From Microcaldota archaeon (GTDB lineage Archaea; Micrarchaeota; Micrarchaeia; Burarchaeales; JACRGF01): a stretch of DNA of 46,261 bases. A program made the translations under genes and the position numbers. The notes under the pieces are model-generated. The model saw only the letters and a program-made list of their open reading frames with translations. It was not told the DNA's origin and searched no databases. The stretch is from positions 1-46,261 of the forward strand of contig JACRGF010000037.1 of assembly GCA_016212395.1 (NCBI GenBank). Direction: 5' to 3'. Below are positions 1-46,261 of the stretch, one piece after another (the first letter of the stretch is position 1; every line of letters begins with the position of its first letter).

Positions 1-2319
1 GGAGTTCCAGCGAGTTATTACGCGTTCAGCTCAGTCACCAGCTCTTGGAACAACACTGTGCTCAACACTACGTTCGTCCGTTCCAAAATTTACAATGACG
101 CTACTTCCAACTTGACTGTCGCGTGGTACGCGCGGGCGCACGTTACAGGTAATAACGGTGGCAACTTGCAGAATGCGGACGTGAACGTTTCAGACGCGTT
201 GGGCAGGCGCGAGTTTTCAGGTCAGACGGACGCGAGCGGGTTGACTGCGTGGTTTGTTGTGAACGACTCTACACTCGGCTTTTCGCCTGTTTACTACAAC
301 AACAACAGTTTCAGCGCGAACAGGACGAACGAAGGCGCTATTTCTTCAGGCAGGAACATTTCTTCCACCCAGCAAGTGGAACTCGTGCTCCCGTGCGGGT
401 CGCTCGCGAACAGCTTGACTCTCTCAACCAACGTGAGCATTGCAACCACGTGCTTGGACTTTACAGCAGACTCTATCACTCTCGACTGCAACGGCTACTC
501 GATTGCAAGCAACGGCAACGGCGCTGGAGTAAACGCGACTGGAAGAAAAAACATCGTAATCAAAAACTGCAACATCAGAAACTTTACTGTTGGAGTAAAC
601 TTTACTAAAACGAATTACTCCGACATTCTCAACAACCAAGTTTGGAACAACTCGCTTTACGGAGTTTATTTCACTACCTCCAACTCTTCAAACATCACTT
701 CAAACAACGTTTACAACAATTCCGGCTACGGCGTTTACCTTGCATACTCGTCAAACAATAACACTATTTCCTCCAACAATATCTCTAACAATTCAAATAC
801 CGGCATTTGGATTTATTTATCTTCAGACAACAACACTATCTCTTCAAACAACATTTCCAACCACAGCGTGTACGGAATCTTGTCTTCATCCTCTCTCTAC
901 CTGAACGTTTCTTTAAACAGCATTTCAAACAATTCTTATGCTAACGTCTGGATTTATTCAAACAACAACTCTATTTCCAACAATAACGTTTCATTCTCAC
1001 CGCGCGGCATAGTGCTCGTCGGCCACAACAACACTGTCTTCTCCAACAATGTTTCCAACCATTCCGCTGTAGGCATTTTCTTCTCTTCAGGCAATGACAA
1101 CATAGTTTTCTTCAACATTCTGTCAAGCAATACTGGTTATGCAGTATGGCTTTCGACTTCAAGAAACAATTCCGTGTACTTAAACAATCTTTCCCGTGGT
1201 GGTGTCGGCGTATATGCTGGAGCGTCTGACTTAACCGCAATATACAACAATACTATCAACTTCAGCAGTGGCGACGCGATTAATTTCTACAACTCAAACT
1301 ACTCTCGCATATTCAACAATACGATCTATAACCTTTCTTCTGGTACTGGCATCAGCTTGCAGTATTCTAATAACGCGTCCATAACTGGCAATACTATTTA
1401 CAATACGTCCAACACTGGAGTCTATTTGGCTTACTCTTTGAACGCGAGCTTGTCTGCGAACAGGGTTTTGAACGAAACTGACGGCGTAATATTTATTTCA
1501 TCCAACGGCAGCATCCAAAATCCTGGATTGATTGAAGGCAATTCAGGATATTCTCTGTTGAGTACAAGCAGCAACGTTTCAGTTGACTCGAGCGACCTCG
1601 GAGTTTCAACACGCGGCAAGAGCTTGTTCGCGTGGTACGTGAACGCGTCTGTCTATAACTACACTGGCGAGCCTGCCGTGGGAGCAACTGTGAACGTGAC
1701 GAACGTTTCAGGGCACTTGGCATCGTACTCTAACACTCTTTTTACCGTAACTTCGTCTTTCACCACCGACTCGCAAGGCTACACTTCAAACTTCTACGTT
1801 TACGAAAACAAGACGAACAACGACAACACCGTCACTATCTACAACAACCACTCTTTCCGCGCGAACAAGACTGAAGGCGGTTACGGCACGAACAACACGA
1901 ACGTGACTGGAGTCTCGTATCCTTACACTATCCTCATTAATTTGAGCGCAACGTGCGGGCTCGTCGCGAACACGAGCGCAGTAAACTTCGGAACCCTCGC
2001 AGTCGGGCAAACCAGCTCGGAAGAAGCGCTCACCATAAACAATACCGGCACTGTAAGCAGTCAAGTGCAAATCTCGGGAACAAGCTGGACGAGCGGAAGC
2101 AACTCGTTCTCAGTCACTTCCTCTAAATTCCACAACACTACTTCCGGCGTTGCTTACGCGAGCAAGTACGCTCTCGAAAGCTCTAACTCGCTCGCCTACG
2201 TGCCACTCGCCCCGCTCAATATTTTCACTACCTACCTGCAAACATTAATTCCAGAAGGCCAAGAGACAGGCACTTACACGCAGACAATAACTTACACTGT
2301 CTCATGCCCGCCAACGTAA
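1..2319 (+). CDS. Beta-helix surface protein, 5' partial
   Basis: The reading frame is open from base 1, so the true start lies upstream; the GTG at 58 is internal. Seen in order: an Ig-like module (about 58-390, with GLTAWFVVNDSTLGFSPVYY), a right-handed parallel beta-helix (about 391-1600) opened by a cap with GAGVNATGRKNIVIKNC and built of 20-25-residue Asn/Ser-rich turns, a second Ig-like module (about 1615-1900) and a C-terminal beta-sandwich (about 1948-2316; SAVNFGTLAVGQTSSEEAL, resembling ASH/choice-of-anchor folds). The helix turns match the NosD/PbH1 type. N-X-S/T sequons are very dense, so heavy N-glycosylation is likely. The C-terminal domain recurs at the end of the next gene, marking the two as paralogues. 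A role as an exported surface or adhesion protein is inferred; no enzymatic motif is visible. Confidence 0.85.
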   Translation, partial: GVPASYYAFSSVTSSWNNTVLNTTFVRSKIYNDATSNLTVAWYARAHVTGNNGGNLQNADVNVSDALGRREFSGQTDASGLTAWFVVNDSTLGFSPVYYNNNSFSANRTNEGAISSGRNISSTQQVELVLPCGSLANSLTLSTNVSIATTCLDFTADSITLDCNGYSIASNGNGAGVNATGRKNIVIKNCNIRNFTVGVNFTKTNYSDILNNQVWNNSLYGVYFTTSNSSNITSNNVYNNSGYGVYLAYSSNNNTISSNNISNNSNTGIWIYLSSDNNTISSNNISNHSVYGILSSSSLYLNVSLNSISNNSYANVWIYSNNNSISNNNVSFSPRGIVLVGHNNTVFSNNVSNHSAVGIFFSSGNDNIVFFNILSSNTGYAVWLSTSRNNSVYLNNLSRGGVGVYAGASDLTAIYNNTINFSSGDAINFYNSNYSRIFNNTIYNLSSGTGISLQYSNNASITGNTIYNTSNTGVYLAYSLNASLSANRVLNETDGVIFISSNGSIQNPGLIEGNSGYSLLSTSSNVSVDSSDLGVSTRGKSLFAWYVNASVYNYTGEPAVGATVNVTNVSGHLASYSNTLFTVTSSFTTDSQGYTSNFYVYENKTNNDNTVTIYNNHSFRANKTEGGYGTNNTNVTGVSYPYTILINLSATCGLVANTSAVNFGTLAVGQTSSEEALTINNTGTVSSQVQISGTSWTSGSNSFSVTSSKFHNTTSGVAYASKYALESSNSLAYVPLAPLNIFTTYLQTLIPEGQETGTYTQTITYTVSCPPT

Positions 2320-2569
2320 AACGTTTAGAAGTCTAGAAGTTTAGGAGTTTTGGGGTTTAGTGAGTTTGGAGTTTAGGAGTTTCGATTAGTTTTGCAGTTG
2401 TTTTGAGTGTGTGAAAATGTTTTGAATTGTTTTGCAGTCGTTTTGTTTGTGGGGGTTTTGTCTATGTGGTTTTGAGTGGTTTCGTTTCTGTGGTTTTGCA
2501 GTTGTTTTGCCTGTTGGGTTTTGAATATTTTTGAATTGTTTTGCTGTTGAATTGAGAGGTTTTGAGAAA
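2320..2569. repeat. Intergenic T/G-rich degenerate repeat array
   Basis: The 250-base gap contains no convincing gene. It consists of imperfect reiterations of GTTTAGGAGTTTTG and TTTTGCAGTTGTTTTG units. The same type of sequence occurs downstream of the giant gene (17577-17665), inverted at 19396-19445, and near 38395-38505 and 41285-41370. T-runs here could also stop transcription of the upstream gene. The ribosome binding site of the next gene (GAGAGGT) lies at the right edge. Confidence 0.6.
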
Positions 2570-5500
2570 ATGCTTGAACTGCGAACGCTTGAAAAAACGG
2601 TTTTGCTTTCCGCGTTCTTCTCCCTACTCTTTTTCATTTCTTTTTCAAGCGCGCAAGTCACGAACACTCTTCAAGTAGTAGGCTGCAATTCTACTCTCAC
2701 GCAAAACACTACTCTCTACTCGAACCTTTTCGCAACCCAAACGTGCTTCGTGATTGACGCGGACAACGTTACTCTCGACTGCGCTGGCTACAGCATTACC
2801 GGCAGGGGCGTTGGCTCGGGCGTGAACGCGACTGGAAGAAAAAACATTACCATAAAAAACTGCAACATTCGAAGCTTCCTCGTTGGAATAAACTTTACCA
2901 AGACGAACAACTCCCTCATCACGAACAACACTATTTTCAACTCGACTTACTGGGGCGTGTACGTGGATGTTTCAAACAATACCAACATTTCTTACAATAA
3001 CATTCACAACGCCAGCAAGACTGGTTCCGGAATTTCCTTGCGCTCTGTTATAGGCCAGACCAGCATTCAAGGCTCGTACGTTGCGTACAACAACATTTCA
3101 AACTCCAGCAGTTCAGGCATCTACATTTTTTACGCTTGGAACAATACGCTCGCTTTCAACAACTTCTACTCTAACAGAGGACACGGCGTGTACGTCGCGT
3201 CAGGGAGAGACCTCTACATTTACAACAATTCCTTCTACAACAACACGCTGGACGGAGTGCACCTGCAAACCATCGGAGGGTCGTACACTGTGTGGAACAT
3301 GTGGGTTTACAACAACAGCATTTTCAACAATTCAAAAGACGGCATTTGCCTGCTAGACGCGTTCAAAAGCGGTATCACTCAAAACAACATTTTCAACAAC
3401 TCCAAGATCGGCATCAACATGACGACCGCCTTTGACTGCAACGTTTCACTCAACCGCGTTTACAACAATTCAAGAAGTGGCGTTTACTCGTCTGGCTCAA
3501 ACTCTACTTTGTTTTTGAATAATTCTATCGAAGACAACCTGCAAGACGCGTTCTACTTCTCCAATTCCAACCACTCCACAATAACGAACTCTTCAATTTC
3601 CGGAGTTCCAGCGAGTTATTACGCGTTCAATTCTGCCTCCAACTCGTGGAACAACACTGTGCTCAACACTACGTTCGTCCGTTCCAAAATTTACAATGAC
3701 GCTACTTCCAACTTGACTGTCGCTTGGTACGCGCGCATCCACTATACAGACCGCGCTACTGGAGCGAACATAAACGCTGGCACTGCAACTGCTGTTGACG
3801 CTTACGGCTCGCAAGCGTTCACAGGCTCTACAGACGCGAGCGGCTTGACTGCGTGGTTCACAGTAAACGACACTACGTTCGGCTTTTCCCCGCGCTACTA
3901 CAACAACAACTCGTTCACTGCAAGCAAAACAGGCTACGGCTCGAGCTCGGCAAGCGCGAACGTTACTTACTCACAGCAAATAGAACTCTCATCAGGCTGC
4001 GGAGCGATTTCTTCAAGCACTACTCTCACTGGCAACGTTGAAGCAGCAGGCTCGTGCTTTGTGTTCAACGCTGACAGTATTACTCTCGACTGCGCTGGCT
4101 ACAATATTACCGGCGACGGGAACGGCGCGGGAGTGAACGCTACTGGCAGGAAAAACATTGTAATCAAAAACTGTGACATCCGAAACTTTACGATAGGCAT
4201 TAATTTCACGAAAACAAACTATTCCGACGTTCTGAACAACAGGATTTGGAATATTTCCGCTTATGGCATCTATCTCACAGTTTCAAACTCTTCAAACTTC
4301 ACTTCAAATACCATCTATAATATGAGCAGTGCTGGCAAAGGAATTTACGCTTGGGCATTTGCTTACAACAATTCTTTTTCTTTCAACAACATCAGCAACT
4401 TGTCAACAGGCATTTACCTCTTGGTAGACAATAATTCCATTTCATTCAACCATTTATTTCAAAACACTGAAGGAATCCACATTCAAGGCGGGAATGAAAA
4501 CCTTGTTTTCTCAAACAATGCTTCCAACAATTCAGACACCGGCATTTTCATTGACACTGGCTCGCATTGGAATACTCTTTCCAACAATACTGCTTCGCAC
4601 AATTTAGACGACGGCATTGCGCTGTCAGCATCAAACAACAACGTGCTTTCTTCAAACTTGGTTTTCAACAATTCGGATGACGGGTTTTACTTTTTGAGCA
4701 CTTCACACAACAATTCCTTTTCCTTCAACCGCGTGTTCAACAACTCGCATTACGGTGCGTACATCTCCACGTCTAATTACTCTTTTTTCCTGAACGATTC
4801 CTTTGAAGACAACCTGCAAGATGCGTTCTACTTCTACAAGTCCAACCACTCAAAAATAACGAACTGCTCGATTTCCAGAGTTCCAGCGAGTTATTACGCG
4901 TTCAATTCTGCCTCCAACTCGTGGAACAACACCATCCTCAACACTACTTTCGACTATGCCAAAATCAGCAACGACGCTACCTCCAACTTGACTGTCGCGT
5001 GGTATGCGCGCGTTCACGCTGTTGACAACAGCGGAAGCAATATTCAAAACGCGGATGTTAACGTTACTGACGCTCTCGGCACGCGTTTTCACTCAAGCCA
5101 GACGGACGCGAGCGGGTTGACTGCGTGGACTACTGTCAACGACACTATCTTCGGCTTTTCGCCTGTTTACTACAACAACAATAGTTTCAGTGCGAACAAG
5201 ACGGGCAACGGCCAAATTACGAAATCCTTGAACATCACTTCAACCCAGCAAGTAGAACTAGTGCTCCCCTGCGGTTCGCTCTCGAGCAGCACTACGCTTT
5301 CAACCAACGTGTCCTCCACAACCACGTGCTTCAACTTCGCAGCAGACTCTATCACTCTCGACTGCAACGGCTACGGCATTACTGGCAACGGGAACGGTGC
5401 GGGCGTGAATGCAACAGGCAGGAAGAATATAATTATCCGCAATTGCAACATCAGAAACTTTACTGTTGGAATTAATTTTACTAAAACGAATTACTCTGAC

Positions 5501-8107
5501 ATTGCGAACAACGTGGTTTGGAATAATTCGCTTTACGACATATTCTTCACTACTTCCAATTCTTCAAACATCACTTCAAACCGCATTTACAACGGTTCCC
5601 TTAACGGCATTTATTTCGTTTCTTCACACAATAACACTATTTCATCAAACAACATTTCAAACCGTTCTTCAAGCGGTATTTTCGCTACGCAGTCAAACAA
5701 CAACACGTTTTCTTTAAACAATGTTTCGTACAACACGATCGGAATTTACCTCCTGTCATCCAGCAATAATTCCATTCATTCAAACTCCGTGTTCAACAAT
5801 TCACAAGAGGGAATTAGTTTATGGTATTGCACTAATAATTCGGTTTACTCCAACACTGTCTTCAACAACACTGACCACGGCATTTACTTGTTTTCTTCCC
5901 CAGGCAATACTATCCACCACAATACTGTCTTTTCCCAGCTTCTCGCGCCTGGCAGCCCGCGTGGAATTTACATTTACACTTCCCACCGCAACCTCGTTTA
6001 CTCTAACAACGTTTCCAACAACACGTTCGGCATTGATGTTCATCAATCCAATTGGGTGAACGTTTCTTCAAACAACGTAAGCGTTCTCGGGTACTTAGGC
6101 TTGTCTTACTCCAACCACAGTTACGTGCATTCAAACATATTGTCAAAAAGCAGTTCTACTGGAGTGAACATAAACGATGCTTACAACAATTCTATTTTTT
6201 CAAACAACGTTTCAAACCGTTCCTACGGAATTTACGTCTACGGTTCTTTCAACAATTCTTTTTCCTTCAATAGAATTGTGAACAACACTCTCGACGCTTT
6301 TTACATTCAAAGTTCCAACGGAAACAATTTCACTAACGAGTCTATCGGAGACAATCAAAGGCAGTCGTTCTATTTCGCAAACTCGAATGGCTCGCACATC
6401 ACCAACTCCAGCATTTCAGGAGTCCCAAGCGGAAATTACGCGTTAAACTCCATTGAAGGCTCGAACAACAATATTGTCCTCAACACTACTTTCAACCGAA
6501 CAAAAATCTATAACGACGCTACTTCCAACATTACCCTCCAATGGTTCGTGCGCGTTCACGTTTCAAGAGGCTCGGCTTCAAGCCTTGAAGGCGCTGACGT
6601 GAACGTTTCAAACGCGTTGGGCACGCGCTTTTCTTCAAGCCAAACAGACTCGAGCGGCTTGACCGAGTGGTTCGTCGTGAACGACACTACGTTCGGCTTC
6701 TCACCCGTCTACTACAACAACAATTCGTTCACTGCCAACGAGACGAGCGCAGGCTTTGCCACGCGAAGCTTGAACATTACTTCAACCCAACAAATCGAAT
6801 TCAACTTCTGCGGAGGGCCAATATGGCAAGACACCACCCTACTGCACAACGTCTCGTTTTCAACAACGTGCTTTACAATCACTGCAGACTCTGCCACTCT
6901 CGACTGCAACGGGTACTCTATCAACGGCAATGGGAACGGTGCGGGCGTGAACGCTACCGGCAAAGTCAGCATTACAGTCAAAAACTGTGTTATCCAAAAC
7001 TTTACTACTGGCATAAACTTTACTTCAACCAACCACTCTGACGTGCTCAACAACACTCTCTACAACAACTCGCTTTACGGCATTTTCTTCACGAACTCGA
7101 ACTCGACAAACGTTTCCTTCAACACTGCCTACAACAACTCTGCTTACGGGGCATTCCTCAACTCGTCAATCAACATAACGCTCGTGAACAACACGCTCTT
7201 GCAAAACGAGCTCGCGAACGTTTTCTTAAGCGATTCTTTCTCAAACAAAGCATTCCAAAACAACTCCATCACGCGCAGCCGGAACGGCATTTTCGCGTTC
7301 AACTCCTCCCTTGACATTACAGACGGCAACATTATAGAAAACAATTCAAACTATTCTCTCTCCAGCCGCAGTTCTACTGTAATAGTGAATGCCACTCGAC
7401 TCGGAAACTCGTCCCTAGGAAAATCGCTTTTCGCGTGGCAAGTGCGCGTGTTCGTAAACAACTCCGCAGGCTCTGTAATCCAGAATGCGAACGTGAACGT
7501 CACTAATGTTACGCTGCACAAGGGCTCTTACAACTTTTCAGATTACACTGCACTCGCGCAAGACTTCAAGACTGACTCGAACGGCTTCACCGAGTACTTT
7601 TACGTTTACGACAACAGGACGAACAACGACTCGAGCATAACGCGCTTCAACAACCACTCGTTCTACGCGAACAAGACGAACACCGGAGAAGCTAATGCTT
7701 CACTCAACATTACCGGCACGACTGACGTTAACCTCACGCTCTTATCCACTTGCGGGTTGAGCTTCAACACTACGTCGATTGCTTTCGGAAGCGTGTACTT
7801 GGGAGAAGCGAGTTCAGAGCAAGCATTCCGCGTTACGCACGCAGGCTCTGTGCTTTCAAACATTTCAATCGCAGGCGCTGACTGGACGAGCGGAGGAAAC
7901 AGCTTCAGCGTTTCAAACACTCACTACTACAACGAAACCGGAGTGAGCTACGCTGGAAAAGACGTTTTAAGCGCTTCAAACACGCTTTACTACCGCAACT
8001 TGGCAGTGAGAGAATTCTTCGACACTGCCATCCAACTCGTGATTCCATCCAGCCAAGCAGTCGGAAGCTACACGCAATCCATCACGATAACAAACGCGTG
8101 CAACTAA
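2570..8107 (+). CDS. Giant beta-helix surface protein (1845 aa)
   Basis: An exported repeat protein, probably a surface adhesin or cell-envelope component (inference). The start is ATG 2570: it follows GAGAGGT and gives a clean signal peptide (MLELRTLEKTVLLSAFFSLL then SSAQ); a TTG 39 bases upstream would add 13 unlikely residues. Four beta-helix modules follow, beginning near nt 2680, 3990, 5260 and 6810. Each opens with a two-Cys cap (TTL..NV....CF...ADSITLDC) and GAGVNATGRKN, then runs of Asn-rich PbH1 turns. Each helix ends in an Ig-like module with KIYNDATSNLT and FGFSP.YYNNNSF. The C-terminal sandwich (about 7750-8100) matches the end of the preceding gene. No catalytic pocket is recognisable. 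N-X-S/T sequons are extremely frequent. Blocks are nearly identical to parts of both flanking beta-helix genes. Confidence 0.88.
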   Translation: MLELRTLEKTVLLSAFFSLLFFISFSSAQVTNTLQVVGCNSTLTQNTTLYSNLFATQTCFVIDADNVTLDCAGYSITGRGVGSGVNATGRKNITIKNCNIRSFLVGINFTKTNNSLITNNTIFNSTYWGVYVDVSNNTNISYNNIHNASKTGSGISLRSVIGQTSIQGSYVAYNNISNSSSSGIYIFYAWNNTLAFNNFYSNRGHGVYVASGRDLYIYNNSFYNNTLDGVHLQTIGGSYTVWNMWVYNNSIFNNSKDGICLLDAFKSGITQNNIFNNSKIGINMTTAFDCNVSLNRVYNNSRSGVYSSGSNSTLFLNNSIEDNLQDAFYFSNSNHSTITNSSISGVPASYYAFNSASNSWNNTVLNTTFVRSKIYNDATSNLTVAWYARIHYTDRATGANINAGTATAVDAYGSQAFTGSTDASGLTAWFTVNDTTFGFSPRYYNNNSFTASKTGYGSSSASANVTYSQQIELSSGCGAISSSTTLTGNVEAAGSCFVFNADSITLDCAGYNITGDGNGAGVNATGRKNIVIKNCDIRNFTIGINFTKTNYSDVLNNRIWNISAYGIYLTVSNSSNFTSNTIYNMSSAGKGIYAWAFAYNNSFSFNNISNLSTGIYLLVDNNSISFNHLFQNTEGIHIQGGNENLVFSNNASNNSDTGIFIDTGSHWNTLSNNTASHNLDDGIALSASNNNVLSSNLVFNNSDDGFYFLSTSHNNSFSFNRVFNNSHYGAYISTSNYSFFLNDSFEDNLQDAFYFYKSNHSKITNCSISRVPASYYAFNSASNSWNNTILNTTFDYAKISNDATSNLTVAWYARVHAVDNSGSNIQNADVNVTDALGTRFHSSQTDASGLTAWTTVNDTIFGFSPVYYNNNSFSANKTGNGQITKSLNITSTQQVELVLPCGSLSSSTTLSTNVSSTTTCFNFAADSITLDCNGYGITGNGNGAGVNATGRKNIIIRNCNIRNFTVGINFTKTNYSDIANNVVWNNSLYDIFFTTSNSSNITSNRIYNGSLNGIYFVSSHNNTISSNNISNRSSSGIFATQSNNNTFSLNNVSYNTIGIYLLSSSNNSIHSNSVFNNSQEGISLWYCTNNSVYSNTVFNNTDHGIYLFSSPGNTIHHNTVFSQLLAPGSPRGIYIYTSHRNLVYSNNVSNNTFGIDVHQSNWVNVSSNNVSVLGYLGLSYSNHSYVHSNILSKSSSTGVNINDAYNNSIFSNNVSNRSYGIYVYGSFNNSFSFNRIVNNTLDAFYIQSSNGNNFTNESIGDNQRQSFYFANSNGSHITNSSISGVPSGNYALNSIEGSNNNIVLNTTFNRTKIYNDATSNITLQWFVRVHVSRGSASSLEGADVNVSNALGTRFSSSQTDSSGLTEWFVVNDTTFGFSPVYYNNNSFTANETSAGFATRSLNITSTQQIEFNFCGGPIWQDTTLLHNVSFSTTCFTITADSATLDCNGYSINGNGNGAGVNATGKVSITVKNCVIQNFTTGINFTSTNHSDVLNNTLYNNSLYGIFFTNSNSTNVSFNTAYNNSAYGAFLNSSINITLVNNTLLQNELANVFLSDSFSNKAFQNNSITRSRNGIFAFNSSLDITDGNIIENNSNYSLSSRSSTVIVNATRLGNSSLGKSLFAWQVRVFVNNSAGSVIQNANVNVTNVTLHKGSYNFSDYTALAQDFKTDSNGFTEYFYVYDNRTNNDSSITRFNNHSFYANKTNTGEANASLNITGTTDVNLTLLSTCGLSFNTTSIAFGSVYLGEASSEQAFRVTHAGSVLSNISIAGADWTSGGNSFSVSNTHYYNETGVSYAGKDVLSASNTLYYRNLAVREFFDTAIQLVIPSSQAVGSYTQSITITNACN

Positions 8108-8186
8108 GCAAAAAAGACAAAAGTTAAAAACAACTGTTCGCAATCATGAATTGTAGCAAATATGTTTCGAAAGAGGTGTGTTTTCC

Positions 8187-8789
8187 ATGAAAAAAATATT
8201 CAGGTTATTGTTCTGCCTCCTTGCAATCTCCAGTCTTGCTTTCTCCTTCCAGCAATTCGCCGGCACAATCAACTTGGACGTGCGCAACGGCTCAAGCAGT
8301 TCTACAAACTATAATTGGCTGTTGAACGACGAGCCTGAGCCCATAACCGTTGAAGTTTACACTGGCTGCGACGAAGCAGGTCCTTGCGCCTTCAACAACT
8401 TCGTGACAGTCAGCCCAACTACGCTCACCATTCCGCCTTCAAGCGAAGCGTCTGTCCTCGTAACCGCCACTATCCCCAGCAACTACAATTTTGCTGAAGG
8501 CAATATTACTGGCAACTTGTACGCGCGCAAGCAACAAGCAGCAAGCGGGCAAGTGTCCATCCAGCTTCAAATGAGCAAGCGCGTGAACGTAAACGTCTAC
8601 GAAGACGCAGCAATACTCTTGAAAAACGAAACTAATGCCACTACTGCACCCCCCACGGCGCAACAGCAAACTCCAATAGACTTGATTCCTTTCGCAATTA
8701 TCTTAACACTCCTCGCAATAATTGCATTCCTAGCGACTAAAACTTTATTCAAGCACGAACAAGCAGAAAAAAAACAAGCAAAAAAATAA
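8187..8789 (+). CDS. Small secreted, C-terminally anchored beta-sandwich protein
   Basis: A 200-residue protein of unknown function. The ATG at 8187 is preferred because GAGGTG ends nine bases upstream; a GTG at 8178 directly abuts that site. Visible parts are a signal peptide (residues 1-20, ending LAFSF), an Ig-like/archaeal pilin-accessory-like domain (about 20-140) with the PTTLTIPPSSEASVLVTATI strand pattern, a Thr/Pro/Gln-rich linker, a transmembrane helix (about 166-188, LIPFAIILTLLAIIAFLATK) and a short Lys-rich cytoplasmic tail. The pattern of a sandwich on an inner tail resembles DUF916/WxL-like and CARDB-adjacent proteins, but I cannot assign a family. Its place between two giant surface genes suggests a membrane-anchored partner or assembly factor for them (inference). 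Confidence 0.75.
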   Translation: MKKIFRLLFCLLAISSLAFSFQQFAGTINLDVRNGSSSSTNYNWLLNDEPEPITVEVYTGCDEAGPCAFNNFVTVSPTTLTIPPSSEASVLVTATIPSNYNFAEGNITGNLYARKQQAASGQVSIQLQMSKRVNVNVYEDAAILLKNETNATTAPPTAQQQTPIDLIPFAIILTLLAIIAFLATKTLFKHEQAEKKQAKK

Positions 8790-8969
8790 CGAAAGCAACA
8801 ATAACTCTGCGACTCCACCGCAAAACAACTCAGAACCTGCTCAAAACCACTGCAAAACAGCAAAAATACCCTGCCAATTCCGCTTCACTTCAACTCTTTT
8901 TTTAACGTCGTAAATTTGTCCAAACTCCACCTATACATTTAAATAACAATCTAACCAATATTTGAGAGA
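8790..8969 (+). promoter_or_regulatory. Terminator and promoter of giant gene
   Basis: The 180-base gap holds Gln-codon-like CAAAAC repeats (8815-8870), an inverted relative of the intergenic T/G repeat. A run of seven T at 8897-8903 is a candidate archaeal terminator for the preceding gene. A TATA-like TTTAAATA at 8938-8945 lies 25 bases before the ATG at 8970. That spacing predicts a leaderless or nearly leaderless transcript for the giant gene. Confidence 0.55.
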
Positions 8970-11900
8970 ATGAAACCGACTATAAAAACAGCATTCCTGC
9001 CAGCCTTGCTCATACTACTCTTGGCAGGTTTTACCACTGCCCAAGTCGAACTCGGAGTCACAATCTCCACTCGCTGCGCCTCACTAACCTCAAGCTCCAC
9101 GCTCTCAAGCAACGTTCAAGCAGCAGGCTCGTGCTTCGTCTTCAACGCGGACAGCATTACTCTCGACTGCAACGGATATAATATTACAGGAAATGGCAAC
9201 GGCGCTGGAGTGAACGCGACTGGCAGGAAGAATATAATCATCAAAAACTGCGGCATCAGAAACTTTACTGTTGGAATTAATTTTACGAAAACAAATTACT
9301 CTGATATTACTAACAACAGGGTTTGGAACAATTCTTGGTATGGCGTAATGTTCACGACTTCAAATTCTTCAAACATCACTTCAAACAACATTTACAATAG
9401 TTCCTCGAGCGGCGTTTACCTCTCTTCCTCGCACAACAACAGTGTTTCTTCAAACAACGTTTACAACGGTTCTTCAAACGGGATTAGCATCTTCAATTCA
9501 CACAACAATTCCGTTTCCTTGAACAACATCTCGTACAACTGGGTTGGATTGTACGTTTCAGCTTCGGATAACCACTCCATTCACTCAAATCGCGTGTTCA
9601 ACAACTCACAGGAAGGAATCAGCTTATGGAATTCTAACACTAACAACTCCGTTTACTCCAACACTGTCTTCAATAACACTGACCACGGCATTTACTTGTT
9701 TTCTTCCCCAGATAACACTGTCCACCATAACACTGTCTTTTCTCAAACTGTTGCGCCTGGTGGTCAGCGCGGAATTTACATTTACTATTCCCACCGCAAC
9801 CTCGTTTACTCCAACAACGTTTCAAACAACACTTACGGCATTGAAATATCTTACTCCAACTGGGCGAACGTTTCCTCAAACAATCTAAGCGTTCGCGGAA
9901 GTTTGCTCTTATCTTACTCCAACCACAGCCACGTTCATTCAAACATAATGTCAAAAAGCATTTCCTACGGAATATGGTCCAGTGACGCTTACAACAATTC
10001 AATCTACTCTAATAACATTTCCAATTGTTCCTCTGGCCTGTACATCTTCAGTTCTTTCAACAATTCTTTTTCCTTCAATAGAGTAATCAACAGCACTGAG
10101 GAAGGCGCCTATGTTTACGTGTCCAATGGCAATAATTTCACGAACGATTCTCTTGAAGACAATCAAAGGCATTCGTTCTACTTCCGAAATTCGAACAACT
10201 CGCGCGTAGCAAACGCCAGCATTTCAGGAGTCCCAAGCGGAAAATACGCGTTAAACTCCACCGATGGTTCCCACAACAACACTGTCCTGAACACTACTTT
10301 CGACCGAATAAAGATTTACAACGACGCTACTTCCAACTTGACTGTCGCGTGGTTTGCGCGCGTTCATTTTGTTGACGGGAACGGCGCGAACGTTGACGGT
10401 GGAACGGTTACTGTTACTGACGCGTTGGGCTCGCAAGCGTATTCCGGCACTACGGACTCCAACGGGTTGACTTCGTGGTTTACAGTGAACGACACTATCT
10501 TCGGGTTTTCGCCCAAGTATTACAACAACACGTTCACTGCAACAAAAACAGGTGTTGGCACTGCCACTAATTCCACTAACGTTACTTACTCGCAGCAGAT
10601 AGAGCTTGGCATTGGAGGCTGCCGTTCGCTTTCAAACAGCGTCACGCTTTCAAGCAACGTTCAAGCAGCAGGCTCGTGCTTCGTCTTCAACGCGGACAGC
10701 ATTACTCTCGACTGCAACGGCTACAACGTTACAGGCAACGGAATAGGCGCTGGAGTGAACGCTACTGGCAGGAAAAATCTCGTAATTCGCAATTGCAACA
10801 TCCGCAACTTTACTGTTGGAATTAATTTTACGAAAACAAATTACTCTGATATTACTAACAACAGGGTTTGGAACAATTCCGAATTAGGAGTTTATTTCAC
10901 GAACTCAAACTCTTCAAACATTACTTCCAACAACATTCACAATAATACTGTGAATGCCATCTGGCTTTCCGTCTCCCACGACAATTCCATCAGCGGCAAC
11001 AACGTTTCCAACCACACGTCGTCCTCCTGGTCTGCAATTTTGCTTCGCTATTCCAACAGCAATTCCATTTCTTCCAACTTTGTCTATAACAACACTCGCG
11101 GCCTTGAAGTATTCCGTGCAAACAACAATACGTTCTCCTACAATCATGTGACCAACAACTCCATCGGCATAAACGTTTGGGATTCTAACTTCACTACTGT
11201 CTTTTCAAACAACGTTTCAACCAACCTGATTCGCGGAATCAGGCTTGAAAGCGCGCTTTATGGCAACGTTTCTTCAAACATCGTCTCCAACAATTCCATT
11301 GCCGGCATTGGAGTCTATTCCAGTTCAGACAACAACACTTTCTCTTTCAACAACGTTTCAAGGACTACTGGCTGGGGTGGTTTTGAAATATCTGGCTCGC
11401 ACAACAACTCCTTCTATTCAAACAGCATTTCCAACAGCTCTCAGTACGGCATCCGGATGTCCACATCACACAACAACTCACTCTACTTCAACAGCATCAA
11501 TGCCAGCTCTATTTACGGCTTTTACGCTTCGCAATCGCACAATAACTCCATCCATTCAAACAACGTCTCTTATAATAGCAACGTCGGCATTTACCTAACC
11601 TCCTCCCGCAACAACTCTATTCACTCAAACCGCGTGTTCAACAACTCGCATGAAGGAATAACTCTGGGGGAATGCACCAATAACTCTGTCTATTCCAACA
11701 CTGTCTTCAACAACACTGACCACGGCATTTACTTGTTCTCTTCCCCAGACAACAAAGTCTACCTCAACACCGTCCTCTCCCAATCTATCGTAGCGTCTAG
11801 CCCGCGCGGAATTTACGTTCAATCATCCCCCCGCAACCTGGTGTACGCAAACAACGTTTCAGGCAACGTTTTCGGAATCAACATTCACCAGTCCAACTGG

Positions 11901-14900
11901 GTGAACGTTTCTTCTAACAACATCACTTCAAACCCATTCGGAGGGCTGTTGTTGACATACTGCAACAACAGTTTTGTGCACTTCAACACGCTTTCGAGCA
12001 ACAGCTTAATGGGCTTAGAAGTAGGAAATTCTTACAATAACTCCGTGTTCTCCAACAACCTCTCAAGCAACACTCGCGGCTTGTACGTGGATTATTCATT
12101 CAACAATTCTTTTTACTTCAACAACATCACGAGCAGCACTTACGATGGCGTTTACATAATATATTCGAAAGGAAACAATTTCACTAACGAAACTCTCTCA
12201 AGCAACGGCTGGAGCGGGTTCTACTTCCAAAACTCAAATGACTCGCTCGTAGCAAACTCCAGCATTTCCGGAGTTCCAAGCGGTAAGTCTGCGTTCAACT
12301 CAACTACTGGCTCGAACAACAATACAGTCTTGAACACTACTTTCGACCGTTCCAAGATTTTCAACGACGCGACCAGCAACTTGACGCTCCAGTGGTATGT
12401 GCGAGTGCGCGTTCGCGAGTCCATCGGGCTTGCAGCAATCAACAATGCGAACGTTACAGCGCGCAACGCGTTCAACTCCGTAGCCTTTTCGGAAAACACT
12501 TCTTCAGACGGCATTACTCCCACGTGGCAAATCGTCAACGATTCGACTCTCGGCTTTTCGCCCAAGTACTACAACTACCACGCGATAACTTCCTTTACTG
12601 AAACAGCAACTTCCACTGCTTCGCGAAACATTTCCTCTACTGGCATTATAGACGTGTTCCTTGGAGGCGCAACGTGCGGCGTTCTTGCCACTAATGTTAC
12701 GCTCTCTGCAAACATTTCAGCAACAAGCACGTGCCTCTCCTTCACAAGCGACTTTCTTTCCCTCGATTGCAACAATCACACTATCACTGGCAACGGCATT
12801 GGAGCAGGAATAAACGCTTCAGGAAGAAAAAACGTTACGATCCAAAACTGCCGCATTCTCAACTTTACTACTGCAATCAACTTGACTGACTCGAACTATT
12901 CAATAATCCTTAACAACGAAGCGTACAATAATTCCAAAGACGGAATATCCCTGGTTCGCTCCAACTCTAACAATATTACTAACAACACTCTGCATGAAAA
13001 TTACGACAACGGCTTGCGCGTTCACGCGTCCACAAACAATTCCATTCAAGACAATACTGCGCGCAACAACTCGCTCGACGGCTTCACTATCGTAACTGGC
13101 TCTGAAAACAACACGCTCTCTTTCAACTTTGCCTACAACAATTCACAATCCGGAGTTTCAGTTTCATACCTCTCGCACAACAACACGCTAACCTTCAACA
13201 CTGCGTACAACAATTCCTTTGCGGGCTTCACGCTCGCCCAATCAAGTTCTACAAAACTCTTCAACAACACTGCGTACTCCAACACTGCAGACGGGTTCAG
13301 CTCAAGCGGTTCTTCAGACTTTACCAACTTTACTCAAAACTTTGCTTTCAACAACTCCCAGAACGGGTTTAAAGCAAGCCAGTCACGCAACAACTTGCTT
13401 TACAACAACACTGCCTACTACAATTCGTTAAGCGGAGCACTCGTCTCCCAATCATTGAACGCTTCACTCACACTCAACAACCTCACGAACAACACTCTAT
13501 ACGGGTTGAGCGTTTACTTAAGCTCGCACAACGCGACCATTACCAGCAACAACGCGAGCTACAACTCGCTTGAAGGAATGCGCTTCTACTCTTCAAGAGA
13601 CTGCGCGCTTTACGCGAACAACATTCACTTCAACGCGCTCAACGGAGTAATCGCAACTGCGAACAGCAAACTCTCTATTACAGACAATAATGAAATTCAA
13701 AACAATTCCCGCTACGGCCTCGCAAGCATTGACTCGAACATTACAGTAAATTCAACTCAATTGGAGGAAAACGCTTTAGGCAAATCACTTTTTGCTTGGA
13801 GCGTGAAAGCAGGGGTCATTGACTCGCTTGGAGATGTTGTGTTCGACTCCGGCGTAAGCGTTTCAGCAAGCGGAAGCGAGCCCAACTCTTACACCCCCAG
13901 TGATTACACTGCTGCAATGACTGGCTTAACTACGAACGTTCAAGGCTTTACGCCTATTTTCCTCGTCCGCCAAAATTATACTGCCAACGATTCCACTGCC
14001 TCCAACTACAACCCGCAAACGTTCACTGCCTCGAAAGGAACAGCAAGCGGAACAAACGTTACTCCAATAAACTATACTAACAACGAAACCGGCGTCTACA
14101 TCCAGTTCACGAGCAGCTTCTGCAACACGTGCTCCACTTGCGACTCTGCAGTAGACTCCCAGTGGAAGACCATCCAGCTTCAAGCAGACTTGTACAACCC
14201 AACAGGAACGTGCGTTGAATTCGGCGCGAGCAACGTTATCCTCGAGTGCAACGGGCACGCGATTTACGGCTTGAAAGTCGGCGATGGAGTGAAGGCTTCA
14301 AGCAAAAACAACGTTTCAATCCGCAACTGCGTCATCCACCACTTCGACTCTGGCATAAACTTCACTCAAACCACTAACTCGTTCATCATCAACAACACGC
14401 TCTACAACAACTCGCAAGGTGCAATCATTTCAACCTCTTCAACTGGCAACTTGCTTGAAAACAACACTGCCTTCAACTCAACGCGCGCAGGCTACAACGT
14501 TTCAACAGCCTCTACCTCAAACACTTTAAACAATAACACTGCGTACTACAACAACCAAGGCTTCTACCTCTCCTCTAATTCTCTCCTGCTTGAAAACAAT
14601 ACTGCGCGCAACAACACTGCAAACGGCTTTGCTGTCTACTCTTCATCTTCAACAATGCGCGGAAACACTGCGTTCAACAACACGCTTGGAATAGACTTGG
14701 CGTTCTCCTCCAACACGTTGCTCGCGAACAACACTGCCTACTATAATTTGGAAGGACTCCGCCTCTCTTACTCTACTTACAACACGATTGCAAACAATTC
14801 ATTCTACAACAACTCGCAGAAAGGCATTTCGCTTTACTCAACTGAAGGCAACATCAAGCCCACAGGCAACAACATCAACTCCAACTTGATTGAAAACAAC

Positions 14901-17576
14901 TCGCTCGGCGTTTACTTTGTTCTCTCTCTCCTCAACAACTTCAACTCGAACACTATAAACAACAACACGAACGGAGTGCTGTTCCTTGAAGCGCACAACA
15001 ACACCATCGACTTTACAACAATCTCCAACTCTGCAAACGCAATCATCTTCCAAACTTCAGACAACAACACTGTCGCAAACTCCACTATTACGAGCATTAC
15101 CGGCTACGCATTCCACTCATCCTCTTCAGACCCGCGATTCACGCTCTCAAACACTGCACTCAACACTTCCTTCGAATCAGGCAGGGTTTCAGTTGACTCG
15201 CGCACGCAGTTGTACGTAAAATGGTTCGTGCGCGCACTCGTGCTCAACTCTGCAGGCATGACGCCCATTTCAGGAGCAACTGCAACAGTGAAAAACAACG
15301 GTGGAGGCACTATCGCAACAAGCACTACTGACTCCGACGGCTACACTATTTGGAACACTGTCACTGACTCTATCTACCGAGGCACTGGAAACTCTTACTA
15401 CAACAACCACTCGCTCACAGGCTCGCTTGGCGCAGACTCTGCAACTGTCTCGAAAAACGTTTCTTCAAGCATGACTGTAAACATTCCAATAGGCGCAGTC
15501 TCGTGCGGAACGCTCACTACTAACGCGATGCTCAACAGCGACATTTCTGCAACAAGCACGTGCTTCACGCTCGCAGCAGACAATATAATTCTCGACTGCA
15601 ACGGTCGCACTATCACCCGCGTTTCAGGCTCTGGAAGTTTCAACGGAATACAAGCTCTCAACCTGCGCAACATTACCATTCGCAATTGTATCGTCAGAAA
15701 CTTCACGAACGGCATTTACCTTGAAAACACGAACCTATCCACGCTCTACAGAAACACTGCGCAAAATAACACGCACGGCTTCAACTTGTCATCATCAAGC
15801 AACAACTCCATCCTCGAAAACATTCTCGTGAACAACTCGCACACTGGCGTAACCCTCCACTTGCAATCCTCAAACAACACTGTCGAAAACAATACTGCAC
15901 GCGACCACACGCAAGTCACTGCTGGAATAGACAGCGGCGTAGGCATTTACGCAGCTTCTCCATTCAACTTCATCCGCAACAACTCGCTCAAAAACAACGT
16001 TGAAGGCATTTACTCCAGAGCAAACAACAACACTTTCTCCTTCAACTACGTGAACAACTGCTCCAACGGCATTCGCGTTACAGGACACAACAACACGCTC
16101 TACAACAACACTATCCTCAACTCTTCAAGCAACGGCGTTTTCTTTAAAGGCGCGAAAGACAACCTGCTCGTAAACTCGACGATAAACAACTCGCTTTCGA
16201 ACGACGTAAAATCAACCGACTACTCGAACAACACTGCGTTGAACAACAGCCTGAACCGCGCCACGTTTATAACAATGTTGGGCGCTTTGCCTCCGTACAA
16301 GATAAACAACGACGCGACTTCAAACCTCACTCTCCAATGGCTTGTTCAAATAAACGCGACTGACTTGTCGAACGCTCCATTGGAAGGCGCGCAAGCGCGC
16401 GCGTGGGACAAGAACAACAACCTGCTAATTTCAACAACAAGCGTCTCGAACGGCTTGACGCCGTGGTTCACAGTCACTGACGCTATCCTCACAAGCTCGT
16501 CCGCCACCACCATCAACTACAACAACCACACTTTGAACGCTTCAGCAAGCAACACTATTTCCGTGCAGTCCTCGAAAAATATTTCTTCAACACAGCGCGT
16601 TCAACTGCAAGTGCCAGTCGCGCCTCTAGTAAGCATGCAAGTGCTCGTGAACGGAGTCGACACTTCGATTCTCGAGAACAGCGGCCAGCCTTACAACATC
16701 ACGATACGCTCGAACGGGTCAGGCTTGCGCGTGCTGTTCAACGAAACGAACGGCTACGTTCCATTCGCTTTGCCCCAATCAATTGACTCGAACGTGCGCA
16801 ACTACGCAGTCGCCGAGACGACTACTGGCGGTGGCAACGTGAGCTTTACAGTAATTCCAACAGGAGGCCAGTATGCTGACGCGAGCGCTGTAGGCGCTTA
16901 CAAAAACCAGTTGCGCATCTACTACTCGAACATTCTAATCTTCGAAAGAAACTATACTGTAACGAACAGAAACCTCCCGCTCACTTCAAGCGCGGTAAGC
17001 ATTCCAAACAGGCCCAACATTCTAAGCATCAACGACAACATCCTCCGCTTGTACGACCGCGTGAAAACTTGGAACGGAGGAGAAAATCACCCAATAACTA
17101 TTTACACTGACGGAACTTCTGCCGGAACAAGCTTCACCGTCGTTGCAGGCAAGCCTGCAGGCTTGAGCGTCACCGTCCGCACTCCGGGCGGAGCGCCAGT
17201 AAGCAACGCGCTCGTGCGCGTGATTGAAACGAACGGCTACCAGCCGTGGGCAATGACTCAAGTGACAAACTCGAACGTCACCAACTATGCTTTTGCCGAA
17301 GCAACCACGGCGTCGGACGGCAACGTCAGAATAACTATACTCCCGACAGGAGGAGTGCAAGGATTTGACTCGTTCGTCGGCGCGTACAAACTAAACATGA
17401 GCGTAACACTCGCAGACGGAACAAGAATTTACTCTGCAGACTTGACGAACTCGGACAGGCTCTTGCCAGAACCAAGCGGCACGAACGCTCCAACGTACAG
17501 CTGGAACAACGTGCGCGCTCTCAACGACGAAGTAATGAGAGTATACGACCGAGCGAAAGGATATTTATCTTCATAA
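8970..17576 (+). CDS. Giant multi-module beta-helix surface protein (2868 aa)
   Basis: Exported, probably a surface-exposed stalk or adhesin (inference). The signal peptide is residues 1-25 (ending AGFTTAQ). Five beta-helix modules open with the Cys-containing cap near residues 36, 550, 1235, 1723 and 2178; the first three carry GAG(V/I)NA(T/S)GRKN, and the fourth and fifth are divergent. Hundreds of residues of Asn-rich PbH1 turns (NNSIHSN, FNNT, GIYL patterns) follow each cap, separated by Ig-like modules with NDATSNLT. The C-terminus (about residues 2550-2868) lacks helix turns and holds two copies of a different module B: ETNGY.P(F/W)A, NYA.AE.TT, PTGG, GAYK, ending in LYDRVK / VYDRAK. 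One copy of module B also ends the next gene, while module C of the two upstream beta-helix genes is absent. Sequon density is extreme. No catalytic residues are recognisable. Confidence 0.88.
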   Translation: MKPTIKTAFLPALLILLLAGFTTAQVELGVTISTRCASLTSSSTLSSNVQAAGSCFVFNADSITLDCNGYNITGNGNGAGVNATGRKNIIIKNCGIRNFTVGINFTKTNYSDITNNRVWNNSWYGVMFTTSNSSNITSNNIYNSSSSGVYLSSSHNNSVSSNNVYNGSSNGISIFNSHNNSVSLNNISYNWVGLYVSASDNHSIHSNRVFNNSQEGISLWNSNTNNSVYSNTVFNNTDHGIYLFSSPDNTVHHNTVFSQTVAPGGQRGIYIYYSHRNLVYSNNVSNNTYGIEISYSNWANVSSNNLSVRGSLLLSYSNHSHVHSNIMSKSISYGIWSSDAYNNSIYSNNISNCSSGLYIFSSFNNSFSFNRVINSTEEGAYVYVSNGNNFTNDSLEDNQRHSFYFRNSNNSRVANASISGVPSGKYALNSTDGSHNNTVLNTTFDRIKIYNDATSNLTVAWFARVHFVDGNGANVDGGTVTVTDALGSQAYSGTTDSNGLTSWFTVNDTIFGFSPKYYNNTFTATKTGVGTATNSTNVTYSQQIELGIGGCRSLSNSVTLSSNVQAAGSCFVFNADSITLDCNGYNVTGNGIGAGVNATGRKNLVIRNCNIRNFTVGINFTKTNYSDITNNRVWNNSELGVYFTNSNSSNITSNNIHNNTVNAIWLSVSHDNSISGNNVSNHTSSSWSAILLRYSNSNSISSNFVYNNTRGLEVFRANNNTFSYNHVTNNSIGINVWDSNFTTVFSNNVSTNLIRGIRLESALYGNVSSNIVSNNSIAGIGVYSSSDNNTFSFNNVSRTTGWGGFEISGSHNNSFYSNSISNSSQYGIRMSTSHNNSLYFNSINASSIYGFYASQSHNNSIHSNNVSYNSNVGIYLTSSRNNSIHSNRVFNNSHEGITLGECTNNSVYSNTVFNNTDHGIYLFSSPDNKVYLNTVLSQSIVASSPRGIYVQSSPRNLVYANNVSGNVFGINIHQSNWVNVSSNNITSNPFGGLLLTYCNNSFVHFNTLSSNSLMGLEVGNSYNNSVFSNNLSSNTRGLYVDYSFNNSFYFNNITSSTYDGVYIIYSKGNNFTNETLSSNGWSGFYFQNSNDSLVANSSISGVPSGKSAFNSTTGSNNNTVLNTTFDRSKIFNDATSNLTLQWYVRVRVRESIGLAAINNANVTARNAFNSVAFSENTSSDGITPTWQIVNDSTLGFSPKYYNYHAITSFTETATSTASRNISSTGIIDVFLGGATCGVLATNVTLSANISATSTCLSFTSDFLSLDCNNHTITGNGIGAGINASGRKNVTIQNCRILNFTTAINLTDSNYSIILNNEAYNNSKDGISLVRSNSNNITNNTLHENYDNGLRVHASTNNSIQDNTARNNSLDGFTIVTGSENNTLSFNFAYNNSQSGVSVSYLSHNNTLTFNTAYNNSFAGFTLAQSSSTKLFNNTAYSNTADGFSSSGSSDFTNFTQNFAFNNSQNGFKASQSRNNLLYNNTAYYNSLSGALVSQSLNASLTLNNLTNNTLYGLSVYLSSHNATITSNNASYNSLEGMRFYSSRDCALYANNIHFNALNGVIATANSKLSITDNNEIQNNSRYGLASIDSNITVNSTQLEENALGKSLFAWSVKAGVIDSLGDVVFDSGVSVSASGSEPNSYTPSDYTAAMTGLTTNVQGFTPIFLVRQNYTANDSTASNYNPQTFTASKGTASGTNVTPINYTNNETGVYIQFTSSFCNTCSTCDSAVDSQWKTIQLQADLYNPTGTCVEFGASNVILECNGHAIYGLKVGDGVKASSKNNVSIRNCVIHHFDSGINFTQTTNSFIINNTLYNNSQGAIISTSSTGNLLENNTAFNSTRAGYNVSTASTSNTLNNNTAYYNNQGFYLSSNSLLLENNTARNNTANGFAVYSSSSTMRGNTAFNNTLGIDLAFSSNTLLANNTAYYNLEGLRLSYSTYNTIANNSFYNNSQKGISLYSTEGNIKPTGNNINSNLIENNSLGVYFVLSLLNNFNSNTINNNTNGVLFLEAHNNTIDFTTISNSANAIIFQTSDNNTVANSTITSITGYAFHSSSSDPRFTLSNTALNTSFESGRVSVDSRTQLYVKWFVRALVLNSAGMTPISGATATVKNNGGGTIATSTTDSDGYTIWNTVTDSIYRGTGNSYYNNHSLTGSLGADSATVSKNVSSSMTVNIPIGAVSCGTLTTNAMLNSDISATSTCFTLAADNIILDCNGRTITRVSGSGSFNGIQALNLRNITIRNCIVRNFTNGIYLENTNLSTLYRNTAQNNTHGFNLSSSSNNSILENILVNNSHTGVTLHLQSSNNTVENNTARDHTQVTAGIDSGVGIYAASPFNFIRNNSLKNNVEGIYSRANNNTFSFNYVNNCSNGIRVTGHNNTLYNNTILNSSSNGVFFKGAKDNLLVNSTINNSLSNDVKSTDYSNNTALNNSLNRATFITMLGALPPYKINNDATSNLTLQWLVQINATDLSNAPLEGAQARAWDKNNNLLISTTSVSNGLTPWFTVTDAILTSSSATTINYNNHTLNASASNTISVQSSKNISSTQRVQLQVPVAPLVSMQVLVNGVDTSILENSGQPYNITIRSNGSGLRVLFNETNGYVPFALPQSIDSNVRNYAVAETTTGGGNVSFTVIPTGGQYADASAVGAYKNQLRIYYSNILIFERNYTVTNRNLPLTSSAVSIPNRPNILSINDNILRLYDRVKTWNGGENHPITIYTDGTSAGTSFTVVAGKPAGLSVTVRTPGGAPVSNALVRVIETNGYQPWAMTQVTNSNVTNYAFAEATTASDGNVRITILPTGGVQGFDSFVGAYKLNMSVTLADGTRIYSADLTNSDRLLPEPSGTNAPTYSWNNVRALNDEVMRVYDRAKGYLSS

Positions 17577-17721
17577 GAAGTTTTGGAGTTTAGGGGTTTT
17601 GGGGTTTTGCAGTTTTGGGGTTTAGGAGTTTTGAATGGTTTTGTGTGTGAAAATGTTTTGAAGTTTTGGAGCGTTGTTATTAGTGCGTGTATCGCGTTCA
17701 TGTTTATTCGAGGTGGTTGAT
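17577..17721 (+). repeat. Intergenic T/G-rich degenerate repeat
   Basis: Directly after the giant gene's stop comes a run of AGTTTTGGAGTTTAGGGG-type units, then GTGTGTGAAAATGTTTTG, which is also present at 2402-2423. The sequence belongs to the same family as 2320-2560. It ends at the GAGGTG ribosome binding site (17710-17715) of the next gene. I see no other gene in the gap. Confidence 0.6.
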
Positions 17722-19356
17722 GTGAAAATGTTTAAGCAAAACGTGGTGTTGTTGTCTGTGTTGTTGCTCTTTTCTTCCATTGTTTTCCCTACTTACTATA
17801 ACGCGAGCATTGTTCTTGATTCAGGCTCTCCGCAAAACGTTTCCTATTATTCTCCAGCGAACGCGTACGTGGATGGTGTTACAGGCACTCCGCAAGTGAA
17901 GCTCCGCGTTTACTCTGACACTCCGGGAACTCTCGCCGGAAAATACGCGACGTTCCTCTACCGTGCAGGCAATTCTTACAAAATAATTTCAGTCACGCCC
18001 ACCTCCAATTTCGCAGTGCTGGGCACTGAAAACCCTGTCGGCTCTGCAGTTTACTCAGAGTCACCGCTCAACCTTGACTTCAACTCTATTCTCGCAGCGT
18101 ACCCTGGAAAAGTTTTTGCAGTAATTTCTTCAGACGCGAGCGTTGACGTTGCGAGCGACGCGTTCGTCTATATTCCTGCAGAGAACGGCTGGCTGAAAGG
18201 CAGCTTCACCACTAACAACGTTCAAAACTCTTACAACCCGTCAACCCAAAAAGTCGCTGTTCGCGTTACAAGCGTTACAGGCACTACTGCAACCGGCACT
18301 GCAACTATCACTACTGATACTAACGCGTTCGCAATCGGAATTTGCTCTGACGCTTACGGAAACTCGTGCGTTGACTCAACGCTCACCGGCACTACTGTAG
18401 CAAACTTGAATACAGGCGTCTCGCCTTCAACAGCGCAAGCAACTCCGCAAACGCTCTACTATGTAGTAAACGGAATTGGAAGCTCTTTCTGCATTGGAAG
18501 CGACTTGACTGGCGCGGTTTCGCTCAACACTTCCTCCCCGCAAGACGGAGACTCGCTCGGCATAACCGTCACCATTTCAAACTCTGGCAACGTTGAAGCT
18601 GCAAGCAACTTTTACGTTTCAGTCTACTACGACTCTGTAACGCCTTCCAAGCTAATCAGCAGAACGAGCGTCACCGGGCCGATAGCTGCAGGCGCTTCAA
18701 AAACCGTTTCCTCCTCGTGGGACACTACGCTCCAGACAGGCGCGCACACTATAATTGCAGTCCTCGATGTTGACAGCACTGTCCCGGAATGCAGTGACGC
18801 GAACAACCCGGCAACTGCAAGCGTCACCGTGCAGACTGCTTACTACCTCACTCTATACATTGACGGGTTTCCAGCTCGCACGTTCCCGCAAGCAGGCAGG
18901 CCTTACAACGTCACGCTGCACGTGAACAACTCGCTCGGGCAAGACGCTGACAGTGCGGTAGTGCAACTCATCGAGAAGAACAGCTTGCTCACGAACGCGC
19001 CCACGCAAATTTGGACGGAGAACGGGCAAAAGAAAGGCGTAGTAACTTACGCGACAGTAGAAGTGACGACGAACGAAACAGGCAGGGTTTCGTTCACTTA
19101 CATTCCAACCGGCAACAAGCTGTACGACACGAACCCCACGCTCTACCAGTACATCGGCGCGCACTCGTTCACTGGAAAAGTGTTCGTAGGCGGAACGCTC
19201 AAGCGCACTGTTCCCCTCACGCTTCCACTGCAAACTCCTTCAACGCCAAACCAGCGTATTTACTCGCAAAGGCAGGAAAACGTGAGAGCGTCATTCGAGT
19301 TGATCAACAACCTGTTCACAACGCAAAAACGCTGGTACGGAAACTCGTCAACTTGA
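17722..19356 (+). CDS. Secreted CARDB-domain surface protein
   Basis: A 544-residue exported protein of unknown role. The start is probably GTG 17722, six bases after GAGGTG; ATG 17728 is a close alternative and keeps the signal peptide (MFKQNVVLLSVLLLFSSIVF). Residues of about 30-240 form module A, which recurs at the N-terminus of the next gene (a YPG...V.S.D pattern, then DAFVYI, then TITTDTNAF). Residues of about 255-370 match a CARDB adhesion domain (NSGNVEAASNFYVSVYYD, SSWDTTLQTGAHTIIAVLD). Residues of about 375-544 form module B, which the giant upstream gene carries twice (TYATVEVTTNETGRVSFTYI, PTG, YIGAH). The protein therefore links its two neighbours by shared modules. No membrane anchor is seen at the C-terminus. 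Confidence 0.83.
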   Translation: MKMFKQNVVLLSVLLLFSSIVFPTYYNASIVLDSGSPQNVSYYSPANAYVDGVTGTPQVKLRVYSDTPGTLAGKYATFLYRAGNSYKIISVTPTSNFAVLGTENPVGSAVYSESPLNLDFNSILAAYPGKVFAVISSDASVDVASDAFVYIPAENGWLKGSFTTNNVQNSYNPSTQKVAVRVTSVTGTTATGTATITTDTNAFAIGICSDAYGNSCVDSTLTGTTVANLNTGVSPSTAQATPQTLYYVVNGIGSSFCIGSDLTGAVSLNTSSPQDGDSLGITVTISNSGNVEAASNFYVSVYYDSVTPSKLISRTSVTGPIAAGASKTVSSSWDTTLQTGAHTIIAVLDVDSTVPECSDANNPATASVTVQTAYYLTLYIDGFPARTFPQAGRPYNVTLHVNNSLGQDADSAVVQLIEKNSLLTNAPTQIWTENGQKKGVVTYATVEVTTNETGRVSFTYIPTGNKLYDTNPTLYQYIGAHSFTGKVFVGGTLKRTVPLTLPLQTPSTPNQRIYSQRQENVRASFELINNLFTTQKRWYGNSST

Positions 19357-19389
19357 TTCAAACACATGAAACTTGAAACGGTGTAAAAA

Positions 19390-22323
19390 ATGAAACAAAC
19401 ACAACTTGACAAAACAACTGCAAAACAATTCAAAACCACCACAAACAAAACAATCGACAACACGAACACGTGTTGTCGAGCAGTCGACGATTTCGACTGC
19501 GGCCGAAATGTCGACAAGTCAACAGCAGTTGACTGTGTCGGCAACAAGCCGACTCAACTGCAAAACCAATTTACTTTTTTCCTCGCAACTTTATTGCTTT
19601 TCGCGAGTTTGAGTTTCGCGACTCCAATCGTTTCCCTCGTGAACGAAAACAATGCGTCAATGAACCTTTCGTACGACTCGACGCTCGCGAGCTACACTGA
19701 CTTGGGCGACACGAACGACAACGCGTTCGTGAAAATATGCAGTGCGAGCATCGGCCAATACGTCGGCCTCGCTTATTATTCTGCAGGCAGCTTCAAGCTG
19801 ATAAGCTTCAACATAGGCGGGCCGCTTGGAGAACTCGCCCCAATCTCTTCAGTTGGCGCGAACGGTTGTGCTGCAGTGGACGTTGACATTGCTTCTTACA
19901 CTGCATACTACCCAGGCATTCCTTATGTTGTAGTCTCGAACGACAACACTGACTCGAGCGACGACACGTTCGTCCAGATTTCAACAGACTATTCCAGCGG
20001 CTTCCTGCGCGGCGGTTTCACTTACACTAACTACAGCAACAGCACGCACTATTTCGTGACCGTAACTACTGCTTACACGAGCGACGGTGCAATCATCACT
20101 ACTGACGACGATTTCGTTGTTGTCGGGCTCATGAAAGGAGAGGACGGCACAGGCATTTCCTCAACAGTAACAAGCATTGGAGAAGAAGTCGCGCTCGCGA
20201 CGAACGGGTACGCGGGCAACATTACCATTCAAATAAACGGCATTCCGCCAATAGCGCTGGCTCAAGTCGGCTCAAGCGGCACGGTCACTCAACAGCCTCA
20301 ACTCCTGCTCGCTGTTGAAGGAGAATGCATTTACCAAACCACTACTATCACCGTCACGCATTCAGACGTTCAAACTCCGGCTTCCGGCGCGTTCGTCACC
20401 GCGAGCCTGGACGGCGAGCAAGTGGTCGGATTGCAAGCGGACGCGAACGGCCAAGTAAAATTCGTTGCGGAAACTGAAGGCATTTACGAATTGCGCGCTT
20501 CAGAAACCGGATACCAAAGCGCGTACTCTCCAATAAGCATTCTGCTTTGCACCCAGCCGTGCGAATCCAATTCCGACTGTGCGACTGGCGTGTGCCTTGA
20601 AAACAACGAGTGCGCGGAATGCGCGACGAACGGCCAGTGCGCGAGCGGATTGTGCGTCAACAACGCGTGCGTGCCGTGCATTGCAGACGAAGAATGTCTG
20701 ACTGGCAGGTGCGTTGAAGGCGCGTGCACTTCATGCTCTTACGACTACGAGTGTTCTGCAGGCGCGTGCGTGAACGGAAGGTGCGGCTCGTGCGTTTCAA
20801 GCAACGACTGCCCGACTGGATTATGCTTGAACGGCGTGTGCTCTTCATGCACTTCAAACTCACAATGCCCCACTGGCTTGTGCCAAAACGGCGCGTGCGT
20901 TCCATGCACTTCCTCGAGCGACTGCCCAAGCGGCTTGTGCGTTGACAATGCGTGCACCACTTGCTCTTCAAACGCTCAATGCAGTACGGGCTTGTGCCAA
21001 AACGGCGCGTGCGCTTCATGCGACTCCAACTCTGAATGCCAAAGCAACAGTTGCGTTGAAGGAACGTGCTCTCAATGCGAGTCAGACTCTGACTGCATGG
21101 ACGGCTTGTGCGTCGCAGGCGTGTGCGTCGAGTGCCTAATAGACGAGCAATGCGATTCAAACTTGTGCCAAGGCGGGTTATGCGCTTCATGCACTAGAAA
21201 CAGGGACTGCCTCACTAGACTATGCGAAGGAGGAGCGTGCGCAATATGCAAGGAAGCAGGCGAACCATGCTCTTTAAACGCGAACTGCTGTTCTTTCGAA
21301 TGCACTGAAGGAACGTGCGTTGCAGCAGACTGTGAAACAGACTTTGAATGCATTACGAACTACTGCAACCACGGCTCGTGCATGTCATGCCTCACGAACG
21401 AAGACTGCGCTCCAGGCGAGTGCTTGAACGGCGCGTGCATAGAATGCACTTCCTCAAGCAACTGCCCGACCAACTTGTGCTTGGGCGGGTTGTGCGCGAG
21501 CTGCGCGCGCAACAGCGACTGCCCCACTGGAATTTGCGTTGACGGCGCGTGCCAAGCGTGCATAGTTTCAGGAACAGAATGCTTAAGCAACGAAAACTGT
21601 TGTTCAAACTCTTGCACGAACGGCGCGTGCGCCACGTGCGTTCAAGACTCAGACTGCCCGTTCGGGTACTGCGACGCTGACACTGGCGCGTGCAAGTGCC
21701 GCGCAGGAGACGAGCTGTGCACCGGCGTGCTCGGAGCGCAGGCAAGCGAAAAACCCAACGTTGAAGAAAGGCGCGAGTCGCGAGAAACGCGCGCGCTCGG
21801 AGAAACAGGCAGGCCTGTTGCTTTCGCGTTGCCTCAAGTCCCGTCAACAAGCGGCTTGAATGGAGTAACCACCACTCCGCGCGCGTGCGAAGTAAAACCA
21901 TTCTGCACGAACAACGAAGACTGCTGCGGAGGCGCATGCATTTCCGGAAGCTGCACGTGCAGAATGCACGGCTGCCGTTCTACTGAAGAATGCTGTTCAG
22001 GCTACTGCTACGGAGGAGAATGCGTAAGCGCACCCAAAGCAATCCTCATCGCCGGAGTTGCCGCCATCCAACAGCCGAAAAGCGGGTGCGACGGATTGAT
22101 AGAAAACTGCAACTTCGCAGGATGCTTCGAACTATGCAACGGACTCTGGATACTCCTCGCAATAGTTTCTATAGTCGCGGCATACGTTTCGCTCAAAGAA
22201 GAATTCAAGCTCATCCCAATAATAATGGGCGTCATCCCAATAGCACTCGGAGTATTCACGTTCCCATTCGCAGGAATAATCATCGCACTCCTAGAAATAG
22301 CGTTCATCGCGTCGAAGAAATAA
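19390..22323 (+). CDS. Cys-rich repeat membrane protein with module A
   Basis: A 977-residue protein. ATG 19390 is the only workable start (GGTG just upstream); it leaves about 57 polar residues before the hydrophobic export segment (FTFFLATLLLFASLSFA, about residues 59-77), an unusually long lead. Residues of about 80-290 are module A, shared with the preceding gene. A small carboxypeptidase-regulatory-like sandwich follows (about 310-390). Then come 19 tandem units of about 19 residues (nt 20560-21700) of the form C..NSDCPTGLC.NGAC, two of them expanded with CC pairs. A charged linker and a second small Cys cluster (about 835-882) follow. The C-terminus has about three transmembrane helices (GLWILLAIVSIVAAYVSL; LIPIIMGVIPIALGVFTF; FAGIIIALLEIAFIA). 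A large disulfide-bonded extracellular stalk anchored at its C-terminus is inferred. Confidence 0.85.
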   Translation: MKQTQLDKTTAKQFKTTTNKTIDNTNTCCRAVDDFDCGRNVDKSTAVDCVGNKPTQLQNQFTFFLATLLLFASLSFATPIVSLVNENNASMNLSYDSTLASYTDLGDTNDNAFVKICSASIGQYVGLAYYSAGSFKLISFNIGGPLGELAPISSVGANGCAAVDVDIASYTAYYPGIPYVVVSNDNTDSSDDTFVQISTDYSSGFLRGGFTYTNYSNSTHYFVTVTTAYTSDGAIITTDDDFVVVGLMKGEDGTGISSTVTSIGEEVALATNGYAGNITIQINGIPPIALAQVGSSGTVTQQPQLLLAVEGECIYQTTTITVTHSDVQTPASGAFVTASLDGEQVVGLQADANGQVKFVAETEGIYELRASETGYQSAYSPISILLCTQPCESNSDCATGVCLENNECAECATNGQCASGLCVNNACVPCIADEECLTGRCVEGACTSCSYDYECSAGACVNGRCGSCVSSNDCPTGLCLNGVCSSCTSNSQCPTGLCQNGACVPCTSSSDCPSGLCVDNACTTCSSNAQCSTGLCQNGACASCDSNSECQSNSCVEGTCSQCESDSDCMDGLCVAGVCVECLIDEQCDSNLCQGGLCASCTRNRDCLTRLCEGGACAICKEAGEPCSLNANCCSFECTEGTCVAADCETDFECITNYCNHGSCMSCLTNEDCAPGECLNGACIECTSSSNCPTNLCLGGLCASCARNSDCPTGICVDGACQACIVSGTECLSNENCCSNSCTNGACATCVQDSDCPFGYCDADTGACKCRAGDELCTGVLGAQASEKPNVEERRESRETRALGETGRPVAFALPQVPSTSGLNGVTTTPRACEVKPFCTNNEDCCGGACISGSCTCRMHGCRSTEECCSGYCYGGECVSAPKAILIAGVAAIQQPKSGCDGLIENCNFAGCFELCNGLWILLAIVSIVAAYVSLKEEFKLIPIIMGVIPIALGVFTFPFAGIIIALLEIAFIASKK
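19396..19450 (-). repeat. Intergenic-type repeat, inverted, inside a CDS
   Basis: Read on the minus strand this stretch contains GGTTTTGAATTGTTTTGCAG followed by TTGTTTTG. The same string, with C for T at one position near the end, occurs at 2417-2444. Here the family member sits in inverted orientation and is translated as part of the long N-terminal lead of the Cys-rich protein. Confidence 0.55.
19454..19542. repeat. Three adjacent perfect hairpins
   Basis: Three inverted repeats follow each other without gaps of more than two bases. The first (19454-19479) has 11-bp arms TCGACAACACG/CGTGTTGTCGA with a 4-base loop. The second (19480-19500) has arms GCAGTCGA/TCGACTGC. The third (19502-19542) has outer arms GCCGA/TCGGC and inner arms AGTCAAC/GTTGACT around AGCA. 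They lie within the first 52 codons of the Cys-rich gene, ahead of the export segment. Confidence 0.75.
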
Positions 22324-22406
22324 AAATACTGGAAGAAAAAGGCAAAAACAAGAAACTCGATGCGGAAAGCGCCACTAAAACAATCAGAAATGCATTAAAA
22401 GAGTAA
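22324..22406 (+). other. Orphan coding-like tail in another frame
   Basis: Immediately after the Cys-rich gene's TAA, the overlapping frame one base along reads a helix-like, highly charged peptide (EIKILEEKGKNKKL then DAESATKTIRNALKE) to a TAA at 22404-22406. It has no start of its own after the upstream stop. It looks like the 3' remnant of a lost gene, or a frameshifted C-terminus. Confidence 0.35.
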
Positions 22407-22426
22407 CCCATTTTATTAAAATTGTT

Positions 22427-22633
22427 CTAGTCCTTCTTTATTATTTGAATTTCCTTGAATTTTCGCGAGTATTCCGAGTAAAGCCCGATGAAGTCTGCTT
22501 CTTTTTCGTGCCTCTTCACGATATCATTTATTTCGTCCAGGTAATCATCAAGCCGCGACTCTTTCAGAAAATGCGCGAGCTTTTCAGCTTCAGTCTTTTT
22601 TTGAAGCAGTGAAAGAATGTCGTAAACGTCTTT
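22427..22633 (-). pseudogene. Severed C-terminal part of nucleotidyltransferase
   Basis: After the TGA at 22634-22636 the same minus-strand frame stays open for 68 codons to a TAG at 22427-22429. It begins KDVYDILSLLQKK, which matches the KD..DI..LL motif typical of the C-terminal region of AbiEii/DUF6036-like nucleotidyltransferases. The coding look continues to the end (FLKESRLDDYLDEIND, then IGLYSEYSRKF). This supports one original gene of about 249 codons. Confidence 0.6.
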
Positions 22634-23176
22634 TCAGACTTTCGAGTGCAAATAAGTGGCTTCTTCCCCGATTGTGCTCCTCAGCATGTTGCTTCTTCCA
22701 ACTGCCGCACCCATCTCGTAAGCAATCAAAAGCTCTATTTCAGGAATGTAGACTTCAGCGTCACCAAACTTGTGCTTTATGCCGTGTTTTTCAGCCCACG
22801 CCCACGGGATTCTCGCATTCGTTCCAGTAACTTCTATTACTCTCCTTCCAGACGCGGCGTCTATGATTATTTCTACCTTCCTGCCTTTCACGTTCGCCTC
22901 TTTGTAAAACTCACTCTGGAAAAAATCTCGCCGCCTTTCGATGTAGCCTTCGCGGTGAAAGTAGTCTGCGAGAACTTTTGCTTTTGCTGTTTCACTTGGA
23001 AAAATCACGTCAATGTCCTTAGACCCAAATCCCCCGACGTAAGCATAAGCCGCCCACCCGCCGACTATCACTGGCGCATGCCCGACTTTTTCGTTCATCC
23101 ATTTGGCGAAGTTTTCAAGCTCCTTCAGGCTCGCGTTAGTAATCGCTTTGTCGTAGAGTTCCCTCACTTTTTCCAC
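22634..23176 (-). CDS. Nucleotidyltransferase, AbiEii/DUF6036-like, truncated
   Basis: A minimal nucleotidyltransferase of 180 residues, ended early by TGA. The fold's signature is visible: VIVGGWAAYAYVGGFGSKDI with DIDV (about residues 36-57), where GG and the Asp pair bind NTP and metal, and a third acidic position in VEIIIDA. The region around IPEIELLIAYEMGAA resembles the Leu/Lys-Ala-rich helix of AbiEii-type toxins. The GTG start at 23176 overlaps the upstream regulator's end by 13 bases; GTG 23167, six bases after GGTG, is an alternative. An upstream HTH/AbiEi-like gene overlapping an NTase is the arrangement of type IV AbiE toxin-antitoxin pairs. Whether the truncated form is active is unknown. 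Confidence 0.75.
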   Translation of the reverse strand: MEKVRELYDKAITNASLKELENFAKWMNEKVGHAPVIVGGWAAYAYVGGFGSKDIDVIFPSETAKAKVLADYFHREGYIERRRDFFQSEFYKEANVKGRKVEIIIDAASGRRVIEVTGTNARIPWAWAEKHGIKHKFGDAEVYIPEIELLIAYEMGAAVGRSNMLRSTIGEEATYLHSKV

Positions 23177-23748
23177 CTTTTCCGCATCATGCTCTCAGCC
23201 GCGTATGCTTTGTTGCTGCAAAGCAAGTCAATCATCGTGCGAAGCTTGTTTGTGAGCAGAAAGCCTTTTTTCTTTTCAACGTCCCCATCAAGCGAAACGT
23301 CCGGCGAGTAGAGCGTCACGCTCGTCAAGCCAGTCAAGCGGCTGGCGAGCTCTTTTTTCAGCCCGTCGTTCTCACAGTAAACGTGGACTGACGAGTCGCG
23401 CATGAACGCGTCGTAGTACTGCGATGCGGAAGTGAGGCACAATACTGCCCGGTGCTTTTTCAAAAGCGCTGAAAGCTCTGCTTCTTTTATGTTTATCTTG
23501 TAAGTTGCCGTTGCCAACTTCTCCATTTTTCGGTAAATTGGAAAAAGTGACAAGAACGCTGCGGGCATTACGAGCTCATAACCCCTGCTGGTTTTTGCGA
23601 CGTACCCGCGCTCAACAAGCCAATGCGTTATCCGGTTAACCAAGCCTATTGAAACGCCGGTTTCTCTGCTCGCCTCGAGCTGGTTAAACTTTCCCTTCTC
23701 AAGAATATACCTAGCCACCGTATACGCCTTCGAGCTCGTTATCTTCAT
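23164..23748 (-). CDS. Winged-helix regulator, AbiEi-like antitoxin
   Basis: A 194-residue DNA-binding protein. The N-terminal winged helix (about residues 1-65) shows ILEKGKFNQLEASRETGVSI, then GLVNRI, a recognition helix and an ERGYVAKTSRGYEL wing. The C-terminal half (about 90-185) has the AbiEi-like pattern HRAVLCLTSASQYYDAF and TNKLRTMIDLL. ATG 23748 is chosen over ATG 23781 because the latter lies inside the palindromes and only about 20 bases from the TATA-like box, whereas 23748 gives a short leader. Two palindromes directly upstream suggest autorepression, as is usual for the antitoxin of an AbiE pair. The next gene overlaps its stop, implying translational coupling. Confidence 0.75.
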   Translation of the reverse strand: MKITSSKAYTVARYILEKGKFNQLEASRETGVSIGLVNRITHWLVERGYVAKTSRGYELVMPAAFLSLFPIYRKMEKLATATYKINIKEAELSALLKKHRAVLCLTSASQYYDAFMRDSSVHVYCENDGLKKELASRLTGLTSVTLYSPDVSLDGDVEKKKGFLLTNKLRTMIDLLCSNKAYAAESMMRKRWKK

Positions 23749-23756
23749 AAAACCAC

Positions 23757-23806
23757 TTTCACTATTTAGTGAAACTTTCATTATTTAGTGAAAGTAGGTT
23801 TTTATG
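23757..23806 (-). promoter_or_regulatory. Tandem palindromic operators with TATA box
   Basis: Two 18-20-bp palindromes lie side by side: TTTCACTATTTAGTGAAA (23757-23774, perfect outside the central TT) and CTTTCATTATTTAGTGAAAG (23775-23794, one mismatched pair). On the minus strand a TATA-like CATAAAAA is at 23799-23806, so initiation would fall near 23776, inside the operators. This is the expected geometry for repression by the adjacent winged-helix protein. Confidence 0.7.
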
Positions 23807-23991
23807 CCTTGCGGGCGTTTAAAAAGAGCTGCGCGAATATGTTTGGCAAATGCATACGGCAACCGAATGCTTTCCTCAAACATTATTAAGTATCATTAAA
23901 TATCATTATTTAACAATACTTAACGTTAATTTAATAATACACAATCACACTAACGCTCCCACTTTTTTCCTCGGCCTTCCCATTTTTTTTC
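23807..23991. other. AT-rich spacer between convergent-edge operons
   Basis: The 185-base spacer separates the AbiE-like cassette promoter from the 3' end of argH. It contains AT-rich imperfect repeats (ATTATTAAGTATCATTAAAT, then TATCATTATTTAACAATACT) near 23881-23930. I see no RNA gene or protein gene in it. Confidence 0.4.
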
Positions 23992-25479
23992 TCACAATAG
24001 CGCTTCTACTCTCCTTTCCAGCTTTTCCTTTGCCTTCCCTATTTTTTCTATCCTTGCTTCCAAATTCTTTCCTTTCTCTCCAGCCTGCTTCTTTAACCCC
24101 GCAATTATCTTCTTCACATTATTCGAGTTCGGCCCGTTCTCGTGCGCTTGAACGCTCTTACTCACGTCCAGCGCGCTCGCCAATTCCCCTTCGCCAACGT
24201 TGATTTCAACTCCTGCAACTGCTTTCGTTTTCTCCTTCACTTGCTTCACGCTCACTTCACCCAGTTTTTTCTTTTTTTCAACGCATTCTCTCACAATGCT
24301 TCCAGCAACCTCGTGCGCTTTCCTGAACGGAATTCCTTTGCGCGCAACCAAGTCAGCGAGTTCAGTCGCGCAGGCAAAATTCTCTTCGCAAACTTCAATC
24401 ATTCTCCCCTCGTTAAACTTCATTGCTTTTACCACTTCAGGCAGCAACTCCAGCGAACTGCCCACTATTTCAAGCGACTCGAACAGCATTGGCTTTGTTT
24501 CCTGAAAATCAGAGTTATACCCTGAAATAGTCTCTTTTTGAATTGCAAGCGCTGCAACAAAATTTCCTGCAATCCTGTTTGCCCGCGCCCTCATTATTTC
24601 CAAGCAGTCAGGATTCTTCTTCTGAGGCATGATAGACGAGCCTGTCGCGTGCTCGTCCCCAAGCTCTACAAACCCAAACTCGCTTCCGGAAAACAATACT
24701 ATCTCTCCAGCAATCTTGCCCAGTTTTGCAGAGAGCGACGCAAGCAACCCAATTGCCTCTACTTCAAACTCGTTCCTTGAATCGATCGCGTCCAAAGCGT
24801 TCTCCTGCACTGTGTCAAAACCAAGCAGTTCTGCAGTCAGCTTCCTGTCTATTTTCCAGCTCGTGCCAGCCAACGCGCAAGCTCCCAACGGGCTAGTGTT
24901 CGCACGCGCGTGCGCCTGCTCTAACTTTTCAACTTCCCTCAGCAAGCTCGCAGCATGAGCAGACAGCCAAAAACCAACTGTAACCGGCTGTGCAACGCGA
25001 GTGTGCGTGTACCCCGGCATTATAACTTCAGCATTCTCTCCAGCAGTTTCAACCAAAACATTCACGAGCGCAATTGTTTTTTCAGCAGTTTCGTTCAACG
25101 CGTCGCGCAAAAACATTCGCAAGTCAACGCTCACTTGGTCGTTGCGCGAGCGGGCAGTATGCATTTTCGCAGCGCCACTGCCTGCCTTCGCGAGCACGAA
25201 TTTCTCGACGTTCAAGTGCACGTCCTCGTTCTCAAGCTTCAACTCAAATTTCCCCTCGCGCCACAGTTTCTCGGCTTCAACAAGCGCGCGCAGCACTCCT
25301 GCAACTTCCTCTTTCTCCATTATTTTGCACTCGCCCAGCATCACCACGTGCGCTTTGCTTCCCTCAACGTCATAAGGCACGAGCTGTTCGTCGAGCGCGA
25401 GGTTTTCGCGCGAGTTATACTCGAGAACGTGCCTGCTCGGCTCTTTGGAAAACCTTCCGCCCCAAAGCATTTTGCTCAT
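23992..25479 (-). CDS. argH: Argininosuccinate lyase
   Basis: Cleaves argininosuccinate to arginine and fumarate, the last step of arginine synthesis. The 495-residue length is a little above the usual 460-470, and the extra lies in a Lys/Glu-rich C-terminal tail. Family signatures seen: LWGGRFSKEPSRHVLEYN at the N-terminus, HTARSRNDQV (about residue 107), MPGYTHTRVAQPV with the catalytic His region, and the fumarase/lyase signature GSSIMPQKKNPD. ATG 25479 (MSKMLWGGRF) lies about 25 bases from the TATA-like element, predicting a leaderless mRNA; longer starts would place coding over the promoter. It is divergent from carA-argF-carB. argG is not in the window. Confidence 0.96.
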   Translation of the reverse strand: MSKMLWGGRFSKEPSRHVLEYNSRENLALDEQLVPYDVEGSKAHVVMLGECKIMEKEEVAGVLRALVEAEKLWREGKFELKLENEDVHLNVEKFVLAKAGSGAAKMHTARSRNDQVSVDLRMFLRDALNETAEKTIALVNVLVETAGENAEVIMPGYTHTRVAQPVTVGFWLSAHAASLLREVEKLEQAHARANTSPLGACALAGTSWKIDRKLTAELLGFDTVQENALDAIDSRNEFEVEAIGLLASLSAKLGKIAGEIVLFSGSEFGFVELGDEHATGSSIMPQKKNPDCLEIMRARANRIAGNFVAALAIQKETISGYNSDFQETKPMLFESLEIVGSSLELLPEVVKAMKFNEGRMIEVCEENFACATELADLVARKGIPFRKAHEVAGSIVRECVEKKKKLGEVSVKQVKEKTKAVAGVEINVGEGELASALDVSKSVQAHENGPNSNNVKKIIAGLKKQAGEKGKNLEARIEKIGKAKEKLERRVEALL

Positions 25480-25488
25480 GAGCAAAAT
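25469..25488. promoter_or_regulatory. Perfect 20-bp palindrome over argH start
   Basis: ATTTTGCTCATGAGCAAAAT is a perfect palindrome whose central CATG contains the argH start codon (minus strand, A at 25479). It lies about 55 bases from the divergent carA start. A site for an arginine-responsive regulator controlling both transcription units is plausible but not shown. Confidence 0.6.
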
Positions 25489-25499
25489 TTCATGCACGC

Positions 25500-25520
25500 A
25501 CATTTATATGTCTTAATAAA
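25500..25520. promoter_or_regulatory. Shared bidirectional argH/carA core promoter
   Basis: The space between the argH and carA starts is only 63 bases. A TATA-like core (ACATTTATATGT, 25499-25510) reads as a box on both strands. It is about 25 bases from the argH ATG and about 25-30 bases from the carA ribosome binding site. TAATAAAG at 25513-25520 is a second candidate for carA. Confidence 0.5.
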
Positions 25521-25542
25521 GAAATTTCTTGAGGTGAATGAA

Positions 25543-26616
25543 GTGGCTGAACTGAAGGGAGTCCTAGTTTTAAGCGATGGCTCAATTTACTGCGGGCAAG
25601 GCTTCGGCGCAGAGACTACTGCCGTCGGAGAACTCGTGTTCCACACTGCCATGACTGGATACCAAGAGTCGCTCACAGACCCTTCCTACGCAGGCCAAAT
25701 TCTCTTGCCAACTTATCCACTCATCGGAAATTACGGAGTGAACGCTGAAGACTTCGAGTCGAAAAAAATTCACGCTGCAGGCTATGCAGTCCGTGAGCAC
25801 TGCATTCACCCCGCACACAGAAAAAGCAGGAAAACAATAGATGCGTTCCTTAAAGAATACAGCATTCCTGGAGTGAGCGGGCTTGACACGCGCTCGATAG
25901 TAAGAAAAATCCGAAGCCACGGCGTAATGCCTGCGTGCGTCGCGTGCTACTCCGGCGAGCTCAACGTTGCGGAACTCATTGAAAAAGCAAAAAAATTCGA
26001 TTACTCTTCATTCGACTTCGTAGAAAAAGTTTCAACTTCAAAAAACGAGGCGTTCAAAAAAACAGGGAAACACGTTGTGCTGATAGACTGCGGAGTGAAA
26101 TCCAGCATAACGCGAGAATTGAATGCGCGCAACATTTCAGTTACCGTTGTCAACTACAAGGCGAAAGCTGAAGAAATTCTCGCGCTCGAGCCAGACGGCT
26201 TGCTCGTTTCAAACGGGCCCGGAGACCCTGCAGTAATGGTTGAAACCGCTTCCACTGTCCGCAAGCTCTTCAGCAAACTCCCCATCATGGGCATTTGCCT
26301 CGGCAACCAAATAATCGCGCACGCGGCAGGAGGAAAAACGTTTAAAATGAAGTTCGGTCACAGAAGCGCAAACCAGCCTGTGAAAGACCTGCAAACAGAC
26401 AAAGTGTTCATCACGACGCAAAACCATGGTTTTGCCGTGGACGGAAAAACGCTCCCGAAAGAACTTGTCGTCTCGCAAATTAACTGCAACGACAACACTG
26501 TTGAAGGACTACAGCATAAGGAACTGCCGATTTTCAGCGCGCAATACCACCCTGAAGCTCACCCCGGCCCGCGCGACACGAGCTTCCTGTTCGACGAGTT
26601 TGTAAAGAGTTTATGA
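25543..26616 (+). CDS. carA: Carbamoyl-phosphate synthase small subunit
   Basis: Glutamine amidotransferase subunit that feeds ammonia to CarB for carbamoyl phosphate, used for arginine and pyrimidines. The 357-residue length is normal. The N-terminal CPSase_sm domain shows LSDGSIYCGQGFG, GELVFHTAMTGYQESLTDPS and GLDTRSIVRKIR. The class I GATase domain has the nucleophile Cys in GICLGNQ (about residue 248) and the His/Glu pair in YHPEAHPGP. GTG 25543 is chosen because GAGGTG ends six bases upstream; the frame is open far upstream, over argH, but that part is not homologous. argF follows after 39 bases and carB after that, so one operon is likely. Confidence 0.95.
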   Translation: MAELKGVLVLSDGSIYCGQGFGAETTAVGELVFHTAMTGYQESLTDPSYAGQILLPTYPLIGNYGVNAEDFESKKIHAAGYAVREHCIHPAHRKSRKTIDAFLKEYSIPGVSGLDTRSIVRKIRSHGVMPACVACYSGELNVAELIEKAKKFDYSSFDFVEKVSTSKNEAFKKTGKHVVLIDCGVKSSITRELNARNISVTVVNYKAKAEEILALEPDGLLVSNGPGDPAVMVETASTVRKLFSKLPIMGICLGNQIIAHAAGGKTFKMKFGHRSANQPVKDLQTDKVFITTQNHGFAVDGKTLPKELVVSQINCNDNTVEGLQHKELPIFSAQYHPEAHPGPRDTSFLFDEFVKSL

Positions 26617-26655
26617 ATGCACACGTACTTATAATTTTTTGGAGGGTTGATTTGA

Positions 26656-27552
26656 ATGAAGAATTTGCTGTCAATAAAAGAAATTTCGAAAGCAGATGCT
26701 GACGCTACTATTTCTCGCGCTGTAGAGTTGAAGAAAGAGCGCAAGCCTCTTGATGTTTTGAAAGGCAAGACGCTTGCAATGCTTTTCGAAAAGCCGAGCA
26801 CGCGGACTAGAATTTCATTTGAAGTCGCGATGGCGCAGCTCGGCGGAAGGGCAATGTACCTTGACTTTACCGGCATGCAGATAAGCCGAGGCGAGTCTAT
26901 TGCGGACACTGCGCGCGTAATGTCCCGCTACGTTGACGCAGTCATGCTCCGCCTCTACAAGCACTCTGACCTCGCGGAATTCGCGAAAAACTCTACTGTG
27001 CCAGTCATCAACGGCTTGACTGACTTGGAGCACCCGTGCCAAGCGCTCGGAGACTTGCTTACTATTCGCGAGAAAGGCAAGAAGGGAGGAAAATTTGTTT
27101 TCGTAGGCGACTGCGCGAACAACATGGCGAACTCTCTCATGCTCGCGTGCGCGCGAGACGGCATGAGCGTAACGCTCTGCTGCCCGCCAGGCTACCCTCT
27201 CAACAAGGAATACGTCCAGCTCGCGCAGAAAACAGGCTCGAAAATAGAAGTTGAAACGAACCCGCTCAAGGCAGCAAAGAACGCGGACGTGCTTTACAGC
27301 GACGTGTGGGTGAGCATGGGAATGGAGGAAGAAAAAGCAGAACGCATGAAAGCATTCTCTCCATACCAAATAAACTCCGACATGCTGAAGCAAGCGAAGA
27401 AAGACTGCATCGTCATGCACTGCCTTCCAGCGCACCGCGGGCTTGAAATAACTAGCGACGCGCTCGACAGCAAAAACTCTGTAGTGTGGGACGAAGCTGA
27501 AAACCGCCTGCACATCCAGAAAGCGATTCTGCTCGAACTACTCGCGAAATAA
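26656..27552 (+). CDS. argF: Ornithine carbamoyltransferase
   Basis: Transfers the carbamoyl group from carbamoyl phosphate to ornithine, giving citrulline. The 298-residue length is typical. The carbamoyl-phosphate loop STRTR is at residues 48-52, HPCQ near 129-132, and the ornithine-side HCLPAHRG near 255-262, which distinguishes it from aspartate carbamoyltransferase (no HPLPR/QxxR pattern). The ATG follows GGAGGG with a nine-base gap. Its place between carA and carB groups the enzyme with its substrate supply. A TATA-like CTTATAAT at 26627-26634 might give an additional internal start of transcription. Confidence 0.96.
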   Translation: MKNLLSIKEISKADADATISRAVELKKERKPLDVLKGKTLAMLFEKPSTRTRISFEVAMAQLGGRAMYLDFTGMQISRGESIADTARVMSRYVDAVMLRLYKHSDLAEFAKNSTVPVINGLTDLEHPCQALGDLLTIREKGKKGGKFVFVGDCANNMANSLMLACARDGMSVTLCCPPGYPLNKEYVQLAQKTGSKIEVETNPLKAAKNADVLYSDVWVSMGMEEEKAERMKAFSPYQINSDMLKQAKKDCIVMHCLPAHRGLEITSDALDSKNSVVWDEAENRLHIQKAILLELLAK

Positions 27553-27585
27553 AACGCGCGTACGCTAAACAGTTTACGAAAAAAG

Positions 27586-30500
27586 GTGAGTGTAATTCCT
27601 AAAAGAACAGACATCAAAAAAGTGCTCGTCATCGGCAGCGGACCTATTGTCATCGGCCAAGCAGCGGAATTCGATTACTCCGGATCGCAAGCATGCGCTT
27701 CGCTGCGAGAAGAAGGAGTGCGAACAGTGCTCATAAACTCCAACCCTGCAACCATTCAGACTGACCCTGACATTGCAGACATTGTTTACATCGAGCCGTT
27801 GCGCACAGAGTTCATAGAAAAAATAATAGAACGCGAAAAGCCAGATGGAATAATCGGCACGATGGGCGGCCAGACTGGATTGAACCTCACAGTAGCGCTC
27901 GCGGAAAAAGGCATACTGCAAAAACACAACGTTGAAGTTCTCGGCACTGGCTTCAAGGCAATCCAAGACGCTGAAGACAGGCAAAAGTTTTCAGACGTGC
28001 TGAGAAGCATTGGCGAACCCCAGCTTTCAAGCATTGCCGCCACTGCCTTCGAGCAAGCGCTTGAGTTCGCTAAAAAATTCTGCTACCCGCTCGTCCTCCG
28101 GCCTGCATACACTCTCGGCGGCACTGGAGGCGGCATTGTGTACAACGAGGAAGAATTGCGCAACCAAATGCGCCTCGGCTTGACTCTCAGCCCCATAAAA
28201 CAAGTGCTGATTGAAGAAAGCGTTATTGGCTGGGGCGAAATAGAATACGAAGTAATGCGAGACTCTTTCGACAACTGCATTACGATTTGCAACATGGAAA
28301 ACGTTGATGCCATGGGTGTGCACACCGGCGAAAGCATAGTAGTCGCACCATCCCAAACGCTCTCCGACGACGATTACCAGCGCTTGCGCACTGCTTCCTT
28401 GAAAATAATCCGCGCGCTCAACATTCAAGGCGGTTGCAACATTCAATTTTCTTTCGACTACAACACTGGAAAATACTTCGTGATTGAAGTAAACCCAAGG
28501 CTTTCGCGTTCTTCAGCCCTCGCTTCAAAAGCAACAGGCTACCCCATCGCGCGCGTTGCAGCAAAAATCGCATTAGGCTATTCCCTTCACGAAATTCAAA
28601 ACAAAGTAACTAAAAAAACTCCTGCTTCCTTCGAGCCAGCGCTTGACTACGTTGTAGTGAAAATTCCGCGCTGGCCTTTTGACAAAATGCCTGAAAGCGA
28701 CAGGCGCTTGGGCACTCAAATGAAGAGCACAGGAGAAGTAATGGCAATAGGCAGGAATTTCGAGGAAGCGTTCTTGAAGGCAGTGCGCAGCATTGAAATA
28801 CGCAAGCGCGTTACGCTCATAAAACCCGAAGACGTTGAACGCCTGCTTAAAACTCCCACTGACCAGCGCTTGTTCGCAGTCTTTCACGCGCTGCGCGGAG
28901 GCCAAACCGTTCAAGAAGTTTCAGGCAAAACAAAGTGGAACTCTTGGTTCGTAGAGAAAATGAAAAACATTGTTGAAATGGAAAAACGCCTGCAACTCGA
29001 AAAACTCGACAGGCCTCTCTTAATGGATGCAAAACGCTTGGGCTTCAGCGACGCGCAAATCGCCGAGCTCACGAAAAACGAGGAAGTTGAAGTGCGCAGA
29101 ACGCGCTTGAAATTCGAGTTAAAGCCAGTCTATAAAATGGTGGACACGTGCGCATCTGAATTCGAAGCAACCACTCCCTACTACTACTCTTCATACGATT
29201 TCGAGAACGAAGCTATTCCCGACAAGAAGAAAAAAGTAATCGTAATCGGCAGCGGGCCTATCCGCATCGGGCAAGGCATAGAATTCGATTACTGCTGCTG
29301 CCACGCGTCATTCGCACTCCGCCAGGCAGGCGTGCAGTCAATCATGATAAACAACAACCCGGAAACCATGAGCACTGACTTTGACGCGAGCGACAAGCTC
29401 TACTTCGAGCCTCTTACTTTCGAAGACGTTATGAACGTGATTGAAAACGAGTCTCCTGACGGCGTTATTGTCCAATTCGGCGGGCAGACTTCGATTAACC
29501 TCGCAGGCCCGCTTTCGAAAGCAGGCGTGCCTATTCTCGGCACTCAATTAAAAGGCATTGACATTGCCGAGGACAGGGAGTTGTTCCGCAAGCTTCTCAA
29601 CGAACTCAGCATTCCCCAACCAAAAAATGGCACTGCAACAAACAAGGAGGAAGCGTTGCGCGAAGCAAACAACATCAACTACCCTGTCGTCGTCCGCCCG
29701 AGCTACGTTATTGCAGGCAGGGGAATGCAAATAGTTTATTCAGACGCTGAAATCTCCAAATACATTGAGGAAGCAGTTGAAGTAAGCGAACGCCGGCCAG
29801 TGCTCATCGACAAGTACATTGAGAACGCGCTGGAATGCGAAATCGACGGGGTAAGCGACTCGAAGCACTTGCTCATCGGCGGAATAATGGAGCATGTTGA
29901 AAAAGCAGGAGTGCACAGCGGAGACGCTTCCTGCGTAACTCCGCCAATCCGCATTTCCCCCGAACTCCAGAAAACGCTGGTTGACTACTCGCGCAAAATC
30001 GCGTTCGCACTCGAAAACATCGGCTCTATCAACATCCAGTACGCGATTCAAAACGGAAAAATTTTCGTTATAGAAGCAAACCCGCGCGCGAGCCGCACTA
30101 TCCCCTACTTGAGCAAAGCAACTGGCGTTCCGCTCGCGAAAGTAGCAACGCGAGTTCTCCTCGGCCAGTCCCTTGAACAGCAAGGCTTGACTGAAATGCC
30201 AATCCTCTCGCACTATTCAGTCAAAAGCGTGGTGTTCCCGTTCCTCAAACTCCCAGGCACAGACATTGTGCTCGGGCCTGAAATGAAAAGCACTGGCGAA
30301 AGCATGGGCATCGCGCGCGACTTCGGCACTGCCTACTACAAAGCACTCCTCGGAGCTAACATGAATCTTCCATTGAAAGGCAACGTCGCGCTCACCGTAA
30401 ACCCTGACGACAAGAAAGAAGTGGACGGCATTGCATCCAAACTATCCTCGCTCGGCTACTCTATTTACGCCACAGACGGCACAGCGCGCGCAATCAAAAA

Positions 30501-30774
30501 CCCTGCCAGCGTGCGCATTCTCAAGAAAATAAGCGAAGGAGAACCCAACATTGTCTCGGAAATAACAAAAGGAAACATCCAGCTCGTCATCAACACGCCC
30601 AAGAAAGGAAAAGACCCGTTCACAGACGGATTCAAAATCCGCCGCGCGTGCCTTGAAAACAACGTTCCATGCATCACTTCAATAGATGCAGCCATCCAGC
30701 TCGCGCACGCACTCGAAACAACAAAAAAAGGCGTAGTAACAGTAAACACTGTAGACAGCTTCCGCAGGAAATAA
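27586..30774 (+). CDS. carB: Carbamoyl-phosphate synthase large subunit
   Basis: Synthesises carbamoyl phosphate from bicarbonate, ATP and ammonia channelled from CarA. At 1062 residues it is full length and shows the duplicated architecture. The first ATP-grasp half starts KKVLVIGSGPIVIGQAAEFD and contains RPAYTLGGTGGG. The second starts KVIVIGSGPIRIGQGIEFDY (about residue 545) and contains RPSYVIAGRGM. An MGS-like allosteric domain follows from about residue 930. The start is GTG 27586. The GGTG there overlaps the start codon itself, so the initiation site is less clean than elsewhere; an ATT nine bases downstream would be better spaced but non-canonical. It is the last gene of the carA-argF-carB run; the T-run inside the following 79-bp repeat could terminate it. 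Confidence 0.97.
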   Translation: MSVIPKRTDIKKVLVIGSGPIVIGQAAEFDYSGSQACASLREEGVRTVLINSNPATIQTDPDIADIVYIEPLRTEFIEKIIEREKPDGIIGTMGGQTGLNLTVALAEKGILQKHNVEVLGTGFKAIQDAEDRQKFSDVLRSIGEPQLSSIAATAFEQALEFAKKFCYPLVLRPAYTLGGTGGGIVYNEEELRNQMRLGLTLSPIKQVLIEESVIGWGEIEYEVMRDSFDNCITICNMENVDAMGVHTGESIVVAPSQTLSDDDYQRLRTASLKIIRALNIQGGCNIQFSFDYNTGKYFVIEVNPRLSRSSALASKATGYPIARVAAKIALGYSLHEIQNKVTKKTPASFEPALDYVVVKIPRWPFDKMPESDRRLGTQMKSTGEVMAIGRNFEEAFLKAVRSIEIRKRVTLIKPEDVERLLKTPTDQRLFAVFHALRGGQTVQEVSGKTKWNSWFVEKMKNIVEMEKRLQLEKLDRPLLMDAKRLGFSDAQIAELTKNEEVEVRRTRLKFELKPVYKMVDTCASEFEATTPYYYSSYDFENEAIPDKKKKVIVIGSGPIRIGQGIEFDYCCCHASFALRQAGVQSIMINNNPETMSTDFDASDKLYFEPLTFEDVMNVIENESPDGVIVQFGGQTSINLAGPLSKAGVPILGTQLKGIDIAEDRELFRKLLNELSIPQPKNGTATNKEEALREANNINYPVVVRPSYVIAGRGMQIVYSDAEISKYIEEAVEVSERRPVLIDKYIENALECEIDGVSDSKHLLIGGIMEHVEKAGVHSGDASCVTPPIRISPELQKTLVDYSRKIAFALENIGSINIQYAIQNGKIFVIEANPRASRTIPYLSKATGVPLAKVATRVLLGQSLEQQGLTEMPILSHYSVKSVVFPFLKLPGTDIVLGPEMKSTGESMGIARDFGTAYYKALLGANMNLPLKGNVALTVNPDDKKEVDGIASKLSSLGYSIYATDGTARAIKNPASVRILKKISEGEPNIVSEITKGNIQLVINTPKKGKDPFTDGFKIRRACLENNVPCITSIDAAIQLAHALETTKKGVVTVNTVDSFRRK

Positions 30775-30777
30775 ATC

Positions 30778-30856
30778 AACTCCCGCTCGTTGCATTCGGC
30801 TTCCTTTACTAGTGCACAACTGCATCAAAAAACGCTTTTTTTGGTGCAAAACTGCA
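30778..30856 (+). repeat. 79-bp direct repeat, left copy
   Basis: Identical over 79 bases to 32023-32101. It begins AACTCCCGCTCGTTGCATTC, which in the right copy encodes the last residues of the ATPase (LPLVAFGFLY and stop), so the left copy is an untranslated duplicate of the ATPase 3' end. It includes an imperfect hairpin GCATCAAAAAACGC...TTGGTGC with a run of seven T, and GTGCA(C/A)AACTGCA twice. It ends two bases before the TATA box of the ATPase. Confidence 0.9.
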
Positions 30857-30868
30857 TCATTTAAATAC
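30857..30868 (+). promoter_or_regulatory. ATPase promoter TATA box
   Basis: TCATTTAAATAC lies 25-30 bases before the ATG at 30891, with no ribosome binding site between. A leaderless transcript is predicted. Confidence 0.55.
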
Positions 30869-30890
30869 TTGTTTGTTTTCATATTACCTC

Positions 30891-32057
30891 ATGGACGAGC
30901 AGATTGTTGAAAAAGCGTTGGCGATTGGCTCGAATATTGTCGAGTCTAATTCTAGAAAGTTTCTCAAAAAACGGCATTTGTACCCGGCGTTGGAGAAGTC
31001 TGTTGAAAACCCGCAGTTAGCTACCGTGATGGTGGGCTTGCGCGGCACTGGCAAGACCGTCTTATTGTCGCAGTTGGCTGGCGGCAGAAAGTATGCTTTT
31101 CTTCAAATGGATTACGCGCCTTTGAAAGGGCAGGATCTTTACGACGTTTTGGCTTATCTTTACAAGGTGAAGGGCGCGGACTTTATCGTGCTGGACGAGT
31201 TTCAGGACTGCATGGATTTTTCTTCGGTGAAAGCTTTTTTCGAGGAAGCCAAGGGTGAAGTCTCCCTCGTCATTACTGGCTCGTCTGCGGTTGCGTTGTA
31301 CCCTCCAGAGTTGACGCGCAGGGTGGAAACGCTCACGCTCGAACCACTCAGCTTCAGGGAATACCTTTTTTTCAAGCAAGGCGTGGAACTGCCGTGGCTT
31401 TCTCTCGCGCAAGTACTGGAAGGGGAATGGCGCGGCCTGTCAGTTTACTCCCCATTCATTCCAGAGTACATGCGCCGCGCGCTTCCCTACCTGCTTGAAA
31501 CAGACGCAGGCATTCTCCCTCTCATTGACAAAATAGTGCGCCACGACCTCGTAGTTTTCAGGAAGATAAGCCAGGAAAACATTTCCGAAGTTGAAAAAAT
31601 TCTCTTGTCAACCGCAGTGTCCACAGGCGAAACGTCTTTCGGCTCGCTTTCGAACAAGAGCGGAGTTGAAAAAACGCAGGTAATGCGGTATTTTTCCCTG
31701 CTCAAAGACGCGTTATTGTTAAAGGAAGTCCCGCCTGCCGCGTCTTCGACACGGCAAGTGTTCAAAGAACGCAAATTCTACCTCACGCCGCCTTTCAGGC
31801 AAGGCATTTGCGCTGAGCTCGGCCGCGAGGCTGACAAAGGCATGCTGAGAGAAGAATTTTTCGTCCAACACGCGTTCAAGCATTCCCCCAAATTCCTGCC
31901 CGGCAAAGGCATGCCTGACTTTGCAATAGGAAAGCACTCTTTCGAAGTCGGAGGGCCTGGAAAAGACAAGCGGCAAAAGCCGGACTACCTTGTAGTTGAT
32001 GGACGAACTCCAAGCAAAGGCGAACTCCCGCTCGTTGCATTCGGCTTCCTTTACTAG
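30891..32057 (+). CDS. AAA ATPase, AAA_14/DUF4143 type
   Basis: A 388-residue ATPase of unknown target. Walker A is GLRGTGKTV (residues 49-57), Walker B FIVLDEFQD (about 98-106), and a sensor-like VITGSSAVAL follows near 127. This is followed by the EPLSFREYLFF motif typical of AAA_14 proteins and a C-terminal winged-helix plus nuclease-like DUF4143 region (SNKSGVEKTQVMRYFSLLKD; FEVGG...DYLVVDG). ATG 30891 is preferred over TTG 30873 by its TATA spacing. Such ATPases occur in many copies in archaeal genomes and are often linked to mobile or defence loci. Here the gene is flanked by a 79-bp direct repeat that includes its own 3' end. Confidence 0.85.
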   Translation: MDEQIVEKALAIGSNIVESNSRKFLKKRHLYPALEKSVENPQLATVMVGLRGTGKTVLLSQLAGGRKYAFLQMDYAPLKGQDLYDVLAYLYKVKGADFIVLDEFQDCMDFSSVKAFFEEAKGEVSLVITGSSAVALYPPELTRRVETLTLEPLSFREYLFFKQGVELPWLSLAQVLEGEWRGLSVYSPFIPEYMRRALPYLLETDAGILPLIDKIVRHDLVVFRKISQENISEVEKILLSTAVSTGETSFGSLSNKSGVEKTQVMRYFSLLKDALLLKEVPPAASSTRQVFKERKFYLTPPFRQGICAELGREADKGMLREEFFVQHAFKHSPKFLPGKGMPDFAIGKHSFEVGGPGKDKRQKPDYLVVDGRTPSKGELPLVAFGFLY

Positions 32058-32101
32058 TGCACAACTGCATCAAAAAACGCTTTTTTTGGTGCAAAACTGC
32101 A
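32023..32101 (+). repeat. 79-bp direct repeat, right copy
   Basis: The perfect match to 30778-30856 starts 35 bases before the ATPase stop codon's last base and continues past it. The seven-T run (32081-32087) makes it a plausible terminator. Immediately to its right lies the 3' end of the convergent membrane-protein gene. Confidence 0.9.
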
Positions 32102-32117
32102 CTGCATGTTGGCTTGT

Positions 32118-33122
32118 TCACGCGCGTTTTTTTCTATCAATTTTTTTTCTTTTTTTCATCGCTGCAATTACTGTTGCAATAAGCAAGCTCGTTGCAAACG
32201 CCGTTACCAACGCAAAAGGAGCAAACGAAAGAAAAGCAGCTTCCTTCAACACTTCCATTCTCAACCCGACGTAAATTGCAACAAGCAATAACATGCAAGC
32301 AACACCCCCTACTACTCTCGCTTCCCGTAATTTCTTCAAGTAAAACGTTGCAGCCAACGCCACTGCCAGCCCTCCTATTACTACTGCAAACGACAGCAAT
32401 AGCACCCACAACAAAGGGTTTACAACGTTCGCTCCAATTGCTTCAGCAGTGAACACTACAACTCCCAACAGCACGAACAAGAACAACACTGCAGGCGGGC
32501 GAGCTACAGCCTGCCGTATCACCACTGCAACGTCTTCAGGGGAAGAACTCGCAGTCAAGCTAACCACCACAAGCAAGTAAACAAACAACAGCGAATTCAA
32601 GTTGAAAAAATCGCTTGAAGCTATCGCCAACCCGACAACGCTTTCAACCACTGAAGCTATCACTCCATCAATGCCGTTAGTCCAATCGCTTACAACAACT
32701 CCTGGGAACAAGAAGAACGCGAGCGCAACCAGCACTATCGGAGGCATAAAGCAAGGCGCGAGCGAAGTGAACAGCAACGACGAAAAGCCTCCGAAGCTTT
32801 GCTCGAAACCTGAAACAACATGCCCCCTCCTCTCGCCAACATGCACCTCCTTTATCTTCGACCCCGTAGTCACGCCGACAACAAAATGCCCTAACAACTC
32901 GTGGCTTGCAATGCTCGCCCACGCGACCAGAAAATTCGCCACTTTATTCTTCCCCGCTTCAGCCAACACAATCTTGTAAACCCTCTTGGTTGCAATCGTC
33001 TGCACGAGCCAAAAGCAAAACGCGCTCGCCAACACGAGCACTGTAGGAAAAAAAAGCACTCCAGCAAAATTCGCTGCGTCCAACGTGCGCGGGTCAATGT
33101 TTTCAAGCAATTCTTCAAACAT
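32118..33122 (-). CDS. Multi-pass membrane protein with HE-x3-H motif
   Basis: A 334-residue integral membrane protein with about eight hydrophobic segments and a basic C-terminal tail (MKKRKKIDRKKRA). The segment ASIASHELLGHFVVGVTTGS (about residue 70-90) followed by EVHVGERRGHVV resembles the active-site region of M50B-like membrane metallopeptidases, which have HExxH and a following G-rich beta turn. Here an extra residue makes it HE-x3-H, so activity is uncertain. ATG 33122 is chosen over TTG 33125: a TATA-like TATTTAATTA (33147-33156 on the minus strand) is about 28 bases away, suggesting a leaderless transcript. It is convergent with the ATPase. Confidence 0.7.
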   Translation of the reverse strand: MFEELLENIDPRTLDAANFAGVLFFPTVLVLASAFCFWLVQTIATKRVYKIVLAEAGKNKVANFLVAWASIASHELLGHFVVGVTTGSKIKEVHVGERRGHVVSGFEQSFGGFSSLLFTSLAPCFMPPIVLVALAFFLFPGVVVSDWTNGIDGVIASVVESVVGLAIASSDFFNLNSLLFVYLLVVVSLTASSSPEDVAVVIRQAVARPPAVLFLFVLLGVVVFTAEAIGANVVNPLLWVLLLSFAVVIGGLAVALAATFYLKKLREARVVGGVACMLLLVAIYVGLRMEVLKEAAFLSFAPFALVTAFATSLLIATVIAAMKKRKKIDRKKRA

Positions 33123-33125
33123 CAA

Positions 33126-33271
33126 ACAAACACTGGACTCTCACTAATTAAATACGCTTCGCTCACACCCATTCACTCGCCTATACTCTACCCAAAAAAG
33201 AAAAACGCAAATGAAAAAACGGAAAAATAAAAAAAAAAAAAACAAAAAAAAGAAAAACAGTTTTTTTCCCT
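33126..33271. other. A-rich spacer with poly-A tract
   Basis: The 146-base spacer has the promoter of the membrane-protein gene at its left side, then an almost uninterrupted A-rich tract (33208-33260). Read on the minus strand the tract is T-rich, so it can serve as the terminator of the small Cys-rich gene at 33272-33583. No gene is seen. Confidence 0.5.
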
Positions 33272-33583
33272 TCACTCGTGGCAGCATCCGCCCTTGCACG
33301 CGTTCCACAACAACGCGAACAATCCACCGATGAATGCTCCAGTCAATCCCGCGACTACAGTTCCAATCACGAAATTCACGGGGTCAAACGAAAGAATCGT
33401 GAACGGCACTACTGTAAAATGCAGTACAAACCACTTTGCCATCAATTCTCCATTCGTTGCGACTACAGCGCCCACGCAAATCGCGTGCAGGATAGCAAGC
33501 AGCAATCCGAGCGTGCACGCTGCCTTCTTCACGCTTATCCCACTGCAACAACATGACTCTTTCTTTGCTTTCGCATTCTTCAT
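33272..33583 (-). CDS. Small Cys-rich membrane protein
   Basis: A 103-residue protein with two to three transmembrane helices (AACTLGLLLAILHAICVGAV; AKWFVLHFTVVPFTIL; FVIGTVVAGLTGAFIGGLFA). The FDPVNFVIGTVVAGLTGAFI...LLWN part resembles the small two-helix DUF5676 family. Both ends carry Cys clusters: KESCCCSG near the N-terminus and CKGGCCHE at the C-terminus, which could bind metal or be redox active on the same face of the membrane. ATG 33583 follows GGGGTGG at a seven-base gap. The function is unknown. Confidence 0.7.
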   Translation of the reverse strand: MKNAKAKKESCCCSGISVKKAACTLGLLLAILHAICVGAVVATNGELMAKWFVLHFTVVPFTILSFDPVNFVIGTVVAGLTGAFIGGLFALLWNACKGGCCHE

Positions 33584-33720
33584 CTACAACCACCCCTTAC
33601 TGTGAAACACAACTCGAAGGCAACTTTTTTAACTCCTGCGCGAAACGAAAAAACCGCGTTCTCACAGAAAAAGCAACGTTTTTATTAAACGCTGGTTCAA
33701 ATCAATCCAGGTGGTTTTCA

Positions 33721-33870
33721 ATGGTTAAATTCACTGCAGTAGTTTGGAAAGAGGGAAGCCAATGCGTTTCGTTATGCCCTCAGATAGACGTTTCCAGCTT
33801 TGGAGACTCTGAAAAACAAGCGCTTGAACACTTGAAAGAAGCGATAGAACTATACTTGGAAGACGCGTAA
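33721..33870 (+). CDS. HicB-like antitoxin-family protein
   Basis: A 49-residue protein of the HicB/UPF0150 type: FTAVVWKEGSQCVSLCPQID, then SFGDS..QALEHLKEAIELYLED, the degraded RNase H-like fold of HicB. ATG 33721 follows AGGTGG (33709-33714); a TATA-like TTTATTAA is at 33681-33688. The short frame upstream is not homologous. No HicA toxin (double-stranded-RNA-binding fold) lies on either side, so this is an orphan. The C-terminal ribbon-helix-helix that some HicB proteins have is absent. Confidence 0.75.
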   Translation: MVKFTAVVWKEGSQCVSLCPQIDVSSFGDSEKQALEHLKEAIELYLEDA

Positions 33871-33897
33871 TTCTCCTATTTTTCTAACTTCTCTTTT

Positions 33898-35316
33898 TCA
33901 ATACTTCAGCGCGATGAACACGTCGTTCACGTTCGTTCCAGTCGCGCCAGTCACTACAACGCTTTTCTTTCGCTTCAAAAAAGTGTAAGAATCGTTCTCC
34001 TCAAGCGCCCTCTCAACTTCCCTTCTTCCCTCCACTGTTTTTTCACTCACTATTGCTCCAGCTGCAGGCGAGTTCCCGTCAATCCCATCCGTGCCAGCTG
34101 AAAACACTACTGCTTTTTCTCCATTCAACTCGCGCGCCACGCGCAACGCCAACTCTTGATTGCGCCCGCCTTTTCCACTTCCATTCACTTTCACTGTAGT
34201 CTCCCCGCCTGCTATAACGCATTTTTTTTCCTTCAACACTCTCGCAAGCTCTCTTCCCACTTCGCGCGCGTCGCCCTTCACGTTCTCCACCACTGCAGGC
34301 GCAAACTCCTTCAACTCTCCAGCTGCTGCTTTCAACGCAATGCTATTCCCTGCAATAACAATATTTTTCACTCTCGAAAAACACGCGTCCCCCTGCTTCA
34401 CAGTCTCCAAACTCCCACCAGCAACTCCGCGCTCTACAATCCCCCTCACTCTCTTCATTCCAACTTCTTCCCACAGCAAGTATTTTTTCAAGACGTTTCC
34501 AGCATCGTTGAAAGTCGTCGCGTCCGGAGCAGTCGGGCCTGAAGCAATAACGCGCAAATCATCGCCCACAACATCAGACACTAAAAGCGAAACTATTTCA
34601 GCCTTGCAGTTTTTCGCAAGCAAACCTCCCTTCACTCTCGACAAGTGCTTGCGCACTGCATTCAACTCGCTAATGCTCGCGCCTCGTTTGTTCAACTCGC
34701 GCGTTACTTGCTGAACATCCGCAAGCGTTACTCCCTCCCGCGGAAGCTCGAGCATCGCCGAACCGCCTCCTGAAAACAAGCACACGACCAAATCCCTCTC
34801 GCCGGCTTTCTCCATTATTTCAACTATCCTCTTCGTTCCTTCAACGCTCCGTGCGTCAGGCTCAGGATGGCTCGCAGGCTGAATTTTGATTTTCTTCGTC
34901 TCGAATTCTCCAGCATTCTCGAAAAAAACGTTCACCGCCCCAACACTAATCCGCTCCCCTATTTTCTCTTCCAGCGCTTCAGCCATTGCTCCAGACGCTT
35001 TCCCAGCGCCAACAACAAAAACATTCTCGAAACAATCCAAATCCACGCCGGCAATTTTAACAACGCCCTCGTGTTCACTCTCTTGCCCCCCACTTACCCT
35101 TCCACCCTTCTCAACTTCAACAATTTTTTCCACTGCCTTTCCAGCGTCCGCTGCCTCCAACACTGCCTCGAAAGCACTCAAAACAAGCTCCCGCGCCTCT
35201 TGCTCGCACGCATCATCAACACCAAGCAACTCCTTCAAGTTCAAAATCTTTCCACCCACACGCCCACCTTCATTTTCACGCAAAACAACTCGCGCTTGTT
35301 CATTTTTTTTTTCCAC
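33898..35316 (-). CDS. gckA: Glycerate 2-kinase (type II, MOFRL)
   Basis: Phosphorylates glycerate with ATP to 2-phosphoglycerate. The 472-residue length fits the DUF4147/MOFRL family, with an extra Glu/Gly-rich segment near residues 65-80. Motifs seen: VVGAGKASGAMAEAL, ASHPEPD, LFSGGGSAML, RKHLSRVKGGLLA, ASGPTAPD, and in the MOFRL domain IAGGETTV, GKGGRNQELAL, GTDGIDG and GATGTNVNDV at the C-terminus. The GTG start at 35316 lies beside a run of ten A. A GTG in GGRVGGK or the following TTG would also leave the domain intact, so the first 20-25 residues are uncertain. It is divergent from phosphoglycerate mutase, the next step for its product. Confidence 0.9.
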   Translation of the reverse strand: MEKKNEQARVVLRENEGGRVGGKILNLKELLGVDDACEQEARELVLSAFEAVLEAADAGKAVEKIVEVEKGGRVSGGQESEHEGVVKIAGVDLDCFENVFVVGAGKASGAMAEALEEKIGERISVGAVNVFFENAGEFETKKIKIQPASHPEPDARSVEGTKRIVEIMEKAGERDLVVCLFSGGGSAMLELPREGVTLADVQQVTRELNKRGASISELNAVRKHLSRVKGGLLAKNCKAEIVSLLVSDVVGDDLRVIASGPTAPDATTFNDAGNVLKKYLLWEEVGMKRVRGIVERGVAGGSLETVKQGDACFSRVKNIVIAGNSIALKAAAGELKEFAPAVVENVKGDAREVGRELARVLKEKKCVIAGGETTVKVNGSGKGGRNQELALRVARELNGEKAVVFSAGTDGIDGNSPAAGAIVSEKTVEGRREVERALEENDSYTFLKRKKSVVVTGATGTNVNDVFIALKY

Positions 35317-35547
35317 TCACAAGTTCAACTTCCCTCTCGCATCAAGCAACCCCTGCCCGCTCAAAAAATCCACTCGCGCTCTCTTCCACGCTCTCTCAAA
35401 CTCAACATTTTCCACTCACGCTTGCTATTACTCAAAACGCTTTTTTAACTACTCCCCCTTCCCCAAAGTTCGTCGTTTGACGCACTATAAACATTTAAAA
35501 ACAACTTTGCCTGTAATATAACTACGGGGATAGCGTGGTGGACGTAT
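35317..35547. promoter_or_regulatory. Divergent gckA/gpmI intergenic region
   Basis: The 231-base spacer has no gene. Toward gpmI a TATA-like ATTTAAAA (35493-35500) predicts initiation near 35525, followed by GGTGG before the ATG. Toward gckA the sequence is rich in CTTCC and T-runs, and no clear minus-strand TATA box was found. Confidence 0.45.
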
Positions 35548-37245
35548 ATGAGTGGAACTACTGTTAGAACTTCAACTCGACATGCTCCGAGGGCAGCTAT
35601 TATCATTTGCGACGGCGTCGGACTCGGCACGAGAGACTCCGACAGAAACCCTTTTTGTAGAGCTAAAACACAGTTTTTTGCGAGAAAGCCTTTCAAGCCC
35701 GAGACGAGCCCAAGGCGGTTGATTGTTGAAGGAATAATGACTAACGGAAGCAAGGGGCAATTAAGCCTTCCATTATGCTCTCTCGGCGCTTCAGAAAAAG
35801 CAGTCGGGCTGCCTCAAGGTGTTGCAGGCAACAGCGAGTTGGGCCACGCGCGCATTGGCACTGGCCAAGCGTGGAAGGCAGGCGACACGTTCATGCGCGA
35901 CTTGATTGAAGACCGTTCTTTCTTTGAAAATAAGAGTGTTCAAAAAGCCCTTCACGCAGAACGAGTTCACTTGCCAATGCTGTTGTCAGATGGTGGCATT
36001 CACGCGCACACAGACGTGCTCCTCGCGTTCTTGAAAGAACGAGAGCGAGTGAGAGGCAACCGTGACGGAGTGTTCATTCACGCTATTCTCGACGGTTGGG
36101 ATTGCGCGCCCCAGTCTGCAAGCGTATACCTCGACAAGCTCGGCGATTGGAAAGACCGAGTTGTTACTCTTCTAGGAAGAAACTATGCAATGGACAAGAG
36201 CAAGAGATACCACGAAGCTACTGTTCCTGTTTACAAAGCGATGATGTTTGGAAGCAAAGCAGCTGAAGACGGAAGCGTGTACTCATTCAACGACCCTTCA
36301 GCATACCTCCAGCTCCAATACAGAACTATTGCTTACCTAGTCGCAGGCACTAGCAAAATAGTTCAAGACTGCTTGATTCACCCTGCAGTCAAACGCGGCT
36401 ACGAAGGAATGCGCAGGGAGGATGTAGTCCTTCACTTGAATTACCGCGACGACCGCGTCGGCCAGTTGGCAAACCTCTTGTCTAACCCTTCAAGCGACTT
36501 CGACTTAAGTTCTGAAGACGGAAAAAAGCTTGACAGGCCATTCTACCCTAAATTCATCAGCCTCGTAGACTTGGGCACGATGTACCCGTTCGTTGAAGTT
36601 GCTTTCCAGCGCGAGCAAATGTCGGACAGGCTGTGCGACGTGCTCGCAGCCCGCGGTGTTCAAGACCACAGAATAGTTGAAACAGTAAAGTTAAGGCACG
36701 CGACTTTCTACTTCGACGGAGCTTCAGAAGACGGTTTCAAGCAAGAGCACCACCACGTATTCCGTTCTGACGACGCGAGCCAATACCGTGCAAAACCTCA
36801 AATGAGAGCGCCTGAAATAGGAGAAAAACTAATCGCGCTAGCTTCGGACATTGGAGATGCTGCTGCTTGCTTTACCGTAAACTTTGCGAATGGAGACATG
36901 CTTGGCCACGAGGCTGTAATGGATGCTTCCGTAAAAGCTATAGAAGCAGTTGACGAACAACTCATGCGCGTAATTCCAGAATTGCAAGCGAAAGGCTTTT
37001 GGGTTGCTGTTACTGCAGACCATGGTTGTGTAGAGCGAACAACAATGCGCGACGGCACGCCAGACCCTTCACACACTACAAACAGAGTTCCTTTCGTAGT
37101 CGTCCCGCCCGCAGGAGTTTCATGCGAGTTTTCCCTGCGCGACGGTGGAGCGCTCACAGACATTGCGCCAACAGTCCTCACGCTCATGGGCTTCGAGCAA
37201 AGCATTCCAGTCCAAATGATAGGCAAATCGCTGATACAAGAATAG
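35548..37245 (+). CDS. gpmI: 2,3-BPG-independent phosphoglycerate mutase
   Basis: Interconverts 3- and 2-phosphoglycerate by a phosphoserine intermediate with two Mn ions. The 565-residue length is slightly above the usual 510-550. Seen: the N-terminal metal site IIICDGVGLG (about residues 19-27), catalytic Ser95 in AGNSELGHARIGTG, the transferase insert with LSDGGIHAHTDVL and LNYRDDR, and the C-terminal metal sites in NFANGDMLGHE and TADHGCVE. The stretch before the catalytic Ser is about 30 residues longer than usual. This is the GpmI type common in bacteria, not the archaeal ApgM type. ATG 35548 follows GGTGG at six bases. Confidence 0.93.
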   Translation: MSGTTVRTSTRHAPRAAIIICDGVGLGTRDSDRNPFCRAKTQFFARKPFKPETSPRRLIVEGIMTNGSKGQLSLPLCSLGASEKAVGLPQGVAGNSELGHARIGTGQAWKAGDTFMRDLIEDRSFFENKSVQKALHAERVHLPMLLSDGGIHAHTDVLLAFLKERERVRGNRDGVFIHAILDGWDCAPQSASVYLDKLGDWKDRVVTLLGRNYAMDKSKRYHEATVPVYKAMMFGSKAAEDGSVYSFNDPSAYLQLQYRTIAYLVAGTSKIVQDCLIHPAVKRGYEGMRREDVVLHLNYRDDRVGQLANLLSNPSSDFDLSSEDGKKLDRPFYPKFISLVDLGTMYPFVEVAFQREQMSDRLCDVLAARGVQDHRIVETVKLRHATFYFDGASEDGFKQEHHHVFRSDDASQYRAKPQMRAPEIGEKLIALASDIGDAAACFTVNFANGDMLGHEAVMDASVKAIEAVDEQLMRVIPELQAKGFWVAVTADHGCVERTTMRDGTPDPSHTTNRVPFVVVPPAGVSCEFSLRDGGALTDIAPTVLTLMGFEQSIPVQMIGKSLIQE

Positions 37246-37341
37246 TCTTGCGTCTCGAGTCCTGAGTTTTGCAGTCGTCTTTTCTATTCCTTCCAGTTTT
37301 TCTTTTGCTGAAGCGCTCTTCCAAAACAAGCATGTTCTCTC
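37246..37341. terminator. T-rich intergenic region after gpmI
   Basis: Convergent 3' ends of gpmI and the DHH gene. Plus-strand T-runs (TTTTTCTTTTG near 37300) can end gpmI transcription. A short member of the GAGTTTTGCAG repeat family lies near 37262. Confidence 0.4.
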
Positions 37342-38319
37342 TTATCCTTCCACTCTTTCTTTTGCTTTCCTCACGCACTCGTTCAACGCATTCTCAACGT
37401 CTTCTTTCTTCAAACCGCTTGCCCCGGCTGCTGCAGCATGCCCGCCCCCGCTTCCTCCAAACTCTGCGCCTATTTCCTTCATCAACTCTGCTGCATTCAC
37501 TCTCTCGCTCAACTCATTGTGCACTCGCGCACTAATTCTCCCGCTCTCGCACGAACAGCCAACGAACGCGACATCTGCCCCTAATTCTACTAGAGCGCTC
37601 GCAGCGCCTGCCTCAAAAGAGCCGACTTCAGAACTAGCAATCAGCACTTCCCCTACTTTCTCGAACTCTACCCTCTGGCATGCTTTCAGCACTGCTATTC
37701 TCTGCGACACGTCAGCGCGTTTTTCAACTAACGCCCGCACTTCAGCATACTTTCCTCCACTCATTCCAAGCAGTTCTCCTGCATACAAGAAAGTTTTCTC
37801 GCGCGCGTTCTTGAACTCCGCAGAATCAGCTATTATTCCAGCAAGCAGGCACGTTGCAGTCTTTCCATCCACTCTCGCTTTCAACTCTCTTAATGCTTCG
37901 AAAACTATTTCGCTCGCACTGCTCGCCTTTTCGTCAACAAAAAAGTTTCCAGCTTCAACGCAGTCAGAATGCTTCGAGTGATGGTCCACGACGGCATCGA
38001 AAACAATCGCTTTCGCAGCTTCTCCAAGCATTGCGCGAGAATTAGCATCCACTAAAATAATTTTCTGCTTTTTCGCTTTTTGCCTCTTCAATTCAGCAAT
38101 TTTTTCTATCTTCACTCCTGTTGTTTGAGCTATTTTTTTCGCAGAAGAAGAGAGCACGTCGCTCGAGGCAATGCGCGCTTTTTTCAGCACAACGCGCAGC
38201 CCGACAGCGCTTCCCAAAGCGTCAGCATCAGCGAGCGAGTGCAGTAACACGACGAATTCTTCACCCGCGTTTTTCTTCAAGTAATCCAAAAGCTTCACGA
38301 AACACTCTTGAAACTCCAA
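37342..38319 (-). CDS. DHH-family phosphoesterase
   Basis: A 325-residue DHH/DHHA1 phosphoesterase, probably a nuclease acting on short oligonucleotides or pAp, like NrnA or archaeal RecJ-like proteins. The metal-binding motifs are HSLADADALGS (residues 27-37), ILVDANSRAML (about 92), VVDHHSKHS (about 110) and an FGGSGGGHAAAAG DHHA1 motif (about 287-299). The start TTG 38319 is the least certain part; GTG 38298 is an alternative. It is the last gene of the exosome superoperon, a position often taken by a DHH gene, which fits a role in finishing RNA breakdown (inference). Confidence 0.88.
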   Translation of the reverse strand: MEFQECFVKLLDYLKKNAGEEFVVLLHSLADADALGSAVGLRVVLKKARIASSDVLSSSAKKIAQTTGVKIEKIAELKRQKAKKQKIILVDANSRAMLGEAAKAIVFDAVVDHHSKHSDCVEAGNFFVDEKASSASEIVFEALRELKARVDGKTATCLLAGIIADSAEFKNAREKTFLYAGELLGMSGGKYAEVRALVEKRADVSQRIAVLKACQRVEFEKVGEVLIASSEVGSFEAGAASALVELGADVAFVGCSCESGRISARVHNELSERVNAAELMKEIGAEFGGSGGGHAAAAGASGLKKEDVENALNECVRKAKERVEG

Positions 38320-38503
38320 ACTTTTAATTCTTCCCCCGCTTCAGGACAGCGACGAAACGAGGCAAAACCAGCCGAAACTTAAACTCGAGCCTCTCGCAAA
38401 CAAAAGTACTGCAAAACCCAGAGGCAAAACTAGACTTCGATTTTCAACTTTCTGAAAAATGCAAACGTCTCCAAACTCCAAAACCTCTAAACTTCAAAAC
38501 TTT
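38320..38503. repeat. Intergenic repeat region before DHH gene
   Basis: A 184-base spacer inside the superoperon. It contains inverted members of the T/G repeat family (CTCCAAAACCTCTAAACTTC, then AAAAC; TACTGCAAAACCC), so in transcript sense it reads GTTTTG...AGTTTAGAGGTTTTGGAG. No gene is seen. Confidence 0.5.
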
Positions 38504-38848
38504 TTACGCCCCGCCTTTTCCCATTGCGGATTCAAGTTCTTTCTTCAAGCTTTCAAGGCGTTCCCTCATTTTTTCTTCCTGCCTCGTCAACGCCTTCACG
38601 CGCACGTCCGTTGATTCTTTTCTTTCCTTTAATTCCTTCTCGCTTTCCTCTCGCGTTGCTTCTATCAACAGCGTTCCTACTGACCTGAAAACAGCTCCTT
38701 TTGCTTTCTTCAATTCTTCGCTCGCGTCGTCTATCTCTTCCAATTGGAGCTTCAACTGCTGTTTTTGAATCATCAACATTTGCAGTTGCGACTGCAAGTT
38801 TTGAAACTCGTTCAATTTCCCTTCCAATTCTTCTCTCGAGCCAACCAT
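38504..38848 (-). CDS. pfdB: Prefoldin beta subunit
   Basis: Subunit of the hexameric prefoldin (GimC) chaperone that hands unfolded proteins to the thermosome. It has 114 residues with two long coiled coils (about 5-50 and 70-108) flanking a short beta-hairpin region (GAVFRSVGTLLIEATREE), the beta-type arrangement. ATG 38848 follows GGGGTG. Pcc1 ends 16 bases upstream. Prefoldin beta is a usual distal member of the exosome superoperon. Confidence 0.92.
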   Translation of the reverse strand: MVGSREELEGKLNEFQNLQSQLQMLMIQKQQLKLQLEEIDDASEELKKAKGAVFRSVGTLLIEATREESEKELKERKESTDVRVKALTRQEEKMRERLESLKKELESAMGKGGA

Positions 38849-38864
38849 TCCAACACACCCCTTT

Positions 38865-39107
38865 TTATCCAGAACAAATTTTCTTCACGCTTTTCACTAC
38901 GTTCAACAGCCTCAAATACGAATTTACAGACGCGCGCAGAGTTGCCAAGTCTTCCGCAGTTATTTTCACCGCAAGCTCGCGCCCGTTCTTCTCCAATTTC
39001 ACTTCGCTTTTCTTCTTGAACTCTGTCTCCTGCACGAGGCTTTCAAAAGCGGTTTTTACGTCGGATTCGCTTTCAAACTCCACTTTCAATTCAGCCTTGC
39101 ACTTCAT
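38865..39107 (-). CDS. pcc1: KEOPS complex subunit Pcc1-like
   Basis: An 80-residue Pcc1-like protein: FESESDVKTAFESLVQET, then a basic beta strand and ITAEDLATLRASVNSYLRLL, the alpha/beta pattern of Pcc1. Pcc1 bridges the Kae1-containing KEOPS complex that makes t6A on tRNA. ATG 39107 follows GGCGTGGTAG. The gene lies between rpoP and prefoldin beta as in many archaea. Directly upstream are two decayed copies of its own 5' coding sequence. Confidence 0.85.
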   Translation of the reverse strand: MKCKAELKVEFESESDVKTAFESLVQETEFKKKSEVKLEKNGRELAVKITAEDLATLRASVNSYLRLLNVVKSVKKICSG

Positions 39108-39234
39108 TCTACCACGCCTTTCTCTTTGCTTTCAAACTTTGCATTCTACTTCGAACGTTTTTCACTCTCGCTTTCAAACTTCACGTTAAATTCTATTTTT
39201 CGTGCTTTACTCACTTTCATTCTTCTTCTCTTCT
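39108..39234 (-). pseudogene. Decayed tandem copies of the pcc1 5' end
   Basis: On the minus strand a 24-codon frame at 39146-39220 reads KARKIEFNVKFESESEKRSK and resembles the Pcc1 start (AELKVEFESESD). At DNA level GTGAAGTTTGAAAGCGA compares with GTGGAGTTTGAAAGCGA in pcc1. A third partial copy (CAAAGTTTGAAAGCAAAGAG) lies at about 39124-39143. Translation of these remnants is doubtful. Confidence 0.45.
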
Positions 39235-39366
39235 TTACTTTGCTTTCACTTCCCTCGCGACCGGCTGGCGTGCTTTAGACAATATCCTGCACGCGCAGTA
39301 AGGGCAGCGGACAAAGTTCGGGTCAAGCTCCTTAATATCCTTCTTGCACTTCCAACACTTATACAC
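39235..39366 (-). CDS. rpoP: RNA polymerase subunit P (RpoP)
   Basis: A 43-residue zinc-ribbon subunit of archaeal RNA polymerase (Rpb12 homologue). It reads YKCWKCKKDI, ELDPNFVRCPYC and ACRILSKARQPV, the family pattern C-x2-C, C-x2-C, then RIL. The residue after the second pair is followed by an extra Cys (CPYCAC) where Gly/Ser/Tyr is more usual. GTG 39366 is preceded by GAGGTG with a six-base gap. The gene was found by translating the gap between eL43 and pcc1, and is in its usual superoperon place. Confidence 0.93.
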   Translation of the reverse strand: MYKCWKCKKDIKELDPNFVRCPYCACRILSKARQPVAREVKAK

Positions 39367-39393
39367 GCAAAACACCTCTCTCGTTATAACGTT

Positions 39394-39472
39394 GAAAAAG
39401 TCTTTAAGACTTTTTCATTTTATTAAAATTTCCCTGAAATTTTAATGCTAAAAAAATCTCACGATTTTTTTA
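39394..39472. terminator. Three successive perfect hairpins
   Basis: Between rpoP and eL43 are three A/T-rich inverted repeats. The first (39394-39416) has arms GAAAAAGTCTT/AAGACTTTTTC. The second (39422-39446) has arms ATTAAAATTTC/GAAATTTTAAT with loop CCT. The third (39449-39472) has arms TAAAAAAATC/GATTTTTTTA with loop TCAC. The stop codon of eL43 lies in the third loop. They may act as RNA-processing or attenuation sites within the operon; the minus-strand T-run could also stop part of the transcription. Confidence 0.65.
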
Positions 39473-39698
39473 AGTCTTCTATTATTTTAGATCCAGCTTC
39501 TCCAATTGGCGTTGTTGCTGCGTATGCTCCTCCTGAGAACGTCGTGCCGCAACTCCTGCACGTCCACACTGCAAAGCCTTTTCTCTTCACTTTCTTTTTT
39601 CCGCATGCCGGGCAGAAATACTTGCTGCGTTTCGATTTTGAAACTGCATTAACTCGCTTGCGTATTTCAGCTCCGCATCTCACACTGAACTTCACCAT
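39459..39698 (-). CDS. rpl37ae: Ribosomal protein eL43 (L37Ae)
   Basis: A 79-residue zinc-ribbon protein of the large ribosomal subunit. It has IRKRVNAVSKSKRSKYFCPA, CPACGKKKVKRKG, WTCRSCGTTFSGGAYAATTP; the two C-x2-C pairs bind zinc. The N-terminus is short compared with homologues that have an added GxxGRFGxRYG segment. ATG 39698 follows AAGGTGATGG. Co-location with exosome genes is typical. The last codons form the descending arm of a strong hairpin. Confidence 0.93.
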   Translation of the reverse strand: MVKFSVRCGAEIRKRVNAVSKSKRSKYFCPACGKKKVKRKGFAVWTCRSCGTTFSGGAYAATTPIGEAGSKIIEDLKKS

Positions 39699-39735
39699 AA
39701 TCCATCACCTTGAAAAACGTTTTTTTTTTCCTCCG

Positions 39736-40509
39736 TTAAACCAACAGTTTTCTCAATTCTTTTCCTTTCTCGAGCGACTTGTCTATAAGCGCGTCTATCT
39801 CGCTTACTTTCAACGCGCCCCTGCCTGACTTTTGGACTGCGCACACTGTTTCAGGCACTGTCGCAATCGTTATCCTCGCGTCAGTAGCTGCTTCCTCGTC
39901 CACGCTCGCGTCGAGCACTATTGCTTCGCCGATTTTCGCGAACGTGCACGCGACTACTTTCTCGCCGAGCTTCAAGCTTCCAACATGCTCTGTGCGGATT
40001 ATTTTGCATTCCTCTACTCTCGGCATTTTCACGTCAAGCAAAGCCGCCATTGCAGCAAGAGCGCTCGCGTCAATCAAGTTTCCCGAGTGGTCAAGCACGT
40101 ACAAGTCTATGAACAACGACATTACTTTGCCTTCCTCCAAGTAAAAAGATTCCAAGTCTATTGTTTCCGAGCTTCTAATGCCCCTGTCAACTATTCTCGC
40201 GAGCTCTATCGAGTTCTCGTTAGGCGGCCCAGGCTCGAAGTAAGGCGATGCCAATGGAAGCAATTCCGAGCTTGTTGACATTATGCCTTCATTCGGCCTG
40301 TCCGGGAACGGCGTTCCAACTCCAATTTTCACTGCAGCAAGCACTTGCGTTTTTCCAATGCGCGCGAGCGCGCTTCCTTCTGCTGAAGACAACACGCCTT
40401 TCTTCAACGCTATTTCCCTGTAGTCGAAAAAACCGCGTTCTTCAGGCCTCTTGCCTTTCTTTAAAACTTCTTGAACATAGTCACGTTTTACTTCGTCTAA
40501 AATTTCCAC
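39736..40509 (-). CDS. rrp42: Exosome complex subunit Rrp42
   Basis: Non-catalytic RNase PH-fold subunit that alternates with Rrp41 in the hexameric ring of the archaeal exosome. The 257-residue length is normal. Seen: RPEERGFFDYREIAL, GSALARIGKTQVLAAVKIGV, ENSIELARIVDRGIRSSETI, and LYVLDHSGNLIDASALAAMAALLDVKMP. GTG 40509 is chosen because GAGGTG ends six bases upstream; the site straddles the stop of rrp41, so the two are translationally coupled. Confidence 0.95.
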   Translation of the reverse strand: MEILDEVKRDYVQEVLKKGKRPEERGFFDYREIALKKGVLSSAEGSALARIGKTQVLAAVKIGVGTPFPDRPNEGIMSTSSELLPLASPYFEPGPPNENSIELARIVDRGIRSSETIDLESFYLEEGKVMSLFIDLYVLDHSGNLIDASALAAMAALLDVKMPRVEECKIIRTEHVGSLKLGEKVVACTFAKIGEAIVLDASVDEEAATDARITIATVPETVCAVQKSGRGALKVSEIDALIDKSLEKGKELRKLLV

Positions 40510-40519
40510 GATAAACACC

Positions 40520-41269
40520 TCAAACTCCGTTGTTTTCTCCCTCTATTTCCGCTTTCTTTTTCTCGTAAACTTCCTTCAACGCGTTCACCTGCACTTCGTG
40601 AATATACTCCGACGCTGCTTCAGCCATTTCAAACGCCTTGCCCAACTCTTGCTTTGAAAGCAACCCGTCCATTTGAAACAGCAAAACGTCCTTGTTGCGT
40701 GCTGCGAACGCGATGGGCACGTCGCTCTCCCCGTGATTATCTTCAATCTTGTTGCAGTCAAGCACGAGCTCGCCGTCCACTTTCCCGACAGCAACTGCAG
40801 ACACCAAGTCCTTCATTGGAATGCCGGCGTTCGCCAGCGCGACGCTCGCTGCAGTAATTCCAGCGCACCTCGTCCCGCCGTCAGCCTGCAAAACTTCAAT
40901 GTACACATCAATGGCAGTCTTCGGAAACTGTTCCGAGAGAACAACGTTCTCGAAAACTTCCCTAATCACTTTGCTCAACTCTATAGAACGCCTCGAAGGA
41001 CCGCTTCTCCCGTGCTCTTCAAGCGAAGCGAAAGGCGCCATTACATACCTGCACCTGACGCACGCCTTGTAAGGATTCATATCATGCCTCGGAACGCACT
41101 CGCGCGGCCCGTACACTGCAGCCAATATTTTATTCTCGCCCCACTCCAAGTAAGCAGACCCGTCAGCCCTGTGAAGAAAACCAGCAGTAATCTTCAAACT
41201 CCTCAAATCACCAGGCTTCCTCCCGTCAGTCCTCACTCCATTCACAATCAATTTCGGCTTTTCTCCCAT
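40520..41269 (-). CDS. rrp41: Exosome complex catalytic subunit Rrp41
   Basis: Phosphorolytic 3'-5' exoribonuclease subunit of the archaeal exosome. At 249 residues it is standard length. RTDGRKPGDLRSLKI, the RNA- and phosphate-contact region GRSGPSRRSIELSKVIREVF, LQADGGTRCAGITAAS (phosphate binding), and the NHGESDVPIAF loop with the catalytic Asp are present. ATG 41269 follows GGTGGTTT. rrp42 begins 10 bases after its end. Confidence 0.95.
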   Translation of the reverse strand: MGEKPKLIVNGVRTDGRKPGDLRSLKITAGFLHRADGSAYLEWGENKILAAVYGPRECVPRHDMNPYKACVRCRYVMAPFASLEEHGRSGPSRRSIELSKVIREVFENVVLSEQFPKTAIDVYIEVLQADGGTRCAGITAASVALANAGIPMKDLVSAVAVGKVDGELVLDCNKIEDNHGESDVPIAFAARNKDVLLFQMDGLLSKQELGKAFEMAEAASEYIHEVQVNALKEVYEKKKAEIEGENNGV

Positions 41270-41377
41270 TCAAACCACCAACAATAAACCGTTTCGAGGT
41301 TTTGAAGTTTTGCAGTTTCGAGAATTATTCATAACCCCAAACTTCTAAACTCCTAAACACGAAACTTCAAAACAATT
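41270..41377. repeat. Intergenic repeat between rrp41 and rrp4
   Basis: Contains GAGGTTTTGAAGTTTTGCAG (41296 onward) facing right and, some 35 bases on, CCCCAAACTTCTAAACTCCT facing left. These are members of the T/G repeat family in opposite orientation, so the transcript could fold them together. Confidence 0.5.
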
Positions 41378-42037
41378 CTACTGCCTCGCTCCTTCCACGT
41401 CGTTCCTCTCGCTTAGTTCAGCGATTCCCGCAACGCTTCCGTTCGCCATTTCCTTCTTCAAGAACGCCTGCACCCTGTCCGTCAACCCGGACACGTGCGC
41501 TTCAGCTTCAATCTTGAACACCGCGCGCGCTGCAAGCGACGTGTCGCCACCGCGAATCCACACGCGCCCGTTCTTCCCAACTCTAATCTCGCTCTTCGTA
41601 GCCTCGACAATCATGCCTATCATCGAATTCTTTTTTCCAATCAGCCTCGGCACTTTCGTTGGAGTAATGTCTATAATGTGGCCTCCGAACAAAACGAACG
41701 CTTCTATCAAATTAACGTTCTTCACTTCGTCAACACTGCTCACTTTCGCGGCAATCACGTCCCCGAGCCTCAACGGCTTCCTGCAGTCCCTTGAAGACAT
41801 GAAACCCTTGTAAGCGCAGTTCACGTCCACAGTGTAACCCGCAAACTTCACTTCCTCGACAACTCCGATTATAACATCATCAAACCTCGGGTTGTACGTC
41901 CCCTGAAGCGACACGAGCCTGCCCTCCTGCTCGTCAAACAAGCCAACTACAGTCGCTCGCGCCTTCCCGCCTTCAACGTACGTGCTCGGAATATTTTTTG
42001 CATCCCCAACAGATTCACCCGGAACAACAATCTTCAC
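41378..42037 (-). CDS. rrp4: Exosome RNA-binding subunit Rrp4
   Basis: Cap subunit of the exosome that binds RNA substrates. It has 219 residues: an N-terminal domain (KIVVPGESVGDA, YVEGG), an S1 domain (about 60-135, DVIIGVVEEVKFAGYTVDVN, LRLGDVIAAKV) and a KH domain (about 145-200, RLIGKKNSMIGMIVEATKSE). GTG 42037 follows GGAG by nine bases and matches the usual N-terminus; a longer frame adds a hydrophobic, Cys-rich stretch unlike any Rrp4. Confidence 0.94.
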   Translation of the reverse strand: MKIVVPGESVGDAKNIPSTYVEGGKARATVVGLFDEQEGRLVSLQGTYNPRFDDVIIGVVEEVKFAGYTVDVNCAYKGFMSSRDCRKPLRLGDVIAAKVSSVDEVKNVNLIEAFVLFGGHIIDITPTKVPRLIGKKNSMIGMIVEATKSEIRVGKNGRVWIRGGDTSLAARAVFKIEAEAHVSGLTDRVQAFLKKEMANGSVAGIAELSERNDVEGARQ

Positions 42038-42195
42038 ACCAATCAACTCCAAACAAAACAAACAATATAAACAAAAATCAAAATTTTCTACACGTTCAAC
42101 AAACACAATCAACTTTCAACCACTCGCTACACCAACAATTTTTTTTCTTCTTTTTTATTTTTCTTTTCTGTTTCTTCTTTTTATTTTTTCTTTTT
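42038..42195. other. Poly-pyrimidine tract between rrp4 and SBDS
   Basis: A 158-base spacer. From 42138 to 42205 the plus strand is nearly pure T/C, hence the minus-strand transcript is an A/G-rich leader for rrp4. A U-run terminator would need the opposite strand, so it is not a terminator for this operon. No gene is seen. Confidence 0.45.
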
Positions 42196-42894
42196 TCATT
42201 TCTTCAACAATTTCGTTTCTACTCTTCCTCCAGTCAGCTTGTTTACTTTGTCGTAGAATTCTGCTTGCACTCCTGCAGGCATTTCAACAACGGCGATAAA
42301 GCTTCCGTCCTTCTGCCACTCTTCCTGCTGCATGTTGTACTCTTTCAGCGCTCCGTATGATTTCGACGCGAATTCTGCTGGAATTCTTATCGCAACACGC
42401 GCTTTCTCGAATTTCAACGGGAGAAGAAGCCTCAGCGACTTCAGCACTTCCTCCAACTGCGATTCAGCGTCTTTAAACATGTCCACGTGAACGCGCGCTT
42501 CCTCCATTGCTTTTTCAATGCGCTGCGGAGGGTGAGGCGCTCCAGTGCGCGGGTCTACACACTCGCGCGCGAGAATCGCGACTATTTTTTTCCTCTTCTC
42601 TTCAAGCATCTGCCTTTTCTGGTCTGTCGTCAACTGTATTTCTCCCCTCGCAAAAATCTGTTTCGCGACTTCGAAAACGTCGACAGTCCCAAAAGCCTTC
42701 TTTAACGCGTCTTCCTTGTGCCTGTCCCCCTTGCGCGCGTCCTTGAAAACTTCCTCTACAACGAGAACGTTCGTTAAATCTTTTCTCTTCCCGACTTTAA
42801 AATCATATCCATTCTTGGGCTCCACGAGTATCTCAAAATGCTCCCCGTGCAAATCTAAGTGCGCAATTATGGCGTTATCAAGAGTCGCAGCCAT
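42196..42894 (-). CDS. sbds: Ribosome maturation factor SBDS
   Basis: Shwachman-Bodian-Diamond syndrome protein homologue that, with an EF-2-like GTPase, readies the large subunit for translation. The length of 232 residues is normal. Domain I (about 1-90) shows LVEPKNGYDFKVGKRKDLTN and VFKDARKGDRHKEDALKKAF; domain II has CVDPRTGAPHPPQRIEKAME; domain III is the ferredoxin-like C-terminus (LLPLKFEKARVAIRIPAEFA). ATG 42894 lies after AAGAGGT. It is between psmA and rrp4, its usual superoperon place. Confidence 0.95.
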   Translation of the reverse strand: MAATLDNAIIAHLDLHGEHFEILVEPKNGYDFKVGKRKDLTNVLVVEEVFKDARKGDRHKEDALKKAFGTVDVFEVAKQIFARGEIQLTTDQKRQMLEEKRKKIVAILARECVDPRTGAPHPPQRIEKAMEEARVHVDMFKDAESQLEEVLKSLRLLLPLKFEKARVAIRIPAEFASKSYGALKEYNMQQEEWQKDGSFIAVVEMPAGVQAEFYDKVNKLTGGRVETKLLKK

Positions 42895-42933
42895 CTCTCC
42901 ATACCTCTTAAAAGCAAGCAGGCGAGGAAAACT

Positions 42934-43650
42934 TTAAGCTTTAGACAAGTGCTTTGCCACTTCCTCGTCGCCCAGCAACCTGAACTTTTTCTCTTTGACA
43001 GTGGCAGTTGAAACGTCAAGCATTTCAGGCTTTAACTTCAAGTCACCCGTTTTCTTCAAAGCCTTAAAGCACATTACTACTCCTTCCTCGAGCGTTAAAT
43101 TGTCCTTGTACTCTTTCTCGAAGAATTCCTCCACTTCCTTTTTCCCGCTTCCAACCGCATCAGCCTTGTAACCAGTGAGCGCGCCGCTCGGCTCTGCCTC
43201 GAACAAGTGCGCGCCGGAATCATCAACTCCAGCAATCAACAAGGAAACTCCGAACGGCCGTATTCCCCCGTACTGAGTGTAAATCTGCATCACGTCGCAC
43301 ACTTGCTTTCCAATCTGCTCGACGCCCGCAGGCTCGTTGTAAGAAAGCTTGTGCTTCTGCGCTTCAATGCGCGCAGTGTCAATCAAGCGCCTCGCGTCAG
43401 CCACCAAGCCGCTCGCAGTCGCGCTAATGTGGTCGTCTATAGCAAAAATCTTTTTCAACGAGTCGCCCACCAGCAGCTTCGAGCCAATGCTCTTGTGAGC
43501 CACCAACGCCACGCCATCCTCGCAAACTATGCCGATGGCAGTAGCGCCCCTGCGCACTGCTTCCTTGGCATACTCTACTTGAAACAGCCTGCCGTCAGGG
43601 CTGAACACTGTAATCGCACGGTCATACGCTTGCGGAGAAACCGGGTACAT
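42934..43650 (-). CDS. psmA: Proteasome alpha subunit
   Basis: Forms the outer rings of the archaeal 20S proteasome and gates substrate entry. The 238-residue length is normal. The gate and alpha signature YDRAITVFSPDGRLFQVEYA (residues 9-28) and KEAVRRGATAIGI are present, with the conserved YTQYGGIRPFGVSLLIAG strand. ATG 43650 follows GAGGTTGTTGG. A TATA-like GTTATTTAAA on the minus strand near 43786-43795 could supply an internal promoter with a leader of about 110 bases. Confidence 0.96.
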   Translation of the reverse strand: MYPVSPQAYDRAITVFSPDGRLFQVEYAKEAVRRGATAIGIVCEDGVALVAHKSIGSKLLVGDSLKKIFAIDDHISATASGLVADARRLIDTARIEAQKHKLSYNEPAGVEQIGKQVCDVMQIYTQYGGIRPFGVSLLIAGVDDSGAHLFEAEPSGALTGYKADAVGSGKKEVEEFFEKEYKDNLTLEEGVVMCFKALKKTGDLKLKPEMLDVSTATVKEKKFRLLGDEEVAKHLSKA

Positions 43651-43960
43651 AATCCAACAACCTCCAAAAAACTATTCTCTAACTCCTCGCTTTAACACGG
43701 AAAAAAACATTACAATAAAACTCCTGAAAAAAGCACCAATCGTTTCACTCAATTACGAATACACTTTAATTAACGCAAATTTAAATAACTAATCACTACT
43801 TCCACTCGAACAAAACCACGCTTTCACTCGAGCAAACGCGCTCTTCTACTCAAACAAAGCCACTATTAATGCCGTCTTTTTCCTACCTCTTCCCATCCTC
43901 TTCTCGCTTCGGCAACCCGAGTTTTTCCTTCAGCCTTCCAATCAGATTAGAATCTCTCGC
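43651..43960 (-). other. 310-base spacer psmA/pop5
   Basis: Next to pop5, the frame of pop5 stays open after its TAA for 25 codons (43886-43960: ARDSNLIGRLKEKLGLPKRE, then EDGKR) to a TAG at 43883. The remainder is A/T-rich with repeated CACTCGA(G/A)(C/A)AAA units near 43800-43860 and a possible psmA promoter near 43790. No RNA gene is recognised. Confidence 0.4.
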
Positions 43961-44003
43961 TTACGCTCGAGATTCTAATTCTAAAAAAGCTTTCAGCTTT
44001 TTT
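43949..44003. repeat. Two hairpins at the pop5 3' end
   Basis: The first inverted repeat has arms TTAGAATCTC (43947-43956) and GAGATTCTAA about 12 bases apart, with the pop5 TAA in its loop. The second has arms AAAAAAGCT/AGCTTTTTT with loop TTC near 43982-44002. The layout, a hairpin holding the stop codon plus an A/T-armed one, resembles the group after eL43. Confidence 0.6.
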
Positions 44004-44308
44004 ATCAACCCGCTCGTGCGCACTACTTCAAACCTCGCCTTCCCGCCGTTCGCTTCGCTAATAAGAATAATCGCTGCCTTTACTTCCTCCACTCCGCTCC
44101 GCTCGCACTGCACTATGCCTGTTTGCTTTTCCTCGTCAAACTCAAGAAAACGCGCGCGCGTCCGGGCTATCCCCAACTCTCCAAGCAACCCAAGCAAGCC
44201 AGAATAAACAGCGCGCTTCGCCTCCTCTTCCCGCAATTTTCCCTTCTCGCAACTCGCCTTAAACGCAACATACCTCTTATTCTCACGCAACGTCGGCTTC
44301 AAAGTCAT
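43961..44308 (-). CDS. rnp2: RNase P protein component Pop5 (Rnp2)
   Basis: Protein subunit of archaeal RNase P, which with Rpp30 supports cleavage of tRNA 5' leaders. It has 115 residues with the family's N-terminal pattern LKPTLRENKRYVAFKA, the mid region GLLGLLGELGIARTRARFLE, the GIVQCERSGVEEVKAAIILI strand-helix, and the C-terminal VVRTSGLIKKLK. rpp30 lies 106 bases upstream. The last codons lie in two hairpins, and the frame continues past the TAA, so the original C-terminus may have been longer. Confidence 0.88.
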   Translation of the reverse strand: MTLKPTLRENKRYVAFKASCEKGKLREEEAKRAVYSGLLGLLGELGIARTRARFLEFDEEKQTGIVQCERSGVEEVKAAIILISEANGGKARFEVVRTSGLIKKLKAFLELESRA

Positions 44309-44414
44309 ACAAAAACCTCGCTCGCTTCACAAACACGAAACAACTACTCGCTCGCTACACGCAATAAAAAAAAAACACTTTCTGCACTCCCAACAATTAT
44401 CCCTCGCCTATTTT
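44309..44414. other. Spacer between rpp30 and pop5
   Basis: A 106-base spacer with a run of ten A at 44367-44376 on the plus strand, i.e. ten T in the minus-strand sense, which could attenuate transcription after rpp30. No gene is seen. Confidence 0.4.
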
Positions 44415-44864
44415 TCAACTTCCACCAACTGCTTTCTTCGCTTCCACCCATTTCATTCCAAGTATTATTCCAATAGTTTCCAATTCATTTTTATTCTTCT
44501 CTTCAAACTCGTTCTTCGCCCCGCTCGCAATTAATACTCTTGCTTTGTATTTCAAGCACAAGCGCATGAAGAAAATCATTTTCGACAGCAAGCGCGCGCG
44601 AGTCATTCCGCGAGTGTGCACCAAGTCGCTTACTTTCACGAGCATTTTCTTCTCGTTAATGGCTGTTTTCTGAAGCAAGTCTATGTCGAACGCGTAAGTA
44701 GGGTTGTAGAGTGCTTCAAAGCGCTTCAAGCCTTGCTTTAGCACTTCGTTGTTTTCACTCGCGAGCACGTTGAATTTTCCTTTCACTGCCTTGTTGAAGT
44801 CCCTGCTGCCAGCTGCTTTTACTTCGTTGAATTCCTTCACTTCATTTTTTTCAGCATTATTCAC
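44415..44864 (-). CDS. rnp3: RNase P subunit Rpp30 (Rnp3), short form
   Basis: Second protein subunit of RNase P; Rpp30 normally forms a TIM-like barrel. Only 149 residues are present against about 210-240 usually. The recognised part is the C-terminal two thirds: FNVLASENNEVLKQGLKRFE, YNPTYAFDIDLL, and VHTRGMTRARLLSKMIFFMR, then LCLKYKARVLIASGAKNEFE. The usual N-terminal strands with a DLH-like motif are missing. GTG 44864 overlaps the ATPase's TGA by four bases, and no upstream extension is possible without entering that gene in another frame, so the short form looks real. Confidence 0.82.
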   Translation of the reverse strand: MNNAEKNEVKEFNEVKAAGSRDFNKAVKGKFNVLASENNEVLKQGLKRFEALYNPTYAFDIDLLQKTAINEKKMLVKVSDLVHTRGMTRARLLSKMIFFMRLCLKYKARVLIASGAKNEFEEKNKNELETIGIILGMKWVEAKKAVGGS

Positions 44865-46057
44865 GCGAACACTCTTTTTTCAAGCCCTTCCCGCAATACC
44901 GAGTCAATCAAGAAATACTCAACGCCTTTTTTTTCAATCAACCCGTATTTCTGCAGCCTGTCTAAGTACACGTAGACGTTTTTCACTCCACTTTCTCTTT
45001 GAATCGTGCTTGGCGCAGTGTTGCCGAATGCCGTTGCCAGCAAGACGCGCTTTGTCTGCACCCCGAGTTTCACGAGCTGCTTTGAAATCGCTTGGTAAAC
45101 CGGGCTTGCCGGGCTGAGCATTTCTCCCAACACTGCTTCAGCTTCCTTTTCACGAACCACTCTCGACTCGTTTTTTTCTCCTATCCGCAGGCAAACCCAG
45201 TTCAAGTAAGAAGGAAAACCGCCTGTCTTTTCCACTATAACGCGAAGAGCATCTTCTTCTATCTTTTTTCCGTACTCTTCCCGCAACCCGAGTTTTACGA
45301 ATTCCCTCGAATGCTTTTCATCAAACGGGCCGACTTGCATAGTGTCCGCATTCCCGCTAAGCGGATTCCTCGGGTTTCCGAATATTTCATTCATCATTCC
45401 AACAGAACTCCCGCTGTAAACATAGCAAACGTTTTCATGCCCTTGAATCGCCCTCCGGAAAAGCGCGTGAAAATCCCCTCGCCTAAAGACTTTATACGAA
45501 CTCGTTTCCTGAAACTCGTCCAACACAACCACGAATTTCGCCCCGAGCTTTTCAGGCAACTCCATCGTCTTGACGAAAAACTCGTAAAGCTTTTGCCCTT
45601 TCAACTCGCTTTGAGGCATTTTTTCAACTTCTATCCTCAAAGAAATAAAGTCCACGAGCGGAGACTTCAACTCAACTGCGCGTATCCTCCCCAGCGCTTC
45701 AGACAAAGTGGCAATCGCCGCAGTCAAGCCCTGCTTTACAGACTCTTCAAACTTTTCAAAAACCTTTTTCCTCTCCAGCTCCCGCGCCATCACGGCATTC
45801 CCATACTCCCTCAAAAACAGCGGCAAATCCAAACCCTCACAATCCACTTTCACGCAAGCAATCCCCTGCTTTTCAGCCTCTTCGCCCAGCTTGTTCGTAA
45901 GCGAAGACTTTCCAACCCTCCTCGGCCCAATTATCGCCACATCGTTCCTAACCCCCTCTTTTATTTTTCCAACCCTGCCAGACAACCTCCTAATTTCAGC
46001 TTCCCTATTGAAAAAATACTCTGAACCGACTGGCATGCCAAACGCGAACCTGACCAT
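44861..46057 (-). CDS. Archaeal AAA ATPase, ATPase_2 type
   Basis: A 398-residue P-loop ATPase of the archaeal ATPase_2 (PF01637-like) group. It has FFNREAEIRRL, Walker A GPRRVGKSS (residues 44-52), Walker B FVVVLDEFQE (about 177-186), the GSSVGMMNEIF sensor region and GGFPSYLNWV, then a C-terminal winged helix (PSTIQRESGVKNVYVYLDRL, then YGLIEKKGVEYFL). The target is unknown; such proteins act on DNA or as regulators. It is the first gene of the minus-strand run and overlaps rpp30 by four bases, which is unusual for a generally accessory gene family. Its promoter carries a palindromic operator, suggesting own control. Confidence 0.87.
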   Translation of the reverse strand: MVRFAFGMPVGSEYFFNREAEIRRLSGRVGKIKEGVRNDVAIIGPRRVGKSSLTNKLGEEAEKQGIACVKVDCEGLDLPLFLREYGNAVMARELERKKVFEKFEESVKQGLTAAIATLSEALGRIRAVELKSPLVDFISLRIEVEKMPQSELKGQKLYEFFVKTMELPEKLGAKFVVVLDEFQETSSYKVFRRGDFHALFRRAIQGHENVCYVYSGSSVGMMNEIFGNPRNPLSGNADTMQVGPFDEKHSREFVKLGLREEYGKKIEEDALRVIVEKTGGFPSYLNWVCLRIGEKNESRVVREKEAEAVLGEMLSPASPVYQAISKQLVKLGVQTKRVLLATAFGNTAPSTIQRESGVKNVYVYLDRLQKYGLIEKKGVEYFLIDSVLREGLEKRVFA

Positions 46058-46117
46058 ACTAACACCAATAACACAAACTATACTAACACTTGTGTTAGCA
46101 TACTTTATAATTATATC
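46055..46117 (-). promoter_or_regulatory. ATPase promoter with palindromic operator
   Basis: On the minus strand a TATA-like AT-rich block (46104-46116) predicts initiation near 46083. A palindrome CTAACACTTGTGTTAG (46083-46098, perfect) sits between the two. The half-site GTGTTAG(T)AT recurs over the start codon (46055-46067). Binding by the gene's own winged helix, or another regulator, is possible. Confidence 0.55.
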
Positions 46118-46140
46118 GCAAAACGGTATGTGTTTAGCTG

Positions 46141-46156
46141 CGTCGGAGCTCCGACG
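46141..46156. promoter_or_regulatory. Perfect 16-bp palindrome
   Basis: CGTCGGAGCTCCGACG is a perfect GC-rich palindrome in an otherwise AT-rich intergenic region, 60 bases before the + strand gene that starts at 46217. It may be an operator or, in RNA, a hairpin. A weaker inverted repeat (CGAAAAG/CTTTTTCG) follows at 46170-46193. Confidence 0.45.
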
Positions 46157-46216
46157 TGTGGTTTTTGACCGAAAAGTGGAAATTCTTTTTCGTCGAAAGC
46201 TGTTTGGCGATTAGAG

Positions 46217-46261
46217 ATGAATGAAGTTGAAGAATTGAGGTTGAGGGTAGCCCAGCTTGAA
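46217..46261 (+). CDS. N-terminus of unknown protein, 3' partial
   Basis: ATG 46217 opens 15 codons (MNEVEELRLRVAQLE) that run off the window. The heptad-like Glu/Leu/Arg pattern suggests the start of a coiled coil. The assignment rests only on the open frame and the lack of an alternative. The product is unknown. Confidence 0.4.
   Translation, partial: MNEVEELRLRVAQLE

Follow-up and report, generated by a model that had tools for sequence, protein, structure and literature searches.

Two adjacent gene sets of a Micrarchaeota archaeon probably encode separate surface-anchoring chassis with one shared type of head

The window, a stretch of 46,261 bp, is one whole contig (C26) of a 67-contig, 1.37-Mb assembly, and its positions 1-22323 are filled by six genes, all on the same strand. 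The remainder carries metabolic and information-processing genes, for example argH, carA, argF/pyrB, carB, iPGM and genes for exosome, SBDS and proteasome proteins. Right after the locus (23992-30774), argH, carA, a carbamoyltransferase gene and carB form a cluster, a group of arginine/pyrimidine genes in a small DPANN genome. An earlier reading made from the sequence only had described the six genes as a DPANN locus for modular surface proteins, some of them anchored, that have modules in common, and that description holds, with the organism placed in the Micrarchaeota by its relatives. Pfam identifies P0001, P0002 and P0004 as beta-helix proteins and finds CARDB in P0005; P0003 and P0006 have no Pfam match above the curated cut-off. 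System I (1-8789) consists of two giants ending in module C and the small membrane-anchored Ig-like protein P0003. System II (8970-22323) consists of three genes. Their products are a protein with two copies of module B at its end (B-B), a protein of the order A-CARDB-B, and a protein that has module A and, at its C-terminus, membrane helices. The features are as follows, with module coordinates approximate to about 10-20 residues.

1..2319, + strand: P0001 (system I), C-terminal part of a giant beta-helix/Ig protein (open reading frame, Beta_helix/NosD match)
1954..2316, + strand: module C, first copy, C-terminal in P0001, a CG...SC Ig-like domain (alignment; model pLDDT 84.9)
2570..8107, + strand: P0002 (system I), signal peptide, four beta-helix caps, Ig linkers, C-terminal module C
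5288..6735, + strand: head stretch of P0002, DNA match to P0004 9093-10540
7751..8104, + strand: module C, second copy, in P0002 (alignment)
8187..8789, + strand: P0003 (system I), signal peptide, one Ig/ASH-like domain, C-terminal TM, Lys-rich tail
8970..17576, + strand: P0004 (system II "display" protein), 2868 aa, five beta-helix caps, Ig linkers, C-terminal B-B
9093..10540, + strand: head stretch of P0004, DNA match to P0002 5288-6735
16602..17018, + strand: module B, first copy in P0004 (aa 2545-2683)
17094..17408, + strand: module B, second copy in P0004 (aa 2709-2813)
17722..19356, + strand: P0005 (system II connector), module A, CARDB, module B, C-terminal helix
17734..18393, + strand: module A of P0005
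18502..18816, + strand: CARDB domain of P0005 (Pfam PF07705, E 1.8e-13)
18847..19290, + strand: module B of P0005
19390..22323, + strand: P0006 (system II anchor), module A, Ig-like domain, 19 four-Cys repeats, C-terminal membrane helices
19561..20130, + strand: module A of P0006
20542..22029, + strand: Cys-repeat region of P0006, a variable middle where relatives have Ig-like domains instead
22138..22320, + strand: C-terminal hydrophobic (membrane) segment of P0006, kept in orthologs

P0001 lacks its 5' end, which falls beyond the edge of the contig. At the end of another contig of this genome, C65, lies an open beta-helix frame of 1490 aa, and the final 27 bases of C65 are identical to window positions 1-27, a 27-mer that is found also at position 3602. 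By elimination P0001 probably continues onto C65, a join that is likely, not proven. Contig C65 (L030) also encodes tandem small proteins (6591-7088, 7366-7716 and 7749-8330), at least one of them pilin-like (class III type) at its N-terminus GQAAMEYLMTYGWAILVIVVV, which adjoin a Cys-rich protein (8626-9654) whose repeats resemble those of P0006. At the other end of the locus, the frame of P0006 begins with about 55 non-hydrophobic residues (19390-19560) followed by a signal-like stretch, and its real start codon may be further downstream than 19390.

The two copies of module C that define system I (1954-2316 and 7751-8104) are 46% identical over 121 aa, as expected from the earlier assignment of this module to both giants, and the protein at 8187-8789 has the single Ig-like domain, signal peptide, C-terminal TM and Lys-rich tail of the anchored protein it had been taken for. 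In relatives a P0003-family gene is found directly downstream of module C genes. Of 296 Micrarchaeota genomes, 90 have module C and 77 have a member of the P0003 family, and 74 of these 77 also have module C (Fisher p 1e-49, kinship ignored). When both are on the same contig, the P0003-type gene starts no more than 300 nt downstream of the C gene in at least 57 of 68 cases. Typical loci in relatives encode a large protein that carries C at its C-terminus, together with a C-C protein or with one or two small proteins consisting of C alone, and a P0003-type anchor. Genes for a ParA-type ATPase and for another membrane protein are often there too; within the window there is no small C-only protein next to P0003. 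At one such locus (L106, 5743-7128), a single open frame fuses a ParA-type ATPase with a module C domain, parts expected on opposite membrane sides, and the fusion is possibly a lost stop or an assembly error.

Searches of Pfam/NCBIfam gave no family for module C, and for the P0003 family only weak sub-threshold ASH/Cep192 and fn3-like matches; a PDB sequence search with module C gave no match. Ig-type folds give pilin-like fold matches easily, and a fold search with the module C model found pilin-type Ig and PapD-like domains nearest (TM about 0.5-0.6), none at E 0.001 or better. The closest folds were the chaperone-usher pilins FimG, FimF, CsuE and Caf1 and PapD-like/ASH domains. A chaperone-usher pilin has an incomplete Ig fold that is completed by a donor strand. 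Module C is unlike these pilins in lacking a fold match at E ≤ 0.001, a sequence match and an usher, and Pfam/NCBIfam searches of P0001-P0006, module C and the P0003 family found no chaperone-usher pilin or PapD chaperone family.

The closest parallel for the gene set is the WxL clusters of Bacilli, which comprise a small WxL, a large WxL and a WxLIP protein (PMC10599100, PMC9772566). As in these WxL/WxLIP (Csc) clusters, system I has large proteins with one type of C-terminal domain and variable N-terminal heads and, encoded beside them, an Ig-like protein with a C-terminal TM, to which its relatives add small domain-only proteins. The WxL gene set is thus present in the relatives, while the window has two large proteins and the anchor and no small protein. 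System I differs in being archaeal and without peptidoglycan, and P0003 has one Ig-like domain instead of two. No WxL motif is conserved in the module C alignment, no Pfam WxL match was found among 18 module C members at E up to 1, and the P0003 family had no DUF916/DUF3324 match among the families listed at E up to 1. System I follows the gene-set logic of WxL and is not a WxL member by sequence.

The modules shared in system II, like module C, align far above chance. Residues 2-207 of P0005 match residues 56-247 of P0006 (blastp E 1e-11), in agreement with the module A first noted in 17722-19356 and 19390-22323. Profiles built from 14 P0005-type and 12 P0006-type N-termini each found every member of the other group (E ~1e-23 to 5e-6), aligned to one another at 99.7% in hhalign (E 2.7e-25), and gave 0 matches in 20 shuffles of each protein. 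The module B profile, built from P0005-type C-termini, confirmed two copies in 8970-17576 and one in 17722-19356; it found all 12 P0004-type proteins first tested, most of them twice, with no match in shuffled versions (20 each). A second B copy is detectable in 9/18 B proteins. Modules A and B show no relationship in hhalign (probability below 1%), neither has a family in Pfam/NCBIfam, and a PDB sequence search with P0005 returned a CARDB match only. The P0005 model, predicted like the other folds as a monomer, is a beta-sandwich chain ending in a 30-residue helix (pLDDT 80.6). A fold identity for this model was sought and dropped, the fold search giving generic tandem-Ig matches only (TM about 0.2).

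Orthologs of P0005 (26-35% identity) occur in few Micrarchaeota and also in Nanoarchaeota and Woesearchaeota. Any P0005 match was found in 12 of 301 Micrarchaeota genomes, and a full-length P0005 in 8 of 371 genomes of the Nanoarchaeota/Woesearchaeota phylum, where the triad count is 8-10. Over both groups the gene after A-CARDB-B is the A-anchor gene in 18/18 scorable loci, some adjacencies being unscorable in these fragmented assemblies, and the gene before it encodes a B protein in 17/21 loci. Six loci fetched after this rule had been stated obeyed it (6/6), and the exceptions, with the B protein away from P0005 in four genomes, all belong to one family (f11). On its fixed tail the B protein carries a varying N-terminal head, namely a short Ig-like domain, a beta-helix (the window and one relative, G025) or DUF285 repeats (L060). 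The A anchor likewise varies between fixed ends, with Ig-like domains, Cys repeats (19 in the window) or an alpha/beta-hydrolase (L060) in the middle. Constant ends with changing middles match the prediction of a connector system.

Several of the loci in relatives have further features. The Woesearchaeota B-type protein of L060 (1-9684) is at least 3227 aa long and has 23 stretches of DUF285, a family named from Mycoplasma. MoxR, DUF58 and vWA genes adjoin the triad in four Nanoarchaeota-side loci (L059 4167-7957, L131 243-3179, L133 13864-17352, L134 1442-5466) and are possibly an assembly chaperone set. In L051 (13391-17859), a gene for a T2SSE-type ATPase and one for a 731-aa membrane protein lie directly 3' of the triad.

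The sequence-only reading had the locus built by swapping end modules. In a tree of 38 module A sequences from two phyla, the copies split by gene position into groups of 20 and 18 (support 100/99), which shows one old duplication with no later swap. Module B copies also sort strongly by position, in a tree blurred by the short domains. DNA comparison shows no similarity for the A pair or the B pair, and together with the position-specific clades of module A this places the origin of the sharing of both modules in old duplications and not in swapping.

The beta-helix caps are common to P0001, P0002 and P0004, as had been noted, with 10 copies over these genes and 2 further copies on contig C65. 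The head stretch of P0002 in system I (5288-6735) and that of P0004 in system II (9093-10540) are 75.7% identical in DNA over 1455 columns, and P0001 and P0002 are 78% identical over 790 columns. Since the head units are still alike in DNA and the A and B pairs are not, the heads have moved recently over both chassis and the end modules are old. The trees of caps and Ig linkers show no sorting by gene, with most branches weak and a resolution too low to date individual exchanges; the exception is the last Ig before module C, which pairs P0001 with P0002 in the linker tree (99/97). Like NosD and other parallel beta-helix proteins, the heads match PF05048, PF13229 and TIGR03804 strongly. Unlike NosD, they form arrays as long as 2868 aa that include Ig linkers and have modules of their own at the C-terminus, and their scores with the NosD copper maturation model (NCBIfam TIGR04247) are 29.7, 113.8 and 185.9 bits, far short of its 300-bit cut-off. 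The three helix proteins (window 1-17576) contain 6-7 N-glycosylation sequons per 100 aa, compared with about 4 when shuffled, and Asn ladders of the beta-helix may explain part of the excess.

Among the triad genomes tested for module C, a whole-genome search that left out six Nanoarchaeota triad genomes, only the genome of the window has it. Module C with P0003 thus forms one set and the A/B triad another, which among the triad genomes tested meet in this one only, and the proposal of one co-evolving system is not supported. Independent inheritance in relatives is found between the two halves of the locus and not within either half. Very probably, on anatomy alone, the locus consists of two adjacent, separately inherited surface-anchoring chassis that share one type of head.

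We propose that in system I module C of the giant beta-helix proteins docks on P0003, encoded just downstream, and that through this docking the beta-helix would project from the cell in the way WxL/WxLIP clusters work. In system II, P0006 would be anchored through the membrane helices at its C-terminus and present module A. P0005 would be the connector, bound to P0006 through the A modules of both and to the B-B tail of P0004 through its own B, and P0004 would carry the variable head outward. Each chassis would have its membrane part and its display part encoded side by side, with the head at the N-terminus of the display part. Paralogous domains that keep the contact of an ancestral homo-oligomer would be the simplest reason why P0005 shares one domain with each neighbour. 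The A-A, B-B and C-P0003 contacts are predictions from sequence, those of P0005 with P0006 and P0004 being suggested by their common paralogous domains. The outward orientation and a role in adhesion or cell contact are putative, and host contact by a DPANN cell is plausible. Two independent anchoring chassis with the same kind of head, docking as proposed, form our best explanation as a whole, which we hold tentatively and at slightly less than an even chance.

An S-layer protein is an abundant surface protein that forms a two-dimensional lattice. The six genes, adjacent and on one strand, could encode a single S-layer-like envelope in which P0001, P0002 and P0004 are the coat and P0003, P0005 and P0006 its anchors, and the common head units of the three helix proteins and their dense sequons (6-7 per 100 aa vs about 4 shuffled) fit such a coat. 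We consider it unlikely, as the two sets are inherited apart among the relatives tested and the triad is rare (12/301 and 8-10/371 genomes), unlike an essential coat. Somewhat less likely again, both sets may support machinery for assembly or secretion, such as a type IV pilus or a MoxR/vWA-assisted complex, and not display as such. T2SSE, T2SSF, MoxR-DUF58-vWA and ParA-type genes are absent from the window, and in ten Micrarchaeota genomes that have the triad the T2SSE genes are located elsewhere, almost always on a different contig; in relatives, however, a T2SSE ATPase gene directly follows the triad in L051, a T2SSF gene is near it in L060, MoxR-DUF58-vWA genes adjoin it in L059, L131, L133 and L134, and ParA-type ATPase genes adjoin several module C loci. 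A general type IV pilus link was ruled out by the position of T2SSE in those ten genomes.

It is improbable that the locus is an ordinary mosaic, formed by shuffling of common Ig and beta-helix domains between otherwise unrelated secreted proteins and without a dedicated chassis, the adjacency being incidental. The head units are recent duplicates, and it is established that archaeal surface proteins commonly have beta-helix and Ig domains (cited in PMC5498576), both of which a mosaic would accommodate. The triad order kept over two phyla largely refutes it, and the position-specific module A clades and the C/P0003 linkage (p 1e-49, kinship ignored) also argue against it.

The two-chassis reading can be compared with surface proteins of other DPANN archaea. 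The cultured Micrarchaeota Mia14 has surface proteins with CARDB (PMC5498576), and very large modular surface proteins have been proposed for cell-cell contact in Mia14 and, as SPEARE, in Nanohaloarchaeota (PMC6642349). As far as the available portions of these papers go, the proteins are single ones with PKD/Kelch/YVTN or LamG/protease/restriction-enzyme domains, unlike the sets in the window, and neither the three-gene chain nor the C/P0003 set is described for them (PMC5498576, PMC6642349). The SPEARE domains (serine protease, LamG/adhesion, restriction endonuclease) have no Pfam match in P0001-P0006. No description of the triad or of the C/P0003 set was found in the literature searched, and both gene sets are without a name in the databases searched.

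To our knowledge, how DPANN cells hold their partners and what their envelopes consist of are largely unknown. Most candidates for holding a partner have so far been single giant proteins, and the two gene sets here have conserved domains without a Pfam name, a fixed order and variable heads. Modules A, B and C and P0003 are short, expressible domains with specific pairings open to test. The locus suggests a WxL type of surface organisation in archaea without peptidoglycan. As a speculation that we rate as rather unlikely in its full extent, DPANN archaea may have two or more display machines, as yet without a name, that work independently of peptidoglycan. These would be a WxL-like C-domain/anchored-Ig system in Micrarchaeota and a cross-phylum three-protein chain with homotypic A-A and B-B contacts, found beside MoxR-DUF58-vWA in four Nanoarchaeota-side loci, and they would carry interchangeable beta-helix, DUF285 or Ig heads for cell-cell contact.
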